Of a stretch of 64,000 nt of DNA, positions 1-64,000 are shown in pieces. Source of the stretch: Nitrospirillum viridazoti CBAmc (GTDB lineage: Bacteria; Pseudomonadota; Alphaproteobacteria; Azospirillales; Azospirillaceae); contig NZ_CP022110.1 of assembly GCF_000730165.1 (NCBI RefSeq), forward strand, positions 1,619,501-1,683,500, in the 5' to 3' direction. The notes beneath the pieces are model-generated. The model was not told where the DNA came from, ran no database searches, and saw nothing but the letters and a program-made list of their open reading frames with translations. Both the position numbers and the translations under genes were made by a program. Each line of letters begins with the position of its first letter. Position 1 is the stretch's first letter.

Positions 1-1
1 C

Positions 2-475
2 GACGACTTGGTGCAGGATGCCATCGTTCGCGCCTGGTCCCATGCGGGCCAGTTCACCCCAGGCACCAATTTACGCGCCTGGCTCTTCACCATCCTGCGC
101 AACCGGTACTACTCCGTCGCCAAGCACCAGCAGCGCGAGGTGGGCGACCCGGACGGTGTTCATACCGCGCGGCTGACCATCAGCCCCGCGCAGGAATGGG
201 GCATTGCCGGCCGCGAGCTGAAGGCGGCGCTGATGAAGCTGCCCGTGGAACAGCGCGAGGCGCTGGTCCTGGTGGGCGGTGCCGGCGCCAGCTATGAGGA
301 GGCGGCCGAGATTTGCGGCTGCGCCCTGGGCACCATCAAAAGCCGCGTGAACCGTGGCCGGGCGCGGCTGGCCGACATCATGGGCATGGACCCAGGTGAC
401 ACCGGCCTCGGCGCCCCCACCGGCATGGGCACCTCCAGCGCCTGGGATGCCAGCCATCCGGTGAGCAGCCACTGA
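2..475 (+). CDS. ECF-type RNA polymerase sigma factor, EcfG/ECF15-like (5' end outside window)
   Basis: The reading frame is open from the first bases of the window, so the N-terminus is missing; 157 residues are visible. The fragment begins in sigma region 2 with DDLVQDAIVRAW and continues with LRAWLFTILRN, the core-binding and -10-recognition part. Region 4 follows with LPVEQREALVLVGGAGASY and CGCALGTIKSRVNRGR, a helix-turn-helix for the -35 element. The region 4 wording closely resembles EcfG sigma factors, which drive the general stress response of alphaproteobacteria under control of NepR and PhyR. No nepR or phyR is visible, but upstream sequence is cut off. The tail after region 4 is Gly/Ser/Pro-rich and probably unstructured. 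The family call is firm; the EcfG subtype rests on recalled motif wording. Confidence 0.9.
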   Translation, partial: DDLVQDAIVRAWSHAGQFTPGTNLRAWLFTILRNRYYSVAKHQQREVGDPDGVHTARLTISPAQEWGIAGRELKAALMKLPVEQREALVLVGGAGASYEEAAEICGCALGTIKSRVNRGRARLADIMGMDPGDTGLGAPTGMGTSSAWDASHPVSSH

Positions 476-823
476 CGTAACGAAGCGAATCAATCACTTG
501 GCATAAGGATTTAGGTGAAGTGCCTGACAGGAAACCTTGGTCACGGGACGCCAACCAGTGGAGACGCATGTCCACCCAATGGCTGGCGGCCCAGCGACAC
601 GCCCCCATCCGTCTGGCCGAGCGCCATGCGCATGCTGAACCGGTTGGGGACGGGGCCGGGGAGGGCGGTTGGACGCCCTCGCCGCGTCCAGCGCTTTCCC
701 TAGAGGCCCTTTCCCTGGACGCCTTGGGGCCCCATCAAGCCCCGGCCCCCTCTATCGCCGCCTGACGGACCTGCCCACGGCAAGAAGGGCAAAAACAGTC
801 CGTCCTTAACGGAGGATCACCCC
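476..823. other. gene-free stretch after the sigma factor
   Basis: This 348-base stretch holds no gene I can support. A short frame from a GTG near 520 to 765 exists, but its product is Arg/Pro/Ala-rich with no family resemblance and looks like chance coding in GC-rich DNA. A clear Shine-Dalgarno sequence (GGAGG, 811-815) belongs to the next gene. I could not find a convincing GGAAC...CGTT EcfG-type promoter by eye. Confidence 0.4.
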
Positions 824-979
824 ATGCTCGGCACCATCCTGCTTGTTGTCCTGGTCCTGTTGCTGCTGGGGGCCATTCCCAGCTGGCCCTACAGCCGTGG
901 CTGGGGCTATGGCCCCAGCGGCTTGTTGAGCATCGTGCTCATCGTCGTCCTGGTGCTGGTTCTGACAGGCAGGGTGTAG
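824..979 (+). CDS. DUF3309 family small membrane protein
   Basis: This 51-residue protein is almost entirely hydrophobic. It has two membrane segments (about residues 3-17 and 34-48) separated by a short conserved loop reading PSWPYSRGWGYGPSG. The loop and the start MLGTILLVVLVLLLLGAIP are the hallmark of the DUF3309 family, small membrane proteins of unknown function common in alpha- and betaproteobacteria. The ATG at 824 follows a strong GGAGG at 811-815. It lies downstream of a stress-type sigma factor and upstream of two other small hydrophilic proteins. That makes a role in envelope or general stress plausible, but this is inferred from context only. Confidence 0.85.
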   Translation: MLGTILLVVLVLLLLGAIPSWPYSRGWGYGPSGLLSIVLIVVLVLVLTGRV

Positions 980-1019
980 CCAGCCGGAGCTATCCTTAGG
1001 CCTTGAAAGGAGATGCATC

Positions 1020-1310
1020 ATGACCGCTGTACATGAGGCCCTTCCGGACATCGACACGCTGCTGGGTGACGTGTCCCGGTATTTCGAGACGCCGCATGAC
1101 CTGGTCGTCACCGACCGCCTGAACCGGGCGGAAAAGATCCTGCTGCTGCGCCATTGGGAACATGACCTGCAGTTGCTCATGGTGGCGAGCGAGGAGAACA
1201 TGACCACCGACCTGCCACCGACGACGGCCCACCAATTGTCCGAGGTCAAGTCGGCCCTGGTGGCGCTGGGCGACGTATCCGAGCCGTCTGGGCCGGCCAA
1301 GGTCGGCTGA
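1020..1310 (+). CDS. hypothetical protein, 96 residues
   Basis: A small acidic soluble protein with no signal peptide or membrane segment. The ATG at 1020 follows a good ribosome-binding sequence (AAAGGAGAT) ending a few bases upstream. The middle (residues 30-62) is predicted alpha-helical and includes the words AEKILLLRHWEHDLQLL. The helical part resembles small uncharacterised proteins found beside stress genes in alphaproteobacteria, but I cannot name a family. It is 40 bases downstream of the DUF3309 gene and 40 bases upstream of another small gene on the same strand, so the three could be co-transcribed. Confidence 0.6.
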   Translation: MTAVHEALPDIDTLLGDVSRYFETPHDLVVTDRLNRAEKILLLRHWEHDLQLLMVASEENMTTDLPPTTAHQLSEVKSALVALGDVSEPSGPAKVG

Positions 1311-1350
1311 CGCCGCCTTATCAAGGGCCTCATCAGGGAAGGATCATCCC

Positions 1351-1587
1351 ATGGCCAACCGCAATGAAGGCGAGGGCAACCGCACCGCGACCCGCGCCTA
1401 CGACAAACACGCCCGCGATTTCGTGGCAACGGGCCAGGTGGCGGAAAAGGCCCGCGAGGCGGCCGACGCCGTCGACGGCCCGGAAGGCCGCGACCTGGAA
1501 CGGGCCGAGGCCCGCGGCAAAGCCCACGCCCGGGAAGAAGACAGGCTGCTGCGCCCCAGCGCTTCCAAGGACGCCGGCAGACACTGA
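1351..1587 (+). CDS. small hydrophilic protein, probably stress-related
   Basis: A 78-residue, highly charged protein without hydrophobic segments. The start MANRNEGEGNRTATRAYDKH, the central AADAVDGPEG and the later KAHAREED are the pattern of a small, widespread, uncharacterised family that I associate with stress-induced genes in Proteobacteria; this is recall, not a search. The ATG at 1351 follows GGAAGGATC. It is the last of three small genes in a row and is followed by a hairpin at 1611-1641. Its composition suggests an intrinsically disordered protein. The biochemical function is unknown. Confidence 0.6.
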   Translation: MANRNEGEGNRTATRAYDKHARDFVATGQVAEKAREAADAVDGPEGRDLERAEARGKAHAREEDRLLRPSASKDAGRH

Positions 1588-1610
1588 CAGCACCAGTCCC
1601 GAAAGCGAAG

Positions 1611-1641
1611 AAGGGCGCCGGTCATGCGGGCCGGCGCCCTT
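1611..1641 (+). terminator. hairpin after the small-gene cluster
   Basis: An 11-bp perfect stem (1611-1621 with 1631-1641) and a 9-base loop, very GC-rich, lies 24 bases after the last small stress-type gene. No U-tract follows, so it is either a weak or factor-assisted terminator or simply a stable RNA 3' end. Confidence 0.5.
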
Positions 1642-1642
1642 G

Positions 1643-1704
1643 GCCAACCGGAAGACTGACACTTCTACTTTGCACAGGCCTGACATTTTAACTTTGCGCC
1701 TACA
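1643..1704. repeat. solo copy of the right end of the neighbouring insertion sequence
   Basis: These 62 bases match 3170-3231, at the right end of the insertion sequence, with a single mismatch (C at 1662, G at 3189). They are in the same orientation as that right end. The match includes the inverted-repeat sequence as well as about a dozen bases inside it and about twenty outside it. This looks like the remnant of a second element copy that was lost by deletion. Confidence 0.8.
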
Positions 1705-1738
1705 CCGCCTACATACGAATGTTTCAACCGGATAGAAG

Positions 1739-1770
1739 TGTCAGGGTGTCCCGCAAAGTAGAACTGTCAG
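1739..1770. repeat. left terminal inverted repeat of the insertion sequence
   Basis: Pairs with 3183-3212. The inner 18 bases are identical in inverted orientation. It overlaps the transposase stop codon at 1767-1769. Confidence 0.8.
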
Positions 1771-3146
1771 TGCTGGGGGTGGGCGGGGAGCGGAGCCGAA
1801 GGCGCAGTGGACCGGCCACCCCCAGCACACAGTGACGTCGAGCCCCTCTTGCGACCCGGCTTTCCCCCCGTCTTGGCATAACCGATGCGCTCGCTATTGG
1901 TCTGCACCTGGGGCGCAAGCCTGGTGTCCTGCATCGTCCTGATCTCTGCCAGAACCGCCGACAGCCGCTTGTTCTCAACCACCGCCCCCGGGCTCACCCG
2001 CTGGGTCTTGTCGAACTCGGTGTAGGGCAGGGCAACGCCCTGCCAGCGGAACTCCACCCGCCCGTCGGCAAAGGCGTAGCTGTCCACATACTGCCCCACC
2101 AACCCCCGCGTCACCGCCGTCTCTTCCAGCATCACACGCCGGCGCTCATACGACAGCGTCAGCTGCCGCCCCACATACCGCCGCTCCCGCCAGCACAGGA
2201 TGTCCCCCAACCGCTCAGCCAAGGCTCCTAGCGGTCGGTGCGCGTCCTCCGGCCGGGCAGGGACCACGGCAAACCGCGCGTTGAACCGCTCCATGAATCC
2301 GGGCAAAAAGGCGTTCCCCGCCGCCATGTCGCTGATCCCCGCCAGCCGCAACTCCTTCACCAGCCGGTCCTGCAGCGTCCGGTTCGCCCGCTCAACCCGC
2401 CCCTTCGCCTGGCTGGAGTTCGCGCACAGAATCTCGATCCCCAACTCCGCCAAGGCCCGACCGAACTGCGTCATCCCTTGCCCCGTCCGCGCCTCCGCCT
2501 TCGCCACCCGGAACACCGTGTGCTTGTCGGAGTAGAACGCCACCGGCCGCCCATGCCGCGTCACATACCCCTCCAGCGCCGCGAAGTAGCTGAACGCGCT
2601 CTCCGACGCCGCGAACCGCAGTTCCATCAACCGGCCCGTCGCATCGTCGATGAACACCAGCAGGCTGCACGGGCCCGCCCGGTCCTCAAACCACCGATGC
2701 TCGCTGCCATCGATCTGAACCAGTTCGCCCAAGCGCTCCCGGCGCAGGCGAGGGCGGTGGAACTGACGTCGCTGATGCCGCGACACCCACAACCCCGCCG
2801 CGGACATCCACCCCCGCAGCGTCTCCCGCGACACAGCCAGCCCATGACGCTCCGCCAACTGCTCCGCCGCCAGCGTCGGACCAAAATCCGCGTAATGCCG
2901 CTGCACCAGTTCCAGCGCCAACTCGCGCAACCCAGCACCCAGCTGACGGTTCGACGGCCGCCCTCGCGCCTGGTGCACGATGGCACCACCGCCGCCTGAC
3001 CGATACCGGCCCAGCAACCGCCATACCTGACGCTCGCTCAAGCCCAGAACAGCCGCCGCTGACGACACCGTCAGCCGGCCGCCCACGACATCCGACAGCA
3101 CCTCAACCCGACGAACATCCCGTTCGCTCATCACGACCCAGCCCAC
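1767..3146 (-). CDS. ISNCY family DDE transposase
   Basis: The 459-residue protein has an N-terminal helix-turn-helix (about residues 22-50, with AAAVLGLSERQVWRLLGRY) for binding the element ends. A retroviral-integrase-type catalytic core follows. The acidic triad is visible: Asp146 in QIDGSEHRW, Asp207 in FYSDKHTVF and Glu252 in KGRVERANRT. The spacing and the long C-terminal part fit the ISNCY/IS1202 group. I chose the GTG start at 3146 because GGAGG lies a few bases upstream; an ATG at 3131 is the alternative. The frame is intact with no internal stop, so the copy may still be active. It would cut and rejoin the DNA ends of its own element. Confidence 0.9.
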   Translation of the reverse strand: MGWVVMSERDVRRVEVLSDVVGGRLTVSSAAAVLGLSERQVWRLLGRYRSGGGGAIVHQARGRPSNRQLGAGLRELALELVQRHYADFGPTLAAEQLAERHGLAVSRETLRGWMSAAGLWVSRHQRRQFHRPRLRRERLGELVQIDGSEHRWFEDRAGPCSLLVFIDDATGRLMELRFAASESAFSYFAALEGYVTRHGRPVAFYSDKHTVFRVAKAEARTGQGMTQFGRALAELGIEILCANSSQAKGRVERANRTLQDRLVKELRLAGISDMAAGNAFLPGFMERFNARFAVVPARPEDAHRPLGALAERLGDILCWRERRYVGRQLTLSYERRRVMLEETAVTRGLVGQYVDSYAFADGRVEFRWQGVALPYTEFDKTQRVSPGAVVENKRLSAVLAEIRTMQDTRLAPQVQTNSERIGYAKTGGKPGRKRGSTSLCAGGGRSTAPSAPLPAHPQH

Positions 3147-3182
3147 CGCAGCCTCCCACGTCGGACACAGCCAACCGGAAGA

Positions 3183-3212
3183 CTGACAGTTCTACTTTGC
3201 ACAGGCCTGACA
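3183..3212. repeat. right terminal inverted repeat of the insertion sequence
   Basis: Inverted partner of 1739-1770. A related 18-base motif (CTGACATTTTAACTTTGC, 3207-3224) follows at once, giving a tandem pair of probable transposase-binding sites. Confidence 0.8.
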
Positions 3213-3386
3213 TTTTAACTTTGCGCCTACATACGAAAAAACCGATAAGGATAATTATGGAAATAAAGAGCTGAACTTTGCACAGTATGAACGTCGCGTC
3301 GTGGCGTTGGGCTCGCTACCGGCTGGCTACCGGCTTGCATCGATTTGCACTCATTTATTCGACAGCGCCCGACGAAGGTGTCGACA

Positions 3387-3992
3387 ATGTCCCGGGATCA
3401 ATCCGGGGATGAAATCATGCTGACCGTCGTACCGGGGCCCGCCACCGCTTGCGCGCGGCGCCGGGATGAGATTACTGCCTTGCTGCGCAACGCCTTGGTC
3501 CTCCTGGACAATGACGGCGCTGCCGCGGCCACCTGCCTGCAGCGGGCGGCGGACATGCTGCGCGACCTGACGGTCGATGCGCCGCCGCTTACGGGCGGCC
3601 TAGTGCCTTGGCAGGTGCGCCGGGTCGAAACGTATATCCATGACCATCTGGCGGCGCCCATCCGCATCCGTGACGTGGCGGTGCTGGTCCGCCTCAGCAC
3701 CAGCTATTTCTCACGCGCCTTCCGCATCACCTTCGGTGTGCCCTTCACCCAATATGTCATCCACCAGCGCATGGAGCAGGCCAGGCACCTGATGACGACC
3801 ACCGCGGAACCGCTCTCCCACATAGCGCTGACCTGCGGCTTGGCCGACCAGGCGCACCTGACGCGGCTGTTCCGGCAGACCATGGGGGTGACACCGGCGG
3901 CCTGGCGGCGACGCGCGCAGCAGGAATACCCTGATCAGCGCCCCCGTTCGCGGGCCGACGCGGCGGCTACCGGCGAGCCGCAGGCCGCCTGA
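3387..3992 (+). CDS. AraC family transcriptional regulator
   Basis: A 201-residue protein whose C-terminal 100 residues form the two helix-turn-helix AraC DNA-binding domain. The first helix pair includes IRIRDVAVLVRLSTSYFSRA and the second includes HIALTCGLADQAHLTRLFRQ. The family signature then ends with TMGVTPAAWRRR. The N-terminal part is short, about 70 residues, and carries no recognisable effector domain, so this is a small AraC of the type that often acts on a neighbouring gene or responds to unknown cues. The start is uncertain: ATG at 3387 is used; TTG at 3345 and ATG at 3417 are also in frame. It begins about 170 bases after the insertion sequence, so its promoter may have been altered by the insertion. 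Confidence 0.85.
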   Translation: MSRDQSGDEIMLTVVPGPATACARRRDEITALLRNALVLLDNDGAAAATCLQRAADMLRDLTVDAPPLTGGLVPWQVRRVETYIHDHLAAPIRIRDVAVLVRLSTSYFSRAFRITFGVPFTQYVIHQRMEQARHLMTTTAEPLSHIALTCGLADQAHLTRLFRQTMGVTPAAWRRRAQQEYPDQRPRSRADAAATGEPQAA

Positions 3993-4082
3993 CCAGCCCA
4001 TCCGGCGCCGGCAAAATAATCACGAGGGGTCCCGGGTCCCGTGGTGCTATAGAGGCGCCATCATCCCTTTAGGACCGTCCCC

Positions 4083-4295
4083 ATGGATTCCGTCGAACAA
4101 CGCCTTATCGACCTGGAGATGCGCATCACCCACCATGAACGCATGGCGGAGGAATTGTCGCAGGTGGTGGCGGACCAGGGCCAGATGATCGACATGCTGA
4201 CCGCCCGCGTGCACCGGCTGCTGGCCCGCCTGCAGGAGGCGGAGGGCGGCTGGCGCCCCTCCCCCCAGGATGAAAAGCCGCCCCCACACTACTAG
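4083..4295 (+). CDS. slyX: SlyX family protein
   Basis: A 70-residue, almost entirely coiled-coil protein. It opens with the SlyX pattern VEQRLIDLEMRITHHERMAE and ends with a Pro-rich tail reading DEKPPPHY, which is the typical SlyX C-terminus. SlyX proteins are small cytoplasmic proteins of unknown function found next to slyD in enteric bacteria; there is no slyD here. The gene stands alone between an AraC regulator and a convergent ABATE/CGNR regulator. Confidence 0.85.
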   Translation: MDSVEQRLIDLEMRITHHERMAEELSQVVADQGQMIDMLTARVHRLLARLQEAEGGWRPSPQDEKPPPHY

Positions 4296-4326
4296 GACAC
4301 ATTACTAGGGCACTTTACCGGGGACG

Positions 4327-4998
4327 CTATGGACGCCTGGATCGGGCACGGTGCGCCGCGGCTTTGGCGCGATTGCCACAGACCGCCATGCTGCACCACC
4401 GCCGGACGTGGGCCTTGGTCCGGTCCAGGAACATCAGGGTGCAGTTGTGGGATTCACAGGCCTTCACCAAGTGAAAATCCGCCTGGGTGATCAGGTCCGC
4501 CATCGCCAGGGCGATAGGCTGTAACAATTGCTCCGGTGACGTCCAGCGGCGCACCCGGATCAGCGCCAGCCCGTTGGGCGCAACGCCGGGGGCGTGCACG
4601 TGATGATGCGGGTGGGGTGACCCGCCATCCGCCGGCAGCACCTGCATGCGGCTATCATCCTTGGCCAGTACCTGGTTCAGCGGCGCCAGCGCCGCGCTCG
4701 CGTCCGCCGCCGTCAGGGCCTGACCGGCATGGGCCGTCACCACACCCCGGAACCATTCCCGCAATTCCCGCGCCTGCACGGCCACCGCATCCAGCGTCGG
4801 CCTCGCCTGGGACCGGAAAAGCTGCACCACCGACGCCTCGATCGCCCCGGCCTGTTCAAGCCATGCCACCAGGTCGCGCCCATCGCGCAGCCATTCCACC
4901 GGATTTTCCGGCAGGGCCACGCTGTTCAGGAAATCCATCGCCAGATGGTCGCCGACGAACATCGGGGCGGGGCGGATGGCGGCCGTATCTGCATTCAT
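4327..4998 (-). CDS. ABATE-domain / CGNR zinc-finger transcriptional regulator
   Basis: A 223-residue protein. The N-terminal ABATE region begins with FVGDHLAMDFLNSVALPENP, in which the DFLN motif is characteristic. The C-terminus is a CGNR zinc finger with two Cys pairs (residues around KACESHNC and RRWCSMAVCGNR) followed by a basic tail. Proteins of this type are predicted stress- or substrate-responsive DNA-binding regulators. The ATG at 4998 follows GGTGAGGAG; an upstream in-frame start at 5094 would run into the promoter region. It is divergent from the alpha/beta hydrolase gene across a 150-base AT-richer intergenic region. That layout suggests it controls the hydrolase and itself. Confidence 0.85.
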   Translation of the reverse strand: MNADTAAIRPAPMFVGDHLAMDFLNSVALPENPVEWLRDGRDLVAWLEQAGAIEASVVQLFRSQARPTLDAVAVQARELREWFRGVVTAHAGQALTAADASAALAPLNQVLAKDDSRMQVLPADGGSPHPHHHVHAPGVAPNGLALIRVRRWTSPEQLLQPIALAMADLITQADFHLVKACESHNCTLMFLDRTKAHVRRWCSMAVCGNRAKAAAHRARSRRP

Positions 4999-5051
4999 CC
5001 CATTCAACTCCTCACCGGCGGACGGGCATGCCGGCATCGATCGTGCGATAG

Positions 5052-5130
5052 CAGTAACCTGAAAAAATTGAATTGACAAGTTACTGTCGGGCACCTTAAC
5101 CGTTTAAATGAAATTTGAATGGTTACCAAT
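5052..5130 (+). promoter_or_regulatory. divergent promoter region with inverted repeats and a consensus -35
   Basis: A perfect TTGACA (5073-5078) lies 17 bases before TTAACC (5096-5101), a plausible promoter for the hydrolase. It is bracketed by an inverted repeat, CAGTAAC (5052-5058) and GTTACTG (5080-5086). A further GGTTACC occurs at 5121-5127. The recurring GTAAC/GTTAC word overlapping the -35 box is a candidate operator for the divergent CGNR regulator. Confidence 0.5.
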
Positions 5131-5148
5131 TCCCCAGGAGAGCCCGTC

Positions 5149-6003
5149 ATGACCCACCATCGTTCCGTCACCGTCGGCGCCCATGAAGTGTTCTATCGCG
5201 AGGCCGGCGACCGCACGAACCCGACGCTGCTGCTGTTGCACGGCTTCCCCAGTTCCTCCCACATGTTCCGTAATCTGATCCCGCTGCTGGCCGACCGCTT
5301 CCACATCGTGGCGCCGGATCTGCCCGGCTTCGGTTTCACCAAGTCGCCCCCGCGCGGCCAGTTCGATTACACCTTCGATGCCCTGGCCAAGGTGGTGGAG
5401 GGCTTCACCGACGCCCTGGACCTGACGCGTTACGCGATCTACGTCTTCGACTACGGTGCCCCCACCGGCTACCGCCTGGCCCTGAGCCGGCCGGAGCGGG
5501 TGATCGGCATCATCTCGCAGAACGGCAACGCCTATGAGGAAGGCCTGAGCGACGGCTGGAACCCCATCCAGGCTTATTGGCGGGCCCCCACGCAGGCCAA
5601 CCGCGACGCCATCCGCAGCCTGCTGACCTTGGAGGCGACCAAGTGGCAGTACACCCACGGCGTCCCGGATGAGAGCACGGTGGCCCCGGAGTCCTATGTG
5701 CTGGACCATGCGTTGCTGAGCCGCCCGGGCAACGACGAAATCCAGTTGGACCTGTTCCTGGACTACGCCAGCAACGTCGCCCTCTACCCCGCCTTCCAGG
5801 CCTATTTCGCGGAAAAGCGGCCGCCGCTGCTGGCTGTCTGGGGCCGTAACGATCCCTTCTTCCTGCCGGCGGGTGCTGACGCCTATCGCCGGGACAACCC
5901 CAACGCCGAGGTGCATCTGCTGGACACCGGCCACTTCGCGCTGGAAACCCATGTGGCGGAGATCGCGGGCCACATCCGCCGCATCTTCGCGCCATTGTCT
6001 TGA
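5149..6003 (+). CDS. alpha/beta hydrolase with Asp nucleophile (epoxide hydrolase / haloalkane dehalogenase type)
   Basis: A 284-residue cytoplasmic hydrolase, full length for the family. The oxyanion region is HGFPSSSHMF at residues 31-40. The nucleophile elbow reads YVFDYGAPTGY, placing Asp101 where lipases and esterases have Ser. That is the arrangement of epoxide hydrolases and haloalkane dehalogenases, which form a covalent ester with Asp. Asp235 (WGRNDPFF) and His262 (DTGHFALETH) complete the triad. The ATG at 5149 follows CAGGAGAG. The substrate cannot be read from the sequence. The neighbours are a divergent CGNR regulator and, downstream, a nitronate monooxygenase, which suggests a small detoxification unit. 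Confidence 0.85.
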   Translation: MTHHRSVTVGAHEVFYREAGDRTNPTLLLLHGFPSSSHMFRNLIPLLADRFHIVAPDLPGFGFTKSPPRGQFDYTFDALAKVVEGFTDALDLTRYAIYVFDYGAPTGYRLALSRPERVIGIISQNGNAYEEGLSDGWNPIQAYWRAPTQANRDAIRSLLTLEATKWQYTHGVPDESTVAPESYVLDHALLSRPGNDEIQLDLFLDYASNVALYPAFQAYFAEKRPPLLAVWGRNDPFFLPAGADAYRRDNPNAEVHLLDTGHFALETHVAEIAGHIRRIFAPLS

Positions 6004-6136
6004 GGATATCCCACCGATTTCGCCGCCAGCGGCCGCGTCATCCATGGCAAGCTGGCGGCGGAATCCATACATATCTGGGGACATGCCTGGGGCCCATATC
6101 CCGGGCATGTCGCCACCGACCGAGGGAGCCTGCCCC

Positions 6137-7228
6137 ATGACCGCCTGGCCCGACCGCCGCATCCTGGATCTGTTCGGCATCGACCATCCCATCCTGCAGG
6201 CGCCCATGGCCAACGCCAGCACGCCGGCCATGGCGGTGGCGGTCAGCGCGGCGGGCGGGCTGGGCGCCCTGCCCGGCGCCCAATACACCCTGGACGGGCT
6301 GAAGGCCGCGGTGGCCGAGGTGCGGTACGGCACCAGCCGGCCCTTCAACCTCAACTTCTTCTGCCACACTCCGCCGGTGCCGGACCCGGCCCGCCTGATG
6401 GCATGGCGCGCCCGGCTGGCGCCCTATTATGTCGAGTTGGGCCTTGATCCCGCCGACACGCCACCGGTCGGCGGCCGCACGCCCTTCGACGCCGATTTCT
6501 GCGCCCTGATCGAGGAGGTGAAGCCGGCGGTGGTCAGCTTCCATTTCGGCCTGCCCGGCAAGCTGCTGGTCGAGCGGGTGAAGGCCACCGGCGCCAAGGT
6601 CATCGCCTCGGCCACCACGGTGGCGGAGGCGCGCTGGCTGGAACATCACGGCGTCGACGCCGTCATCGCCATGGGGCTGGAGGCCGGCGGCCACCGGGGC
6701 AACTTCCTGTCCGACGACATGGCGACGCAAGTCGGCACCTTCGCCCTGGTACCTCAGGTGGCGGACGCCGTCTCGGTCCCCGTCATCGCCACCGGCGGCA
6801 TCGCGGACGCGCGCGGCATCGTGGCCGCGCTGGCGCTGGGCGCCTCCGCCGTGCAGATCGGCACAGCCTATCTGTTCTGTCCGGAGATCAAGATTCCCGA
6901 GGTGCACCGCCAGGCGCTGGAAAGCGCCACGGATGACGGCACCGCCCTGACCAACCTGTTCACCGGCCGCCCCGCGCGTGGCCTCATCAACCGCCTGATG
7001 CGCGAGGTCGGCCCCCTGTCCGACGCGCCGACCGCCTTCCCCACCGCCGGCGGCGCCCTCGCCCCCTTGCGCGCCAGGGCCGAGGCGGCCGGATCCGGCG
7101 ATTTCACCAACCAGTGGGCCGGCCAGGCGGCGCGCCTGGGCCGCGCCCTGCCCGCCGGCGACCTGACGCGGGCGCTGGCGGCGGAGGCGCTGGCCCGCCC
7201 GGGCGCCCACCAGATCAGCGACCGCTGA
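6137..7228 (+). CDS. nitronate monooxygenase (2-nitropropane dioxygenase family)
   Basis: A 363-residue FMN-dependent TIM-barrel enzyme that oxidises alkyl nitronates such as propionate 3-nitronate. The start IDHPILQAPMANASTP and the N-terminal strand AAGGLGALPG are typical of the family. The FMN phosphate-binding motifs GLEAGGHRG and IATGGIADARG are present, as is the ALGASAVQIGTAYL segment. The ATG at 6137 was chosen because the family alignment begins there; an upstream in-frame extension would overlap the hydrolase gene. It lies 133 bases after the hydrolase on the same strand and may be co-transcribed with it. Confidence 0.9.
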   Translation: MTAWPDRRILDLFGIDHPILQAPMANASTPAMAVAVSAAGGLGALPGAQYTLDGLKAAVAEVRYGTSRPFNLNFFCHTPPVPDPARLMAWRARLAPYYVELGLDPADTPPVGGRTPFDADFCALIEEVKPAVVSFHFGLPGKLLVERVKATGAKVIASATTVAEARWLEHHGVDAVIAMGLEAGGHRGNFLSDDMATQVGTFALVPQVADAVSVPVIATGGIADARGIVAALALGASAVQIGTAYLFCPEIKIPEVHRQALESATDDGTALTNLFTGRPARGLINRLMREVGPLSDAPTAFPTAGGALAPLRARAEAAGSGDFTNQWAGQAARLGRALPAGDLTRALAAEALARPGAHQISDR

Positions 7229-7290
7229 GCGTCAGCGGGGCCGTCAAGCTGAGCGCCAGCGGGGCTGTCAAGACGACCGTCAGCGGCACG
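7224..7290 (+). repeat. imperfect 24-base tandem repeat at the end of the nitronate monooxygenase gene
   Basis: Two adjacent 24-base units (7224-7247 and 7248-7271) differ at only two positions, and a third, more degenerate unit follows. The first unit contains the stop codon of the monooxygenase gene. The third overlaps the 3' end of the opposing gene. Confidence 0.65.
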
Positions 7291-7708
7291 TCAGGACGTG
7301 GTCCTGGTTGATCTTGCAGGGGTGGAGCAGGCTGCCCAGGTAGCGCTGATCCAGCGTCGTGCCGGTGTTCATCTCCGGCAGGCGCAGGTATTTGTCCTCC
7401 TTATCCGCGCCCAGATACGTTTCCATGTGATTGAAACGCCAGGCCTCCGCCTCCTCCCGCAGGAACTGTTCCTGTTCCAATGGATCGGGCAGGACGAAAT
7501 GCGGCGCCTGGATGATGAATTCGGGGGTGGACGGTTCCGGTGGCCTAGGTGCCGGCGTCGGTTGCGGGCCGGCCTTGGGCACCGCGGGCGTCAGGGTGAT
7601 TTGCGGCGGCATTGAGGGCTGGGATTGCGCCAGGACGGGGTCCGCCATGAACGGCAGCAGGACAACCGCGAAATACCGCCACTGCGCACGCCGCATGCCC
7701 CGCCCCAT
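7280..7708 (-). CDS. hypothetical exported proline-rich protein
   Basis: A 142-residue protein with an N-terminal signal peptide (basic MGRGMRRAQWR, then a hydrophobic core ending PVLAQS). A Pro-rich linker of about 30 residues follows. The C-terminal region contains EAEAWRFNHMETYLGADKED and two cysteines near the end (LHPCKINQDHVLTCR) that could form a disulphide in the periplasm. No known domain is recognised. The start is uncertain between ATGs at 7708 and 7696. It is convergent with the nitronate monooxygenase and downstream of nothing obvious, so context gives no function. Confidence 0.6.
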   Translation of the reverse strand: MGRGMRRAQWRYFAVVLLPFMADPVLAQSQPSMPPQITLTPAVPKAGPQPTPAPRPPEPSTPEFIIQAPHFVLPDPLEQEQFLREEAEAWRFNHMETYLGADKEDKYLRLPEMNTGTTLDQRYLGSLLHPCKINQDHVLTCR

Positions 7709-7904
7709 CCGCCGCCCATTCTTATGGTCAGTGGACCATGGCGGCCGGTCCCGCACAACCTATGGCGCGCCGGCCGCAAAGAAAACGCGCGCCGAACGGG
7801 TGCCGGCGCGCGTCAGGGAGGTGGAACACAAATGAAGGGTCTCATGAGGCTGGGGGAAAGAACCGGGGCGCCGCCTCACCCGCCGCCCGGCTTTTAAAAA
7901 GCGC

Positions 7905-10838
7905 TCAGTATTTGAAGGAGAAGCCGGCCTCATAGATGCGGCCGGTGCAGTTGTAGTAGTTCAGGCGGTTGACCGAGCCGACGTACTGGTCATTGCACTC
8001 GTTCGTCAGGTTGATGGCATTGAACATGAAAGTCAGGCGCTCATTGACGGCGTAGGAGGACGCGAAGTCCACGTTCATGGTGGAATTGGTGCCTTCCACG
8101 TCGTTGCCATTGCGGCCCGGCACCTGGGTCAGGTAGCCGCTGCGGTAGGCGGCGGAGATGCGGGCGCTGAACACCTTATCGTCGTAATAGAGCGTGCCGT
8201 TGTAGGCGTTCTTCGACAGGCCCACCAGGTCGGCCAGGGTGGTGGTGGTCGATGTCGCCGCCAGCAGGTAATTGATGCGGCTTTGCACGTAGGTGTAGTT
8301 CAGCAGGATGCCGAAATTGCTCCAGAAGTCCGGCAGGAAGCTGAACGGCTGCTGGAAGTTCACCTCCAGGCCCTTCAGGTCGCCGCCTTTGGTGTTCACC
8401 GGCGTGCTGAAGGTGAACACCTCGCTGCCGGTCAGGCCCGTGCCGTTCAGCAGGCTGAGCGGCAGGCCGGAGCTGTTGTAGACCTTGTTTTCGCTCAAGG
8501 TCTGCACGTAGCTGTTGATGTCCTTGTAGAACAGGCCCAGCGAGATCAGGGCGCCCGGCTGGTAGTAATATTCGAAGGACAGGTCGGCGGTATTGGCGCG
8601 GATGGGCTTCAGGTACGGGTTGCCCGAGGTCACCGTACGGTTGGTGCCGGCCACGTTGACGCTGCCGCCGGGGTTCAGGCCGCTGAGGTCGTTGCGCACC
8701 ATCACCTTGGCCAAGCCCAGGCGCACCAGGAAGTCATCCGTGACGTCGCCCACCAGGTTCATCGACGGCAACACATCATGATAGTCCGTGCCCACGGTCA
8801 CCCAGGTGGGCGTGCTGCCCACCGCCTGGTAGCCGGACGAGTTCTGGTCAGTGGTGACGAAGCGCACGCCGATGTCGCCGCGGATGGGCAGGCCCAGCCG
8901 GTCGGTCTTGAAATTGGCCTGGGCGTAGCCGCCGTAGTCCTTCTCCTCCACCGCGTAATTGCTGCCCAGCGAGCCGGTGCCCGTCTGGCTGACGGAGAAG
9001 GTGCCGGTCTTGCTGTAGATGTTCAGCGCGTTGGCGAAGGCGTCGATGTCGGCCACCAGCCAGTTGGTGGGCGTGCCCGCCGGGGCGAAGCCGCCAACAC
9101 CGCCGCCGATCTTGGTCAGGCTGGCCAGGCTGACACCGGCCGGCAGATTGGGAACGGCGATTTCCGAGGCGCGGGTCTTGTTGTAGGTGGAGAAGGTGAA
9201 GTCCTTGAACTGGAAACCGGCCTTCAGCGTCAGCTCGTTGCTGATGTCGTATTCGAAATCCAGGTCGCCGTTGCCGTAGGTATTCTGGGTGCCGTTGGGC
9301 CGCAGGCGGATGTTGGACAGGCCGTTCACCAGCTTCCAGTTCGCCGGGTCGGTGACATCGAAGCCGTAGGACAGGACCGGCAGGCGGCTGTTGGCGCGGT
9401 AGTCGTAGGAATAGCCGTTGCTGCCGGTGCGATCCAGGGTGATGGTCGTCTGCACCGGGTTGTTGAAGGCGGAGACGGAGTAGCCGCCCAGCGCGTTCAT
9501 GCGGAAGCTGGGGGAGAAGCTGTGCTTGATGTTCAGCGTTTCCTGGCCGAACTGCGTGCTGAGCACGTCGTAGCGCGCCTCCGACCGGATGCCGACATTG
9601 TTGAAGGTGCCGGCGATCAGGTTGCCGTTGGCGTCCAGGGTGCCCGAGGCGATCTGCATGACCGGCTTGCCGGTGACGATGCTGCCCACCGTGGTGCGCG
9701 CCTGGCTGAAGCTGATGGCCTCCAGGTCGTTTTCCGAGCGGGTGCCCCACAGGTCGGAGAACACGCCGTCCAAGCTGATCTCGGTGTCTTCGTCCGGCTT
9801 CCACTGCAGCGAGGTCACCAGGCCGGCCCGGCTCTGGTTGTAGTCATAGACGCTGTAGCGCGGGATGCGCGGCATGAAGACGTTGGGGCCGTTGACGGCG
9901 GACAGCGAAGACGGCGCCGTGATACCGCCGTTATAGCTGCCCGAGGCGTTTGAGGCGTTGGACGCCCAACGCGTGGTCTCGGAGCTGAGCTGCTGCGTGT
10001 CGCGCTTGGAATAGGACAGGCCCACCAGGAAGCCCAGCTTGCCGTCGGCGAAGGTATCGCTGACCAGCACGGCGCCGTTGGGCTCCTTGCTCTTGTTCTG
10101 GTCGTTGTAAGTGGCCTTGCCATTGATGGCCAGCTTGAAGCCACCGAAGTCCAGCGGGTGGGGCGTCGACAAATCCACGCCGGCGCCCAGCGAGCCCTCC
10201 TCCTGATCCGCGGACTGCGTCTTGTGGACGGTCAGGTTGCTGAACAGGTCGGAACCGAAGACGTTGAAGTCGAAGGCGCGGGAGCGGTTGTTGCCGCCCT
10301 GGGCGTCGGAACTGCCGGTGGTGGCGATGGCGTCCATGCCGTTGATGCGCACGCGGGTGAAGGCCGGGCCCAGGCCGCGCACGGAAATCTGCCGCCCCTC
10401 GCCCGCGTCGCGGGTGATGGCGATGCCGGGGATGCGTTGCAGGGATTCGGCCAGGTTCTTGTCGGGGAACTTGGCGATGTCTTCCGCCACGATGCTGTCG
10501 ACCACGCCCGAGCTTTCACGCTTGGCCTGCAGGGCCACGTTCAGGCTGCGGCGGAAGCCGGAAACGATGATTTCCTCCAGCCCATCGCCGCCGCCCGGAG
10601 CCGCCGCTTCACCTTGGGGCGCCGACTGCGGCGCCTGGATCGCCTGGTCGGCCGGCGCGCGCGCCTGGTCCATGCCCTGGTCCACGCCCTGGCCCACTGG
10701 CGCCGCGGGTTGCCCCGCCGCCTGGTCGGCGGCATGGGCCACACCGGTTCCCCCCGCTGCCAAGGCCAGCAACAACGCCACCTGGGACACGCGGGTGGAC
10801 AATGTGTGGCGCCGCGTCCGGCTCACGCTCTTGAGCAT
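7905..10838 (-). CDS. TonB-dependent receptor (Xanthomonas/Caulobacter type), likely for uronate oligosaccharides
   Basis: A 977-residue outer-membrane receptor. A signal peptide ends near residue 37 (GVAHAAD) and is followed by a Gln/Ala/Pro-rich linker to about residue 85. A TonB box, EEIIVSGFRR, lies at about 88-97. The plug domain contains DIAKFPDKNLAESLQRIPGI and RQISVRGLGPAFTRVRING, the classic wording of the large TonB receptors for plant-polysaccharide products. The remaining part is the 22-strand barrel, ending in the C-terminal aromatic pattern EAGFSFKY. The ATG at 10838 follows a strong GGAGG. Two copies of the TGACACCGGT site lie upstream, tying it to the pectin/uronate genes. The exact ligand is inferred from that link. 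Confidence 0.93.
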   Translation of the reverse strand: MLKSVSRTRRHTLSTRVSQVALLLALAAGGTGVAHAADQAAGQPAAPVGQGVDQGMDQARAPADQAIQAPQSAPQGEAAAPGGGDGLEEIIVSGFRRSLNVALQAKRESSGVVDSIVAEDIAKFPDKNLAESLQRIPGIAITRDAGEGRQISVRGLGPAFTRVRINGMDAIATTGSSDAQGGNNRSRAFDFNVFGSDLFSNLTVHKTQSADQEEGSLGAGVDLSTPHPLDFGGFKLAINGKATYNDQNKSKEPNGAVLVSDTFADGKLGFLVGLSYSKRDTQQLSSETTRWASNASNASGSYNGGITAPSSLSAVNGPNVFMPRIPRYSVYDYNQSRAGLVTSLQWKPDEDTEISLDGVFSDLWGTRSENDLEAISFSQARTTVGSIVTGKPVMQIASGTLDANGNLIAGTFNNVGIRSEARYDVLSTQFGQETLNIKHSFSPSFRMNALGGYSVSAFNNPVQTTITLDRTGSNGYSYDYRANSRLPVLSYGFDVTDPANWKLVNGLSNIRLRPNGTQNTYGNGDLDFEYDISNELTLKAGFQFKDFTFSTYNKTRASEIAVPNLPAGVSLASLTKIGGGVGGFAPAGTPTNWLVADIDAFANALNIYSKTGTFSVSQTGTGSLGSNYAVEEKDYGGYAQANFKTDRLGLPIRGDIGVRFVTTDQNSSGYQAVGSTPTWVTVGTDYHDVLPSMNLVGDVTDDFLVRLGLAKVMVRNDLSGLNPGGSVNVAGTNRTVTSGNPYLKPIRANTADLSFEYYYQPGALISLGLFYKDINSYVQTLSENKVYNSSGLPLSLLNGTGLTGSEVFTFSTPVNTKGGDLKGLEVNFQQPFSFLPDFWSNFGILLNYTYVQSRINYLLAATSTTTTLADLVGLSKNAYNGTLYYDDKVFSARISAAYRSGYLTQVPGRNGNDVEGTNSTMNVDFASSYAVNERLTFMFNAINLTNECNDQYVGSVNRLNYYNCTGRIYEAGFSFKY

Positions 10839-11006
10839 TTGACGTAATCCTCCGTTCAACCTTGTTGTTTTGCTTTGCCGGCCCGTGTGCCCGGGGAAGC
10901 ACCGGCCGGTTGTTCCCCCGGCCCGGAGTGTTCCCAGAAAAACCAGACGTTGTCGCCTGGTCATGCCACCCGTCCGACCTCCCCGTCCGTCCAGCCCGTT
11001 ATTGGG

Positions 11007-11016
11007 ACCGGTGTCA
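11007..11016. promoter_or_regulatory. candidate operator, TonB receptor site 1
   Basis: ACCGGTGTCA, the reverse complement of the shared decamer, lies 168 bases upstream of the TonB receptor start. The flanks read GGG on the left and a T-run on the right. Confidence 0.6.
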
Positions 11017-11258
11017 TTTTTAATCCGCAGACAATGACCGGCTCCGGGCCCGCCGTGAACGACCGCCGTCAGGCGACGTCAGTGCCGCGCCAACAGCCGG
11101 CGGAACCCCTGATATCCAGATCGTGTGTTTCGAAAAATCGATCGGGCGCGGCAGCCGCCGACGGCACCCCAGCCCATGCCCCTGCGTGATGGCATTCCCA
11201 CACCCTCCCATTATGTCGGCGTCTTTAAGCCTTTTGGCCATCGCCGTTGTTCCTAAAA

Positions 11259-11268
11259 TGACACCGGT
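11259..11268. promoter_or_regulatory. candidate operator, TonB receptor site 2
   Basis: TGACACCGGT, preceded by AAA and followed by TACC. It lies 420 bases upstream of the TonB receptor start and just past the 3' end of the carboxylesterase gene. Confidence 0.6.
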
Positions 11269-11369
11269 TACCGACCGATGCAAGCACCAAGAGTTGTTCG
11301 CAGCGCCATCTTGCTCCCGCAGAGCCATTCTTGGCGAAACCGTTAGGGAATGCGCCGTTTAATCGGCGC

Positions 11370-13061
11370 TCAGGTCCCCTGCTGAGTGAAAGGCACCCGG
11401 GCAAAAAGGCGCCGCTCGGCACCACGCGGGTCCTGTTCCAGGCGCCAGTCCAGATCGAACACCAGGGTTTCCCGCCCCGACAAGGTATACGGCGCCCAGC
11501 GCGGCGCGCCGCCGGCATTGGGGTCGCCCGTGCGGGCGAAGGCGATGAAGGCGTTGCTCATCCGCTCCGCCATGAGTCGCGCCTCGGCGCTGTCGGTGGA
11601 CAGCGAGTCGGGCACGCCGGTGTTGTCGAACACCAGGGGAATGTCCAGCGTGTGCGGCGCCCGCCACTTGCCGCCATCCTTGGGCGAGCCCCAGTTCAGT
11701 TGATAGGCGTAGGTCGGCGCCGCCCCCTTTCCCCCCGCCCCTTGCCCCCCCGCCCCTTGGCCTAATGCCTGCGCCTGGGCGGCGCGCACCTCCGCCTCCA
11801 TCACCGCCGCGCGCCAGGAGCGGCCGGCCGTGGTGGCGGAAAAGAAGACGTCGCTTGGGCTGTAGTTCGGATACAGGCGGCGATATTCCGCCAGCACCAG
11901 GTCGGGGTTGATGTCCACCCGCATGTGCTTGGCCAATAGGGCCGGCACCTGGTCCCAGGTGAGGGTGAAGGTGGACGGATCGCTCCCGCCGATCAGCAGC
12001 CGCGTCTCGTCATGGGTGTTGCCGATGATCATGGGGATACCGGCCGACTGCGCCGGGGCGTCCGGATAGAAGGGATGGCGGGCCAGCACCTGGTCATCCA
12101 GCACGGGCCCCCAGTAGAGCCCGCCCATGCCCTGCCCGGCAACGCCGTGGATGGGATCGGCAGCGTTCAGGGCCGACAACAACTTTTCCACCGGCAGGGT
12201 GGCCGCCTCGGCCGCGCGTTCCGGCGTCAGGCCCAGGGCTTCCAGATAAGTCTTCGCGCGAGCGGTCGCGTTCAACGGCCCGGAGGCGGTGACCTGCTGG
12301 CCGCTCATGGTGGCGGCGCGGTGGAACAGGCCCTGGGCCGCCGGCGTGCCCATCAGGGTGGCGATCTTGGCCCCGCCGCCGGACTGGCCGAACAGCATGA
12401 CGCGGCCGGGATCGCCGCCGAACGCGGCGATGTTGTCGCGCACCCATTGCAGGGCCAGCACCAGATCCAAGATGCCGGCGTTGCCGGACTGGGCGTAGGC
12501 TGGCCCAGCCAGGCGGCCCAGATACAAATGGCCGAAGGCGTTCAGGCGGTGGTTCAAGGTCACCACCACCACGTCGCCCCGGTGGGCCAGGCGCGTGCCG
12601 TCATACAGCGCGTCGCTGCCGGAGCCGTGGGAATAGGCGCCGCCATGGATATAGACCATGACCGGCCGGTTGCCGCCGGCCTTGGCCTCCGGCGTCCAGA
12701 CGTTCAGAAACAGACAATCCTCAGATTGCGGTTCATCGAACCGGGTCTGGGGACACGCGGCGCCATAGGCCAGGGCGCCCTTGACCTCGCGCCAGGGGGC
12801 CGGCGGCTGCGGTGCCTGGAAACGGCGGGGGCCGGTGTCGGCGCCATAGCGGATGCCCTTGAATACCTGGACGCCATCGTGGCGGGTGCCGCGCACCCGG
12901 CCGTAGGCGGTGGTCACCACCGGATCGGAAGCGGCCCAGGCCCGCGCCGGCAGGGTCAGCGCCGCGGCGGCGGCCATGCCCAACCCCAACGCCTCTCGGC
13001 GATCGAATGATGACAAGGAAACGCGACTTTCCGCTTGGCGGAACGGTCGACCCGGGTTCAT
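11370..13061 (-). CDS. exported type-B carboxylesterase
   Basis: A 563-residue carboxylesterase/lipase family enzyme. The N-terminus carries a Tat-like signal (DRREALGLG followed by a hydrophobic Ala/Leu stretch to ARAWAA), so it is probably exported folded. The mature part begins with the family pattern VTTAYGRVRGTRHDGVQVFK. Other hallmarks are SEDCLFLNVWTP, the oxyanion region YIHGGAYSHGS and the nucleophile elbow FGQSGGGAK with the catalytic Ser. It hydrolyses carboxylic esters. In this locus a methyl, acetyl or feruloyl ester of pectin or glucuronoxylan is a plausible substrate, but this is inference. The ATG at 13061 follows GGGAGGAAG. It is divergent from a second esterase, with a shared operator between. 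Confidence 0.88.
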   Translation of the reverse strand: MNPGRPFRQAESRVSLSSFDRREALGLGMAAAAALTLPARAWAASDPVVTTAYGRVRGTRHDGVQVFKGIRYGADTGPRRFQAPQPPAPWREVKGALAYGAACPQTRFDEPQSEDCLFLNVWTPEAKAGGNRPVMVYIHGGAYSHGSGSDALYDGTRLAHRGDVVVVTLNHRLNAFGHLYLGRLAGPAYAQSGNAGILDLVLALQWVRDNIAAFGGDPGRVMLFGQSGGGAKIATLMGTPAAQGLFHRAATMSGQQVTASGPLNATARAKTYLEALGLTPERAAEAATLPVEKLLSALNAADPIHGVAGQGMGGLYWGPVLDDQVLARHPFYPDAPAQSAGIPMIIGNTHDETRLLIGGSDPSTFTLTWDQVPALLAKHMRVDINPDLVLAEYRRLYPNYSPSDVFFSATTAGRSWRAAVMEAEVRAAQAQALGQGAGGQGAGGKGAAPTYAYQLNWGSPKDGGKWRAPHTLDIPLVFDNTGVPDSLSTDSAEARLMAERMSNAFIAFARTGDPNAGGAPRWAPYTLSGRETLVFDLDWRLEQDPRGAERRLFARVPFTQQGT

Positions 13062-13111
13062 GCTTCCTCCCACTTCCTTTTATGGCCGAAGAACAAGAAC
13101 AGGGAGGACCT

Positions 13112-14131
13112 ATGGATCGCACCCGTCCCAATCTCGGGCCGATATATGACACCGGTTTCCATGTGTTTGTGAAGAGGGCTTTTGCGGCCGGCGTCGTTTG
13201 GGCCGTCCTGGTGACCGTGCTTCCGGGTGTCGCCCTGGCCGATGATCCGCTCACCCCCTTCCCCATCTGGCCCGGCGGCGTGGGCCCGGGATCGGAAGGG
13301 GTGACGGTGCAGGAGACGGTGGTGGAGCGTAGCGCCGATCCCGCCGCGCGGCACGACCGCTACACCGTGGGCATCACCCGGCCGCACCTGTCGCTGTACC
13401 GCCCGGCCCACCCCAACGGCACCGCCCTGCTGGTCATGCCGGGCGGCGGCTACCTCCGGGTGGTGGTGGACAAGGAAGGCGATGAGATCGGCCGGCGGCT
13501 GAGCGCCGCCGGGGTCACCGTCTTCGTCCTGACGTATCGCCTGCCGGGCGACGGCCACGTCCATGCCGCCGACGTGCCCCTGCAGGACGCGCAGCGCGCC
13601 ATGCGCCTGATCCGCGCCCGCGCCGCCGAATGGGGCGTGGACCCGCACAAGGTGGGCGCCATGGGCCTGTCGGCCGGCGGCCACGTCGCGGGCAGCCTGG
13701 GCACACGCTATGACGCCCCGGTCTATACACCACAGGACGCGGCCGACCGGCTGAGCGCCCGGCCCGACTTCCTGGCCCTGGTCTACCCCGTGGTCAGCAT
13801 GGATCCGGCCATCGCCCACCTGGGATCGCGCGCCCAGCTGCTAGGCGACAATCCCACCCCGGCGCAGGACGCGGCCTACTCCACGGACCTGGCGGTGACG
13901 GCCCGGACTCCGCCCACCTTCCTGTTGCACGCCGACGACGATCCGGCCGTGCCGGTGGAGAACAGCCTGCGCTTCTATGCCGCCCTACATTCCGCCGAGG
14001 TCCCGGCCGAACTGCACATTTTTCAAAAGGGCGGCCACGGTTTCGGTATCCGGGGCGTCACGGGATTGCCGGCCGCGGCGTGGCCGGACCTTTACATCGC
14101 CTGGGTGCGTGGCCTAGGGATGATGCCGTGA
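13112..14131 (+). CDS. exported alpha/beta hydrolase, acetyl-esterase-like
   Basis: A 339-residue protein with a hydrophobic signal segment (AAGVVWAVLVTVLPGVALA) followed by a hydrolase fold. The oxyanion motif is MPGGGYLRV, the nucleophile elbow is GLSAGGHVAG, the acid is in HADDDPAVP and the His is in KGGHGFG. This matches the deacetylase-like esterases that accompany hemicellulose and pectin loci. The start is a puzzle. ATG 13112 has an excellent GGGAGG ribosome-binding site but gives an unusually long signal-peptide N-region and puts the candidate operator (13147-13156) inside the gene. GTG 13169 gives a normal signal peptide but has no good ribosome-binding site. I list the ATG. Confidence 0.8.
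   Translation: MDRTRPNLGPIYDTGFHVFVKRAFAAGVVWAVLVTVLPGVALADDPLTPFPIWPGGVGPGSEGVTVQETVVERSADPAARHDRYTVGITRPHLSLYRPAHPNGTALLVMPGGGYLRVVVDKEGDEIGRRLSAAGVTVFVLTYRLPGDGHVHAADVPLQDAQRAMRLIRARAAEWGVDPHKVGAMGLSAGGHVAGSLGTRYDAPVYTPQDAADRLSARPDFLALVYPVVSMDPAIAHLGSRAQLLGDNPTPAQDAAYSTDLAVTARTPPTFLLHADDDPAVPVENSLRFYAALHSAEVPAELHIFQKGGHGFGIRGVTGLPAAAWPDLYIAWVRGLGMMP
13147..13156. promoter_or_regulatory. candidate operator between the two divergent esterase genes
   Basis: TGACACCGGT followed by TTCC. It lies 85 bases upstream of the carboxylesterase start. It is either just upstream of, or just inside, the divergent hydrolase gene, depending on that gene's start. Confidence 0.6.
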
Positions 14132-14167
14132 TGGTCCTTCCGTACGGGAAAGGCCGCCTTTAATGTC

Positions 14168-14177
14168 ACCGGTGTCA
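14168..14177. promoter_or_regulatory. candidate operator upstream of the KDG kinase gene
   Basis: ACCGGTGTCA within TGTCACCGGTGTCA, the most symmetrical of the seven sites (one base from a perfect 14-base palindrome). It ends 156 bases upstream of the kinase start at 14334. Confidence 0.65.
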
Positions 14178-14333
14178 ATTGGTCATTGATCCGGTCCGGT
14201 CCCGCTGGCACAGTGCGTCGGGCAAGCCCGCGGCACAGACGGGGCCGGGAGGATGCGTGGGTTGGCCTTGATCACCCCGCGGCAGCGACCAGGATGGACG
14301 CCAAGAGAGATGAACGGAATGGGTGGGCCTGTG

Positions 14334-15350
14334 ATGCGCGGTCATGTCGTGGTGTTCGGGGAACTGCTCCTGCGCCTGGCCGCCCCCGGCCACGAACTGC
14401 TGCTGCAAAGCCCCAGCCTGACAGCCCTGTTCGGCGGGGCGGAGGCCAATGTCGGTGTCGGCTTGGCCCACCTGGGCCATACCGTGCGCGCCGTCAGCAC
14501 CCTGCCCGACAACGCCATCGGCCGCGCCTGCGCCGGTGAGCTGCGCCGCCATGGCGTCGGCACGGACGGCATCCGTTACGCCGACGGCCGCATGGGCCTG
14601 TACTTCCTGTCCGCCGGCGCCGTGACCCGCCCGTCCGACGTCATCTATGACCGCGCCCGTTCCGCCTTCGCTGAGACGGACCCGGCCGCCTATGACTGGC
14701 AGGCGCTGCTGGCCGGGGCCGACTGGCTGCACATTTGCGGCATCACCCCCGCCGTCAGCCCGCAGGCCGAGACGGCAGCCCGCGCCGCCTTGCAGGCGGC
14801 CCACGCCCTGGGCCTGAAGATCTCCTTCGACTGCAACTACCGGCAGAAGCTGTGGACAGCGCGCGGCGGCAACGCCCCAGCCATCCTGCGCGGCTTCATC
14901 GAGCAGTGCGACCTGCTGTTCGCCAATGAGCGTGACGCCGCGCTGCTGCTGGACCTGGATGTGGACAAGCTGGAGGAGGCGGCGCGCTTCCCCGCCGCGG
15001 CCCGGGCCCTGTTCGACGCCTGCCCCCGCCTGCAGACCATCGCCACCACGGTGCGCAGCCACCACGGCGTGGACCAACAGGACTTCTACGGCAAGCTCGC
15101 CACCCGGCACAGCCTGCACCAGAGCCGCACCCACGCGCTGGCCGGCATCGTCGACCGCATCGGCAGCGGCGACGCCTATGCCGCAGGCCTGCTGCACGGC
15201 CTGATCCGGGGGTGGGAGCCCGACCGGGCCCTGTCCTTCGCCGTGGCCGCCGCCGCGCTGAAACATTCCATTCCCGGCGACGCCCTGCCCCTGCCCGAGG
15301 CCGACATCCTGGCGGCCCAGGACGCCGGCGGGCTGGACGTCCGTCGCTGA
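14334..15350 (+). CDS. kdgK: 2-keto-3-deoxygluconate kinase (PfkB family)
   Basis: A 338-residue PfkB-family sugar kinase. Conserved parts are FGELLLRLAAPG at the start, FGGAEANVGVGLAHLGH (substrate lid and glycine motif), VIYDRARSAFAE, FDCNYRQKLW and the catalytic anion-hole motif DRIGSGDAYAAGLLHG with the general-base Asp. The combination of EANV, YDR.RSAFA and DCNYR is the pattern of KDG kinases, which make 2-keto-3-deoxy-6-phosphogluconate with ATP. The start is uncertain among ATGs at 14310, 14319 and 14334; the last fits the family N-terminus. It is 26 bases upstream of the fructuronate/tagaturonate reductase gene, so the two form an operon behind the operator at 14168. Confidence 0.85.
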   Translation: MRGHVVVFGELLLRLAAPGHELLLQSPSLTALFGGAEANVGVGLAHLGHTVRAVSTLPDNAIGRACAGELRRHGVGTDGIRYADGRMGLYFLSAGAVTRPSDVIYDRARSAFAETDPAAYDWQALLAGADWLHICGITPAVSPQAETAARAALQAAHALGLKISFDCNYRQKLWTARGGNAPAILRGFIEQCDLLFANERDAALLLDLDVDKLEEAARFPAAARALFDACPRLQTIATTVRSHHGVDQQDFYGKLATRHSLHQSRTHALAGIVDRIGSGDAYAAGLLHGLIRGWEPDRALSFAVAAAALKHSIPGDALPLPEADILAAQDAGGLDVRR

Positions 15351-15376
15351 TACCCGCCTTCCGGAGCCTGAACCTG

Positions 15377-16858
15377 ATGACCCCGCACCTGTCCCCCGAC
15401 ACCCTGCCGACCTTGCCCCAGACCGTGGCCCGGCCCGGCTATGACCGGGCGGTGTGCGGCATCGGTATCGTCCATTTCGGCCCGGGCGCCTTCCACCGCG
15501 CCCACCAGGCCGTCTACACGGACGACGCTCTGGCGTTGGAGGCCAATAATCCGGAAAATCGCGACTGGACCATCAGCGCGGTGTCGCTGAAAAGCCCGGG
15601 CGTGCGCGACGCGCTGGTGCCACAGGACGGCCTGTACACACTGGTGACCCTGGACCGCACCATCGGCCACCGGGTCATCGGATCGATCCGCGAGGTGCTG
15701 TGCGCGCCGGAGGCGCAGGACCAGGTTCTGAACCGCCTAGCCGACCCCGCCACCCGCATCGTCACCATCACCGTGACGGAAAAGGGCTACTGCCTGACCG
15801 CGGCGGGTGAGCTGGACACCAGCCATCCGGACATCGTCCATGACCTGGCCCACCCGGAAACGCCGATCAGCGTCATCGGCTATGTCGTCGCCGGCCTGCG
15901 CCGCCGCCGCGCCGTCGGCCTGCCGCCCTACACCGTCATCAGTTGCGACAACATGACGGACAATGGGCGCCGCCTGGGCCGTGCCACGGCGCAATACGCC
16001 GCCGCCCTGGATGCCGACCTGGGCGCCTGGGTACGGGAGTATGTCGCCTTCCCCAGCACCATGGTGGACAGCATCACCCCGGCCACCGACGACGCCCTGC
16101 GTCAGCGGGTGCTGGACGTGACCGGCGTGGCCGACGCCTGGCCCATCCAGCGCGAGGCCTTCACCCAATGGGTGATCGAGGACCGCTTCTGCAACGGCCG
16201 CCCGGCCTGGGACAAGGCCGGCGTGATCCTGACCAGCGACGTCGGCGCCTTCGGCCTGGCCAAGCTACGCCTGCTGAACGGCCCGCACTCCGCCCTGGCC
16301 TACCTGGGCGGCCTGGCGGGCGTGGAAACCGTGGCCGACGCCATGACCACGCCGGAACTGGCGGGCTTCCTGGAGCGGCTGATGCTGCAGGACGTGCTGC
16401 CCACGGTGATGCCGCCGGCGGGCTATGATCTGGCCCGGTATGCCGGGCAGATCCTGGAGCGCTTCCGCAACCCCGCCATCCGCCACCTGCTGGCCCAGAT
16501 CGCCTGGGACGGCTCGCAGAAGCTGCCCTACCGCCTGTTCGGCGTGATCGAGGAACGGCTGGCCCAGGGCCTGTCGATATCCCGCCCCGCCCTGGTGGTC
16601 GCCAGCTGGATGCACTTCGTCCGCCGCCGCGCGACCGAGGGCGCCGGCCTGACCGACCCACTGGCCCCCACTCTGCTGGACATCGGCGCCCGCTGCGACG
16701 GCACACGCGCCGATGTGGACCGCTTCCTGGCGCTGGAGGTGATGTTCGCGCCGGCGCTGGCCACCGACACACGTTTCCGCGCCGCGCTGACCGACGCCTA
16801 TGCCCGCCTGGGCGATGGCGGGCGCGACGCGGTGCTGGCCGCCGTCGCGGCGCTGTAA
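15377..16858 (+). CDS. mannitol dehydrogenase family oxidoreductase, probable fructuronate/tagaturonate reductase
   Basis: A 493-residue long-chain polyol dehydrogenase. The Rossmann motif GIVHFGPGAFHRAHQAVYTD is at the N-terminus. The central SCDNMTDNG and the catalytic-domain region MVDSITPATDD are family hallmarks, and the C-terminal all-helical domain is complete. The family contains mannitol dehydrogenase, UxuB (fructuronate to mannonate) and UxaB (tagaturonate to altronate). The surrounding uxaC, kduI, kduD and kdgK genes favour UxuB or UxaB, but sequence alone does not decide between them or exclude mannitol. The ATG at 15377 follows CCGGAGCC. It is in an operon with the KDG kinase. 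Confidence 0.85.
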   Translation: MTPHLSPDTLPTLPQTVARPGYDRAVCGIGIVHFGPGAFHRAHQAVYTDDALALEANNPENRDWTISAVSLKSPGVRDALVPQDGLYTLVTLDRTIGHRVIGSIREVLCAPEAQDQVLNRLADPATRIVTITVTEKGYCLTAAGELDTSHPDIVHDLAHPETPISVIGYVVAGLRRRRAVGLPPYTVISCDNMTDNGRRLGRATAQYAAALDADLGAWVREYVAFPSTMVDSITPATDDALRQRVLDVTGVADAWPIQREAFTQWVIEDRFCNGRPAWDKAGVILTSDVGAFGLAKLRLLNGPHSALAYLGGLAGVETVADAMTTPELAGFLERLMLQDVLPTVMPPAGYDLARYAGQILERFRNPAIRHLLAQIAWDGSQKLPYRLFGVIEERLAQGLSISRPALVVASWMHFVRRRATEGAGLTDPLAPTLLDIGARCDGTRADVDRFLALEVMFAPALATDTRFRAALTDAYARLGDGGRDAVLAAVAAL

Positions 16859-16918
16859 GCCTGCAATAACAACCTGAGGTCGGATGACTCCCATCCGATC
16901 TCAGAGTTGGCTTGTAAA

Positions 16919-16928
16919 TGACACCGGT
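16919..16928. promoter_or_regulatory. candidate operator upstream of the hydratase-TRAP operon
   Basis: TGACACCGGT preceded by AAA and followed by TTCC. It lies 140 bases upstream of the hydratase start and 60 bases after the oxidoreductase stop. Confidence 0.6.
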
Positions 16929-17068
16929 TTCCTTTAGACACGATGGACAGAAATGACGGGATCCCAGGGAGGGGCGACCATGGCTCGGCGTGCCGTGCCT
17001 GCCGCTGCGGCAGCCATCGTCCGGAGTAGGATTTGGCGGGACAGGAATTGCATGCGCGGGGTGCGGTC

Positions 17069-17887
17069 ATGACCGCCGCCTATTCCCCCGCCGATGCCGC
17101 CGCCGCTTTCGTCGCGGCCCGCCGGGCGGCACATTTTCTGCCAGGCTATCCGGGGCCCGCGCCTATAGATCTGGCCCAGGGCTATGCCGCGCAGGAGGTG
17201 GCGATTGGCCTGTGGCCCGATCGCATCGCCGGCTGGAAAATCGGCCGCATTCCCCCCGATTGGGAGGAGACGCTGGGCGAGCCGCGTCTGGCCGGCCCCA
17301 TCTTCGCCCGCAACGTCTGGCTGGCCGAGAGCGGCGCCGTGACGCCCTTTCCCACCTTTGTCGGCGGCTTCGCCGCGGTGGAGGCGGAATACGTCTTCCG
17401 CTTGAGCGCCGACGCGCCGGCCGGCAAGGTGAGCTGGACGGAGGATGAGGCGGCGGACCTGGTGGGCGCGCTCCATATCGGGATCGAGCCGGCGGGCAGC
17501 CCGCTCGCCACCATCAACGACCTGGGGCCGCCCGTGGTGGTGTCGGACTTCGGCAACAATGCCGGCCTGATTCTGGGGCCGGAAATCACCGGGTGGCGCG
17601 CGCGCGGCTGGGACAGCATGCGCTGCGAGACGATCATCGACGGCACCAGAGTGGGCGTGGGTGGCGCACCGTCCATCCCCGGTGGGCCTTTGTCGGCCTT
17701 GCGCTTCCTCGCTAGCCATCTGGCCGCGCGCGGGCGCCCGCTGAAAAGCGGCGACCTGGTATCCACCGGCGCCACCACCGGCATCCACGATATCGTGGCC
17801 GGCCAAACGGCCAAGGTGGACTTCGGCCCCGACGGTGTCCTGCACTGCCGGGCGGTGCCGGCGACGCCCCCTGATGGGCCCCCCTGA
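17069..17887 (+). CDS. 2-keto-4-pentenoate hydratase / fumarylacetoacetase-fold protein
   Basis: A 272-residue protein of the MhpD-like hydratase branch of the fumarylacetoacetate hydrolase superfamily. The N-terminal helix carries the family motif AGWKIGRIP. A metal-binding segment, VEAEYVFRL, and the C-terminal motif GDLVSTGATTGIHDIVAGQT are also typical. Enzymes of this fold hydrate or dehydrate 2-keto acids at a divalent metal. In related sugar-acid pathways a member dehydrates 2-keto-3-deoxy-pentonates, so a role on a keto-deoxy acid made from uronates is plausible but unproven. The ATG at 17069 is the first with the family N-terminus. It heads the operon that continues into the TRAP transporter. 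Confidence 0.8.
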   Translation: MTAAYSPADAAAAFVAARRAAHFLPGYPGPAPIDLAQGYAAQEVAIGLWPDRIAGWKIGRIPPDWEETLGEPRLAGPIFARNVWLAESGAVTPFPTFVGGFAAVEAEYVFRLSADAPAGKVSWTEDEAADLVGALHIGIEPAGSPLATINDLGPPVVVSDFGNNAGLILGPEITGWRARGWDSMRCETIIDGTRVGVGGAPSIPGGPLSALRFLASHLAARGRPLKSGDLVSTGATTGIHDIVAGQTAKVDFGPDGVLHCRAVPATPPDGPP

Positions 17888-17939
17888 CGGCGCAACGACA
17901 CCGCCAGGGTTACAAGAAATAAGCGAACGGGAGGATGGA

Positions 17940-18935
17940 TTGATCAAGCGCCGACAACTGCTGGGGGGCATGGCCGCCGGCGCGGCCGTGGCGCTCGCCG
18001 GCGGCCATGCCCAGGCCGGCGCCCCGCCGCCCGGCACCTTCACCGCGTCCGACGTGCACGTGAAGGACTATCCCACCGTCCAGGCCATCCAGTGGATCGG
18101 CGAGCAACTGGCCAAGGAGACGGGTGGGCGCCTGTCCATGCGCGTCTACCACTCCGGCCAGATCGGGCGGGAGAACGACACCATAGACCTGACCCGCTAC
18201 GGCGCGCTGGACTTCACCCGCGTGAACTTCGCGGCGCTGACCAACATCTTCCCCGTCTCCGGCGTGCTGACGCTGCCCTACGTGTTCGACGATGTGGGGC
18301 ACATGCGCCGGGCGCTGGACGGCACCGTGGGCAAGGATTTGCTGGCAGCCCTGAGCCAGCGCGGCCTGGTGGCCGCCTGCTTCTACGACAGCGGCGCGCG
18401 GTGCATCTACAACGGCCGCCGGCCGGTGCATGAACCGGGCGACCTGCGCGGCATGAAGATCCGCGTGCCCCTGTCCGATATCTTCATGTCCATGGCGCAA
18501 GCCATGGGTGCCAACCCGACGCCGCTATCCTTCGGTGAGGTGTTCACCGCCCTGCAGACCCATCTGATCGACGGGGCGGAGAACAACTGGCCCAGCCTGG
18601 ACTCAACCCGCCAGTTCGAGGTGGCGCGCCACTGGGCGGAAACCCATCATTCCATGTCACCGGAACTGCTGTTCATCTCCGAGCGCAGCCTGCGGGCTCT
18701 GACCCCGGCCGACCGCGACCTGGTGCTGGATCTGGCCACCCGGTCCGTCACCATGATGCGCACGCTGTGGGACAAGGACGAGGCTGCCGCCAGGGCCCAC
18801 TGCATCGCCAATGGCGTCCAGGTGACGGAGGTGGACAAGGATGCTTTCCGTCGCGCCACGGAACCGGTGCTCAAGACCTACCTGGCCGACCCAGACCGCA
18901 ACCGGTTCTATCGCCGCATCCGGCAGGAGGCCTGA
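17940..18935 (+). CDS. dctP: TRAP transporter substrate-binding protein (DctP), probable uronate binder
   Basis: A 331-residue periplasmic binding protein. It has a signal peptide with twin-arginine-like residues (MIKRRQLLGGMAAGAAVAL, cleaved near AQA). The DctP fold follows, with FTASDVHVKDYPTVQAIQW, the carboxylate-binding Arg region DLRGMKIRVP and the conserved AMGANPTPLSFGEVFTALQT. The start is a TTG at 17940 directly after a strong GGGAGG; no ATG is available in the right place. DctP proteins capture organic acids, and several known members bind galacturonate or glucuronate. The operon and operator context favour a uronate here. It is followed by dctQ after 3 bases. Confidence 0.92.
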   Translation: MIKRRQLLGGMAAGAAVALAGGHAQAGAPPPGTFTASDVHVKDYPTVQAIQWIGEQLAKETGGRLSMRVYHSGQIGRENDTIDLTRYGALDFTRVNFAALTNIFPVSGVLTLPYVFDDVGHMRRALDGTVGKDLLAALSQRGLVAACFYDSGARCIYNGRRPVHEPGDLRGMKIRVPLSDIFMSMAQAMGANPTPLSFGEVFTALQTHLIDGAENNWPSLDSTRQFEVARHWAETHHSMSPELLFISERSLRALTPADRDLVLDLATRSVTMMRTLWDKDEAAARAHCIANGVQVTEVDKDAFRRATEPVLKTYLADPDRNRFYRRIRQEA

Positions 18936-18938
18936 ACC

Positions 18939-19463
18939 ATGCACGCGACCCAAGCCGTACCTGCCCCAACGGGCCTCGCCGGCACCCTTCTCACTGGCCT
19001 GTCCCATGCCGCCACCGTACTGGCCGCCATCGGCATGGTGGGGATGAGCCTGGCCGAAGGCTGGCAGGTCTTCGCCCGCTATGTCCTGAACGACAGCCCC
19101 GGCTGGACCGAACCCCTGACCCTGCTGTTCATGACCACCACCGCCTTGATGGGGGCGGCCGTGGCCGTGCGGCGGGAGATGCACTTCCGCTTCATCGCGC
19201 TGGCCCAGGTGGCGCCGCCCCGGGTGCAGGCGGCGCTCAACGCCTTCGCCCGCCTGGTGGTGCTGGCCATTGGCGCCGCCTTGGCCATCTGGGGCTGGGA
19301 CCTGATGGCCGACAACTGGTCCATCGCCATGCCCGGCACGGAACTGCCGGAGGGACTGAACTATCTGCCGCTGTCGCTGGGCGGGGCGCTGATCGCGCTG
19401 TTCGCGGCGGAACGGCTGGTGGTGCCGCTGCCCACCCCCGATCACATGGTTGTGGAGGATTGA
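18939..19463 (+). CDS. dctQ: TRAP transporter small permease (DctQ)
   Basis: A 174-residue protein with four predicted membrane helices. The family motif WQVFARYVLNDSPGWTEPL lies in the loop after helix 1, and REMHFRF lies after helix 2. DctQ is the small inner-membrane subunit that pairs with DctM in sodium- or proton-driven uptake. The ATG at 18939 follows AGGAGG overlapping the end of dctP. Its stop is 5 bases before dctM, so translation of the three subunits is tightly linked. Confidence 0.92.
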   Translation: MHATQAVPAPTGLAGTLLTGLSHAATVLAAIGMVGMSLAEGWQVFARYVLNDSPGWTEPLTLLFMTTTALMGAAVAVRREMHFRFIALAQVAPPRVQAALNAFARLVVLAIGAALAIWGWDLMADNWSIAMPGTELPEGLNYLPLSLGGALIALFAAERLVVPLPTPDHMVVED

Positions 19464-19468
19464 GCGCC

Positions 19469-20749
19469 ATGGATATCGCCGTCCTCTTCGGCGCCTTCGC
19501 CGTCCTGTTGCTGCTGGGCGTGCCGGTGGGTTTCTCACTCGCCGCCGCGTCCGTGGCCGCCATCGCCACCTTGGGCCTGCCGCCCATGGTGCTGGTGCAG
19601 CAGATGACCTCGGGCATCAGTTCCACCGCCATGATCGCCATCCCGCTGTTCATCTTCGCGGGTGAGTTGATGATGCGCGGCGGCATCTCCGAACGCCTCA
19701 TCGGCCTGGCCTCCGCCCTGGTGGGCCATCTGCGCGGGGGATTGGGCCAGGTGAACGTCCTGGCCTCCGCCTTCTTCGGCGGCGTCTCCGGCTCCGCCAT
19801 CGCCGACGCCTCGGCCATCGGCGGCACCATGATCCCGCAGATGGTGGCGCGCGGCTTCGACCGCGACTACGCTGTCAACGTCACCATCACCTCCGCCCTG
19901 GTGGCGTTGATGGTGCCGCCCTCGCACAACATGATCCTCTATTCCGCGGCGGGCGGCGGCGGCATCTCCATCGCCGACCTCTTCGCCGCCGGCATCCTGC
20001 CCGCCGTGGTGATGGCCGTCGCCCTGATGGTCACGGCCTACCTCATCGCAGCCAAGCGCGGGTATGCGGTCGAGCCCTTCCCCGGCATGGCGGCAGTGGT
20101 GCGGCGCCTGATCTCCGCCAGCCCCGGCCTGTTGCTGGTGGTGCTGGTGTTCGGCGGCGTGCGCGCCGGCATCTTCACGGCGGTGGAAAGCGCCGCCATC
20201 GCCGTGGTCTACGCCGTCATCGTCACGGTCGCGGTCTACCGCCGCCTGGGCTGGGCCGACTTCAAGGAGTGCTGCGCCGGCTCGGCTCACACCACCGGCA
20301 TCATCCTGTTCATGATCGGGGCGGCCAGCGCCTTCGGCTGGCTGATGTCCTACCTGCAGGTGCCGGCGGCAGCGGTGGATGCGCTGAAGGCCATGGCCGG
20401 CACCAAGGTCATGGTGCTGCTGATCATGAACCTGATCCTGCTGGCGCTCAGCACCTTCATGGACATGGGCCCCAAGATCATCATCTGCACCCCCATCTTC
20501 CTGCCGGTGGCCAAGGCCTTCGGTATCGACCCGGTGCAGTTCGGCGTCATCATGATGCTGAATGGCGGCATCGGCCTGATCACCCCACCCATCGGTTCCG
20601 TCCTGTTCGTGGGCAGCGCCATCGGCAAGGTGCCGGTGGGCCAGCTCATGCGGTCCATCTGGCCGTTTTACTTGGCGGCGGGCGTGGTGCTGATGCTCGT
20701 CTCCTACATACCGTTCCTGTCGCTTTGGCTGCCCAATGCTATGAAATAA
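19469..20749 (+). CDS. dctM: TRAP transporter large permease (DctM)
   Basis: A 426-residue inner-membrane permease with about 12 helices. Hallmarks are the opening GVPVGFSLAAASV, the segment IPLFIFAGELMMRGG, the conserved FFGGVSGSAIADASAIG and the later GMITPP-like GIGLITPPIGSVLF. It forms the transport channel of the DctPQM system and moves the substrate delivered by DctP using an ion gradient. The ATG at 19469 follows GTGGAGG. It is the last gene of the tight three-gene TRAP unit; the porin gene follows after 196 bases. Confidence 0.93.
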   Translation: MDIAVLFGAFAVLLLLGVPVGFSLAAASVAAIATLGLPPMVLVQQMTSGISSTAMIAIPLFIFAGELMMRGGISERLIGLASALVGHLRGGLGQVNVLASAFFGGVSGSAIADASAIGGTMIPQMVARGFDRDYAVNVTITSALVALMVPPSHNMILYSAAGGGGISIADLFAAGILPAVVMAVALMVTAYLIAAKRGYAVEPFPGMAAVVRRLISASPGLLLVVLVFGGVRAGIFTAVESAAIAVVYAVIVTVAVYRRLGWADFKECCAGSAHTTGIILFMIGAASAFGWLMSYLQVPAAAVDALKAMAGTKVMVLLIMNLILLALSTFMDMGPKIIICTPIFLPVAKAFGIDPVQFGVIMMLNGGIGLITPPIGSVLFVGSAIGKVPVGQLMRSIWPFYLAAGVVLMLVSYIPFLSLWLPNAMK

Positions 20750-20945
20750 CGTCACTAACGTTATGAAATAACAGAACAATCAAGGAGCACTGCGACAAAA
20801 CGCCCGACTTGCCCAAACCTTCGTATGGGCGCATACCGCCCGCCGAAACCGTATAACGACCGCGTTCCCCATCGCATATCCGTAACGGAACTTTGCCAAA
20901 GGAACGCAGTTGTTGAATTCATGCTCCGGCGAGCGAGTTATTTAA
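20750..20945. other. spacer between the TRAP operon and the porin gene
   Basis: AT-richer spacer with a short inverted repeat, ATAACGT (20746-20752) and ACGTTAT (20758-20764), over the dctM stop codon. A second small palindrome, GTATG/CATAC, lies at 20823-20836. No copy of the TGACACCGGT site is present. The porin may be read from the upstream operon or from its own promoter. Confidence 0.35.
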
Positions 20946-22262
20946 ATGAAAATGCTTCTCACCATCACGCCTATCCTTGTCTTTTCCTGCGGCGCGGCAC
21001 TGGCCGCCGAGGCGGACATACCGGAGGCGGAAAGCTGGAGCCTGCACGGCCAATTCACTTTGGTGGAGCAGTACCACCCCAGCTTCAGCTCCCCCTACCG
21101 GGGCGCCAACAGCCTGGATCCGGGCGCGCGCGGCAATGAGACGACGGACGCCACGCTCTATGCCGGCGTGCGCCTGTGGCCGGGCATGGAGTTCTACGCC
21201 AACCCGGAGATCGACCAGGGCTTCGGCCTCAGCAACACGCTGGGCGTGGCGGGCTTCCCCAGTGCCGAGGCCTACAAGGTGGGCGAGAGCGAGCCCTACA
21301 TCCGCCTGGACCGCGCCTTCTTCCGCCAGACCTTCAATCTGGGTGGGGAGACGCAGCCGCTGGAGGCCGCCGCCAACCAGTTGGGCGGCAGCCGCACGGC
21401 CGACAACATCGTCATCACCGCTGGCAAATTCTCCGTCACCGACATCTTCGACGCCAACACCTACGCCCACGACCCGCGCAAGGACTTCCTGAACTGGACC
21501 GTGGTGGACAGCGGCGCCTTCGACTATGCCGCCGACGCCTGGGGCTACAGCTATGGCGCGGCGGCGGAATGGACGCAGAGCTGGTGGACCCTGCGCGCCG
21601 GGGTCTTCGACCTGTCGCGCAAGCCCAACGACAAGGCCCTGGTGCGCGGTTTCGGCCAGTATGAACTGGTGGTGGAGGCGGAGGAGCGGCACCAGCTGAT
21701 GGGCCGCGACGGCAAGGTGAAGCTGCTGGTCTTCCAGAACCACGCCAACATGGGCAGCTACGGCGATGCCGTGCGGGCGGCCGCGCTGACCGGCGGGGTA
21801 CCCGACACGGGTGACGTCCGCCGCTACGCCACCCGTGCCGGTTTCGCCCTGAATGCGGAACAGCAGATGGGCGACGACTGGGGCCTGTTCCTGCGCGCCA
21901 GCGCCAATGACGGCAGCAAGGAGGCCTATGAGTTCACCGACGTGAACAAGTCGCTGTCCGTCGGCGCCTCCCTCACCGGCACCTCCTGGGGCCGGGACAA
22001 GGACACCGCCGGGCTGGCCGGCGTGGTGAACATGCTGAACGCCGACGCCCGCGACTACTTGGCGGCCGGCGGCCTGGGCATCCTGGTGGGCGACGGCCGC
22101 CTCAGCTACAGCAGCGAGCGCATCCTGGAGGCGTACTACAGCGCCGCCCTGTGGACGGGCATCAACCTGACGCTGGACTACCAGTTCGTGGCCAACCCCG
22201 CCTACAACCGCGACCGGGGCCCGGCGAATGTGCTGGGCCTCCGGTTCCATGCGGAGATTTGA
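20946..22262 (+). CDS. OprB-type carbohydrate-selective porin
   Basis: A 438-residue outer-membrane protein with a signal peptide (MKMLLTITPILVFSCGAALA). The start of the mature part, SWSLHGQFTLVEQYHPSFSS, and the later VITAGKFSVTDIFDANTYAH and SWWTLRAGVFDLS are characteristic of the OprB family. OprB porins form 16-strand barrels that pass sugars across the outer membrane. It ends with the aromatic-type barrel terminus GLRFHAEI. The ATG at 20946 is used. Downstream of the TRAP genes, it would supply small uronates to the periplasmic DctP, complementing the TonB receptor that handles larger oligomers. Confidence 0.85.
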   Translation: MKMLLTITPILVFSCGAALAAEADIPEAESWSLHGQFTLVEQYHPSFSSPYRGANSLDPGARGNETTDATLYAGVRLWPGMEFYANPEIDQGFGLSNTLGVAGFPSAEAYKVGESEPYIRLDRAFFRQTFNLGGETQPLEAAANQLGGSRTADNIVITAGKFSVTDIFDANTYAHDPRKDFLNWTVVDSGAFDYAADAWGYSYGAAAEWTQSWWTLRAGVFDLSRKPNDKALVRGFGQYELVVEAEERHQLMGRDGKVKLLVFQNHANMGSYGDAVRAAALTGGVPDTGDVRRYATRAGFALNAEQQMGDDWGLFLRASANDGSKEAYEFTDVNKSLSVGASLTGTSWGRDKDTAGLAGVVNMLNADARDYLAAGGLGILVGDGRLSYSSERILEAYYSAALWTGINLTLDYQFVANPAYNRDRGPANVLGLRFHAEI

Positions 22263-22280
22263 GGGACGGAGACTGGAGGG

Positions 22281-23309
22281 TCAGGCCGGCCGGAAAGTGA
22301 TTCCCAGCAGCCGTTCGCTGAGCGTCCACAGCTGGTCGGCCGCCGCCGGATCGACAGCATAAGGCAGTACACCGCCCATGACGGCGCCGGGACGGCGGGT
22401 AGTCGGGGTGCCCAGGGCGGCTTCTTCCCCCGGCTGCAGCAGTTGGGCGATGTCGCAGTTCTCGCAATAGGCGCCGCCATGGCCCTCCAGCTGCGGGCTG
22501 GTAGCGCACCAGAGGGTGGTCGCCGCCCCCTGCGCAACGGTCTTCAGGTTGCGCGCCGGGTCATGGATGGCCTTGCCTTCCGCGTCAAACACGCCAAAGG
22601 CGATCAGTTCCTCCTGCGTCATGTAACGCTTCAGGTCCGTGTCCACGATGGTGCCGGGATGGACGGAAAAGGCGTGGACACCGTGGGCGCCGCCGCGCGC
22701 CTCCAGCCCCAGGGCGAACAGGATGTTGGCGGTCTTGGACTGGCCATAGGCCGACCAGCGGTCATAGTCCCGCCGCTCGAAGTTAGGGTCTTCAACCACG
22801 ACCGGGGAAAAGCGGTGGCCCAGCGAGGACAGCGAGACGACGCGGACGCCCCCTGCGGCTCCCGCCTGGCGCAGCGCCGGCCACAGCCGCGCCGTCAGCT
22901 GGAAGTGCCCAAGGTGGTTGGTGGCGAACTGCGCCTCAAACCCGCGCGCGTCGCGGGTCAGCAGGTGAGCCATGATGCCGGCGTTGTTGATCAGCAGGTG
23001 CAGGGGCCGGCCGCTGTCCAGGAAGTCGGCTGCGAAGGCGTCGATAGAGGCGGGGTCCAGCAGATCCATGGCGCCGATCTCCACGCCGTCCAGGCCGGCC
23101 AGCGCGGCCTGGGCCTTGGGCACATCGCGGGCTGGCACCAAGACGGTGGCGCCGGCGGATCGCAGCGCCCGCACGGTCTCCAGCCCGATGCCGGCATAGC
23201 CGCCGGTGACGATGGCGACCTTCCCGGCCAGATCAATGCCGGCGATGACGTCAAGGGCGGTGGAGGCAGCACCAAAGCCGGAGACGATGGGTTCCTGACG
23301 GACAGGCAT
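22281..23309 (-). CDS. SDR family oxidoreductase
   Basis: A 342-residue short-chain dehydrogenase. The cofactor motif is TGGYAGIG (variant of TGxxxGIG), followed by NNAGIMAH. The catalytic Ser in SLSSLGHRF and YGQSK complete the active site. It resembles retinol-dehydrogenase/WW-domain-oxidoreductase-like SDRs that reduce or oxidise small carbonyls. It has an extra C-terminal segment of about 60 residues relative to classical SDRs. The substrate is unknown. The ATG at 23309 follows AAAGG. It is divergent from an AraC regulator across 100 bases, which most likely controls it. It is convergent with the porin gene and carries no operator of the uronate type. Confidence 0.88.
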   Translation of the reverse strand: MPVRQEPIVSGFGAASTALDVIAGIDLAGKVAIVTGGYAGIGLETVRALRSAGATVLVPARDVPKAQAALAGLDGVEIGAMDLLDPASIDAFAADFLDSGRPLHLLINNAGIMAHLLTRDARGFEAQFATNHLGHFQLTARLWPALRQAGAAGGVRVVSLSSLGHRFSPVVVEDPNFERRDYDRWSAYGQSKTANILFALGLEARGGAHGVHAFSVHPGTIVDTDLKRYMTQEELIAFGVFDAEGKAIHDPARNLKTVAQGAATTLWCATSPQLEGHGGAYCENCDIAQLLQPGEEAALGTPTTRRPGAVMGGVLPYAVDPAAADQLWTLSERLLGITFRPA

Positions 23310-23409
23310 GACGAATACCTTTGATGAAACGAAGGGACCTCAAAGGTAGATACCCGTCCCCGAACGATGAATGCTTGTCCGTCCGCCTTACTTGCGTGAG
23401 AATCCGGAA

Positions 23410-24339
23410 ATGAGTTCAGCTCCCCTCGACCCCTTCTCCGATCTGCTGAAATTCGCCGACGCCCAGACGGTGGTGTCGGGCGGCTTCACCGCCGGTGGCG
23501 CCTGGTGCATCCGCTTTCCGCCACCGGGCAAGATCAAGTTTTTCGCCATCCTGCGGGGCGGTGGCTGGCTGGATATCGAGGGGGAGCCGGCACCGCACCG
23601 CCTGGATGCGGGCGACGTGTTCCTGCTGCCGGCGCAACGGCCTTTCCGGCTGGGCAGCGACCTGAGGGCCACCCCCGTGGAGGCCAGAACCGTCTTCGGA
23701 CCCAACACTGGCTGCGGCATCCGCCAGGTGGGCGATGGTGATGAATTCTTCCTGCTGGGCGCCCATGTGGTGCTGGACCCGGCCTACGGCTGGCTGCTGG
23801 CCGACATCCTGCCGCCGGTGATCCTGGTCCGCCATACGGCGCCAGAGGCCGACGGCCTGCACTGGCTGCTGGACCAACTGGTACGCGAGCACGCCGCCGA
23901 CCTGCCGGGCGCTGGCATCGCCGCCGCGCAACTGGCGCATCTGCTGTTCATCCGCATCCTGCGGGCCCATCTGGTGGCGGGGGCCCCCTTGCCCGCCGGC
24001 TGGCTGCGCGCCGCCACCGACGCCCGCCTGGCCCCGGCCCTGCGGCTGATGCACGGCGACCCCGGGCGTGCCTGGCAACTGGGCGAACTGGCCAAGGCCG
24101 CCGCCATGTCGCGCACCACCTTCGCTCAATATTTCAAGGCGGTGGCCGGCATTCCGCCCCTGGCCTATCTGACGGCTTGGCGCATGCGGCTGGCGGAGCG
24201 GGCCTTGAAGGAACAGAACGCGCCCGTATCCGAACTGGCCCACCGCCTTGGTTATGCCTCCGAAAGCGCCTTCAGCAACGCCTTCAAACGCGTGACCGGG
24301 GTAGGCCCACGGCGCTATCGCGGGACCGTAGGCTCATAG
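23410..24339 (+). CDS. AraC family transcriptional regulator with N-terminal cupin
   Basis: A 309-residue regulator. The N-terminal half is a cupin-6/AraC-binding type sensor (FFAILRGGGWLDIEGEPAPH, then DAGDVFLLPAQRPF). The C-terminal two helix-turn-helix domain contains WQLGELAKAAAMSRTTFAQY and SELAHRLGYASESAFSNAFK, then the PRRYR end. This architecture is typical of regulators of SDR or oxidoreductase genes that sense a small aldehyde or ketone. The ATG at 23410 lies after CCGGAAA. It is divergent from the SDR gene, the probable target. Confidence 0.9.
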   Translation: MSSAPLDPFSDLLKFADAQTVVSGGFTAGGAWCIRFPPPGKIKFFAILRGGGWLDIEGEPAPHRLDAGDVFLLPAQRPFRLGSDLRATPVEARTVFGPNTGCGIRQVGDGDEFFLLGAHVVLDPAYGWLLADILPPVILVRHTAPEADGLHWLLDQLVREHAADLPGAGIAAAQLAHLLFIRILRAHLVAGAPLPAGWLRAATDARLAPALRLMHGDPGRAWQLGELAKAAAMSRTTFAQYFKAVAGIPPLAYLTAWRMRLAERALKEQNAPVSELAHRLGYASESAFSNAFKRVTGVGPRRYRGTVGS

Positions 24340-24415
24340 ACAATGGCCCCGAATGGCCTTGGGAGAGTTGAGAACGCGACCGACGCCGTTTCCCCAATAA
24401 GACCGCCCGCCGGTC

Positions 24416-25717
24416 TCAGCGCTTGGTCAGCACCATGTTCCAACCGGGGCTGGCTTCCGGGAAGGAGATCTGGGTTCCCGGCGGGGCATTGTCGAAAGCC
24501 TCCACCGCTTGGTGATAAGCCTCGAATGTGCCGCTGCGCGTCGGGTACAGCCAATCCGCCCACACCCCGACCATGAAGACGCACAGCAGGGCGCAAGCGG
24601 GAATGCGGAACTTGGCCGGCGCCTTGCACGCCAGGATCAGGCAGGCGATGAAGAAGATCAGGATGGGAATGACGAAATAGCGGCCACCGTATCCCAGCAT
24701 GCCCAGCAGGGCCCATTGGTCACCCACCGGCGAGCCGGCTGGGCTTACCAGGGCGCAGGCCAGCAGGATAAGCCCGGCAAGGCAGAATTTCCGGAAGCTC
24801 GACGGCCCTTTCACCAGCGCGAAGGCAATGATGGACAGGCCCGCCAGGGCGATAACCCATGCCATCGCGGGCTCCTGCCATAGCGCGCCCTGCTTCAGGA
24901 CGCCGACGTTGGCGGTGCCCAACACGCCGCTGAGGAACACCTGATCCGTCAGCATGCGCGCCAGCCGCGTGGCACTGGCGCCCAGCACCAGGCTCTGGCG
25001 CTCCCCCGCCCCAAGGGTGAGCAGGCACAGGACCTGGATCAAGGCGGTGGATGCGACGATCGCCGCCTGAATGAAGGCATGGCGCCGTTGATCGGGGGCA
25101 GCACCCAGCCATTGCCACAGGGCGACGGGGGCCAGGAACACGCAGAATGGCCCGGTGAGCCCGCTGACCAGCAACACGCCGTACTGAAGCCCCCGCCAGC
25201 CCCGCCCCTGCGGCGCCGGCAGCACCAGCATCAGGAAGGACAGGAGCATCAGGTGCCATTGGGCATTGGTCAGGTTCAAATGGATTTCATACGAATTGGG
25301 AACGCCCAGGTAAAAGAGCACAAGCGCCCCGCGCGCCCAGAGGGACGGGACAAGCGGCGCCCCCCGCAAAAGCAAAAGAACGGCGGGCGCCACTTGGGCG
25401 ATGAAGCCGCCGGCCATCATCCACCCCGGCAGCCATCCCAGCGGCAGGGCCCGGGCGACCAGGGCCATGGCATAGGGGAAAAGGTTGATGTACCCGGCGC
25501 TGGGCATGACCAGCACCCTCAGGCCCTTGGTATAGGCGTTCTGGAACCAGATGACGCCATCCTCAGCCCACAGGGTCGGATGCATCACCCAATCCGCGTC
25601 ACGGCTGACCAGCAACGCGGACAGGACAACGATGGCCAGAATCTTGACGGCGAGGGAACCGGCCAGATGCCGCCCGACGGTCGGTCGGCTGATCAGCGGA
25701 AGAGGCGTGTCGGTCAC
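24416..25717 (-). CDS. polytopic membrane protein, possibly GT-C-type glycosyltransferase
   Basis: A 433-residue protein with about ten hydrophobic segments. A first periplasmic loop after helix 1 contains WAEDGVIWFQNAY; acidic residues at this place are typical of GT-C glycosyltransferases that use lipid-linked sugars. Later words such as NLTNAQWHLMLLSFL resemble uncharacterised membrane glycosyltransferase-like proteins. No solute-carrier motif is seen. It is not flanked by other glycan genes and has no uronate-type operator, so a role in envelope glycan modification is only a guess. The ATG at 25717 is the first in the frame. Confidence 0.6.
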   Translation of the reverse strand: MTDTPLPLISRPTVGRHLAGSLAVKILAIVVLSALLVSRDADWVMHPTLWAEDGVIWFQNAYTKGLRVLVMPSAGYINLFPYAMALVARALPLGWLPGWMMAGGFIAQVAPAVLLLLRGAPLVPSLWARGALVLFYLGVPNSYEIHLNLTNAQWHLMLLSFLMLVLPAPQGRGWRGLQYGVLLVSGLTGPFCVFLAPVALWQWLGAAPDQRRHAFIQAAIVASTALIQVLCLLTLGAGERQSLVLGASATRLARMLTDQVFLSGVLGTANVGVLKQGALWQEPAMAWVIALAGLSIIAFALVKGPSSFRKFCLAGLILLACALVSPAGSPVGDQWALLGMLGYGGRYFVIPILIFFIACLILACKAPAKFRIPACALLCVFMVGVWADWLYPTRSGTFEAYHQAVEAFDNAPPGTQISFPEASPGWNMVLTKR

Positions 25718-25856
25718 GGTCGATGCTCGCTTGATAGTATCGCTGTCGCGACCTGCAATCGACCATATCTACCGCATCAGCCGGTGCCATAGAACTTTTT
25801 CGGCCAGCATTTCCTGACGGGCACCCTCGCCGGCCCCGGTTTCCCGCATGCGGGGA

Positions 25857-26630
25857 TCACCGGGCCAGCCACCCCCCATCGACCGCCAGGACGGTGCCGT
25901 GCACATAGTCGGCAGCGGCGGAGGACAGGAACACCGCCGCCCCGCCCAAATCCTCCGGATGCCCCCAGCGGCCGGCGGGAATGCGGGCCAGGATGTCGCG
26001 GTTGCGCGTCTCGTCGTTGCGCAGCGCCTCGGTATTGTTGGTGGCGAAATAACCGGGGGCGATGGCGTTGACGTTGATGCCCTTGGCCGCCCACTCGTTG
26101 GCCAACAGCTTGGTCAAGCCCGCGATGCCGCTCTTGCTGGCGGTGTAGGACGCCACGCGGATGCCGCCCTGGAAGGACAGCATGGACGCGATGTTGATGA
26201 TCTTGCCGCCCCCTGGGCCCCCGCTTCCCTGGTTCACCATACGGCGCGCCACGGCCTGGGCCAGGAAGAAGGGCGTCTTCAGGTTCACGTTCATCACCAG
26301 GTCCCAATCGTCCTCGGAGAATTCCAGGGCGTCGGCCCGGCGGATCGTGCCGGCGTTGTTGACCAGGATGTCGATGCGGCCGAAGGCGGCGACGGCCTGG
26401 TCCACCACCTGCTGCACCACGCCAACACTGTCGAGATCGGCATGAACGAAGTGGAAGCGGGCGCCCGCCTCCGTCACCGCGGCCTCGGTCTCCAAGGGCG
26501 TGCTGCGGCCGGCGGCCACGATGTCAGCACCGGCCCGGGCCAGCGCCACGGCCAGTCCCTGCCCCAGGCCGGTGTTTGCGCCGGTGACCAGGGCCACGCG
26601 GCCGGTCAGATCGAACGGGTTGTAAGCCAT
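25857..26630 (-). CDS. kduD: 2-dehydro-3-deoxy-D-gluconate 5-dehydrogenase
   Basis: A 257-residue classical SDR. Motifs: NAD-binding TGANTGLGQG, NNAGTIRRADA, the catalytic Ser in INIASMLSFQGG, YTASK, then NAIAPGYFATNNTEALRND, which is specific for KduD. KduD reduces 3-deoxy-D-glycero-2,5-hexodiulosonate to 2-keto-3-deoxygluconate in the pectin and unsaturated-uronate pathway. It lies 14 bases after kduI and completes the uxaC-kduI-kduD operon. The ATG at 26630 follows GGAGGGCGATCCC. Length and motifs are normal for the family. Confidence 0.93.
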   Translation of the reverse strand: MAYNPFDLTGRVALVTGANTGLGQGLAVALARAGADIVAAGRSTPLETEAAVTEAGARFHFVHADLDSVGVVQQVVDQAVAAFGRIDILVNNAGTIRRADALEFSEDDWDLVMNVNLKTPFFLAQAVARRMVNQGSGGPGGGKIINIASMLSFQGGIRVASYTASKSGIAGLTKLLANEWAAKGINVNAIAPGYFATNNTEALRNDETRNRDILARIPAGRWGHPEDLGGAAVFLSSAAADYVHGTVLAVDGGWLAR

Positions 26631-26644
26631 GGGATCGCCCTCCC

Positions 26645-27496
26645 TCAGCGCAGCTGGCAGATATCCAGGACCTTCATGTCGGTGTAGTCGAGGTTTTCCC
26701 CGCCCATAGCCCAGATGAAGGAATAGTTGGCGGTGCCGGAGCCCATGTGGATGGACCAGGGCGGCGACACCACGGCCTCCTCGTTGGCGACCACGATGTG
26801 GCGGGCCAGCTCCGGCTCACCCATGAAATGAAAGACGCGCTGGTCATCCTTGATATCGAAGTAGAAATAGACCTCTGATCGGCGATCATGCAGGTGGGGC
26901 GGCATGGTGTTCCACACGCTGCCCGGCTTCAGCATGGTCAGGCCCAGCAGCAGCTGCGCCGACTGGCAGGTCTGGGGCACGATGTACTGGTAGATCGTGC
27001 GCTCGTTGCTGGTCTCCAGCGCCCCGCGCTCCAGCGGCACGGCCTGGTCGATGGAGATCTTCACTGTCTTGAAACGGGCGTGGGCCGGGGTGCTGGCCAG
27101 GTAGAACTTGGCCGGGTGGGTGGCATCGGCCGAGGCAAACACCACCATCTCCGTTCCCATGGGCACATACAGGCCGTCGTGCGACGCCAGGTCGTAGGCC
27201 GTGCCATCCACCGTGACCGTGCCGGGGCCGCCGACGTTGACGATGCCCAGTTCCCGACGCTCCAGGAAAGGCTTGCCGGCGGCCGAGGCTGGTTCCGTCT
27301 GCAGGGGCAGGTTGATGGAGGCGTCCACCGGCGCGGCGCCGCCGATGATGAAGCGTTCATTGTGGGAATAATTCAGGCTGACCTCACCGGCCACGAACAG
27401 GTCGGTGATGAGGTAGCGGTCGCGCAGCTGCTGGTTACGGGCGCCATCCATCATGTCGGGATGGGTCGCCTGATAGACCTTCTTGAACATGGCCAT
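26645..27496 (-). CDS. kduI: 5-dehydro-4-deoxy-D-glucuronate isomerase
   Basis: A 283-residue cupin isomerase. The N-terminus has [18 protein letters not shown] and the mid-region [11 protein letters not shown] typical of KduI. The metal site is visible as [17 protein letters not shown] with two His and a Glu. The C-terminal [20 protein letters not shown] is a KduI signature. It converts the unsaturated product of pectate lyases (4-deoxy-5-keto-uronate) to the diketo acid that KduD reduces. The start is ATG 27496 or the in-frame ATG two codons on. It lies in the middle of the uxaC-kduI-kduD operon. Confidence 0.95.
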
Positions 27497-27574
27497 TCTC
27501 CCCGTTTGTTTGTGGTTCTCCCCGGAAGGGGAAGGAGGCGGTGCCGGGCCTCAACACCCGGCGCCGCCCCGGCA

Positions 27575-28993
27575 TCAGTCCAGCTTGTAGGCGCGCTTGG
27601 GCAAGCGGTAGGCCAAGTCCACCGCTACCTCCGCCGCGTCGTCCTCATCGATGCGGTGTTCCGCCACCAGGCGCGCCAGGAAGGCGCAATCCACCCGACG
27701 GGCCACGTCGTGCCGGGCGGGGATGGACAGGAAGGCGCGGGTGTCGTCGTTGAAGCCCACGGTGTTGTAGAAGCCCGCCGTTTCCGTCGTCTGCTCGCGG
27801 AAGCGCATCATCCCCTCCGGGCTGTCGTGGAACCACCAGGCGGGGCCCAGCTTCAGCACCGGGTAATGTCCGGCCAGCGGCGCCAGCTCGCGGGCATAGA
27901 CCGTCTCATCCAGGGTGAACAGGATGACGGACAGGCGCGGATCGTTGCCGTAGCGGTCCAGCAGCGGCTTCAGCGCATGGACATATTCGGTACGCAGCGG
28001 GATGTCGGCGCCCTTGTCGCGGCCATAGCGCTGGAAGATCTGGTGGTTGTGATTGCGGAAGGAACCGGGGTGGATCTGCATGACCAGCCCATCCTCCAGG
28101 CTCATGCCCGCCATCTCGGTCAGCATCTGGGCGCGGAACAGCTCGGCATCCGCCGCCGTGAAGGTACCCTTGACCACGCGGGCGAACAGGGCCTCGGCCT
28201 CGGCCGGTGACAGGTCGGCGGTGGCGGCGGTGACGTGGCCATGGTCGCTGCTGGTGGCGCCCACGGCTTTGAAGTCGATGCGGCGCTTGCGGTGCGCGTC
28301 GAGATAGCCCCGCCAGCTGTAAACGTCCTCGCCGGTGATGGCGGCGAACCGCTCCATGGCCGGACGGAAGTTCTCATGCTCCGGATCGATGACGGCATCC
28401 GGGCGATAGGCGGTGATGACCTTGCCCGTCCAGCCGCTGTCGCGGATGGCCTCATGATGGGCCAGCGTGTCCACCGGGCTTTCCGTGGTGGCGATGACCT
28501 CGATGTTGAAGCGCTCGAACAGGGCGCGGGGGCGGAACTCCTCCATCGCCAGCTTGGCGGTGATGGTGTCGAAGTACAGGTCAGAGGTCTCGGCGCTCAG
28601 CTTCACATCCAGGCCGAAGACCTGGGTGAAGACATGGTTCAGCCAGGTGGAGGACGGGGTGCCCCGGAACAGGTGGAAATTGCTGGCCAGCAGGCGCCAA
28701 GCCTCGCGCGGGTCCACATCGGGGGCCGGCTGGCCGGCGGCCGGTATGCCCAGCTGCTCCAAGGTCACGCCCTGGCTGTACAGCATGCGGTAGAGGTAGT
28801 GGTCGGGCTGCAGCAGCAGGGCGGTGGCGTTGGGGAAGGCCTCGTTACCGGCGAACCACGACGGGTCGGTGTGGCCATGCGGACTGATGATGGGCAGTCC
28901 CTTCACCGCCGCGTAGAGGCGCCGCGCGATGGCGCGGACCGCAGGATCGGCGGGGAATAGGCGATCGTCGTGCAGGGTCAGATTCTGGGCCAT
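27575..28993 (-). CDS. uxaC: glucuronate (uronate) isomerase
   Basis: A 472-residue amidohydrolase-fold isomerase, full length. The metal-binding region PIISPHGHTDPSWFAG carries the first two His. The central WRGYLDAHRKRRIDFKAVGA, the segment MQIHPGSFRNHN and the C-terminal SIPARHDVARRVDC are UxaC signatures. It converts D-glucuronate to fructuronate and D-galacturonate to tagaturonate, the substrates of the UxuB/UxaB-type reductase at 15377. The ATG at 28993 follows AAGGAAGG. It is the first gene of the operon, with the operator at 29104-29113 110 bases upstream. Confidence 0.95.
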   Translation of the reverse strand: MAQNLTLHDDRLFPADPAVRAIARRLYAAVKGLPIISPHGHTDPSWFAGNEAFPNATALLLQPDHYLYRMLYSQGVTLEQLGIPAAGQPAPDVDPREAWRLLASNFHLFRGTPSSTWLNHVFTQVFGLDVKLSAETSDLYFDTITAKLAMEEFRPRALFERFNIEVIATTESPVDTLAHHEAIRDSGWTGKVITAYRPDAVIDPEHENFRPAMERFAAITGEDVYSWRGYLDAHRKRRIDFKAVGATSSDHGHVTAATADLSPAEAEALFARVVKGTFTAADAELFRAQMLTEMAGMSLEDGLVMQIHPGSFRNHNHQIFQRYGRDKGADIPLRTEYVHALKPLLDRYGNDPRLSVILFTLDETVYARELAPLAGHYPVLKLGPAWWFHDSPEGMMRFREQTTETAGFYNTVGFNDDTRAFLSIPARHDVARRVDCAFLARLVAEHRIDEDDAAEVAVDLAYRLPKRAYKLD

Positions 28994-29103
28994 CGGGCCT
29001 TCCTTCACTATCCGCCAAGATGCGGCAAACGTTGTTGCAGGAACGGCGTCCGGATGTCCGGTAGGCCGCTCTCCTCCCGCCCCATTTGGTAACGGTCTTG
29101 GTA

Positions 29104-29113
29104 ACCGGTGTCA
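29104..29113. promoter_or_regulatory. candidate operator upstream of uxaC-kduI-kduD
   Basis: ACCGGTGTCA with GGTA on the left and AATTT on the right. It lies 110 bases upstream of uxaC and 45 bases past the 3' end of the LacI-type regulator gene. Confidence 0.65.
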
Positions 29114-29158
29114 ATTTCGCATCGCACATTCGGTGCCGAAACAGGCGAAGGTTGGAGA

Positions 29159-30274
29159 TCAACCCCGGGGCGGCACAGAGGACTCGCGCACGACCATGCG
29201 GCTGACAACGCCGGTGGCGGTGTGTCCTTCCTCCTCATCGCTGGAAATGCGGATGATCAGCTTTTCCGCCGCCAGCCGCCCCAGATCCTTGGCCGGCAGG
29301 CGCACGGTGGTCAGCGACGGCCACAGCCGGGTGGCGATGGGACTGTCGTCGAAGCCCACGATGGTCAGGTCGCGGGGAATGCTGATGCCCAGGCGCTGCG
29401 CCGTCTTGTAGACACCGGCCGCCATCTCGTCGTTGCTGGCGAAAATGGCCGTGGGCCGGGGTTCCCGCGTCAGCAGGCGGGTGGCGCAGACCTCGCCGGA
29501 TTCGAAGGTGTAAGCGCCCTCCTCCACCATCTCTGGACGCAGGGTGATGCCGTGGCTTTTCAAAGCGCTGACGAAGCTTTCGCGGCGTTCGTGGGCGGAG
29601 CGGTGACGCGACGGGCCGGCGATGAAACCGATGTCGCGGTGACCCAGAGCGGCCAGATGTTCCGCCACCTCCGCCGCCCCCTGGCGGTCGTTGTAGACCA
29701 CCATGTTGGCGGCCTCGTCCAGCGACACGGCGGACAGGCGGACATAGCGGCAGCCCAGGTCGCGCAGCACCTCGACCAGCTGCGGATTTTCCGACGCGGG
29801 CGGCACGACGATGACGCCGTCCAGGTTCTGGCGCTGCACGAACTGCTTGGCGTCGTTCAGGAAATGCGGGCTTTTCTGGTCGCAGGGATGCACCACCAGT
29901 TCGAACCCCGCCAGGCGGCAGGCGGCCAGCACACCCTCCTGGATATTCACGATGAACTGGGCGTTGGGGTTGTCATAGACCAGGCCCAGCAGGAAGGACC
30001 GCTGGAAGGCCAGCCCGCGCGCCTGGGGGCTGGGCACGTAGCCGATCTGCTCGATGATGCCGTTGATGATGGTGCGCGTCTCTTCATTCACGAAGGGCGA
30101 CTGGTTGATGACGCGCGACACCGTCTTCTTGGACACGTGCGCCAGGCGGGCCACATCATTGATGGTGGGCGGCCGGTCCAGGGTCCAGGTCACGGCCTCC
30201 ACGGCCACGGTCTGGATGGCGGCGGCACGTCCCCGCCGGGGGCGCCCCCTACGCGGCGCGGCATCCTGGGTCAT
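29159..30274 (-). CDS. LacI family transcriptional regulator, candidate master regulator of the uronate locus
   Basis: A 371-residue LacI/GalR regulator with an Arg-rich N-terminal extension of about 35 residues. The DNA-binding domain reads PTINDVARLAHVSKKTVSRV with the hinge helix near SPQARGLAFQ. The periplasmic-binding-like core follows, with GLVYDNPNAQFI, DGVIVVPP, GHRDIGFIAG, AIFASNDEMAAGVY and TIVGFDDSPIA. Such proteins usually repress catabolic genes until a sugar-derived inducer binds. It sits between the uxaC-kduI-kduD operon and the divergent pectate lyase gene, each of which has a TGACACCGGT site. The link to that site is inference from position and from the palindromic, central-CG nature of the site. 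Confidence 0.92.
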   Translation of the reverse strand: MTQDAAPRRGRPRRGRAAAIQTVAVEAVTWTLDRPPTINDVARLAHVSKKTVSRVINQSPFVNEETRTIINGIIEQIGYVPSPQARGLAFQRSFLLGLVYDNPNAQFIVNIQEGVLAACRLAGFELVVHPCDQKSPHFLNDAKQFVQRQNLDGVIVVPPASENPQLVEVLRDLGCRYVRLSAVSLDEAANMVVYNDRQGAAEVAEHLAALGHRDIGFIAGPSRHRSAHERRESFVSALKSHGITLRPEMVEEGAYTFESGEVCATRLLTREPRPTAIFASNDEMAAGVYKTAQRLGISIPRDLTIVGFDDSPIATRLWPSLTTVRLPAKDLGRLAAEKLIIRISSDEEEGHTATGVVSRMVVRESSVPPRG

Positions 30275-30560
30275 CGCTGGTCTTCTCGTTCTTCTTCAGG
30301 ACTTCTTTTTGAAGTGCCTGTTTCCAAAATCCTACCATGCCGCGTCCCGCGCGCCGCCGCAAAAGAGATTTGTTTTTCTTTCCCACGGCCCTTGCCCCGG
30401 CCCCTCCCCCCACCCGGGCGTCATTCCGCCGCACCCCCGGAACTGTACTCTTGCCCCCTTAGGAAACCGGTGTCATTTATTGACGCCGAGAGCGGGGTCC
30501 AGCACGCTTGACGTGTCGCGGCCCGCCATCGCCATAACAAACATCTGGGAGGATAGACCG
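30275..30560. other. divergent intergenic region between regulator and pectate lyase genes
   Basis: 286 bases without a gene. The half next to the regulator is T/A-rich; the half next to the lyase is GC-rich and contains the operator at 30466-30475. Both promoters must lie here. Confidence 0.6.
30466..30475. promoter_or_regulatory. candidate operator upstream of the pectate lyase gene
   Basis: ACCGGTGTCA preceded by GGAA and followed by TTTAT. It ends 85 bases upstream of the pectate lyase start and 190 bases from the start of the divergent regulator gene. Confidence 0.65.
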
Positions 30561-31913
30561 TTGATCAGACGTATTCTGGCCACCACCGCCATGGCCACGC
30601 TGCTGGCCGCCGGTGGCGTGGCCAATAGCAGCGCCGGTGCCGCCGAGAACGCGGACCAGCTGGCCTTCCCCGGCGCCGTGGGCTGGGCGGCGCACACGCC
30701 CGGCGGGCGCGGCGGCAAGATCATCAAGGTGACCAACCTGAACAATGAGGGGCCCGGCTCCTTCCGCGAGGCCATCGAGACCAAGGGCCCGCGTATCATC
30801 GTGTTCGAGGTCGGCGGCGTCATCGACCTGAACCAGAAGACCCTCAAGCTGGATGAGCCCTTCGTCACCATCGCCGGGCAGACCGCCCCCTCCCCCGGCA
30901 TCACCCTGATCCGCGGCGGCATGGACGTCAGCGCCCACGACGTGGTGATGCAGCACATCCGCATCCGCGTGGGCGATGCCGGCGCCCCCAAGAAAAGTGG
31001 CTGGGAAGAGGACGCCTTCAGCACGATGAAGGCCGCCTACAACGTCATCGTCGACCATTGCAGCCTGACCTGGGCCACGGATGAGAACCTGTCCGCCTCC
31101 GGCCCCCGCTTCAATGGCAACACACCGGAGGAATGGCGCGAGCACACTTCGCACCGCATCACCTATTCCAACAACATCATCGCCGAGGGCCTGGCCCGCG
31201 CCACCCACCTGAAGATCGAACACTCCAAGGGCTCGCTCATCCACGACAACATCACCGACATCCTGATCGTCGGCAATCTGTACGCCCACAATGTGGAGCG
31301 CAGCCCCCTGTTCAAGGGCGGCGTCCACGGCGTCATCGTCAATAACCTGATCTACGATCCCGGCCAGCGGGCGGTGCACTACAACCTGCAGGCCGAGGAG
31401 TGGGGCGACCATCCCTACCAGGTGGGCCAGATGGCGGCGGTGGGCAACGTGCTGCGGGCCGGCCCCTCCACCCCCACGCCGCTGGCGTTCCTGGAGATCG
31501 GCGGCTATGGCGACCTGGAGTACTATGGCAAGGACAACATCGCCGTGGACCGCGCGGGCGAGCCGCTGCCCCTGATGGGCCGCTACACCACCTCGCCCGC
31601 CAAGGTGATCGAGATGGACAAGCCGCCGCTGTGGCCGGAAGGCCTGACGCCCCTGCCCGCGGCCGAGGTGCAGAAGTCCGTGTTGCACAACGCCGGGGCC
31701 CGCCCCTGGGACCGCGACTACGACGACGTGCGCCTGCTGGCCGACGTGGCCGAGGGCCGGGGTGAAATCATCAACAGCCAGGACGACATCCACGGCTATC
31801 CCAATGAAAAGCCCAGCACCCGGCCCTTCAACCCCGCCGACTGGAACCTGGACGACATGACCCCGCGCACCGCGACGGCGCTGGATGCCAAGTCCAAGGC
31901 CCGGGGAACCTGA
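30561..31913 (+). CDS. secreted pectate lyase (parallel beta-helix, PL1-like)
   Basis: A 450-residue protein with a signal peptide (MIRRILATTAMATLLAAGGV, cleaved near AGA-AEN). The mature N-terminus AFPGAVGWAAHTPGGRGG and the repeated VTNLNNEGPGSFREAIE mark pectate-lyase-type beta-helices. The segment YNVIVDHCSLTWATDENL matches the conserved IDH region of family 1 lyases, and repeated helix rungs such as ITYSNNIIAEGL follow. It cleaves polygalacturonate by beta-elimination to unsaturated oligomers, whose end product feeds KduI. The start is a TTG at 30561 after a strong GGGAGG. A terminator follows at 31936. Exact subfamily and substrate are uncertain. Confidence 0.88.
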   Translation: MIRRILATTAMATLLAAGGVANSSAGAAENADQLAFPGAVGWAAHTPGGRGGKIIKVTNLNNEGPGSFREAIETKGPRIIVFEVGGVIDLNQKTLKLDEPFVTIAGQTAPSPGITLIRGGMDVSAHDVVMQHIRIRVGDAGAPKKSGWEEDAFSTMKAAYNVIVDHCSLTWATDENLSASGPRFNGNTPEEWREHTSHRITYSNNIIAEGLARATHLKIEHSKGSLIHDNITDILIVGNLYAHNVERSPLFKGGVHGVIVNNLIYDPGQRAVHYNLQAEEWGDHPYQVGQMAAVGNVLRAGPSTPTPLAFLEIGGYGDLEYYGKDNIAVDRAGEPLPLMGRYTTSPAKVIEMDKPPLWPEGLTPLPAAEVQKSVLHNAGARPWDRDYDDVRLLADVAEGRGEIINSQDDIHGYPNEKPSTRPFNPADWNLDDMTPRTATALDAKSKARGT

Positions 31914-31935
31914 TATAGGGGAGCCCCCAAACGAC

Positions 31936-31973
31936 AAAGGGCGGCGCCCGCATGAGACGCCGCCCTTTTTCTT
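31936..31973 (+). terminator. rho-independent terminator after the pectate lyase gene
   Basis: A perfect 11-bp stem (31936-31946 with 31958-31968), an 11-base loop, and a T-rich tail (TTTCTTT). It lies 23 bases after the lyase stop and just before the end of the convergent gene. Confidence 0.9.
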
Positions 31974-31988
31974 TGATCCGGACCCGGC

Positions 31989-32636
31989 TTATTTCTTCGG
32001 CTGGTCCGCCGGCTTGTCGGCGGGCTTGTCAGCCGGCTTCGGGGCCGGCGGCGGCCCCAGGCTCTGCAGCGCGGGCGCCAGGCCGCCCAGCTGCACCGGC
32101 ACGTCCATCGGCGTCTTGTCCGGCTTGGCGTAGCGCACCATCAATACCTTGCCGGTGGTGAACTGCTTCAGCACATCCTGGTCCAGGTTCGCGGAGGCGA
32201 TGCAACCGCCCTGCTGGCACAGGGTCAGCGGCAGGGGGATGGGCTTGGCGCCGTCCAGCGTCAGTTGCAGGCCCGGCTGCACCGGTGTGCCCAGCGGCAC
32301 GGTGATGACCAGAACCGGCTTGCCGTCGGCCGACATGTAGCCGATCTGGACATGCAGCACGATGGCGTTGCCCGGGTTGGCGATGGCGAACTGCTCGACA
32401 TAGCAGACGTCGCCGCCATTGGCGTCCTTGGCGCAATTCTTGGCCCAGGGCGGCCCCGCCGGCTTCTGCGCCTCGGCCGCAGTGGACTTGGCCGAGCTGG
32501 CCTTGTGATGCTGGTACAGCATGATGCCGCCCACGGTCAGCAGCCCCAGCAGCAGCAGCAGGCCGATCACGATGAGGGGGGTGCGCGAACCGCCGGTGGA
32601 TGCGGTGGCGGGCGCGGGGTCCTCTTTATTGGTCAT
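31989..32636 (-). CDS. invasion-associated locus B (IalB) family protein
   Basis: A 215-residue protein with one N-terminal membrane anchor (about residues 20-38, PLIVIGLLLLLGLLTVGGI), so the rest is periplasmic. The IalB core contains WAKNCAKDANGGDVCYVEQF and LTLCQQGGCIASANLD with four cysteines that probably form two disulphides. The tail carries a short repeat of KPAD units, ending PKK. IalB-family proteins are widespread in alphaproteobacteria; their role outside Bartonella is poorly known. The ATG at 32636 is used. It is convergent with the pectate lyase gene and not functionally linked to it as far as I can see. Confidence 0.85.
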   Translation of the reverse strand: MTNKEDPAPATASTGGSRTPLIVIGLLLLLGLLTVGGIMLYQHHKASSAKSTAAEAQKPAGPPWAKNCAKDANGGDVCYVEQFAIANPGNAIVLHVQIGYMSADGKPVLVITVPLGTPVQPGLQLTLDGAKPIPLPLTLCQQGGCIASANLDQDVLKQFTTGKVLMVRYAKPDKTPMDVPVQLGGLAPALQSLGPPPAPKPADKPADKPADQPKK

Positions 32637-32852
32637 GGATATGCTTTTTTCTGTTTAGGACGCGATACCGCCCGGGCCCGGGTGCCCCAGCCCCCGGGGC
32701 GACAACGATCAGACACGGGATTGTGGGGAGAAGCCGGTATCCGGTCAACCTCTCGCTCCATCCGGCGACGGGCTCGACCGCCCCATGCCGCGTCACCCCG
32801 GCCCCACCCTGTTCATAAGGATGGGACCGGGCGCGCATACCGTCACAAATGG

Positions 32853-33869
32853 TCAGCAGACCGAGGCCGCCGCCGTCATCTTGAAGATGCCCTGGGCGTT
32901 GCCGCTGTCGAATCGCAGGTCCAGCCGGCGGCCCGCTTCGGTGTCGATGAGGTCGCGCGAAATGAACTCATAAAACGACCCCGGCACCACGCGGCTGACC
33001 GTGGCGCCCCGGGCGTCGACGAACGGCCGTTCCACCATGGCCGCCCGCAGCGCCGTCTGGCGGACCGTGCCGTTGCGCGACACCTCCACCTTGGGCTTCA
33101 TCTCATAGCCCCGGGCCTTCAGCTCCTCCGCCAGCGCCTCCACATCCGGCACCCGGTCGGTGGCGTGGTTGAACCGGTTGCCTTCGGTGGCGATCCAGGC
33201 GAGTTCCGCCGATTCCGCCAGCAGCGTCTCGTACTGCGCCAGGGTGGGTACCGGGTGGTGGCGGTCGAACAGGCGCACCAGTTCGCCCACCAGGCCTGTC
33301 GCCTCGTCCAGGCTCAGCGTGCCGCCGGCGGCCAGCCGGTCCAGCAGGCCCTTGGCCTCGGCGGCCAACGGATCCACCTTCACCTGGAACACCTGCTGTG
33401 CCGCCGCCTGCACTTCGGGTGAGAAGCGGTCGGGGAAGATTTCACTGACGAAGAACTGGGCAATGTCGTCGGGATAATCGCGGTGGGTGTAGGCGTAGCC
33501 CATCATGCGCAGCCGCTCCAGCGGGTAGGTCCCGCCGACGTGATAGCCCAGCGGCTCCAGCACGCGGGCGAAGGCGGCGTGGCCGGGCGGCAGCGCCCCC
33601 AACCTTGGTGCGTTCACCGTCCGCAGGGCGCCGTGGTCGAACACCATGCGCCCGCCCTGCTCCCGCACATAGCGGGCCCCCTCTGGCACCTCGCGCAGCA
33701 GGCCCCGGAACAGCAGCATGTTCAGGGCCTGGGCCACCGCGGCGCGTGGCACCGCGTCGCCATGGTCCGTCAGGAAATCGGGATGAAGGGCCAGCATCTC
33801 CATCAGCCGGCCGGCCTCCTCCGAACCGACCAGCCCCTGGGCGATCTTCTGGACGGTGGGCGTCTTCAT
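32853..33869 (-). CDS. hglS: DUF1338 protein, 2-oxoadipate dioxygenase/decarboxylase (HglS-type)
   Basis: A 338-residue DUF1338 protein. HglS of Pseudomonas putida converts 2-oxoadipate to D-2-hydroxyglutarate with Fe(II) and oxygen in D- and L-lysine breakdown. The expected metal ligands are visible: His in MVFDHGALRTV, His in NRFNHATDRVPDV and Glu in GSFYEFISRD. It is shorter than the Pseudomonas enzyme, matching the compact DUF1338 branch. The ATG at 33869 (MKTPTVQK) starts just after the dehydrogenase gene; a longer in-frame extension would lie wholly inside that gene and was rejected. It is the last gene of an operon with two other lysine-catabolic enzymes, which supports the assignment. 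Confidence 0.85.
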   Translation of the reverse strand: MKTPTVQKIAQGLVGSEEAGRLMEMLALHPDFLTDHGDAVPRAAVAQALNMLLFRGLLREVPEGARYVREQGGRMVFDHGALRTVNAPRLGALPPGHAAFARVLEPLGYHVGGTYPLERLRMMGYAYTHRDYPDDIAQFFVSEIFPDRFSPEVQAAAQQVFQVKVDPLAAEAKGLLDRLAAGGTLSLDEATGLVGELVRLFDRHHPVPTLAQYETLLAESAELAWIATEGNRFNHATDRVPDVEALAEELKARGYEMKPKVEVSRNGTVRQTALRAAMVERPFVDARGATVSRVVPGSFYEFISRDLIDTEAGRRLDLRFDSGNAQGIFKMTAAASVC

Positions 33870-33883
33870 GGGACTGTCCCTCC

Positions 33884-35407
33884 TCAACCGATGTCGAACT
33901 GCACGCCCTGGGCAAGCGGCAGCGATCTCGAGTAATTGATGGTGTTGGTGGCCCGCCGCATGTAGGCCTTCCAGCTGTCCGACCCGGCCTCGCGCCCGCC
34001 TCCCGTCTCCTTCTCGCCGCCGAAGGCGCCGCCGATCTCGGCCCCCGAGGGGCCCAGATTGACGTTGGCGATGCCGCAGTCGGAACCGGCCGGGCTCATA
34101 AAGGTCTCGGCCTCGCGCATGTCGGTGGTGAAGATGCTGGAGGCCAACCCCTGCGGCACGCCGTTCTGCAAGGCAATGGCCTGGTCCAGGTCGCGGTAGC
34201 GCACGACGTAGAGGATGGGGGCGAAGGTTTCTTCCAACATGGGGCCGGCCTGGTCCGGCATGACCACCAGCGCCGGGCGCACGTAATAAGCGTCGCCCGA
34301 GCCCACATCCACCCGGTCGCCGCCAATGACGGTGCCGCCGGCGGCCTTGGCGGCGGCCAGCGCCTTGACCATGCCGTCGTAGGATGCCTTGTCGATCAGC
34401 GGGCCCACCAGGGTGCCGGCCTCGCGCGGGTCGCCCACCTTGACGCTGCGATAGGCGGCCGCCAGCCGGTCCAGCAGGCGGTCGGCCACGGCCTCGTGCA
34501 CGATCAGACGGCGCAGGGTGGTGCAGCGCTGGCCGGCCGTGCCCATGGCGGCGAAGGCGATGCCGCGCACCGCCAGTTCCAGATCGGCCGACGGCGCCAC
34601 GATGGCGGCGTTGTTGCCGCCCAGTTCCAGGATGGCGCGGGCGAAGCGCGCCGCCAGGCGGGGCGCCACGGCGCGGCCCATGCGGGTGGAGCCGGTGGCG
34701 GAGACCAGCGGCACCAGCGGATGGTCCACCAGCGCCTGGCCCACGTCGGCATGCCCCTGGGCCAGGATGGACAAGCCGTCCGGAGCGGAACCGAACTTGG
34801 CGGCGGCGCGCTCGAAGGCCGCCTGCACGGCGATGGCGGTCAGGGGCGTCTTTTCCGACGGCTTCCAGATGACGCTGTTGCCGCAGACCAGGGCCAGGGC
34901 GGCGTTCCACGACCAGACCGCCACGGGGAAGTTGAAGGCGCTGATGACGCCGCAGACACCCAGCGGATGCCAGGTTTCCATCAGGCGATGGCCCGGCCGC
35001 TCCGTGGCGATGGTCAGGCCGTAGAGCTGGCGGGATAGGCCGACCGCGAAGTCGCAGATGTCGATCATCTCCTGCACTTCGCCCAGGCCTTCGGACAGGA
35101 TCTTGCCGGCTTCCAACGTCACCAGCAGGCCCAGGTCGGTGCGCACGGCGCGCAGTTCCTCGCCCAGCAGGCGGACCAACTCACCCCGGCGGGGGGCCGG
35201 CACCACGCGCCAAGCCAGCTGCGCGGCATGCGCCTTGCGCACCAGCGCGTCGACATCGGCGGCCGACAGGGTCGTCACCCGGCCCGCTTCGCCGCCATCG
35301 ATGGGGCTGCGCGCCACGATATCGCCGCCCGCAAGCACGGCCCGGTCCACGCCCAGCCGGTCCAGCACCGCCAGGACGTCATCCCGGGTTCCGCTCACTG
35401 CCGTCAT
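33884..35407 (-). CDS. L-2-aminoadipate-6-semialdehyde dehydrogenase (ALDH7 type)
   Basis: A 507-residue aldehyde dehydrogenase. Motifs: NAD-binding VISAFNFPVAVWSWNAAL, the general base Glu in LELGGNNAAIVAP, the catalytic Cys in GTAGQRCTTLRRL, and the C-terminal GGAFGGEKETGGGREAGSD typical of the ALDH7/antiquitin family. The ALDH7 branch oxidises aminoadipate semialdehyde (in equilibrium with piperideine-6-carboxylate) to 2-aminoadipate. It lies between a saccharopine/lysine-dehydrogenase-type gene and an HglS-type gene, exactly in pathway order apart from a missing transaminase. The ATG at 35407 follows GGGAAGAAG; upstream in-frame ATGs lie in an 18-base duplication. Confidence 0.92.
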   Translation of the reverse strand: MTAVSGTRDDVLAVLDRLGVDRAVLAGGDIVARSPIDGGEAGRVTTLSAADVDALVRKAHAAQLAWRVVPAPRRGELVRLLGEELRAVRTDLGLLVTLEAGKILSEGLGEVQEMIDICDFAVGLSRQLYGLTIATERPGHRLMETWHPLGVCGVISAFNFPVAVWSWNAALALVCGNSVIWKPSEKTPLTAIAVQAAFERAAAKFGSAPDGLSILAQGHADVGQALVDHPLVPLVSATGSTRMGRAVAPRLAARFARAILELGGNNAAIVAPSADLELAVRGIAFAAMGTAGQRCTTLRRLIVHEAVADRLLDRLAAAYRSVKVGDPREAGTLVGPLIDKASYDGMVKALAAAKAAGGTVIGGDRVDVGSGDAYYVRPALVVMPDQAGPMLEETFAPILYVVRYRDLDQAIALQNGVPQGLASSIFTTDMREAETFMSPAGSDCGIANVNLGPSGAEIGGAFGGEKETGGGREAGSDSWKAYMRRATNTINYSRSLPLAQGVQFDIG

Positions 35408-35415
35408 CGCTTCTT

Positions 35416-35452
35416 CCCTCATGCTGCTTTTTGGCCTCATGCTGCTTTTTAA
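35416..35452. repeat. 18-base tandem duplication in the lysine-operon spacer
   Basis: Two adjacent units, each with CTCATGCTGCTTTTT, differ only in the last bases. They lie between the semialdehyde dehydrogenase start and the end of the saccharopine-dehydrogenase-type gene. Each unit carries an in-frame ATG on the minus strand. Confidence 0.7.
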
Positions 35453-35469
35453 TTGAACGGCTGGACCAA

Positions 35470-36582
35470 TCAGGCGACGCGCGCCACCACCTGGTCCACC
35501 GGGTTCGCCCCCTGATAGGCGCGGCCGAAGCGGTTGGCCAGGAAATCATCCAGGGCGATGTCTTCCTGGCGGATGAAGCCATGCGACGGCAGGCGACCGT
35601 CGGCCAGCATGTCCAGCACGGCGCAGATGCCGGCGGCGGTGGTGGTCTGGATGGCGGTGCGCTGCCGGCCATGGGCGTAGTCGCCGAAGACGCGGCTGGA
35701 ATAGCTTTCCTGGGTCAGCTGGCCGTCCAGCATGCCGCTGACGGTGACGAAGATGACCACCACGTCCTGCATGGTGGCGGGCAAAGCCCCCTCCAGCACC
35801 GTCTTGAACAGGTCGCGCCGGTCGCGCAGGCGCAGATCGTTCAGCAGGGTCTTCATCAGCTGGCAGTGGCCGGGATAGCGGATGGTCTTGTAGTTCAAGG
35901 TGCGTACCCGGCCCTTCAGCACCTCCGCCAGGCTGCCTAGGCCGCCGGAGGTGTTGAACGCCTCGTACGGCACGCCATCCAGCCAGAACTCCTCCCGCTC
36001 CTCCAGCGCCGGCACCTCGCGCAGCGCGCCCTCCACGATGGCCTCGCAGGGCTCGCAATACTCGTTGATGACGCCGTCGGTGCTCCAGGTCAGGTTATAG
36101 CCCAGGGAGTTGCTGGCGTAGCGCGGCAAGGCGCCGACGCGCAGGCGCACGGCCTCCAGCGTGTCGAACTTCTTGGCCAGGCTGCCGGCGACGATGGAGA
36201 TGAAGCCCGGCGCCAAGCCGCACTGGGGGATGAAGGCGTTGGGGGCGTTGGCCGCCAGTTCCTTCACCCGGCGGGTGGTGGCCACATCCTCCGTCAGGTC
36301 CAGGTAGTGGCAGCGGGCGATGGCCGCGGCCTCCGCCACCTTGATGGTCAGGTGATAGGGGGCGGCGCTCAGCACGGCATAGGCGCCGGTCAGCGCCTCG
36401 GTCAGGGCGGGCACGTCGCTGATGTCGACCTCGCGCCGCTCGATGGGCAGGCGTTTGGAGACGCCTTCCAGCGCCTTGGCGGACCGGTCCAGCACCGTCA
36501 CCAGGAAATCGCCCGACCCCGCCAGGTTCTCCGCGATGATGGACCCGATCTTGCCCGCCCCGACGACGACGATGCGACGCAT
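35470..36582 (-). CDS. saccharopine dehydrogenase family protein (saccharopine reductase or lysine 6-dehydrogenase)
   Basis: A 370-residue NAD(P)-dependent enzyme. It starts with the Rossmann motif RRIVVVGAGKIGSIIAENLA. Family-typical parts are YAVLSAAPYHLTIKVAEAA, HYLDLTEDVA, PQCGLAPGFISIVAG and NSLGYNLTWSTDGVINEY. Members of this size either cleave saccharopine to aminoadipate semialdehyde and glutamate or oxidise lysine directly at the 6-amino group. Both give the substrate of the next enzyme in the operon; the sequence alone does not separate them. No lysine-ketoglutarate reductase gene is nearby, which slightly favours lysine 6-dehydrogenase. The ATG at 36582 follows GGGAGAG. Confidence 0.88.
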   Translation of the reverse strand: MRRIVVVGAGKIGSIIAENLAGSGDFLVTVLDRSAKALEGVSKRLPIERREVDISDVPALTEALTGAYAVLSAAPYHLTIKVAEAAAIARCHYLDLTEDVATTRRVKELAANAPNAFIPQCGLAPGFISIVAGSLAKKFDTLEAVRLRVGALPRYASNSLGYNLTWSTDGVINEYCEPCEAIVEGALREVPALEEREEFWLDGVPYEAFNTSGGLGSLAEVLKGRVRTLNYKTIRYPGHCQLMKTLLNDLRLRDRRDLFKTVLEGALPATMQDVVVIFVTVSGMLDGQLTQESYSSRVFGDYAHGRQRTAIQTTTAAGICAVLDMLADGRLPSHGFIRQEDIALDDFLANRFGRAYQGANPVDQVVARVA

Positions 36583-36673
36583 GTGTGCTCTCCCGTTCAA
36601 AGTTCCCTGTCGAAACGACTGTCGGGCAAACCCTTGACGGAATGAACAGTCAATGCGACCAATCTGACGGAAA

Positions 36674-37138
36674 ATGGTGGGCAGAATGATCAATCAGACC
36701 GACAGTTTTCAACCTGACGACCTGGACATCGCCCTGCTGCGCCTGTTGGAGGCGGACAGCCGGCTGCCCACAGTGACGCTGGCCAAGCGCCTGGGCGTGT
36801 CCCGCACCACGGTGCAGGCCCGGCTGGAACGCCTGGTGTCGCGCGGGGTCATCAGCGCCTTCACCATCCGCCTGGATGAGGATTACCTGGCACGGCGCAT
36901 CCAGGGCCATGTCGCCATCACCCTCCTGCCCAAGGCGGCGCGACAGGTGGAAACGCGGCTGAAGGCCATGCCCCAGGTGCGCCAGCTCTACGCCGTCAGC
37001 GGCCCCTTCGACATGATCGCCGTCGTCTCCACCGAATCCATCGCCGAGATGAACATGGTGATCGACGACATCGGCGCGGTGGAGGGGGTGGAGCGCACCA
37101 ACTCCTCCATCATCCTGTCTCGGCGCCTGGCGCGCTGA
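36674..37138 (+). CDS. Lrp/AsnC family transcriptional regulator, likely of the lysine operon
   Basis: A 154-residue regulator with an N-terminal helix-turn-helix (DLDIALLRLLEADSRLPTV, then LAKRLGVSRTTVQARLERL). The C-terminal RAM/ASNC ligand-binding domain includes VRQLYAVSGPFDMIAVVSTE and GVERTNSSIIL. Lrp-type proteins bind amino acids and switch multimer state. It is divergent from the lysine-degradation operon across about 90 bases, the usual place for a local activator. The ligand is therefore probably lysine or an intermediate such as aminoadipate, by inference. The start is ATG 36674 or 36686. Confidence 0.9.
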   Translation: MVGRMINQTDSFQPDDLDIALLRLLEADSRLPTVTLAKRLGVSRTTVQARLERLVSRGVISAFTIRLDEDYLARRIQGHVAITLLPKAARQVETRLKAMPQVRQLYAVSGPFDMIAVVSTESIAEMNMVIDDIGAVEGVERTNSSIILSRRLAR

Positions 37139-37541
37139 AGGGGCAATCCGTTAGGGGCGCCCGCTCCTTTTTTTGAGTCGCCTCGGCACCGTTCGGCACG
37201 GTCTCGCCCCCTTTCCGAAAATTACGCTGGGCGACCTAGGCCTGTTGGGAAGTGGCGCGATTCGGCACCACTTTTGTCTATTCCGTTCGATATAGGCAAA
37301 TTTGCCGGTAATTATGTTTCTGAATCGTTTCAGAGATGCGCACGACTGTTACACAGCAGTTACACTCCGGAGTGAAACCGGTTGCTGAAATCGTCAATTT
37401 TGCGACGCAGCATTGACGAGCATAAATTATCCAAAATAGCCTTTCCTCGTTGGCCCCGATCACAAGGGGACACGATTTCAGAAGAGATTTGTCTGGTTGG
37501 GGCCAGCAATATCAACAATCTCCAGAACAGCGGGGAAATCC
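37139..37541. other. 403-base gene-free region upstream of the second TonB receptor
   Basis: AT-richer than its surroundings and without a supported gene. It holds two direct GTTACAC repeats 11 bases apart (37348-37354, 37359-37365), at once followed by a perfect 12-base palindrome, CACTCCGGAGTG (37363-37374). A weak promoter-like TTGACG (37413-37418) follows. These are candidate binding sites controlling the receptor; the cognate regulator is unknown. Confidence 0.45.
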
Positions 37542-40500
37542 ATGGGCATGCCAAAATTCGGGCGGCGCGCGTTGCTGCTGTCCTCGACCATGCTTGTCGG
37601 CGCCTTGGCGGCGGCGGCGGATGCTGCGGCGCAACAATCGGCCAGCGCCAGCACCGATATGCAGGAAATCGTCGTCACCGGCTCACGCATCAAACAGGCC
37701 GCGAACCTGACCAGCGACAGCCCGCTGACGACGGTCGACAGTATCGAGATGAAGCTGCAGGGCACGACCAACGTCGAAACGATGCTGAACAACCTGCCCG
37801 GCATCACGGCGGCCCAGACCAACGCCCAGTCCAACGGCGCCACCGGCACCGCCACCATCAACCTGCGCAACCTGGGCGAAGCACGCACCCTGGTGCTGAT
37901 CGACGGGCGCCGCATGCCGCTGGGCGACCCGACCTACCCCTACGCGGACGTCAATTTCATCCCTGGCGCGCTGGTGGAAAGCGTGGACGTGGTCACCGGC
38001 GGCGCCTCGGCCGTCTATGGCTCGGACGCCGTGGCCGGTGTGGTGAATTTCAAGATGAAGCGCGACTTCGAAGGGGTGAAGGTCGACTATCAATTCTCCG
38101 CCGCGCAGCACAGCAACGAGAATGGTGACGCGCAAGGCGTCCTCAAGAAAAGCGCCTATCCGGTGACCATCCCCGGGGACCGCTTCGACGGCTTCGTCCG
38201 CGACAGCTCCTTCGTCATGGGCGTCAACTCACCCAACAACAAGGGCAACGTCACGGCCTACGCCACATATCGCTGGACCGAACCGGTGACGCAGGCGACC
38301 CGCGACTGGTCGGCGTGCACCATGGCCACCACCAGCAGCAATGAGGATGCGCTCGCCACCCAGGACAACCAGCGCTACTGCTCGGGCTCGTCCAACAGCG
38401 CCTATGCCCGCCTGCGCACCAACGGCTCGGGCACCGGCTATTCGCTGAACCCAGACGGCTCCGCATCCTTCGTGAAATACAACAGCGCGCTGGCCTTCAA
38501 CTACGGCCCCTACAACTACATCCAGCGCCAGGATGAGCGGTACACAGGCGGCGCCTTCGCGCACTATGAGATCAGCCCGGCGTTCGACGTCTACACCGAC
38601 TTCATGTTCATGTCCGACCACACCAAGGCGCAGATCGCGCCGTCGGGCTTCTTCAGCGGCACCACCTATTCCATCAACTGCGACAACCCGCTGATGTCGG
38701 CATCCGAAGCGACGACCCTGTGCGGCGCCAACGCCGGCAGCGCCAGCGCCACCTGGAAAGGCTATGTCGCCTATCGCTTCACCGACAACAACGCACCCCG
38801 CTACGATGACCTGCGGCACACCGACTACCGCTATGTCATCGGCACCAGGGGCGACCTGGGTGGCGGCTGGTCCTACGACGTTTACGCCCAGCATTCGGCG
38901 GTGATCTACAACGAGACCTACCAGAACGACGTTTCCATCGCCAAGCTGCAGAACGCGCTGCTGGCGAAGAACGTCAACGGCGTCGCCACCTGCGAATCCG
39001 TCATCAGCGGCACGGATACGGCCTGCGTGCCCATCAACATCTTCCAGCTGGGGAAGATCAGCAGCGCCGCCTACAACTACGTCTACACCACCAGCTTCAA
39101 GGAAGGCAGCACCACCCAGGACATCGTCAGCGGCACCGTCTCCGGCGACTTCGGCGCCTGGGGCGTGAAAAGCCCCTTCGCCAAGGATGCCGTGGCCGTC
39201 GCCTTGGGCAGCGAGTGGCGGCGCGATGCCATCGACCTGAAGTACAGCGAGAACGTGCTGTCCGGCGACCTGTCGGGCTCCGGCGCCGGCACCACCCAGC
39301 CGGCCGTGGGCGCCACCGAGGTGAAGGACATCTTCGGCGAACTGCGCCTGCCGCTGGTGTCGGACCAACCCTTCATCAAGGACCTGTCCATCGACGCCGG
39401 CTACCGCTGGTCGGACTACAACCTGGCGGGCAAGGCCAACACCTACAAGGCCAGCCTGAACTATGCCCCCATCAGCGACGTGGCCTTCCGCGGCGGCTAC
39501 AACCACGCCGTCCGCGCGCCCAACATCATCGAACTGTTCCAGACCAGCACCTCGGGCATCGGCGGCGCGCTGGACCCCTGCTCCGGTTCCAGCCCGTCGG
39601 CCTCACTGGCCCAATGCGGCCGCACCGGCGTCACGGCCGCGCAGTACGGCAACATCTCCGAATGCACCTCCGTCGACGGCTGCAACACGCTGAGCGGCGG
39701 CAACAAGGCGCTGAAGCCGGAAACGGCGGACACCTATACCGCCGGCTTCGTCTTCACGCCGACCTTCATGCCCAACTTCGCGGCCACGGTCGACTACTAC
39801 AACATCAAGATCCAGGACCTGATCGGCACGGTGCCGACCTCGCAGATCATGTCGCAATGCCTGAACACCGGTAATTCCTATTATTGCGACCTGATCCACC
39901 GCGGCGCCGCGGGCAGCCTGAACTCCAGTGACGGTTACTTCATCACCACCGACATCAACGCCGGCTACCGCCAGCAGGCGGGCATCGACATCTCCGGCAC
40001 CTACCGCCAGGACCTGGAGGATCTGGGGATCAAGGACCTGGGTGGCGTGACCCTGAAGTTCATCGGTTCCTGGACGCAGTTCAACCGCTACCAGCCGCTG
40101 TTGCACGAGGCCAAGTATGACTGCGCCGGCCTCTATGGCAGCACCTGCGGCCAGCCAACGCCCCATTGGCGCCATCAGGTCCGCGTCACCTGGAACACGC
40201 CGTGGAACGCCGACCTGTCGGTCAACTGGCGCTACATCGGCGGCACCAGCCTGGACAACAACAGCACCGACCCCAGCCTGAACGCCGGTTCCGGCATCTA
40301 CAACAACATCGACGGCAAGATCGCCGCGTACAATTACTTCGACCTCGCCGGGACCATCAACCTGATGGACCACTACACGCTGCGGTTCGGCGTCAACAAC
40401 CTGTTCGACAAGGACCCGCCCATCCAGTCCGCCAACGACGACTATGTCAGCGTGCTGGGCACCTATGGCAACGGCAACACCTACCCCGGCATCTACGACA

Positions 40501-40544
40501 CGCTGGGGCGGACCTTCTTTCTGGGTATCACCGCCGATTTCTAA
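37542..40544 (+). CDS. TonB-dependent receptor
   Basis: A 1000-residue outer-membrane receptor. A signal peptide (GRRALLLSSTMLVGALAAAA) is followed by a TonB box, EIVVTGSRIK, at residues 42-51. The plug contains ETMLNNLPGI, LRNLGEARTLVLIDGRR and SVDVVTGGASAVYGSDAVAG. The barrel ends with the terminal aromatic pattern GRTFFLGITADF. The plug wording is that of oar-like or vitamin/peptide-type receptors, a different subgroup from the receptor at 7905. The ligand is unknown. Two ATGs at 37542 and 37548 are equally possible starts. A terminator follows at 40586, then a TPR/2OG-oxygenase gene, a pairing seen with TonB receptors in related bacteria. Confidence 0.93.
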   Translation: MGMPKFGRRALLLSSTMLVGALAAAADAAAQQSASASTDMQEIVVTGSRIKQAANLTSDSPLTTVDSIEMKLQGTTNVETMLNNLPGITAAQTNAQSNGATGTATINLRNLGEARTLVLIDGRRMPLGDPTYPYADVNFIPGALVESVDVVTGGASAVYGSDAVAGVVNFKMKRDFEGVKVDYQFSAAQHSNENGDAQGVLKKSAYPVTIPGDRFDGFVRDSSFVMGVNSPNNKGNVTAYATYRWTEPVTQATRDWSACTMATTSSNEDALATQDNQRYCSGSSNSAYARLRTNGSGTGYSLNPDGSASFVKYNSALAFNYGPYNYIQRQDERYTGGAFAHYEISPAFDVYTDFMFMSDHTKAQIAPSGFFSGTTYSINCDNPLMSASEATTLCGANAGSASATWKGYVAYRFTDNNAPRYDDLRHTDYRYVIGTRGDLGGGWSYDVYAQHSAVIYNETYQNDVSIAKLQNALLAKNVNGVATCESVISGTDTACVPINIFQLGKISSAAYNYVYTTSFKEGSTTQDIVSGTVSGDFGAWGVKSPFAKDAVAVALGSEWRRDAIDLKYSENVLSGDLSGSGAGTTQPAVGATEVKDIFGELRLPLVSDQPFIKDLSIDAGYRWSDYNLAGKANTYKASLNYAPISDVAFRGGYNHAVRAPNIIELFQTSTSGIGGALDPCSGSSPSASLAQCGRTGVTAAQYGNISECTSVDGCNTLSGGNKALKPETADTYTAGFVFTPTFMPNFAATVDYYNIKIQDLIGTVPTSQIMSQCLNTGNSYYCDLIHRGAAGSLNSSDGYFITTDINAGYRQQAGIDISGTYRQDLEDLGIKDLGGVTLKFIGSWTQFNRYQPLLHEAKYDCAGLYGSTCGQPTPHWRHQVRVTWNTPWNADLSVNWRYIGGTSLDNNSTDPSLNAGSGIYNNIDGKIAAYNYFDLAGTINLMDHYTLRFGVNNLFDKDPPIQSANDDYVSVLGTYGNGNTYPGIYDTLGRTFFLGITADF

Positions 40545-40585
40545 TCGCCGACTCCCGGAGCGGCTTATCGTATAATCTCGACACG

Positions 40586-40617
40586 CGGCGGGTCCCTACC
40601 CAGGGGCCCGCCGTTTC
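40586..40617 (+). terminator. probable rho-independent terminator after the TonB receptor gene
   Basis: An 11-bp stem (40586-40596 with 40603-40613, one G-U pair), a 6-base loop and a short TTTCT tail, 41 bases after the receptor stop. Confidence 0.75.
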
Positions 40618-40651
40618 TCACTCCCGTTCACGACGCATCGGCGCACGCCTC

Positions 40652-42556
40652 ATGACCAACGGCCAGTCCCCCTTCTCCATCCCCGTCACTCCGTCCGTTT
40701 CGGCGCCCCAGCGACAGCGCATCCAGGCGCTCATCCAGCAGGCCTTGACCTTCCAGACGCGGGGCCAGCTGCATGAGGCGGAACAGATCCTGTTGCAGGT
40801 GCTGGCGGTGGACGCCTCGGAACCGGACGCGCTGCAGCTCATGGGCCTGATCGCCAAGCGCAACGGCAAGCTGGACCTGGCGGAACAGCTGCTGCGCCGC
40901 TCGCTGGTCGTGAACAGTCGCCAGCCGCATGTGAACTACAACCTGGGCAACCTGCTGAAGGACACCGGCCGCCCGGCCGAGGCGCTGCCCTTCTATGAAA
41001 AGGCCATCCTGTACAAGGCCGACTATGCCGAGGCCTACAGCAACCGTGCCGAATGCCTGACGACGCTGGCGGGGGTGGACGCGGCCAACGCCCGCTCCCT
41101 GCTGGAAACGGCCCTGCCCCTGTACCGCCGGGCTCTGCAGCTGCAGCCCGACTTTGTCGGCGCCCGCGTGGGCCTTGCCGAGGCGTACCTGCAACTGGAT
41201 GAGCCGCAGCAGGCGGAAGAGGTGCTGCGCGCCGGCCTGACCCGGCTGCCCAACGACTTCTACCTGAACAACAGCCTGGGCACGGCGCTGCGCCGCCAGC
41301 AGCGGTTCGAGGAAGCGGCCCCCCATCTGAAGCGGGCGGCCGAGCGGGCCCCGGACCGCTGGCAAATCTGGCTGAACCTGGGCAACACCTTCCTGGCCCT
41401 GGGCCAGATGGACGACGCCATCGTCTGCTTCAAGAAAGTAGTGGTGCTGGATCCCGCCAACTACGCCGCGCAAAGCGCCCTGAACCAGGCGCTGTGGGAA
41501 ACCGGGCAGCACACCCAGCTGCTGAACTCCTATGAATGGGCCAAGGAACGCAAACCCAACGACCCTGAACTGCTGAAGATGGCGGCGGAGGCCTACATCC
41601 TGTTCGGCCGGCATGAGGAGGCGGAGGCCAACATCGCCGCCGTCGCCGCCCTGGAGCCCGACGCCCCCGCCCTTCCCCGCCTGCGCACCACCTTGCTGCT
41701 GGCCCAGCAGCGGGTGGAGGAGGCGCTGGAAGCCGCCCGCCAAGGCTTGGTCGCCGCGCCGGACGACCAGCTGCTGCTGCATCGGGTGGCCGAGTCCGCG
41801 CTGCGCCTGAACCGGCCGGCCGAAGCGCTGGAGGCAGCCCATCGCCTGGACGCCGTGGCGCGGGACAGCCAGTTCGCCGCCGCCTTCCAGGCCACCGCCC
41901 ACCGACTGCTGAGCCAGCCGGACCCGCGCGGCCTTTACGATTACGACCGTTTCATCCAATCTATCGACTTGGCGCCGCCGGCAGGTTACGCCGATTTGGC
42001 GGCCTTCCACGCCGACCTGATGACGGCGCTGGACGCCCAGCACGTGGCCACGCACGAACCCATCGAGCAGACGCTGCGCAACGGCACGCAGACGCGGGAG
42101 AATTTGTTCACGCGCGTGGGCGTGGCCCCCGCCATCCAGGCGCTGCGCGACAGCATCCTGGCCGCCACCCACCGCTATATCGCGGCCTTGCCGGACGATC
42201 CCGACCATCCCTTCCTGCGGCGCAAGGGCCAGTCCCTGGTCTGGGCAGGATCATGGTCCGCCCGCCTGCGCGACCAGGGCTATCACACCAACCACATCCA
42301 TCCCGAGGGCTGGATCAGCGGCTGCTACTATGTGGACATGCCCGACGTGGTGAAGGATGCCGAGGGCAAGCAGGGCTGGATCACCTTCGGCGCCTTCGCC
42401 CAGGGGACCGGCGCCACCCTGCCGTGGGAACGGGCCATCCAGCCGCGCCCCGGCCTGCTGGTGCTGTTCCCCAGCTACATGTGGCACGGCACCATCCCCT
42501 TCCACAGCGAGCAAACACGCACGACCGTCGCGTTTGATATCGGCGGCCGGACCTAA
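40652..42556 (+). CDS. tetratricopeptide-repeat protein with C-terminal 2OG-Fe(II) oxygenase domain
   Basis: A 634-residue protein. Residues about 20-400 form TPR repeats, with clear units such as PHVNYNLGNLLKDTGRPAEA and WQIWLNLGNTFLALGQMDDA. The last 230 residues are a putative 2OG-Fe(II) dioxygenase domain. Its metal-binding region reads TNHIHPEGWISGCYYVDMP and its distal His and Arg are in FPSYMWHGTIPF and TRTTVAFD. There is no signal peptide, so it acts in the cytoplasm, probably hydroxylating a protein held by the TPR array. The target is unknown. It follows the TonB receptor by 108 bases, with a terminator between them. The ATG at 40652 is used. Confidence 0.85.
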   Translation: MTNGQSPFSIPVTPSVSAPQRQRIQALIQQALTFQTRGQLHEAEQILLQVLAVDASEPDALQLMGLIAKRNGKLDLAEQLLRRSLVVNSRQPHVNYNLGNLLKDTGRPAEALPFYEKAILYKADYAEAYSNRAECLTTLAGVDAANARSLLETALPLYRRALQLQPDFVGARVGLAEAYLQLDEPQQAEEVLRAGLTRLPNDFYLNNSLGTALRRQQRFEEAAPHLKRAAERAPDRWQIWLNLGNTFLALGQMDDAIVCFKKVVVLDPANYAAQSALNQALWETGQHTQLLNSYEWAKERKPNDPELLKMAAEAYILFGRHEEAEANIAAVAALEPDAPALPRLRTTLLLAQQRVEEALEAARQGLVAAPDDQLLLHRVAESALRLNRPAEALEAAHRLDAVARDSQFAAAFQATAHRLLSQPDPRGLYDYDRFIQSIDLAPPAGYADLAAFHADLMTALDAQHVATHEPIEQTLRNGTQTRENLFTRVGVAPAIQALRDSILAATHRYIAALPDDPDHPFLRRKGQSLVWAGSWSARLRDQGYHTNHIHPEGWISGCYYVDMPDVVKDAEGKQGWITFGAFAQGTGATLPWERAIQPRPGLLVLFPSYMWHGTIPFHSEQTRTTVAFDIGGRT

Positions 42557-42709
42557 TCGGCGCGATTGGGCGGCGCATTGCCTATTTTTTGCGCTGCCCA
42601 AAAAACATGCTGTAATGCACTTTAACGCCTGCTGGCATTGATGGTACCGTGACCGGGTCAGGGCACCGGGGGCTATGGGTCGCCATCGCTTCCGCGAACA
42701 GGGGAAGTC

Positions 42710-45700
42710 ATGAGCATCCACGTCGCCATCAATCACAAGACCAGCTACCGCTACGACCGGCTTATCAATCTGGGGGCGCAGCTGGTGCGCTTGCGGCCGG
42801 CGCCGCATTGCCGCACACCCATCCTGTCGTATTCGCTGAAGGTCACGCCCAAGCAGCACTTCCTGAACTGGCAGCAGGATCCCCAGTCCAACTGGCTGGC
42901 ACGCCTGGTCTTCCCCGAAAAGACGGAGGAATTCACGCTGGAGGTGGACCTGGTGGCCGACATGGCGGTCATCAACCCCTTCGACTTCTTCCTGGAGCCG
43001 GCGGCGGAGAAATTCCCCTTCACCTATGAGCCGTGGCTGGCCAAGGACCTCAAGCCCTTCCTGGAGGCCGACGAGCCCGGGCCCCTGGTCAAGGCGCTGC
43101 TGGCCGATATCGACCTCACGCCCACGGGCACCGTCGCCTTCCTGGCCGATGTAAACCTGAAGCTGCAGCAGCGCATCGGCTATGTCATCCGCCTGGAACC
43201 CGGCGTGCAGACGCCGGAGGAAACGCTGCAGCTGGGCACGGGCTCCTGCCGCGACACCGCCTGGCTGCTGGTGCAGATCCTGCGCAACCTGGGCCTGGCC
43301 GCCCGCTTCGCCTCCGGCTACCTGGTACAGCTGGTGGCCGACCAGAAGCCGCTGGAGGGGCCGGACGGCCCTACCGCCGACTTCACCGACCTGCACGCCT
43401 GGACGGAGGTCTACCTGCCCGGCGCCGGCTGGATCGGGCTGGATCCCACCTCGGGCCTGTTCGCCGGCGAGGGCCACATCCCGCTGGCCTGCACGCCCGA
43501 CCCCTTCTCCGCCGCCCCGGTCACCGGCGGCCTGGACATGTGCGAGGTGACGTTCGAGCACGCGATGTCGGTCACCCGCATCCGTGAGCAGCCGCGCACC
43601 ACCAAGCCCTACACCCCCGACCAGTGGGGCGCCATCGACCGTCTGGGCCAGCAGGTGGACCGCGAGATCGTGGACGGCGACATCCGCCTGACCATGGGCG
43701 GCGAGCCCACCTTCATCTCCATCGACGATATGGAGGGGGCGGAGTGGAACACGGCGGCGCTGGGCCCCACCAAGCGCCTGCTGTCCGGCGACCTCATCCG
43801 CCGCCTGCAGGCCCGCTACGCCCAGGGCGGCCTGCTGCATTTCGGCCAAGGCAAGTGGTATCCCGGGGAAAGTCTGCCGCGCTGGGCGCTGCAGCTGTTC
43901 TGGCGGCGTGACGGCGACGCCCTGTGGACCCATGCCGAATACCTGGCCGATGAGCGCCGCCACTACGGCTATGGCCTGGCCGAGTCCGAGCGGTTCATCC
44001 GCCGCCTGGCGGAACGGCTGGGCATCAATCCCGACTACGCGCGGGGCGCCTTCGAGGATCCCTGGCACTACATCCGCAAGGAACGCGAGCTGCCGGTGAA
44101 CGTCGACCCGTTCGACAGCAAGCTGGAGAACGCGGAGGAGCGGGCGCGCCTGGCCAAGGTGTTCGACACCGGCCTGGGCACCGCCGTCGGCTACGCCCTG
44201 CCCATCAGCCGCCGGCATGAGGCCAGCGGCCCCGTCTGGCTGTCCAGCGCCTGGCCCACGCGCAGCGACAGGCTGCTGCTGGCCCCGGGCGACAGCCCCA
44301 TCGGCTACCGCCTGCCCCTGGGCTCCCTGCCCTGGGTCGACACCATCGACCGTGTCTATTCCTACGAGCAGGATCCCTTCGACAGCCGGCCGGACCTGCC
44401 GTCGCGTGAGGACCTGGAACGGCAGATGGTCTTGCGCAAGGGCCAGACGGAACCGTTGCGCCAGCACGCCATGGCCGACGTGCGCGACCAGGTGCCGGAA
44501 AAAGGCGCCAGCGCCTGGTGGCTGGTGCGCACGGCCTTGTGCATTCAGCCGCGCGACGGCCGCCTCTACATCTTCCTGCCGCCCACCAGCTATCTGGAGG
44601 ACTGGATCGAGCTGGTCACCCAGATCGAGGCCACCTGCGTCGACCTGGACCTGGCGGTCGTCCTGGAAGGGTACCCCCCGCCCCGCGACCCGCGCCTGAA
44701 CAGCATGGCCGTGACGCCGGATCCCGGCGTCATCGAGGTGAACATCCATCCCTCGTCCAACTGGCAGGATCTGGTCTACACCACCACCACCCTGTACGAA
44801 GACGCGCGCCAGACCCGCCTGGGCACGGAGAAGTTCGCGCTGGACGGCCGCCACGTCGGCACCGGCGGCGGCAACCATGTGGTGGTGGGCGGCCCGACGG
44901 CGGCGGACAGCCCCTTCCTGCGCCGGCCGGACGTGCTGCGCTCCCTGCTGGCCTATTTCCAGAACCACCCCAGCCTGTCCTACCTGTTCAGCACCATGTT
45001 CATCGGCCCCACCAGCCAGCACCCCCGGGTGGACGAGGCGCGGCACGAAAGCCTGTATGAGCTGGAGATCGCCTTCAAGGAGCTGGACCGCGCCGGCCCC
45101 AACCCGCCGCCCTGGCTGGTGGACCGGGCGCTGCGCCACCTGCTGGTGGACGTGCAGGGCAATACCCACCGCTCCGAATTCTGCATCGACAAGCTGTACA
45201 GCCCCGACAGTTCCACCGGCCGGTTGGGCCTAGTGGAACTGCGCAGCTTCGAGATGCCGCCCCACGCGCAGATGAGCCTGGTGCAGCAGTTGCTGTTGCG
45301 CACCCTGATCGCCTGGTTCTGGCGGGAGCCCTATCGCGCCGGCCTGGTGCGCTGGGGCACCAAGCTGCACGACCGTTTCCTGCTGCCGCAGTTCGTGACC
45401 CAGGACATCCAGGACGTGGTGGCGGAGCTGCGCGAGGCCGGCTACGCCTTCGAGGAGGCCTGGTTCGCCCCGCACCTGAACTTCCGCTTCCCCAAGATCG
45501 GCAGCATCAGCCAGCGCAGCCTGACCCTGGAACTGCGCACGGCGCTGGAGCCCTGGAACGTGCTGGGCGAGGAGCCGGGCGGCGGCGGCACCGTGCGCTA
45601 TGTCGACAGCAGCCTGGAACGCATTCAGGTCCGCATGACGGGCATGGTGGGCGACCGCTATGCCGTCACCTGCAACGGCCGCCGCCTGCCCCTGCACCCC

Positions 45701-46027
45701 ACGGGCACGGAGGGGGAATATGTGGCGGCGGTCCGTTATCGCGCCTGGCAGCCCCCCGGATGCCTGCACCCGACTATCCCCGTGCATACGCCCCTGGTCT
45801 TCGATATTTTGGATCTGTGGACGGAACGGTCCGTCGGCGGGTGCACCTATCACGTCGCCCATCCAGGAGGGCGCAACTTCACCACCTTCCCGGTCAATGC
45901 CAACGAAGCGGAAGGGCGCCGGCTGGCGCGCTTCCATCCCTTCGGGCATACGCCGGGGCCCATGGCCATCCCGCCGGAAACACGGAACCCGGATTATCCC
46001 ATGACCTTGGACCTGAGATTGAGCTGA
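42710..46027 (+). CDS. transglutaminase family protein with DUF2126 domain
   Basis: A 1105-residue protein. The N-terminal beta domain (INHKTSYRYDRLINLGAQLV) and transglutaminase core come first. The catalytic Cys180 is in GTGSCRDTAWLL, His229 in TDLHAWTEVYLPG and Asp245 in GLDPTSGLFAG. From about residue 300 the DUF2126 part follows, with LTMGGEPTFISIDDMEG, HFGQGKWYPGESLPRW and TGGGNHVVVGGPT, and ends near 1090. It has no signal peptide. The transglutaminase fold breaks or makes peptide or isopeptide bonds. It is the first gene of a three-gene unit with an ATP-grasp and a second transglutaminase, a conserved set of unknown function proposed to modify peptides. The ATG at 42710 follows GGGGAAGTC. 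Confidence 0.93.
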   Translation: MSIHVAINHKTSYRYDRLINLGAQLVRLRPAPHCRTPILSYSLKVTPKQHFLNWQQDPQSNWLARLVFPEKTEEFTLEVDLVADMAVINPFDFFLEPAAEKFPFTYEPWLAKDLKPFLEADEPGPLVKALLADIDLTPTGTVAFLADVNLKLQQRIGYVIRLEPGVQTPEETLQLGTGSCRDTAWLLVQILRNLGLAARFASGYLVQLVADQKPLEGPDGPTADFTDLHAWTEVYLPGAGWIGLDPTSGLFAGEGHIPLACTPDPFSAAPVTGGLDMCEVTFEHAMSVTRIREQPRTTKPYTPDQWGAIDRLGQQVDREIVDGDIRLTMGGEPTFISIDDMEGAEWNTAALGPTKRLLSGDLIRRLQARYAQGGLLHFGQGKWYPGESLPRWALQLFWRRDGDALWTHAEYLADERRHYGYGLAESERFIRRLAERLGINPDYARGAFEDPWHYIRKERELPVNVDPFDSKLENAEERARLAKVFDTGLGTAVGYALPISRRHEASGPVWLSSAWPTRSDRLLLAPGDSPIGYRLPLGSLPWVDTIDRVYSYEQDPFDSRPDLPSREDLERQMVLRKGQTEPLRQHAMADVRDQVPEKGASAWWLVRTALCIQPRDGRLYIFLPPTSYLEDWIELVTQIEATCVDLDLAVVLEGYPPPRDPRLNSMAVTPDPGVIEVNIHPSSNWQDLVYTTTTLYEDARQTRLGTEKFALDGRHVGTGGGNHVVVGGPTAADSPFLRRPDVLRSLLAYFQNHPSLSYLFSTMFIGPTSQHPRVDEARHESLYELEIAFKELDRAGPNPPPWLVDRALRHLLVDVQGNTHRSEFCIDKLYSPDSSTGRLGLVELRSFEMPPHAQMSLVQQLLLRTLIAWFWREPYRAGLVRWGTKLHDRFLLPQFVTQDIQDVVAELREAGYAFEEAWFAPHLNFRFPKIGSISQRSLTLELRTALEPWNVLGEEPGGGGTVRYVDSSLERIQVRMTGMVGDRYAVTCNGRRLPLHPTGTEGEYVAAVRYRAWQPPGCLHPTIPVHTPLVFDILDLWTERSVGGCTYHVAHPGGRNFTTFPVNANEAEGRRLARFHPFGHTPGPMAIPPETRNPDYPMTLDLRLS

Positions 46028-46034
46028 CCCGCTT

Positions 46035-48578
46035 TTGGCAGAGCCCGCTGACCCCATATTGCCGGAGCAGCCTTCGCTGTTCAGCGACGCCGGCGACCTC
46101 GGTTATGGAACCGGTCCCATCTTTGACGAGATGGTGACCGGCACGGGGCAGTTGCGCGCGCACTGGCAGCAGTTCTTCGCCGCCCATGGCCCGTTCACGC
46201 CGGAGCAGATGGCGGCGCGGTGGGCGGCGGCGCGCCAGCGGCTGTTCCTGAACGGGGTTACCTTCAACTCCTACCGTGATCCGCAGGGAACGGAACGGCC
46301 TTGGCCGCTGGATCCCGTGCCCCTGCTGCTCTCTGCCCCGGAATGGCAGGCGATCAGCGCCGGGCTGGTGCAACGGGCCACCCTGGTCGAAAAGGTGCTG
46401 GAGGATTTTTATGGTCCCCAGACCCTGCTGTCCGACGGCGCCATCCCGCCCAGCCTGCTCTATGCCGATCCTGGCTACCTGCGCGCCTGCCAGGGCATGG
46501 ACGTGCCGGGCGGGCGGCGCCTAGTGCTGTTCGCCGCCGACCTGGTGCGCGACGGCGACGGCCAGTGGCGGGTGCTGACCTGCCGGACGGAGGCGCCGAC
46601 CGGCGTGGGGTATGCCTTAGAGAACCGGGCGGTGCTGAGCCAAACCCTGGCCGACCCCTTCCGCGCCTGCAATGTGGAGCGGCTGTCGCCCTTTTTTGAA
46701 TCCTTGCGCGCCGCCGTCGCCCGCGCCGCGCCCCAGCACTCCGGGGTGGATGGGCATCCCCGCGCCGTGCTGCTGACCCCCGGCCCCTTCAACGAGGCCT
46801 ATTTCGAGCACGCCTACCTCGCCCGCCATCTGCGCATGACCCTGGCGGAAGGGGCGGACATGGTGGTGCGCGACCAGGCCGTCTACCTGAAGACCCTGGC
46901 GGGGCTGGAACGGGTGGACGTCATCCTGCACCGCGTGGACGACGCCTTCTGCGACCCGCTGGAATTGCGCGTGGACAGCGCGCTGGGTGTCCCCGGCCTG
47001 CTGCAGGCGGTGCGCGCCGGATCCGTCGCCGTGGTCAATGCCCTGGGGTCCGGCATGGCGGAAAGCATGGCATTGCTGTCCCATATGCCGGCGCTGAGCC
47101 GGCGCCTGCTGGGCGAGGATCTGCTGCTGCCCAACGTGCCGACGTATTGGGGCGGGGACCCGGAACAGCGCGAGGCGCTGCTGGCGCAGCTGGACCGCAT
47201 GGTGATGCGGCCGGCCTTCTCCAGCCTGCCCGGCCACGTCGCCAATGGGCCCGACCTGGATGAGGCCGCGCGCGGGGATCTGGCCGCGCGCATCCGCGCC
47301 CGGCCGCAGGACTGGGCGGGCCAGCTGCCGGTCGCCCCCTCCACCGCGCCGCTGTGGCGGGACAGCCGGGTGGAACCGCGCCCCCTGGTCGTGCGCGCCT
47401 TCCTGTGCGCCAGCGGCGACGGCGGCTGGACGGTCATGCCGGGCGGCCTGGTGCGCATCAGCGCCGACGCGCGCCATGCCGCCGTGTCCCTGCAGGAGGG
47501 GGCCGGCTCCAAGGATCTCTGGATTGTCGGGGCGGAGCCGCCGGGCACGATCCGCCGCCTGATCAGCCCGCCTGATGGCGCGCGCGAGCCCAGCCCCGTG
47601 CCCGGCAACCTTCCCAGCCGCGCGGCCGACCACCTGTTCTGGGTAGGCCGGTACGCCGAGCGCGCGGCGTCGGCCGTGCGCCTGCTGCGCGGCGCCACCC
47701 TGCGCCTGTCCGACGACAGCCGCCCGGCCGCGCGGGAGGAACTGTCGCCCCTGTTGCGCCTGATGGGCCGCGCCACCCTGATCCCGCAGGAAATCGCGCA
47801 GCTGCCCGACAGCGACGCCGTGCGCGGCATGCGCCAGGCGCTGGAAATCGCGGTCGATCCCGCCAACCCGGGCAGTCTGGTGGCCACCACCGGCCGGCTG
47901 CGCCGCGCCATGGGCAGCGTGCGCGATCGCCTGCCCCTGGACAGCCGCCAGATCCTGGGCCGCCTGGACGTGCTGGGCGCCCGCCTGGCCAAGGCGGATC
48001 GCGCGGCGCTGGCCGTGCTGCTGGGCGACTTCAGTCAGGTGCTGGCGGCGCAGACGGGGCTGGAGCTGGACAGCATGCCCCGGGGCGCCGGCTGGCGCTT
48101 CCTGGTGCTGGGCCGCCGGCTGGAGCGCGCCATCGACGCGGTGGAGCGGCTGCAGGCCAGCGGCATCGCCCATGAACGGCCGGACGCCGCCACGCAGGAG
48201 GTGCTGCTGGAACTGGCGGAGGCCGGACCCGCCTACCGCGAGCGTTTCCCGGTGGGGGTCCAGCGCGAGGCGGCGCTGAGCCTGCTGCTGACCGATCCGG
48301 AACATCCGCATTCCCTGCTGTTCCAGCTGGAGACCATACGCCGCCAAGTTTCCCGCCTGCCCTCCCTGCCCGCCTTCGGCGCCGCCGGTGGCACGGATCC
48401 GCTGATGCGCCTGGCGGATCTGGTGGCGCAAGCCAGCTATCGCGTGCAGGATCTGGCCCTGACCCGGGACATGGGGCTGTTGAGCGCCACCCTGTTCCAG
48501 CTGGGCTGGGCGCTGCCCGACATGTCCAATCTGTTGTCACAGGCCTATTTCAGCCATGTCCGCGCCCGTGCCGCCTGA
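46035..48578 (+). CDS. circularly permuted ATP-grasp protein fused to an alpha-E domain
   Basis: An 847-residue fusion. Residues about 1-480 are a circularly permuted type-2 ATP-grasp domain, with FNSYRDPQGTERPWPLDPVP, CRTEAPTGVGYALENRAVLS, LHRVDDAFCDPLELR and NALGSGMAESMALL. From about residue 530 the alpha-helical alpha-E domain begins at SRAADHLFWVGRYAERAAS. In many genomes these are two genes. ATP-grasp enzymes ligate a carboxylate to an amine with ATP; here the substrate is unknown. The frame opens at a TTG (46035) 7 bases after the previous stop, without a good ribosome-binding site; a second TTG at 46059 is possible. The next gene starts inside its last codons. Confidence 0.88.
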   Translation: MAEPADPILPEQPSLFSDAGDLGYGTGPIFDEMVTGTGQLRAHWQQFFAAHGPFTPEQMAARWAAARQRLFLNGVTFNSYRDPQGTERPWPLDPVPLLLSAPEWQAISAGLVQRATLVEKVLEDFYGPQTLLSDGAIPPSLLYADPGYLRACQGMDVPGGRRLVLFAADLVRDGDGQWRVLTCRTEAPTGVGYALENRAVLSQTLADPFRACNVERLSPFFESLRAAVARAAPQHSGVDGHPRAVLLTPGPFNEAYFEHAYLARHLRMTLAEGADMVVRDQAVYLKTLAGLERVDVILHRVDDAFCDPLELRVDSALGVPGLLQAVRAGSVAVVNALGSGMAESMALLSHMPALSRRLLGEDLLLPNVPTYWGGDPEQREALLAQLDRMVMRPAFSSLPGHVANGPDLDEAARGDLAARIRARPQDWAGQLPVAPSTAPLWRDSRVEPRPLVVRAFLCASGDGGWTVMPGGLVRISADARHAAVSLQEGAGSKDLWIVGAEPPGTIRRLISPPDGAREPSPVPGNLPSRAADHLFWVGRYAERAASAVRLLRGATLRLSDDSRPAAREELSPLLRLMGRATLIPQEIAQLPDSDAVRGMRQALEIAVDPANPGSLVATTGRLRRAMGSVRDRLPLDSRQILGRLDVLGARLAKADRAALAVLLGDFSQVLAAQTGLELDSMPRGAGWRFLVLGRRLERAIDAVERLQASGIAHERPDAATQEVLLELAEAGPAYRERFPVGVQREAALSLLLTDPEHPHSLLFQLETIRRQVSRLPSLPAFGAAGGTDPLMRLADLVAQASYRVQDLALTRDMGLLSATLFQLGWALPDMSNLLSQAYFSHVRARAA

Positions 48579-49533
48579 CCAGCCCCGCCTAGCGCCCGTC
48601 CGCTACCGCTGCCGCCACACCACGCGCTACAGCTACACGGTGCAGGTCGTCTCCTCCCAGCTGATCGCCCATCTGGGGCCGCGCGACGCGGCGGGCCAGC
48701 GGGCGCAGGTGGTGGCGCTGACAGTGGAGCCGGAGCCCGCCGTGGTGGCGGACCGACTGGATTGGCTGGGCAACCCCACCAGCTATGTCGCCATCGACAC
48801 CCCCCACCTGGACCTGTCCATGACGGTGGAGCTGGACGTCATCCTGTCGCCGCGGCCGGCCCCGGACTTGGAAGCGACACCGGCGTGGGAGGCGATCGCG
48901 GCCGAGGCGCCCCGGCGGCTGGCGGTGGCGGAGTTCATCGAGGCGTCCCCCCGCCTGCCCCAGCCCAGCCCGGATCTGGCGGCCTTCGCCACCGGCAGCT
49001 TCCCGGCTGGCAGGCCCATCGGCGCCGGCGCCCGCGATCTGGCACGCCGCATCCACGATGGCTTCGCCTTCGATGCCGCCGCCACCAGCGTGACTACGCC
49101 CGTGCTGGAGGCGCTGGCGCTCAAGCGCGGCGTCTGCCAGGACTTCGCCCATGTCATGATCGGCGCCTTGCGCGCCCTGGGCCTGCCCGCCCGCTACGTC
49201 AGCGGCTATCTGCGCACCTTGCCACCACCCGGCCAGCCGCGCCTGCAAGGGGCCGACGCCAGCCACGCCTGGGTGCAGGTATGGTGCGGGCCCGACGTCG
49301 GCTGGGTCGACATGGACCCCACCAACGACACGCTGATCGATCGCAACCACATCACCCTGGCCTATGGCCGCGACTATGACGACGTCTGCCCCCTGCGCGG
49401 CGTCATCCTGGGCGGCGACACCCACGCCCTGAATGTCAGCGTGGATGTTGAAGAGGTGGGGGATGAACCGCCCGCCCTGCGGCAGGCGCAAATCCAGGAC
49501 GGCCAAGGCCAAAGCCAGTCCCAGACGCTCTGA
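48556..49533 (+). CDS. transglutaminase-like protein with N-terminal bacterial transglutaminase domain
   Basis: A 325-residue protein overlapping the end of the ATP-grasp gene by 23 bases, so the two are translationally coupled. The N-terminal domain opens with YRCRHTTRYSYTVQVVSSQL. The catalytic core has Cys194 in RGVCQDFAHVMIGALR, His237 in ASHAWVQVW and Asp254 in VDMDPTND. Such proteins are thought to be cytoplasmic peptidases or transamidases. A Gln-rich tail ends the protein. It completes the transglutaminase/ATP-grasp/alpha-E/transglutaminase set. Confidence 0.92.
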   Translation: MSAPVPPDQPRLAPVRYRCRHTTRYSYTVQVVSSQLIAHLGPRDAAGQRAQVVALTVEPEPAVVADRLDWLGNPTSYVAIDTPHLDLSMTVELDVILSPRPAPDLEATPAWEAIAAEAPRRLAVAEFIEASPRLPQPSPDLAAFATGSFPAGRPIGAGARDLARRIHDGFAFDAAATSVTTPVLEALALKRGVCQDFAHVMIGALRALGLPARYVSGYLRTLPPPGQPRLQGADASHAWVQVWCGPDVGWVDMDPTNDTLIDRNHITLAYGRDYDDVCPLRGVILGGDTHALNVSVDVEEVGDEPPALRQAQIQDGQGQSQSQTL

Positions 49534-49577
49534 CCCATACAATAAAGACAATCAAGATAATCGGTCGGGAGGACCGC

Positions 49578-50159
49578 ATGACCCATCCCAAGGTCGACGC
49601 CTATGTGGAGAAGGCCGGCAAATGGCACGAGGAAGTCGCCAGGCTGCGGGCCATCGCGCTGGATTGCCCGCTGGTGGAGGACTTCAAGTGGGGCCACCCC
49701 TGCTACACCTCAGACGGCGCCAACATCGTCCTGATCCACGGGTTCAAGGAGTATTGCGCCCTGCTGTTCTTCAAGGGTGCGCTCATGACGGACCCCAACG
49801 GCATCCTGATCCAGCAGACGGAGAATGTGCAGGCCGGCCGCCAGATTCGCTTCACCAATAGCGGTGAGATCGCCCAGTTGGCGCCCACGCTGAAAGCCTA
49901 CATCCTGGAAGCCATCGCCGTGGAAAAGGCGGGCCTGAAGGTGGACTTCAAGCCGACCAGGGAATTCGCCGTGCCCGAGGAATTCCAAAGCCGGCTGGAC
50001 AGCGATCCAGCGCTGAAGGCGGCGTTCGACGCCCTGACACCCGGCCGGCAGCGGGGCTACCTGCTGCACCTTTCCTCCGCCAAGCAGGCCAAGACCCGGT
50101 TGGCCCGCCTCGAGAAATGCGCGCCCCTGATCCTGGCCGGCAAGGGACTGGACGATTAG
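49578..50159 (+). CDS. YdeI/OmpD-associated family protein (DUF1801)
   Basis: A 193-residue cytoplasmic protein. The DUF1801 part has LVEDFKWGHPCYTSDGANIV and FKEYCALLFFKGALM. A YdeI-type C-terminal region includes PTREFAVPEEFQSRLDSDPA and LTPGRQRGYLLHLSSAKQAK. The domain resembles frataxin-like folds; related proteins are linked to envelope stress or metal handling, but the role is unproven. The ATG at 49578 follows GGGAGGACC. It stands after the transglutaminase operon with a 44-base gap and could be read through, but it is not a usual member of that set. Confidence 0.85.
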   Translation: MTHPKVDAYVEKAGKWHEEVARLRAIALDCPLVEDFKWGHPCYTSDGANIVLIHGFKEYCALLFFKGALMTDPNGILIQQTENVQAGRQIRFTNSGEIAQLAPTLKAYILEAIAVEKAGLKVDFKPTREFAVPEEFQSRLDSDPALKAAFDALTPGRQRGYLLHLSSAKQAKTRLARLEKCAPLILAGKGLDD

Positions 50160-50212
50160 CGTGGTCGGTTCAGGTGGCATCACCTGAACCGTGAAGCACG
50201 CGACAATCGCAA

Positions 50213-51478
50213 TCAATCCGCGACGATGCGGGCGCGCAGGTCGGCGTGGGTGAAGCGCAGCGCGTTCTCCGGCACCTCTGACCAGGGGCCGATGAAGTCA
50301 CCGGCCATGTAGTGGAAGCCGGCGCCATCGGCGTAAGAGGCCATCAGGCTGGTGTCCACGCCCTCCACGCCCGCGTGTACGCGCAGGCGCAAGGCCTCGT
50401 GGGAGAAGCGTGACAGTTCCGGCCCCCAGCGCTTGGGCGAGGCGCCGGGCGGCAGCAGCATGGTGACGATGTAGATGCCGGCCGCCGCCAGGGCCGGCAG
50501 ATCCTGGCAGCCGCTCTCCACCACGGCGATGACCACCCGGCTGAACTGTTTCAGGAACGCCACCATCTCCGTCGCCCGGCTGACCGGCACCCCTTGGGGG
50601 AAGCCCACGACATGAAAGGCCAGGAACGCCACCAGCTCCTTCGGAATGGCCTGCAAGGCCGCCAGATATTCGCGCCGCCGGGCTATGCCGGCCAGCGTCT
50701 CGAAATGCACCGGCACCGACAGGAAACAGCGGAACTGGTTGCGGTACAGTTCGCCATAGACCTCCATGGTCTGGCGCAGCACGTCCAGGTCCAGGCCCAG
50801 TATCTGCTGCATGTCCTGCGGGTCGGCGGCACAGTCGTAGCCCCAGAGCGGCAGGCGCCCCCGGCGGGGCCTCATGGCCCGGGCAAGGTAAATGGACAAC
50901 ACCTGCTTGCGCACGTCCCAGATGGGACGGTAGACGACCTCCAACGGCTCTTCCTGCGGGGCGGCATGAGCCCACCAGGGATTGGCCTTGTCGGCGCTGG
51001 TCTCCGCCGCGACCGCCGCGCCGGCCAGCGAGGCGGCGCCCGCCAGCATTTCATGCAGGCTGCTGCTCTGGAACAGCAACTCCCCATCCATCTCATGCAC
51101 GGCGGAATGGATGCGCACGGCGGCGGTGTCGACGTCGCCCAGCAACAGGCGTTGCAGCTGCTCCACCACCTTGGCGCAGACCAGGCCCGCCTCTGTCCGG
51201 CCCAGCTGGTGGAAGACGACGATATAGCCCTCCTCCCCATGGCGGAACCAGGCGTCCCTGGGGTTCAGCATCTGCCGCAACAGGCGCTCCACCAGCATGT
51301 GCACCCGGTCGGCCACGCGTGGCCACCGTGCGCCCAGGCGACTGCGCAGGCTGTCCAGTCCCACCATGTGCAGGCTGCCGGCGGCGGCCTGGGTCTGAGC
51401 CTGGAAAATGGCGCGCAGCTTGGGCGCCGCCTCGGTGAAGTGACCGCCCGCCGGTTCCCGCTGTGCCAACCCGTCCAT
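50213..51478 (-). CDS. degenerate GGDEF-EAL-like protein, copy 2 of a tandem pair
   Basis: A 421-residue cytoplasmic protein. The N-terminal half looks like a GGDEF domain whose signature is replaced by RHGEEGYIVVF. The C-terminal half looks like an EAL domain. YRPIWDVRKQVLSIYLARAM stands where EAL enzymes have QPIVD...YEALLR, so the catalytic Glu is lost. FLSVPVHFETL and FHVVGFPQGVPVSRATEMVA follow as in EAL. If this reading is right it cannot make or break cyclic-di-GMP and would act as a receptor or scaffold. It is closely similar over its whole length to the gene at 51595-52872, from which it is separated by 116 bases. ATG 51478 matches the paralogue start. No named family is claimed. Confidence 0.6.
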   Translation of the reverse strand: MDGLAQREPAGGHFTEAAPKLRAIFQAQTQAAAGSLHMVGLDSLRSRLGARWPRVADRVHMLVERLLRQMLNPRDAWFRHGEEGYIVVFHQLGRTEAGLVCAKVVEQLQRLLLGDVDTAAVRIHSAVHEMDGELLFQSSSLHEMLAGAASLAGAAVAAETSADKANPWWAHAAPQEEPLEVVYRPIWDVRKQVLSIYLARAMRPRRGRLPLWGYDCAADPQDMQQILGLDLDVLRQTMEVYGELYRNQFRCFLSVPVHFETLAGIARRREYLAALQAIPKELVAFLAFHVVGFPQGVPVSRATEMVAFLKQFSRVVIAVVESGCQDLPALAAAGIYIVTMLLPPGASPKRWGPELSRFSHEALRLRVHAGVEGVDTSLMASYADGAGFHYMAGDFIGPWSEVPENALRFTHADLRARIVAD

Positions 51479-51594
51479 GACCGACAATCCCAAAACTCCC
51501 CATCCCTAGGGCTTCAGATTGCCAGTAGGGTGGTTAAGAAAGGCTTGTCGCCGAAGCTCATCCTGCGCCCCTGCGACGGCGGGAATGAAGAGCG

Positions 51595-52872
51595 TCAGGC
51601 CCTCCGCCCTGCATCCATGCGGGCTCTGAGGTCGTTGCGGGTGAACCGCAGGGCGTTTTCCGGAACCTCGGACCAGGGACCGATAAAATCACCGGCCATG
51701 TAGTGAAAGCCGGCGTCATCGGCACAGGACGCCATGGCGGCGGTATCCACGCCCTTGATGCCGGCGCGCATGCGCAGGCGGGTGGCTTCGTGCGAGAAGC
51801 GCTTGAGATCGATCGCCCAATGCTTGGGCGAGGCGCCCGGCGGCAGCAGTATGATGGAAATGTAGACGCCCGCCGCGGCCAGGGCGGGCAAATCCTGAGA
51901 GCCGTTTTCCACTATGGCCGTGACCACCCGGCTGAACTGCTTCAGGAAGGCGACCATCTCGGCCGCGCGGCTGGCGGGGATCCCCTGCGGGAAACCCACG
52001 AGGTGGAAGGCCAGGAAGGCCCGCAGCTCCCGGGGAACGGCCTGGAGGGCGGACAGGTATTCCCGCCGCCGCCCCACGCTGGCCAGCGTCTCGAAATGGA
52101 CCGGCACCGACAGGAAGCAGCGGAACTGGTTCGCATACAATTCCCCGTACACTTCCATGGTCTGCCGCAGCACCTCCATATCCAGCGCCAGAATCTGCTG
52201 CATGTCCTGAGGGTCGGCGACGCAGTCATATCCCCATAAGGGCTGCCGCCCCCGGCGTGGTCGCATGATGCGCGCCATGTAGATCGACAGCACCTCCTTG
52301 CGCACGTCCCAGATGGGCCGGTAGACGACCTGCGCCGGCTGCTCCTGCAAGGCGGCATGGGTCCACCAGGCATTCGCCTTGCCGGTCTCCGCCACCGTCG
52401 CGGCCGTCGTGGACTCCACGGCCAGCGTGGCGGCGCCCGCCAGCATTTCGTTCAGGCTGTTGCTTTGGAACAGCAACTCGCGGCCCATCTGATGAACGGC
52501 GGAATGTACGCGCACGGCGGCCGTGTCGACATCGCCCAGCAACAGGCGCTGCAACTGCTCCACCACCTTGGCGCATACCAAGCCGGCCTCGCGCTTGCCC
52601 AGCTGGGCGAAGACGACGATGTAGCCCTCCTCCCCATGGCGGAACCAGGTATCCTTGGGCGTCAGCAGCTGCCCCAGCAGGCGTTCCGCCAACATGTGCA
52701 CACGGTCCGCCACCCGCGGCCAGCGGGTCCCCAGTCGCTCGCGCAGGCTGTCCAGCCCGACCATGTGCAGGCTGCCGGCACAGGCTTGGTTCTGCGCGCG
52801 GAAAATGGCGCGCAGCTTGGGCGCCGCCGCCAGGAACTGCTCGCTCGACTGTTCCAGCTCCAGCCCATCCAT
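51595..52872 (-). CDS. degenerate GGDEF-EAL-like protein, copy 1 of a tandem pair
   Basis: A 425-residue paralogue of the downstream gene, identical at most positions. Both share SLHMVGLDSLR, WFRHGEEGYIVVF, VVYRPIWDVRK, AGDFIGPWSEVPENALRFT and the intervening residues. The most variable part is the N-terminus and a linker near residue 170 (TLAVESTTAATVAETGKANA). The same degenerate GGDEF and EAL reading applies: the catalytic motifs are missing, while the YGYDC-like words and fold pattern remain. The ATG at 52872 follows CGGGGGATGG. Both genes are on the minus strand and probably co-transcribed from the AT-rich region near 52880-52920. Function unknown. Confidence 0.6.
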   Translation of the reverse strand: MDGLELEQSSEQFLAAAPKLRAIFRAQNQACAGSLHMVGLDSLRERLGTRWPRVADRVHMLAERLLGQLLTPKDTWFRHGEEGYIVVFAQLGKREAGLVCAKVVEQLQRLLLGDVDTAAVRVHSAVHQMGRELLFQSNSLNEMLAGAATLAVESTTAATVAETGKANAWWTHAALQEQPAQVVYRPIWDVRKEVLSIYMARIMRPRRGRQPLWGYDCVADPQDMQQILALDMEVLRQTMEVYGELYANQFRCFLSVPVHFETLASVGRRREYLSALQAVPRELRAFLAFHLVGFPQGIPASRAAEMVAFLKQFSRVVTAIVENGSQDLPALAAAGVYISIILLPPGASPKHWAIDLKRFSHEATRLRMRAGIKGVDTAAMASCADDAGFHYMAGDFIGPWSEVPENALRFTRNDLRARMDAGRRA

Positions 52873-52950
52873 TAACCATCCCCCGTTGAAAATATTTTTA
52901 TTTTATCACTGTAGGATGGTGCCGAAGCTGTTAAAAAACCCTTACCGCCG

Positions 52951-53388
52951 TCACCCCCGCCAGGCCACCAACACCGCGCCCAGGGCGATGAAGGCCACAC
53001 CCAGCCAGTTGGGCAGGCTGAGCCTTTCGCCCAGGAACAGCACGCCGAACAGCGCCACCAGCACCACGCTCATCTTGTCGATGGGGGCCACCCGCGCCGC
53101 CTCCCCCAGTTTCAGCGCCCGGAAATAGCACAACCACGAACCGCCGGTGGCGAGACCGGACAGCCCCAGGAACAGATAGCTGCGGGCCGACACGCTGCCC
53201 GGCGGCTGCCATTGCCCGGTGATGGGCAGCAGGGCCGCGATGACCAGCAGGATCACCGCCGTGCGTACCAGGGTGGCAAAGTCGGAGTTCACCCCTTCCA
53301 CCCCCACCTTGGCCAGGATGGCGGTCAGCGCCGCGAACAGGGCCGACAGCACGGCCCAGAATTGCCAGGTCAGTTGGGGGGAGTTCAT
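52951..53388 (-). CDS. single-domain EamA (DMT) family transporter
   Basis: A 145-residue inner-membrane protein with five predicted helices, equal to one EamA unit instead of the usual two. Family words are WQFWAVLSALFAALTAILAK at the start, the middle GSWLCYFRALKLGEAARVAP and the end LGERLSLPNWLGVAFIALGA. Single-unit members are thought to work as dimers in opposite orientation, exporting small metabolites. The substrate is unknown. The ATG at 53388 follows TTGGGGGGAG. It is divergent from a TfoX-domain gene. Confidence 0.88.
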   Translation of the reverse strand: MNSPQLTWQFWAVLSALFAALTAILAKVGVEGVNSDFATLVRTAVILLVIAALLPITGQWQPPGSVSARSYLFLGLSGLATGGSWLCYFRALKLGEAARVAPIDKMSVVLVALFGVLFLGERLSLPNWLGVAFIALGAVLVAWRG

Positions 53389-53489
53389 GACGGGCGCACC
53401 TTCGCCGGGGTGGGGGCCACCATCCTGCCAGCACCTGTCACGCCCGGGATGCTAAATTCCCCGTTACCAGCCTAACGACAGGGCCCCTT

Positions 53490-53837
53490 ATGGCGCACGA
53501 TCCCAAGAAACTTCAGACCATCATGGCGACGGCGGTGCCGGATCTGGAACTGACCTACAAGCCCATGTTCGGCGGCATCCTGGCCTATGCGGGGGGCAAG
53601 CCCGTCGCCTCGCTCTCCGACGTCGGGCTGGCGCTGAAGCTGGCGGGCGCTGACCAGACGGTGCTGCTGGCCTTGCCGGGCGCCAAGCCGTTGCAGTACG
53701 GACCGGACCAGCCGGTCAGCAAGACCTACGTCGTGGTGCCTGACGGCCTGCTGGCCGATGCACCGGCCTTGCGCGACTGGGTGCACAAGGCGGCGGCGCA
53801 GGCGGCCAAGGCACCGGCCCGGAAAAAGAGGGCCTGA
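53490..53837 (+). CDS. TfoX N-terminal domain protein
   Basis: A 115-residue protein consisting of only the TfoX N-terminal domain. The diagnostic segment is TYKPMFGGILAYAGGKPVAS, followed by FAL-like LALKLAGADQTVLLA and YVVVPDGLLADAPALRDWV. The C-terminal DNA-uptake regulator domain of full TfoX/Sxy is absent, so a role in competence should not be assumed. The end is Lys/Ala-rich (KAPARKKRA). The ATG at 53490 is used. It is convergent with a small exported protein gene, only 3 bases apart. Confidence 0.85.
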   Translation: MAHDPKKLQTIMATAVPDLELTYKPMFGGILAYAGGKPVASLSDVGLALKLAGADQTVLLALPGAKPLQYGPDQPVSKTYVVVPDGLLADAPALRDWVHKAAAQAAKAPARKKRA

Positions 53838-53840
53838 GGC

Positions 53841-54383
53841 CTACTTGCGCCGCTTCACGTCGCCCTCGGCCACCGTCATGTAGCCGGGGGCGCCGGGGGG
53901 CAGCATCTCGAACTTCACGTGCAGGGTGCCGGCGTCCAGCCTGGTATAGCCCAGGCGAAAGCCCGGTGTGGCGGGCGTGGCGTCGGCCAGGAAGGTCACG
54001 CTTTCCCCGGCCGTCACCTGGCCGCTGGTGTAGTGGATGGTGTGCTGGCCATCCAGATAATCGGCATGCAGGGTGCCGTCCTGCGGATAGATCAGCATGA
54101 TCTGGTCGAAGCCGGCACCCGGCACCGGCTTGCCATCCTTGCCCATCAGGTCGGTATGGTCCTGACGCAGCAGCCCGCCGCCGCCGGCCACGGCCTGGAT
54201 GGTGGAGGTGCCGCGCGCCGTGCCGCCGTCCGCCGTGTTGCCCCCACCGCTCCAATCCCCCAGCAGGAAGCCCAACGGCACCAGGGCGGGCGCCAAGGTG
54301 GGCGGGTTGTAGGCCGGCGGGTTTTGCTGCGCCCAGGCGGTGGTGGAGGCCAGCATCAGGGCGGCGGCCAGGAATAGGCGCAT
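53841..54383 (-). CDS. hypothetical exported protein
   Basis: A 180-residue protein with a clear signal peptide (MRLFLAAALMLASTTAWAQQ). The mature part begins with a Pro/Asn-rich segment, followed by VPLGFLLGDWSGGGNTADG, which looks like the start of a lipocalin-like or DUF1579-type beta-barrel that measures out as an export-associated small-ligand protein. Repeating strands such as LHADYLDGQHTIHYTSG support a beta-rich fold. No catalytic residues can be named. The ATG at 54383 follows CCGGAGGTC. Confidence 0.65.
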   Translation of the reverse strand: MRLFLAAALMLASTTAWAQQNPPAYNPPTLAPALVPLGFLLGDWSGGGNTADGGTARGTSTIQAVAGGGGLLRQDHTDLMGKDGKPVPGAGFDQIMLIYPQDGTLHADYLDGQHTIHYTSGQVTAGESVTFLADATPATPGFRLGYTRLDAGTLHVKFEMLPPGAPGYMTVAEGDVKRRK

Positions 54384-54634
54384 GGAGACCTCCGGACGGG
54401 GTGCTGCAACTTCACCATACCCCTGCAAAAAACGGAAACACTCTCCAACATCTGCGTGGTTGACGGCGGACCGCCCGCCTGCTGATAGTCGCCGAAATTC
54501 GACATGGCTGCCCGCGGCCGGCCTTGATCCTTAAAACAGTCCCTGGCCCGCGGCCCGGGGGCGGATGTAACGGCGTCCGCGTGCCACCCCTTACCCGCAA
54601 AGGCGGGGCGGACGGGCGCCATCAGGGAACACCC

Positions 54635-55474
54635 ATGTTCGATATCGCCAGCGTTGATTGCACCGAGTCCACGGCCCCGGCCGAGTTCGTGCGTTCCATG
54701 CACGAGACCGGCTTCGCCGTGCTGCGCAACCACCCCATCGATCCGGCGCTGATCGACCGCCTGTACAAGGAATGGGCGGCTTTCTTCGCGTCGGAGTCCA
54801 AGATGGACCACCTGTTCTCGCCCGAGACACAGGACGGCTATTTCCCCTTCCGCTCGGAAAACGCCAAGGACAGCCCCATCAAGGACCTGAAGGAATTCTA
54901 TCACGTCTATCCCAACCGGCCCCTGCCGGCGGGCGTGAAGGAAGCGACAGAGGCCATGTACGCGGCCCTGACCCAGCTGGGCGCCGACCTGCTGGGCTGG
55001 CTACAACAGCACACGCCGGACGCGGTGAAGGCCAAGTTCTCCGTCGCCCTGCCGGACATGATGGTGGGCAGCACGCAGAGCCTGTTCCGCGTGCTGCACT
55101 ACCCGCCCCTGGCGGACGGCTTCGAGCCGGGCGCCGTGCGCGCCGCGGCGCATGAGGACATCAACCTCATCACCCTGCTGGTCACGGGCAGCGAGCCCGG
55201 CCTGCAGGCCAAGGACACCGCCGGCAACTGGCACGACGTGCCCTGCGACGCCGGCATGATCGCCGTCAACGGCGGCGACATGCTGAAGGAGGCGTCCGGC
55301 GGCTACTTCCCGGCGACCACCCACCGCGTGGTGAACCCGCCGCCGGAGCACAACGTCTCGCGTTATTCCATGCCCATGTTCCTCCACCCCCGGCCGGACG
55401 TGCGCCTGAGCGACGCCTATACCGCCGGGGAGTACCTGGACCAACGGCTGCGCGAGATCGGCCTGAAGAAGTGA
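54635..55474 (+). CDS. 2OG-Fe(II) oxygenase, isopenicillin-N-synthase-like
   Basis: A 279-residue dioxygenase of the isopenicillin N synthase family. The N-terminal part contains HETGFAVLRNHPIDPALIDR. The iron ligands are visible: His and Asp in AAAHEDINLITLLVTG, and the distal His in PATTHRVVNPP. The Arg/Ser pair that binds 2-oxoglutarate is in VSRYSMPMFLHP. Such enzymes hydroxylate or oxidise small molecules in the cytoplasm; the substrate is unknown. The ATG at 54635 follows AGGGAAC and fits the family start. No pathway partners are near; the next gene, mazG, is a housekeeping enzyme. Confidence 0.9.
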   Translation: MFDIASVDCTESTAPAEFVRSMHETGFAVLRNHPIDPALIDRLYKEWAAFFASESKMDHLFSPETQDGYFPFRSENAKDSPIKDLKEFYHVYPNRPLPAGVKEATEAMYAALTQLGADLLGWLQQHTPDAVKAKFSVALPDMMVGSTQSLFRVLHYPPLADGFEPGAVRAAAHEDINLITLLVTGSEPGLQAKDTAGNWHDVPCDAGMIAVNGGDMLKEASGGYFPATTHRVVNPPPEHNVSRYSMPMFLHPRPDVRLSDAYTAGEYLDQRLREIGLKK

Positions 55475-55568
55475 TGTCGCATGCCGCCGGGCCGGTGGCC
55501 TCGGGCGCATGGTTCGGTGTAGGAAGGGGGGCCATCCGGCTCCCCTTTCGCCTTTCCGGGACCAGCCC

Positions 55569-56405
55569 ATGACCGACCGCCCGTCCGCGACCGCCCCCAT
55601 CGACCGCCTGTTGGCCATCATGGCCAAGCTGCGCGATCCCGACGGCGGCTGCCCCTGGGATCTGGAACAGGACTTCCCCACCATCGCCCCGCACACCATC
55701 GAGGAGGCGTATGAAGTGGCCGACGCCATCGAGCAGGGCGACATGGCGGCGTTGAAGGAGGAATTGGGCGACTTGCTGTTCCAGGTGGTGTTCTACGCCC
55801 AGATGGCCAGCGAGCGGGGCCTGTGGGATTTCAACGACATCACCACGGCGCTGAGCGAAAAGATGGTGCGCCGCCACCCGCATGTGTTCGGTGAGGAGGT
55901 CGGCGCCGTGGCCGACGCCACCGACCAGGTGAAGAACTGGGAAGCCCAGAAGGCGGGGGAGCGCGCGGCCAAGGCCGCCGCCAGCGGCGCCAAGGCCTCC
56001 GCCCTCGACGGCGTCATCAGCGGCCTGCCAGCCCTGACCCGGGCGGTGAAGCTGCAGAAGCGCGCCGCCCGCGTGGGCTTCGACTGGACCCAGGCCAAGG
56101 AGATCCTGGACAAGATCGAGGAGGAGATCGGCGAGCTGCGGGCGGAGATGGAGCACGCGGTGCCGGAGAAAACCCGCATGCAGGATGAGCTGGGCGACCT
56201 GGTATTCGCCTTGGCCAACTTGGCCCGCCATATCGACGTGGATCCCGAAACGGCCCTGCGCGGCACCAATGCCAAGTTCGAGCGGCGCTTCCGCCAGATC
56301 GAGGCCTGGCTGGCCGAAGGCGGCCGCGGGCCCGGCGACGCGACCTTGGAAGAGATGGAATCCCTGTGGCAGCAGGCCAAGGGCCTGGAACGCCAAAGCA
56401 AATAA
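55569..56405 (+). CDS. mazG: nucleoside triphosphate pyrophosphohydrolase
   Basis: A 278-residue MazG, the usual size for the two-domain form. Domain 1 has the start RLRDP-like KLRDPDGGCPWDLEQDF and the metal motif EEAYEVADAIE with EELGDLLFQVVF. Domain 2 repeats the pattern with EEIGELRAE and DELGDLVFALANLARH. It hydrolyses NTPs and dNTPs to monophosphates, clearing damaged nucleotides and modulating stress. The ATG at 55569 fits the family N-terminus. The SDR gene follows after 12 bases, so they are co-transcribed. Confidence 0.95.
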   Translation: MTDRPSATAPIDRLLAIMAKLRDPDGGCPWDLEQDFPTIAPHTIEEAYEVADAIEQGDMAALKEELGDLLFQVVFYAQMASERGLWDFNDITTALSEKMVRRHPHVFGEEVGAVADATDQVKNWEAQKAGERAAKAAASGAKASALDGVISGLPALTRAVKLQKRAARVGFDWTQAKEILDKIEEEIGELRAEMEHAVPEKTRMQDELGDLVFALANLARHIDVDPETALRGTNAKFERRFRQIEAWLAEGGRGPGDATLEEMESLWQQAKGLERQSK

Positions 56406-56417
56406 GGAGGCAGTCTG

Positions 56418-57197
56418 ATGAGTTACGCCCCGCCCCACATCCCCGGCATCGTCCTGATCTCCGGGGCCACCGGTGACTTCGGCACCGCCTTCGCCCGCCG
56501 CTTCGCGGCCCTGGGCAGCCGTCTCATCCTGACCGGCCGCAATACGGAGAAGCTGAAGGCCCTGGCCGACAGCTTGGACGTGCCCACCCACACCCTGGCC
56601 TTCGACGTGCGCGACCGCAAGGCCATGGAGGCGGCGGTGGCCAGCATTCCGGCGGACTTCGCCGCCATCGACCTGCTGATCAACAACGCCGGCCTGGCCC
56701 TGGGCATGGAACCCGCGCAGAAGGCCAACCTGGACGACTGGGAGATCATGGTCGACACCAACGACAAGGCGTTGGCGATCATGACCGGCCTGATCCTGCC
56801 GGGCATGGTGGAGCGAGGGGGCGGCCACATCATCAACCTCAGTTCCACCGCCGGCAGCTACCCCTACCCCGGCGGCCATGTCTATTGCGCCTCCAAGGCC
56901 TTCGTCACCCAGTTCAGCCTCAGCCTGCGGGCGGACCTGCTGGGCACCGGCGTGCGCGTCACCTCGGTGGAGCCGGGCATGGTGGAGACCAGCTTCAGCC
57001 TGGTGCGCTTCAAGGGCGACGCCGAGAAGGCCGCCAAGGTCTACGCTGGCACCACGCCGCTGACGGCGGAGGATGTGGCGGAGTCGGTGACCTGGGCCGC
57101 CACCCTGCCCCCGCACTTCAATGTCAACCGTGTGGAAATCATGCCTACGGTCCAAGCACCGGCCGGCTTGGCTGTCCACCGGTTTAAAAAGAATTGA
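56418..57197 (+). CDS. SDR family oxidoreductase (YdfG-like)
   Basis: A 259-residue classical SDR. Motifs are SGATGDFGTAFARRF for NADP, LLINNAGLALGMEPA, the catalytic Ser in INLSSTAGSYPYPG, and YCASK. The words TSVEPGMVETSFSLVRFKGD and PHFNVNRVEIMPTVQ are typical of YdfG, an NADP-dependent 3-hydroxy acid (serine/threonine-type) dehydrogenase. The ATG at 56418 follows a strong AAGGAGG. It is coupled to mazG by a 12-base gap. Confidence 0.9.
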   Translation: MSYAPPHIPGIVLISGATGDFGTAFARRFAALGSRLILTGRNTEKLKALADSLDVPTHTLAFDVRDRKAMEAAVASIPADFAAIDLLINNAGLALGMEPAQKANLDDWEIMVDTNDKALAIMTGLILPGMVERGGGHIINLSSTAGSYPYPGGHVYCASKAFVTQFSLSLRADLLGTGVRVTSVEPGMVETSFSLVRFKGDAEKAAKVYAGTTPLTAEDVAESVTWAATLPPHFNVNRVEIMPTVQAPAGLAVHRFKKN

Positions 57198-57332
57198 GGC
57201 GTTCGGCGTCCAACTAACCGCGCATCAGGCCCGCCTTGGCATCTCCGCGCCGGTTTGAGAGACTGACGTCACGGTCCCAAGCGCGGGCCGTCTTCATTCC
57301 GGGTATGTCCTTTCGGGGGCTGGGGGGGCCTG

Positions 57333-58133
57333 ATGGCCGAGTTGCCGTTCTTTTCCGTCATCGTGCCCACCCATAAGCGGGCCAGCCTGCTGCGCCGGAC
57401 GCTGGCGTCCATCAACGCCCAGCGCGAGGGCGTGGGCGGGGTGGAGATTCTGGTGGTCTCCGACGCCACCGACGGCGACACCGACGCCGTCTGCGCCGAG
57501 TTGCTGACCCCCGCCGACATGTACGTGCGCCGCAACGGAGCGCCTGGTCCCTCCGCCAGCCGTAACATGGGCCTGAGCCTGGCCAAGGGCAGTTATATCC
57601 TCTTCCTGGATGATGACGACGCCTGGTACGAGGGCTTCCTGGCCGCCCTGAAGGACCAGCCGGCGGTGCGCCAGGGCCTGCCCGTCTATTTCAACTGCGC
57701 CATAGTGAATGAGCGCCGGGGCGCGGACGCCGCCATCCTGTCGGAGGGGGGCGTCGATATGGCCGGCCGCCTGACCGATGAGATTTACCTGAAGAACCAG
57801 ATCCCGGTCTGCTGCTTCGCCTTCCCCCGCGCCCTGCTGGCCGGGCTGAAGTTCGACGTGCACATGCGGGCGTACGAGGATTGGGAATTCATGCTGGCGG
57901 TCTATGCCCGGCAGAAGGCCCAGCACGTGCCGGTCATCGGCGCCCGCATCTTCAAGGACAGCGGGGCGGAGTCGGAGCGGCGCGGCGTCAGCCAGCAGTC
58001 CCACGACTACAACGCCGTGTTCGACTATCTCTACGTCTACCGCCGCCATAAGGCCCCCGACGCCGAGCTGGGCCAACGGCGCGCCGCCTTGCTGAACAGC
58101 TTCAACATCCCCGTCACGCCCGAGATGGTGTGA
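57333..58133 (+). CDS. family 2 glycosyltransferase
   Basis: A 266-residue GT-A-fold glycosyltransferase. It starts with the GT2 pattern FFSVIVPTHKRASLLRRTL. The nucleotide-sugar metal-binding motif is in YILFLDDDDAWYEGFL and an acceptor-side motif is in AYEDWEFMLAVYAR. There are no membrane segments. It transfers a sugar from a nucleotide sugar to an unknown acceptor. The next gene, another glycosyltransferase, starts 3 bases after its stop. A probable start is the ATG at 57333 after GGGGGGCCTG. Confidence 0.9.
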   Translation: MAELPFFSVIVPTHKRASLLRRTLASINAQREGVGGVEILVVSDATDGDTDAVCAELLTPADMYVRRNGAPGPSASRNMGLSLAKGSYILFLDDDDAWYEGFLAALKDQPAVRQGLPVYFNCAIVNERRGADAAILSEGGVDMAGRLTDEIYLKNQIPVCCFAFPRALLAGLKFDVHMRAYEDWEFMLAVYARQKAQHVPVIGARIFKDSGAESERRGVSQQSHDYNAVFDYLYVYRRHKAPDAELGQRRAALLNSFNIPVTPEMV

Positions 58134-58136
58134 TCC

Positions 58137-58838
58137 GTGCCGCACGACCTGGACGCGTTGGAAAGCCGCACCCTGTTCTGCCTGTGGACGGGACATGAGG
58201 CGATGTCGGACGACCGCCTGCGGGCGCTGTGGACCATCTTCCGCACCACCGGCTGCGCCGTCGCCTTCCTGAACCGCGACACGCTGGGCGACTGGGTGAA
58301 GCCGGAGCATCCGCTGCATCCGGCCTGGCCCCACCTCAGCGCCACGCACAAGGCGGACTATCTGCGCTGCTACCTCATGCACCACTACGGTGGCGGCTAC
58401 ACCGACATCAAGACCACGTCGAAGGCCTGGGGCCCCTTCTTCGACCAGTTGGGCCAGTCGGACAAGCTGGCCCTGGGCTATCAGGAGCTGGCCAACGGCG
58501 TCGCCCCCCTGGAGGGCCCCCTGGGCGACGAGTTGCGGCGGTCCTATACCGACCTCATCGGCCTCTGCGCCTTCATCTTCCGCAAGGGCACGCCCCTCAC
58601 CGCCGCCTGGCTGGCGCGGACGGAGGCGCTGCTGGACCGGAAGCTGCCGGATCTGCGGCGCCATCCCGCCATCCACCCGCTGGACCGCCAGGGCATTCTG
58701 CTGCCGGACGGTACGCCATCGCCCTACCCGCTGAAATGGACGGAGCTGCTGGGCGACATCTTCCACCCCCTGGTCTATGAGTTCAGGGAGCAGATCCTGC
58801 AGGCGCCCCTCCAGCCCAGCTTTAGCCGTTACCGCTAG
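58137..58838 (+). CDS. GT32-like glycosyltransferase (sugar-binding region containing DXD motif family)
   Basis: A 233-residue protein of the mannosyltransferase OCH1/capsule-type family. The start ESRTLFCLWTGHEAMSDDRL and the core ATHKADYLRCYLMHHYGGGY are typical. The usual GGxYxDxD metal site reads YTDIKTTSKAW here, so the second Asp is replaced; this variant probably still binds the nucleotide sugar, but activity is uncertain. It begins with GTG at 58137, coupled to the GT2 gene. Its 3' end overlaps the convergent peptidase gene by 17 bases. Confidence 0.8.
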   Translation: MPHDLDALESRTLFCLWTGHEAMSDDRLRALWTIFRTTGCAVAFLNRDTLGDWVKPEHPLHPAWPHLSATHKADYLRCYLMHHYGGGYTDIKTTSKAWGPFFDQLGQSDKLALGYQELANGVAPLEGPLGDELRRSYTDLIGLCAFIFRKGTPLTAAWLARTEALLDRKLPDLRRHPAIHPLDRQGILLPDGTPSPYPLKWTELLGDIFHPLVYEFREQILQAPLQPSFSRYR

Positions 58839-61236
58839 CTGGCGGCACGACCGCCGCCGTGCTGGTGCGGGCGTTCCAGTCGGGCGCGTCGGCGCCGCCC
58901 AGCGCCTTCAGGAAAAACCCGTACTGCTTACGCAAGGCATAGCGGATGGGCCCGGTGGAGCGGCCGGCGGAATGCCCCTCGCCCGGCACCACCAACAAAT
59001 CGAAGGTCTTGTCCGCCTTGATGAGGGCGTTCACCACCTGCATCGTGGAGGACGGGTCGACGTTGTCGTCCAACTCGCCCACCACCAGGGCCACCTGGCC
59101 CGTCAGCCGGTGGGCGTTGTCGACATTGGACGACTGGGCGTAGCTCTCATCCACCGGCCAGCCCATCCACTGCTCATTCCAGCTGATCTTGTCCATGCGG
59201 TTGTCATGGCAGCCGGCGTAGCAGAAAGCGGCCTTGTAGAAATCACCGAAGAACAGCAGGGCGGCCAGTGAACTCTGCCCGCCGGCGGAACCGCCGTAGA
59301 TGCCCACGCGGGCAATGTCCAGGTGGGGGTACTGCGCGGCCGCCGCCTGCCACCATTTGATGCGGTCGGGGAAGCCTGAGTCCTTCAGGTTCTTCCAACA
59401 CACGTCGTGGAAGGCCTTGGATCGGTTCATGGTGCCCATGCCATCGATCTGGGCGACGACGAAGCCCATCTCCGCTTGCGCCTGCATGCCGATGACCTTG
59501 TCGCCGCCGGAATGGAAGCCGAAGGGCCAGAAGGTCTTGGGCACGAAGCTGTCATGCGGCCCGGCGTAGATGTTCTCGATGACCGGATAGCGGCGGGCGG
59601 GATCGAAGCCCAGGGGGCGGACAATGACGCCCCAGATGTCGGTCTTGCCGTCGCGGCCCTTGGCCTTGAACACCTCCGGCGGGCGAAAGCCGGCGGCCAG
59701 CAGGCGGCTGATGTCGCCCCGCTCGATCTCCGCCACCAGCGACCGGTCGGCGGTACGGCGCAGTTCCATGACCGGGGCCATGTCGACGCGGGAATAGGTG
59801 TCGACATAATAGGCCAGGTCATCGGACAGGCTGACGTCGTGATAGGCGTCGGCGGTGGTCAGCGGCACCAGGTTCCGGCCGTCGAAATCCACACGGTAGA
59901 AATGCTGCAGGTAGGGATCCTCGCCCGGGCGCATGCCGTTGGCGGCGAAGTAGATCTGGCGGCGCTCGTCATCCACCTTGGCCACGTGGCGCACCGCCCA
60001 GTCGCCCTTGGTGATCTGGGTCTTCACCTTCCCCGTGCGGCCGTCGATGAGATAGAGGTGGCTCCAGCCCTCCCTTTCCGACAGCCAGATGACTTCCGCG
60101 CCGCCCTTCTTCACGTCATGACGGAAGCGGCGTTCGTTGTTCACGAAGGTGGCGGCCGTCTCCGTCACCACGGCGCGCGGGGTGCCGGTGGCGGCGTCGA
60201 TCTCGATTACCCGCACCATCTGGTGGCCCCGGCGGGTGTATTCGAACACCACGGTGGCGCTGTCGGCCCGCCACTCGAAATCCGTCATCAGGTAGGGGTT
60301 GGGGAATAGGGCCGCGTCGACATCCAGCTTCCGGCCGGGCGCACCGGCGCGGGGCACATGGAACAACACCGGCTGCTCCTGATCCACGGCGTCACCCGGC
60401 TTGGGGTAGAGCTGGGTGTGCAGCCTGGGCTCGATCTGGTCCTTGGGCGAGGACTCCACCTTGTGCACGTCCCGGCGGAATCCAGTGCGTACGCGATAAA
60501 TCGCCAGCTGCAGCGAATCCGGCGACCAGGCGATGGTCTCGCCATCATAGAAATCGCCCTCGCTGCCGTCGGTGCTCAGCGGCGTCACGGTACCGGTGGC
60601 GACCTCGCGCAGCGCCAGGTTCTGGTTCAGGATCAGCGCCTCCCACCGTCCGTCGGGTGAGGCCTTGGGGCCGTTGTCGCCCTGCTGGGTCAGGTCGCGC
60701 ACCACGCCGAAGCCCCGGGGCCGGCGGCCGCCCTCCTCCGGCTCCCGCTTGCAGGCGTAGTCCGACAGTCGGCAGGACCACTCCGCCTCCTCCCACTCGA
60801 AGGTAAGGGTCTGGCCGTCCTCACTGAAGCGCGCGCGCTCAAACGGCAGATGCAGGCCGGTAAAGCTTTGCCCGGCGGCTTTGCTGAACTCCGCCGCCAG
60901 CCTGTCATGATCGAAGGCTGGTTCCTTCCGCAGGGTGGCGGCATCAACCATTGTGAACTGGAAACCGCCCGGCACGGTCTTGCGGTACAGCAGGCGCCCG
61001 CTTTTGCCCACCCAGCGGGCGGGCCAAGCCACGTTCTCCGTCAGGCCGATCCAGCGGTCCCGCAAGGACAGCGCGCGCTCGTAATCCGCCTCCGTCGGCA
61101 CCAGCCCGGCAGCCGGCGCTGCGCTCGTGGGAAGTGGCGCGGCCGTCCCGGCCGTCTCAACCGCCGCGCGGGCGCCCAGGGCATGGGCCGCCGCCGCGGC
61201 GGCAGGCAGGGCGGCAATAAACGAACGACGGCGCAT
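58822..61236 (-). CDS. exported S9 family peptidase (dipeptidyl peptidase IV-like)
   Basis: An 804-residue serine peptidase with a Tat-like signal (MRRRSFIAALPAAAAAAHAL). The N-terminal eight-bladed beta-propeller covers about residues 60-570, with blades such as GETIAWSPDSLQLAIYRVRT. The C-terminal alpha/beta hydrolase domain has the nucleophile Ser650 in GIYGGSAGGQSSL, the acid Asp in VGELDDNVDPSST and the His in VPGEGHSAGR. It cleaves short peptides, probably Xaa-Pro dipeptides, in the periplasm. The ATG at 61236 follows GGGGGAG; the ORF could extend 10 codons upstream. No functional neighbour. Confidence 0.92.
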   Translation of the reverse strand: MRRRSFIAALPAAAAAAHALGARAAVETAGTAAPLPTSAAPAAGLVPTEADYERALSLRDRWIGLTENVAWPARWVGKSGRLLYRKTVPGGFQFTMVDAATLRKEPAFDHDRLAAEFSKAAGQSFTGLHLPFERARFSEDGQTLTFEWEEAEWSCRLSDYACKREPEEGGRRPRGFGVVRDLTQQGDNGPKASPDGRWEALILNQNLALREVATGTVTPLSTDGSEGDFYDGETIAWSPDSLQLAIYRVRTGFRRDVHKVESSPKDQIEPRLHTQLYPKPGDAVDQEQPVLFHVPRAGAPGRKLDVDAALFPNPYLMTDFEWRADSATVVFEYTRRGHQMVRVIEIDAATGTPRAVVTETAATFVNNERRFRHDVKKGGAEVIWLSEREGWSHLYLIDGRTGKVKTQITKGDWAVRHVAKVDDERRQIYFAANGMRPGEDPYLQHFYRVDFDGRNLVPLTTADAYHDVSLSDDLAYYVDTYSRVDMAPVMELRRTADRSLVAEIERGDISRLLAAGFRPPEVFKAKGRDGKTDIWGVIVRPLGFDPARRYPVIENIYAGPHDSFVPKTFWPFGFHSGGDKVIGMQAQAEMGFVVAQIDGMGTMNRSKAFHDVCWKNLKDSGFPDRIKWWQAAAAQYPHLDIARVGIYGGSAGGQSSLAALLFFGDFYKAAFCYAGCHDNRMDKISWNEQWMGWPVDESYAQSSNVDNAHRLTGQVALVVGELDDNVDPSSTMQVVNALIKADKTFDLLVVPGEGHSAGRSTGPIRYALRKQYGFFLKALGGADAPDWNARTSTAAVVPPASGNG

Positions 61237-61286
61237 GAACGGCTCCCCCTTGATCGAAGAAGCCATTTAAGAATTTATACAATATC

Positions 61287-62300
61287 CTATTCAAGGGGTT
61301 TTTGAGGGTCGGCTAGTCTTTCGCGCACAGCGCCAATGAATTCCCGGGGCTCATCGACGGCGAAGGCCAGCCTGGTCAGGGTCAGGGCGGGCCGCAGGAA
61401 GCGACGGCGCGCCTCCGGCACCGCCAGGGTCAGCGTCACATTGGGCACCACCAGCCGACTGAGGTTCTCCGGCCCGCGCCGTTCCAGACCGTCGGCGGTG
61501 CCGACGTGGGCGATGGCGTCGTAGGGGATCAGCCGGTCGGCCAGGAGGCCAAAGCGTATCCGAACGCCCTGCGGCGTCAGCAGTACCGGATGCAGGCGAA
61601 GGGACTTGGTCAGCCCCAGCAGATAGATGAAGCCGATATCCCCCACGGCGAACAGGACCAGCGCCGCCGTGCGGTGATGGATGCCCAGCGCCACATCCAC
61701 CACTACGATTTCCATGACCTGGGCCGCCAGCAGGCCCCCCATCAGGGGCATCAGATCGCGATGATAGCTGTAGGCCTGGCAGCCCGGCGGCACGTCCGGC
61801 GGCGAGCGCCAGCGAAACAAGGCCAGATGCAGCAACGCCAATTCCTTGGCCACAAACTGGGCGAGCGGCGGCGGAACAAGGCAAGCGACGGCGGCCTCCA
61901 ACTTCGCCACACCGGGCCGGCGCAGCACGGTCCAAGCCCCGGCCACCCCATAGAGAAGGTGCCCCCCAACCAAGGCGGTCCCCACGGTGACAACCCAGGG
62001 CATGTCCACCAGGGCTGAACGTAAGGGTGGCGTCAGGCCAAGCACACCACTGACCAAGCCGAGGGCGATGGCGGCCAACACCACCCGCGCCGCCGGCGAC
62101 CGGCCCAAACGCATCCGCTCCGCCACGATCAGGCCGGTGGCCAAGCTGTCCGCCGTGATCCACAGGAACAGCAGAGCCGCCAAGCCGGCGTGCGCCGCCG
62201 CCCACGGCGTGCGAATGGCCAGCGAGGCCGCGGCGATGATAGGAAGGGGCGCCAGCCGCAGAAACGGGGCGACCGCCGGAAAGTGGGCTCGAGACGTCAT
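61287..62300 (-). CDS. polytopic membrane protein with PH-like C-terminal segment
   Basis: A 337-residue protein with about six hydrophobic segments (from LRLAPLPIIAAASLAIRTPW to ALVLFAVGDIGFIYLLGL). The last 100 residues are soluble and include LLTPQGVRIRFGLLADRLIP, which resembles the start of bacterial PH-like domains. No enzyme motif is recognised. The ATG at 62300 was chosen as the first after a plausible ribosome-binding site; an in-frame extension to 62393 would run into the phosphatase gene. It lies between the S9 peptidase gene (minus strand, 50 bases downstream) and the phosphatase gene (minus strand, upstream). Confidence 0.6.
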   Translation of the reverse strand: MTSRAHFPAVAPFLRLAPLPIIAAASLAIRTPWAAAHAGLAALLFLWITADSLATGLIVAERMRLGRSPAARVVLAAIALGLVSGVLGLTPPLRSALVDMPWVVTVGTALVGGHLLYGVAGAWTVLRRPGVAKLEAAVACLVPPPLAQFVAKELALLHLALFRWRSPPDVPPGCQAYSYHRDLMPLMGGLLAAQVMEIVVVDVALGIHHRTAALVLFAVGDIGFIYLLGLTKSLRLHPVLLTPQGVRIRFGLLADRLIPYDAIAHVGTADGLERRGPENLSRLVVPNVTLTLAVPEARRRFLRPALTLTRLAFAVDEPREFIGAVRERLADPQKPLE

Positions 62301-62389
62301 GATCGCAGCGCCTTCCAGTCGGGATATCCGGCCCAGGATATCATGGTTGACATGCTGAGCCGGGGAGCTTGGTAGCTGCGGCCCACCGA

Positions 62390-63241
62390 TCACGCGTCGA
62401 ACAACGCTGAATACAACGCCCGCCAGCTGTCGGGGTCGGGCCCCATCAGCAGGCCGCCGGTACGGTCGGTGGGATTGTACGGGCTGGCGTCCAACTTGGC
62501 CGCGTGGCCGCCGGCCTCGGCAAACAGCAACGCGCCTGCCGCGTGGTCCCAGGGCTTGATCATGTTGTTCAGGCTGAAGTGCGCCTGGCCGGTCAGCAGG
62601 TCCAGGTAGTCGTGGGCGGAACAGCGCTGGGTGTAGGCCTCCGCCACCCGCTCCCGCCGCTGGGTCAGCTGGCGGCGCATGTCGCTGTCGAAGAAGCGGA
62701 TGTTGGCGATGCCGCGCATCTGTTCCACCGCCACGGGCGGCAGGGCGACGCAGCGGGTGCCGGCCTCGGCGGCGTCAGCCCCCACCAGCCAGGCGCCCTG
62801 GCCCAACCGGCCGCGCACAGTGCGCCGCCCCACGGGGTCGTGGATCCAGCCGGCCACGGTGCGGCCATGGGCGGCCAGGGCGACGATGACGCCGAAGCGC
62901 GGCTTGCCGGCCACGAAATTGGCGGTACCATCGATGGGGTCGACGATCCAGACGGGATCCGCACCCAGCAGGCGATCCAGCACGGCGGGGTCAGCCGAGA
63001 CGGCCTCTTCCCCCACGACGGTGCTGCCGGGCAAAAGCGCCGTCAGCCGGGCGGTCAGCGCCCGTTCCGAGGCCTCGTCCGCCACGGTCACCAGGTCGCC
63101 CGGTCCCTTCTCCCGGATATCGCCGCCGTCCAGGTGCTGGAAGCGGGGCAGGATTTCCGTTTCGGCCACGGAACGAATGAGGGCGTCGACAACGGCCACA
63201 TCAATGGCGGGGATGTCGGGTGCAGGCAGGGGCGCGGTCAT
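62390..63241 (-). CDS. inositol monophosphatase family protein
   Basis: A 283-residue Mg-dependent phosphatase. The metal-binding motifs are GEEAVSADPA, WIVDPIDGTANFVAG and KPWDHAAGALLFAEAGG. These are the three conserved motifs of the inositol-monophosphatase/CysQ/histidinol-phosphatase superfamily. Substrate cannot be told from the sequence; inositol phosphate, 3'-phosphoadenosine phosphate or histidinol phosphate are all possible. The ATG at 63241 is the first in the frame. The groEL terminator region lies just upstream. Confidence 0.92.
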   Translation of the reverse strand: MTAPLPAPDIPAIDVAVVDALIRSVAETEILPRFQHLDGGDIREKGPGDLVTVADEASERALTARLTALLPGSTVVGEEAVSADPAVLDRLLGADPVWIVDPIDGTANFVAGKPRFGVIVALAAHGRTVAGWIHDPVGRRTVRGRLGQGAWLVGADAAEAGTRCVALPPVAVEQMRGIANIRFFDSDMRRQLTQRRERVAEAYTQRCSAHDYLDLLTGQAHFSLNNMIKPWDHAAGALLFAEAGGHAAKLDASPYNPTDRTGGLLMGPDPDSWRALYSALFDA

Positions 63242-63310
63242 GGGGACATCTATGGTTGGCGGCGGCGGTCGTGCCCCCTAGGAATAGAATCGATAGGCCA
63301 AACCATAAAG

Positions 63311-63360
63311 CCCCAAAAAGAAAGGGACCGCCCCCTGGACGAACCAGCAGGCGATCCCTT
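63311..63360 (-). terminator. rho-independent terminator of the groEL transcript
   Basis: On the minus strand an 11-bp stem with one G-U pair (63350-63360 with 63322-63332) and a 17-base loop is followed by a U-rich tail (positions 63321 down to 63315). It lies about 45 bases after the groEL stop. Confidence 0.85.
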
Positions 63361-63406
63361 CCTTCAAACCAGGCCGGAAAGCCGGGCGTCGGGATGACGC
63401 AAGGGC

Positions 63407-64000
63407 TTAGAAGCCCATGCCACCCATGCCGCCCATGCCACCCATACCGCCGCCCATGCCACCGTCCGGCAGGGCCGACTTGGGCTCGGGCTTCTCGGCG
63501 ACCATGGCTTCGGTGGTGATCAGCAGGCCGGACACGGAGGCGGCATGCTGCAGGGCGGTGCGCACGACCTTCGTCGGGTCGATGACGCCGAAGGCGAACA
63601 TGTCACCGAACTCGCCGGTCTGGGCGTTGTAGCCGAAGGCCGCGTCGTTGTTGTCCAGCAGCTTGCCGACAACGATGGAACCGTCGGTGCCGGCGTTGAA
63701 GGCGATCTGACGGACCGGCGACTGCAGGGCCTTGCGGATGATGTCCACGCCCACGCGCTGGTCGTCGTTCACCGGCTTCACATTGGCCAGTGACCGGGTG
63801 GCGCGCAGCAGGGCAGTGCCGCCGCCGGCCACCACGCCCTCTTCCACCGCGGCGCGGGTGGCGTGCATGGCGTCGTCAACGCGGTCCTTGCGCTCCTTCA
63901 CCTCGACCTCGGTGGCGCCGCCGACGCGGATGACGGCAACGCCGCCCGCCAGCTTCGCCAGACGCTCCTGCAGCTTCTCACGGTCGTAGTCCGAGGTGGT
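63407..64000 (-). CDS. groEL: chaperonin GroEL, C-terminal 197 residues (5' end outside window)
   Basis: The frame is open to the end of the window. The visible part begins with [20 protein letters not shown] and continues with [46 protein letters not shown] and [20 protein letters not shown], all diagnostic GroEL words. It ends with the disordered GGM repeat tail that protrudes into the folding cavity. GroEL is the essential ATP-driven folding chamber working with GroES. The start and any upstream groES lie beyond 64000. The strong terminator downstream closes the transcript. Confidence 0.98.

Follow-up and report, generated by a model that had tools for sequence, protein, structure and literature searches.

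A probable regulatory element in a pectin and uronate gene cluster

Does the decamer repeated through a pectin and uronate gene cluster of Nitrospirillum mark a common regulon and, if so, which protein would read it? We addressed this question in a window of 64,000 nucleotides from the plant-associated Nitrospirillum viridazoti CBAmc, whose host is a Nitrospirillum-like genome of 7.38 Mb in 4 contigs. An earlier note had placed exact copies of TGACACCGGT at 11007, 11259, 13147, 14168, 16919, 29104 and 30466 and considered seven copies far above chance. A search of the window found all seven and none beyond them, while 100 dinucleotide-preserving shuffles gave a mean of 0.08 and a maximum of 1. 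When at most one mismatch to TGACACCGGT was allowed, there were 13 places in the window vs 4.35 expected.

The genes around these copies include a TonB-dependent receptor (7905-10964, minus strand), a carboxylesterase-family protein (11370-13073, minus strand; PF00135, 3.4e-94) and a PaeX-like pectin acetylesterase (13112-14131, plus strand; NF041902, 4e-115, below its curated cut-off), the start of which was placed by eye at an ATG preceded by GGAGG and could be later. Next on the plus strand are a KDG kinase-like PfkB kinase (14253-15350) and a fructuronate/tagaturonate reductase-like protein of the mannitol dehydrogenase family (15212-16858, the true start probably being later), both with no NCBIfam match above cut-off. 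They are followed by a 2-keto-4-pentenoate hydratase-like gene of the FAH superfamily (17033-17887, plus strand; weak match, start as called), which is kept in the regulon across relatives, a TRAP transporter (17835-20749, plus strand; DctP at 17835-18935, large permease DctM at 18767-20749, whose N-terminal 240 residues may correspond to the small permease) and an OprB-family porin (20946-22262, plus strand). An AraC-type protein (23371-24339) is encoded inside the cluster. KduD (25857-26630; TIGR01832, above its cut-off), KduI (26645-27496; PF04962, 7.3e-35), UxaC (27575-29008; PF02614, 1.3e-73) and a LacI-family regulator (29159-30274) are all on the minus strand, and the mature part of a PelZ-like pectate lyase, with an approximate start, is on the plus strand at 30600-31913 (NCBIfam below cut-off; PDB 9buj, a pectate lyase, 3.6e-22). 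As is characteristic of the LacI/GalR family, the regulator has an N-terminal LacI helix-turn-helix (PF00356, 1.5e-16, residues 37-82) and a C-terminal periplasmic-binding-like domain (PF13377, 7.1e-39, residues 204-366); its best PDB match is 1zvv (CcpA, named glucose-resistance amylase regulator; 1.4e-43). An Rfam scan of the window returned nothing at gathering score.

Candidate operators and their specificity

The decamers lie in CG-centered elements with a core of 14 bp, and most of these precede a called start by 43-101 bp. Two precede the TonB-receptor gene: TGACACCGGTCCCA (11003-11016, minus strand), 43 bp upstream of the start at 10964, and TGACACCGGTTACC (11259-11272, plus strand), 256 bp away center to center and 295 bp upstream of the same start. 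TGACACCGGTTTCC (13147-13160, plus strand) precedes the esterase start (13073) by 74 bp and lies at the beginning of the divergently oriented PaeX-like gene, where it may fall inside the first codons. The association of every copy with a nearby uronate-related gene, as proposed earlier, holds overall, with reservations for the 11259 site, which is far from any start, and for the perhaps intragenic 13147 site. The near-symmetric TGTCACCGGTGTCA (14164-14177, no strand assigned), which precedes the KDG-kinase-like gene by 76 bp, is the 14-base near-palindrome with a central CG that the earlier note had described; it has one mismatched pair, and in the other window sites one half has diverged from the palindrome. 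TGACACCGGTTTCC recurs at 16919-16932 (plus strand), upstream of the hydratase-like, TRAP and OprB genes, and at 30462-30475 (minus strand), between lacI (minus strand, start 30274) and the PelZ-like gene (plus strand), and TGACACCGGTTACC recurs at 29100-29113 (minus strand), 92 bp upstream of uxaC-kduI-kduD. A promoter arrangement with TTG and TATA-like boxes on either side of the operator agrees by eye with four hydratase/TRAP sites and does not fit the uxaC sites, which is a hint only. Within the span, the AraC, SDR and 24416-25717 genes have no site of their own.

Although the earlier note took the decamer itself to define the regulon, and its seven copies stand, specificity resides in an operator of two halves with the 14 bp core. 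Host-wide scoring covered decamer and degenerate-pattern matches. The bare decamer is scattered, with 27 copies genome-wide, 20 of them outside the window (reversed control pattern, 8). Since only two of these 20 have a regulon-type second half (GGCA, TACC), the extended site and not the decamer is the specific feature, and specificity is given by TGACACCGGT plus a second half TWCC or GNCA. A matrix trained on 45 sites, all outside Nitrospirillum and selected by a pattern fixing the core, ranks the seven sites ahead of every other place in the window, the lowest scoring 22.1 vs 12.9 for the best unrelated place.

A weak candidate for an extra member of the regulon is C1:961889-961908 (AATTGACACCGGTGGCAATT), flanked by a chemoreceptor gene and the gene for a 1275-residue LamG-domain protein. 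Only one of six congeners (G002) has the identical 14-mer at the corresponding position; three others have pattern matches at places that seem unrelated by alignment, and two are without a GGCA match. By eye, a small lipoprotein-like ORF follows a match at C1:2325665 (TGATACCGGTTTCC) at a distance of about 100 bp; the 14-mer is also in G002, G003 and G006 (context compared in G003 and G006), and near this place Rfam gave nothing better than sub-threshold matches. Rejected as regulon sites were C3:668654, which is inside a transporter coding sequence and whose apparent conservation is an artefact of picking exact matches, C1:314802, inside a called 788-codon ORF, and C1:1894479, which overlaps a chemoreceptor gene at its called start.

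The half-sites take two coupled forms, TGNCACC and GGWAACC, with at least one TGNCACC in most operators seen. Among 35 decamer places in the lacI loci of ten relatives (palindromes counted once, four places with other letters left out), letters 11 and 14 were paired as G..A in 14 cases, as T..C in 15 and as each mixed kind in one (Fisher p 9e-7, the loci being related and not independent). Of five genomes searched, four had no operator made of two GGWAACC halves and the fifth had one. Which form is used tends to depend on the gene: TTACC was present in 8/10 uxaC/kduI operators and TTTCC in 8/9 hydratase/pelZ operators, the TonB-receptor promoters of relatives had paired, mostly symmetric operators, and the TGNCACC half pointed away from the gene in all ten asymmetric uxaC/kduI operators viewed. 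It is conceivable, if somewhat doubtful, that one LacI-type protein reads both half-site codes, with outer and fourth base co-varying; such a reading, if true, could grade or orient repression inside one regulon.

Conservation of the sites and co-occurrence with LacI

Among Nitrospirillum congeners the sites are nearly invariant while their flanks have diverged (24-54% conserved). All 14 positions are kept at 11003 and 11259 (three congeners each; flanks 0.36 and 0.48), 13147 (two; 0.54), 29100 (five; 0.24) and 30462 (four; 0.53), and 12/14 at 14164 (three; 0.51), one half of which is GGTTACC in the congener G005. The 16919 operator is within a block of about 40 columns that is identical in the window and three congeners.

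Relatives whose LacI is 54-65% identical have sites before the same genes as in the window. Wherever uxaC or kduI was present in the relatives' loci in view, a site preceded that operon (10/10, including TGTCACCGGTTACC at L034 and a site with two mismatches, before uxaB, at L118), as the 29100 operator does. In G017, uxaC-kduID and lacI are on different contigs, and the site before uxaC-kduID is retained (L141). The uxaA-uxaB pairs of three relatives (L132, L133, L135) carry a site, L116 repeats the divergent esterase/PaeX-like arrangement around a site seen at 13147, and L033-L035 contain perfect CG-centered palindromes, TGACACCGGTGTCA, the even inverted repeat with central CG that typifies LacI/GalR operators. 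The recognition helix VSKKTVSRV is common to the LacI orthologues.

We then compared site number with presence of the LacI orthologue (E < 1e-100) in 59 related genomes, counting perfect palindromes on both strands. In the 16 genomes with the orthologue, TGACACCGGTKNCM was matched 118 times (reversed control, 9), whereas the 43 without it had 30 matches, scattered and never more than 3 per genome (reversed control, 8). In other genera of the same family there were 6-15 matches in each of six genomes with LacI vs 0-3 in 22 without (Mann-Whitney p 1.5e-4, the genomes being related). In a class-wide sample of 193 genomes, eight had a LacI match at E <= 1e-85, five of them already among the 59; sites were close to lacI in G000, G017, G048, G154, G089 and G153, and the pattern used found none close to lacI in G038 and G046. 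G038, whose LacI is 53% identical with the same recognition helix, had no site in 19 kb. Of the 183 class genomes in which no LacI match reached E <= 1e-60, 69 contained at least one scattered pattern match, the most in one genome being five (G158).

The sites thus precede genes for uronate catabolism and transport, are conserved together with the regulator, with G038 as the exception, and are few in genomes that lack it, though above control. Because site number tracks LacI and relatives have sites ahead of the corresponding genes, these data point to a local LacI-family uronate/pectin regulon. The earlier proposal of such a regulon, with the window LacI as its predicted reader, is supported by gene context, congeneric footprints, cross-genus conservation, the site retained on a separate contig and LacI co-occurrence. 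We consider it very likely, judging from these genome comparisons, that the seven sites are operators of the local LacI (29159-30274) and control pectin/galacturonate use in Nitrospirillum.

Possible alternative readers of the candidate operators

A sister LacI (C1:2594678-2595748, 61% identical) may instead read the operators, alone or jointly with its paralogue, for instance as partners linking glucuronate and galacturonate use. The sister protein has the same recognition helix, VSKKTVSRVIN, groups with the window LacI among motif-associated LacIs (support 98/95), and is encoded in a glucuronate module with ManD, a GH2 beta-glucuronidase-like protein, an MFS transporter and a TonB receptor. 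However, the surroundings of the paralogue have no motif in 19 kb in two species. The congener G005 has no LacI of about 61% among the matches listed (second-best 43%), yet keeps eight places that match the pattern, six of them within the cluster, and G017, G018, G023, G026, G030, G034 and G048 have one LacI >50% identical among the matches listed. We regard this explanation as rather unlikely. No near-palindrome recurring in both species was found in the promoters checked for an operator of the sister LacI. Since the sister has the same helix and a locus without the motif, helix identity alone is insufficient to predict the operator, and the pair may be a natural example of a LacI lineage that has split into two paralogues which share their recognition helix and apparently differ in their targets.

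There is little reason to assign the motif to another regulator, such as the AraC-type protein (23371-24339), with LacI merely traveling with the cluster: the AraC-type gene is within the cluster and many sites have one half off-palindrome, but the perfect palindromes of L033-L035 have the LacI form, tblastn listed no match to the AraC protein in 24 relative loci (7-21 kb each), most of which have sites, and in G153, whose LacI is 45% identical, a site is still found no more than 160 bp away. The 18 of 20 decamers outside the window that lack a regulon-type second half speak for repeats that arose by chance or are mobile and have no regulatory role, but this reading is highly improbable and is contradicted by sites invariant against diverged flanks, their fixed position before orthologous genes and the co-occurrence with LacI.

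Proposed regulation of pectin and galacturonate use

With the window LacI as reader, a LacI dimer would occupy the operators when substrate is absent and repress the genes, repression rather than activation being assumed from the protein family. A pectin-breakdown intermediate (galacturonate, KDG or an unsaturated uronate) would bind the sugar-binding domain and release LacI. Outer-membrane uptake through TonB receptor and porin, the esterases, pectate lyase and TRAP uptake would then rise jointly, together with UxaC, reductase, KdgK and KduI/KduD. The sites precede uxaC-kduID, kdgK, the TRAP operon, the TonB receptor, the pectin-esterase genes and lacI/pelZ. The lacI-pelZ intergenic site fits autoregulation.

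On sequence, the galacturonate route of the host looks incomplete, a point against the proposed regulation. A close UxaA (altronate dehydratase) was not found in the host genome, and relatives have altronate dehydratase under the same operator. The one altronate/galactarate dehydratase-family match in the genome (C3:805359) is 35-44% identical in pieces to a relative's UxaA; the surrounding 15 kb have no place within two mismatches of the symmetric operator form, and the asymmetric form is approached once, with two mismatches, at a distance of about 3.7 kb from the dehydratase match.

These results put forward a candidate operator, with a candidate regulator to match, for the use of pectin and galacturonate in Nitrospirillum as well as in several further genera, and common control would allow genes of unclear role, such as those for the FAH-superfamily protein and the TonB receptor, to be tied to pectin use.

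Comparison with known systems

In gammaproteobacteria, the uronate and KduI/KduD pathways are controlled by the GntR-family UxuR/ExuR and the IclR-family KdgR, so that the kind of pathway is the same but the protein families and operators differ from the LacI-type system described here. Judged by title and the start of the abstract, no paper among the open-licence papers listed was recognized as dealing with this regulator or motif (TGACACCGGT, ACACCGGTGT). A LacI-family regulator is found in Algoriphagus marincola, a member of the Bacteroidota, a phylum different from that of our host. As summarized for that organism, UxuR2 governs loci for galacturonate/glucuronate that include a TRAP transporter (PMC5507952), and it resembles the window LacI, by description only, in family and in its TRAP-containing uronate loci. 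Ravcheev et al. (2014; PMC4052901), on local LacI-family sugar regulons, describe six LacI groups for glucuronate/galacturonate, e.g., ExuR, KdgR, UxaR and UxuR. As in those regulons, the LacI-family gene adjoins the genes it would control, the operator is an even palindrome with a central CG, sites are mostly 30-140 bp upstream and tandem sites occur at helical spacing; the match of the operator form to that of the LacI family (section 9 of PMC4052901) speaks for LacI as the reader. The regulator and operator are very probably a further example of this well-known type of control. Compared by description, UxaR, UxuR and KdgR are of the Bacteroides lineage whereas the present system is from Nitrospirillum, and what appears distinctive here, relative to the regulons described there, is the operator, TGACACCGGT with GNCA/TWCC, and the TonB receptor-pectinase content.

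Specificity of the Extended Candidate Operator

The earlier note had proposed that seven copies of one decamer mark a LacI-family uronate/pectin regulon. We confirmed all seven copies and their positions, and the 64-kb window contains no further exact copy. The corresponding candidate operators, which are 14-bp two-half extensions of the decamer, lie at 11003, 11259, 13147, 14164, 16919, 29100 and 30462, and their proposed reader is the LacI-family regulator encoded at 29159-30274 (-). A genome scan had also been proposed as a check, with copies scattered without relation to uronate genes as the refuting outcome. In the whole genome (7,382,386 bases in four contigs, the window being C1:1619501-1683500), the bare decamer occurs 27 times versus 8 for a reversed control pattern, and for this reason such a scan would look weak if based on the decamer, whereas the site extended by its flanks is specific. 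The specificity of the operator resides in these flanks. A search for AAATGACACCGGTTNCCA that allowed up to three mismatches found 20 places (3 for the control). Every one of the five that differ by one mismatch is a window site, and at two mismatches the sixth window site is level with three places outside the window. With a symmetric pattern, C1:961889 ranked best and the near-symmetric 14164, the seventh window site, second. A matrix built from 45 non-Nitrospirillum sites gave the seven window sites scores of 22.1 to 32.0 and unrelated window places at most 12.9, while four places outside the window, among those obtained from the pattern searches, scored at least 22.

Two places elsewhere in the genome were noted. 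C1:961889-961908 (about 4392 of locus L065) is a near-perfect palindromic candidate operator between a chemoreceptor gene and the gene of a 1275-residue LamG-domain protein, and has a same-place counterpart only in genome G002. At C1:2325665-2325678 (L067), TGATACCGGTTTCC stands ~100 bp upstream of a small lipoprotein-like ORF, with an inverted repeat adjoining; this 14-mer is also present in three congeners, in two of which the context was compared.

Genes Associated With the Candidate Operators

Names for the window genes come from sequence searches of Pfam, NCBIfam and the PDB, the PaeX, PelZ, kinase and reductase names coming from NCBIfam matches below the curated cut-off. The cluster encodes uptake proteins (TonB-dependent receptor, TRAP transporter, OprB porin), esterases and a lyase (carboxylesterase, PaeX-like esterase, PelZ-like pectate lyase), catabolic proteins (KDG-kinase-like PfkB protein, fructuronate/tagaturonate reductase-like protein, KduD, KduI, UxaC), a FAH-superfamily hydratase-like protein and LacI. 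No site was found at the SDR gene, the AraC-type gene or the gene of the 24416-25717 protein (without family match) within the cluster span. Five of the six measured distances from site to called start are 43-101 bp and the sixth, that of lacI, is 188 bp; for LacI-family operators 30-140 bp is usual (PMC4052901).

The hydratase-like protein (17033-17887) adjoins TRAP and pelZ genes in relatives' regulons, at 50-60% identity, and we know of no step in uronate use that suits it. Positions 37497-42556 encode another TonB receptor, of 1015 aa, and, after it, a TPR/2OG-Fe(II) oxygenase protein. The sole decamer-like sequence ahead of the receptor gene, at 37373, has one mismatch and was excluded from the site count. 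Consecutive genes for transglutaminase-DUF2126, circularly permuted ATP-grasp/Alpha-E and transglutaminase proteins occupy 42710-49533.

Conservation and Co-occurrence With LacI

The closest named genomes carry LacI at 96-99% (Nitrospirillum amazonense) and 96% (N. iridis) identity. Intergenic regions were aligned with those of between two and five congeners. Of six 14-mers, five were kept at 14/14 positions and one at 12/14, while 24 to 54% of positions were fully conserved in the 60-base flanks; the hydratase/TRAP site (16919) lies within ~40 identical columns in the window and three congeners, a partial sequence being left out. One half of the kdgK site (14164) reads GGTTACC in congener G005 and TGTCACC in the others.

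Among 59 relatives, the 16 genomes in which LacI was matched with E < 1e-100 had 118 pattern matches (control 9) and the remaining 43 had 30 (control 8; p 1e-7, or 1.5e-4 within other genera of the same family), counts in which palindromes register on both strands and the genomes are related to each other. The exceptions among LacI-bearing relatives were G038, with one pattern match and no site at its locus L117, and G046, with none, where TGTCACCGGTATCA lies upstream of uxaB. A second sample, which shares members with the first, comprised 193 genomes of the class; LacI was matched at E <= 1e-60 in 10 of them. Sites lay close to that lacI in six of the eight genomes with E <= 1e-85 and not in two; three of the six (G089, G154 and G153) were new to this sample, the LacI of G153 being only 45% identical. 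Of the 183 genomes without a match, 69 had at least one pattern match, and at most five each.

Operator-type sites occur in two Hyphomonadaceae MAGs (L033, L034) and a MAG labelled Hydrogenophilaceae (L035), whose LacI proteins are 54-58% identical to that of the window, and in genomes G017, G018, G023, G026, G030, G034 and G048. Downstream of these non-Nitrospirillum sites are uxaC or kduI, hydratase/TRAP, pelZ, kdgK and genes for TonB receptors, esterases and MFS transporters. A site preceded the uxaC/kduI operon in all 10 loci viewed that have uxaC or kduI, a count that takes in L034 as TGTCACCGGTTACC and L118 with two mismatches, before uxaB. In G017, uxaC-kduID and lacI lie on separate contigs (C2 and C3) with sites at both, which argues that the motif tracks the genes and not the neighborhood alone.

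Nine of the lacI loci from relatives had the TonB receptor in view, and in eight of these the receptor was preceded by paired operators. The spacing is 24 bp in L033 and 34-35 bp in L034, L035, L110, L111, L112, L114 and L115, with one member carrying two mismatches in L034, L110 and L115; in L113 two operators are 151 bp apart. Those of the window are separated by 256 bp, and a DNA loop between them is possible.

Half-Site Forms and the Sister LacI

When the four bases after the decamer were read unconstrained in the lacI loci of ten relatives, the forms GNCA and TWCC together accounted for 28 of 35 places (31/38 strand counts), and the outer and fourth bases of the half-sites covary, giving the forms TGNCACC and GGWAACC. 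An operator with two GGWAACC halves was found once, in one of five genomes. In the asymmetric uxaC/kduI operators the TGNCACC half points away from the gene (10/10), an orientation that may be no more than an inheritance from a single ancestral operator.

The orthologues, G038, G046 and a paralogue share an identical recognition helix, VSKKTVSRV, so the helix alone does not settle specificity. This paralogue (C1:2594678-2595748; about 8679-9734 of L109) is 61% identical to the window LacI. It is placed as its sister in the tree (support 98/95), and its neighbors form a glucuronate module of ManD, a GH2 beta-glucuronidase-like enzyme, an MFS protein and a TonB receptor. TGACACCGGT was not found in 19 kb around the sister gene in two species, and G005 has no such paralogue in its ranked LacI matches yet keeps the sites. 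In L109 the TonB receptor and ManD are preceded by GTGGTATGACCAC and TGGTAAGACCA, which we take by eye to resemble GntR-type UxuR sites; these sequences suggest that the module may be under another regulator. Separately, two LacI-family genes lie ~5 kb apart on C2, and the one at C2:1823517-1824518 is interrupted by a single internal TGA.

Discussion

By the normal mode of the LacI family, a uronate-derived ligand would lift repression by LacI. For the lyase branch, the window cluster encodes pectate lyase, KduI, KduD and the kinase. UxaA is absent from the window and no close altronate dehydratase was found in the genome, where the sole family match, C3:805359-805727, is distant (35-44% identical in pieces to a relative's UxaA) and has no convincing operator. 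In contrast, the uxaA-uxaB pair of three relatives (L132, L133 and L135) has an operator, upstream of the altronate dehydratase gene uxaA (PF04295 and PF20629), which uxaB follows. The LacI-family uronate/pectin reading of the earlier note holds, and it is well supported that the window sites constitute a new regulon of this type. In kind the regulon is ordinary; its less ordinary features are the two-form half-site and the split paralogue pair.
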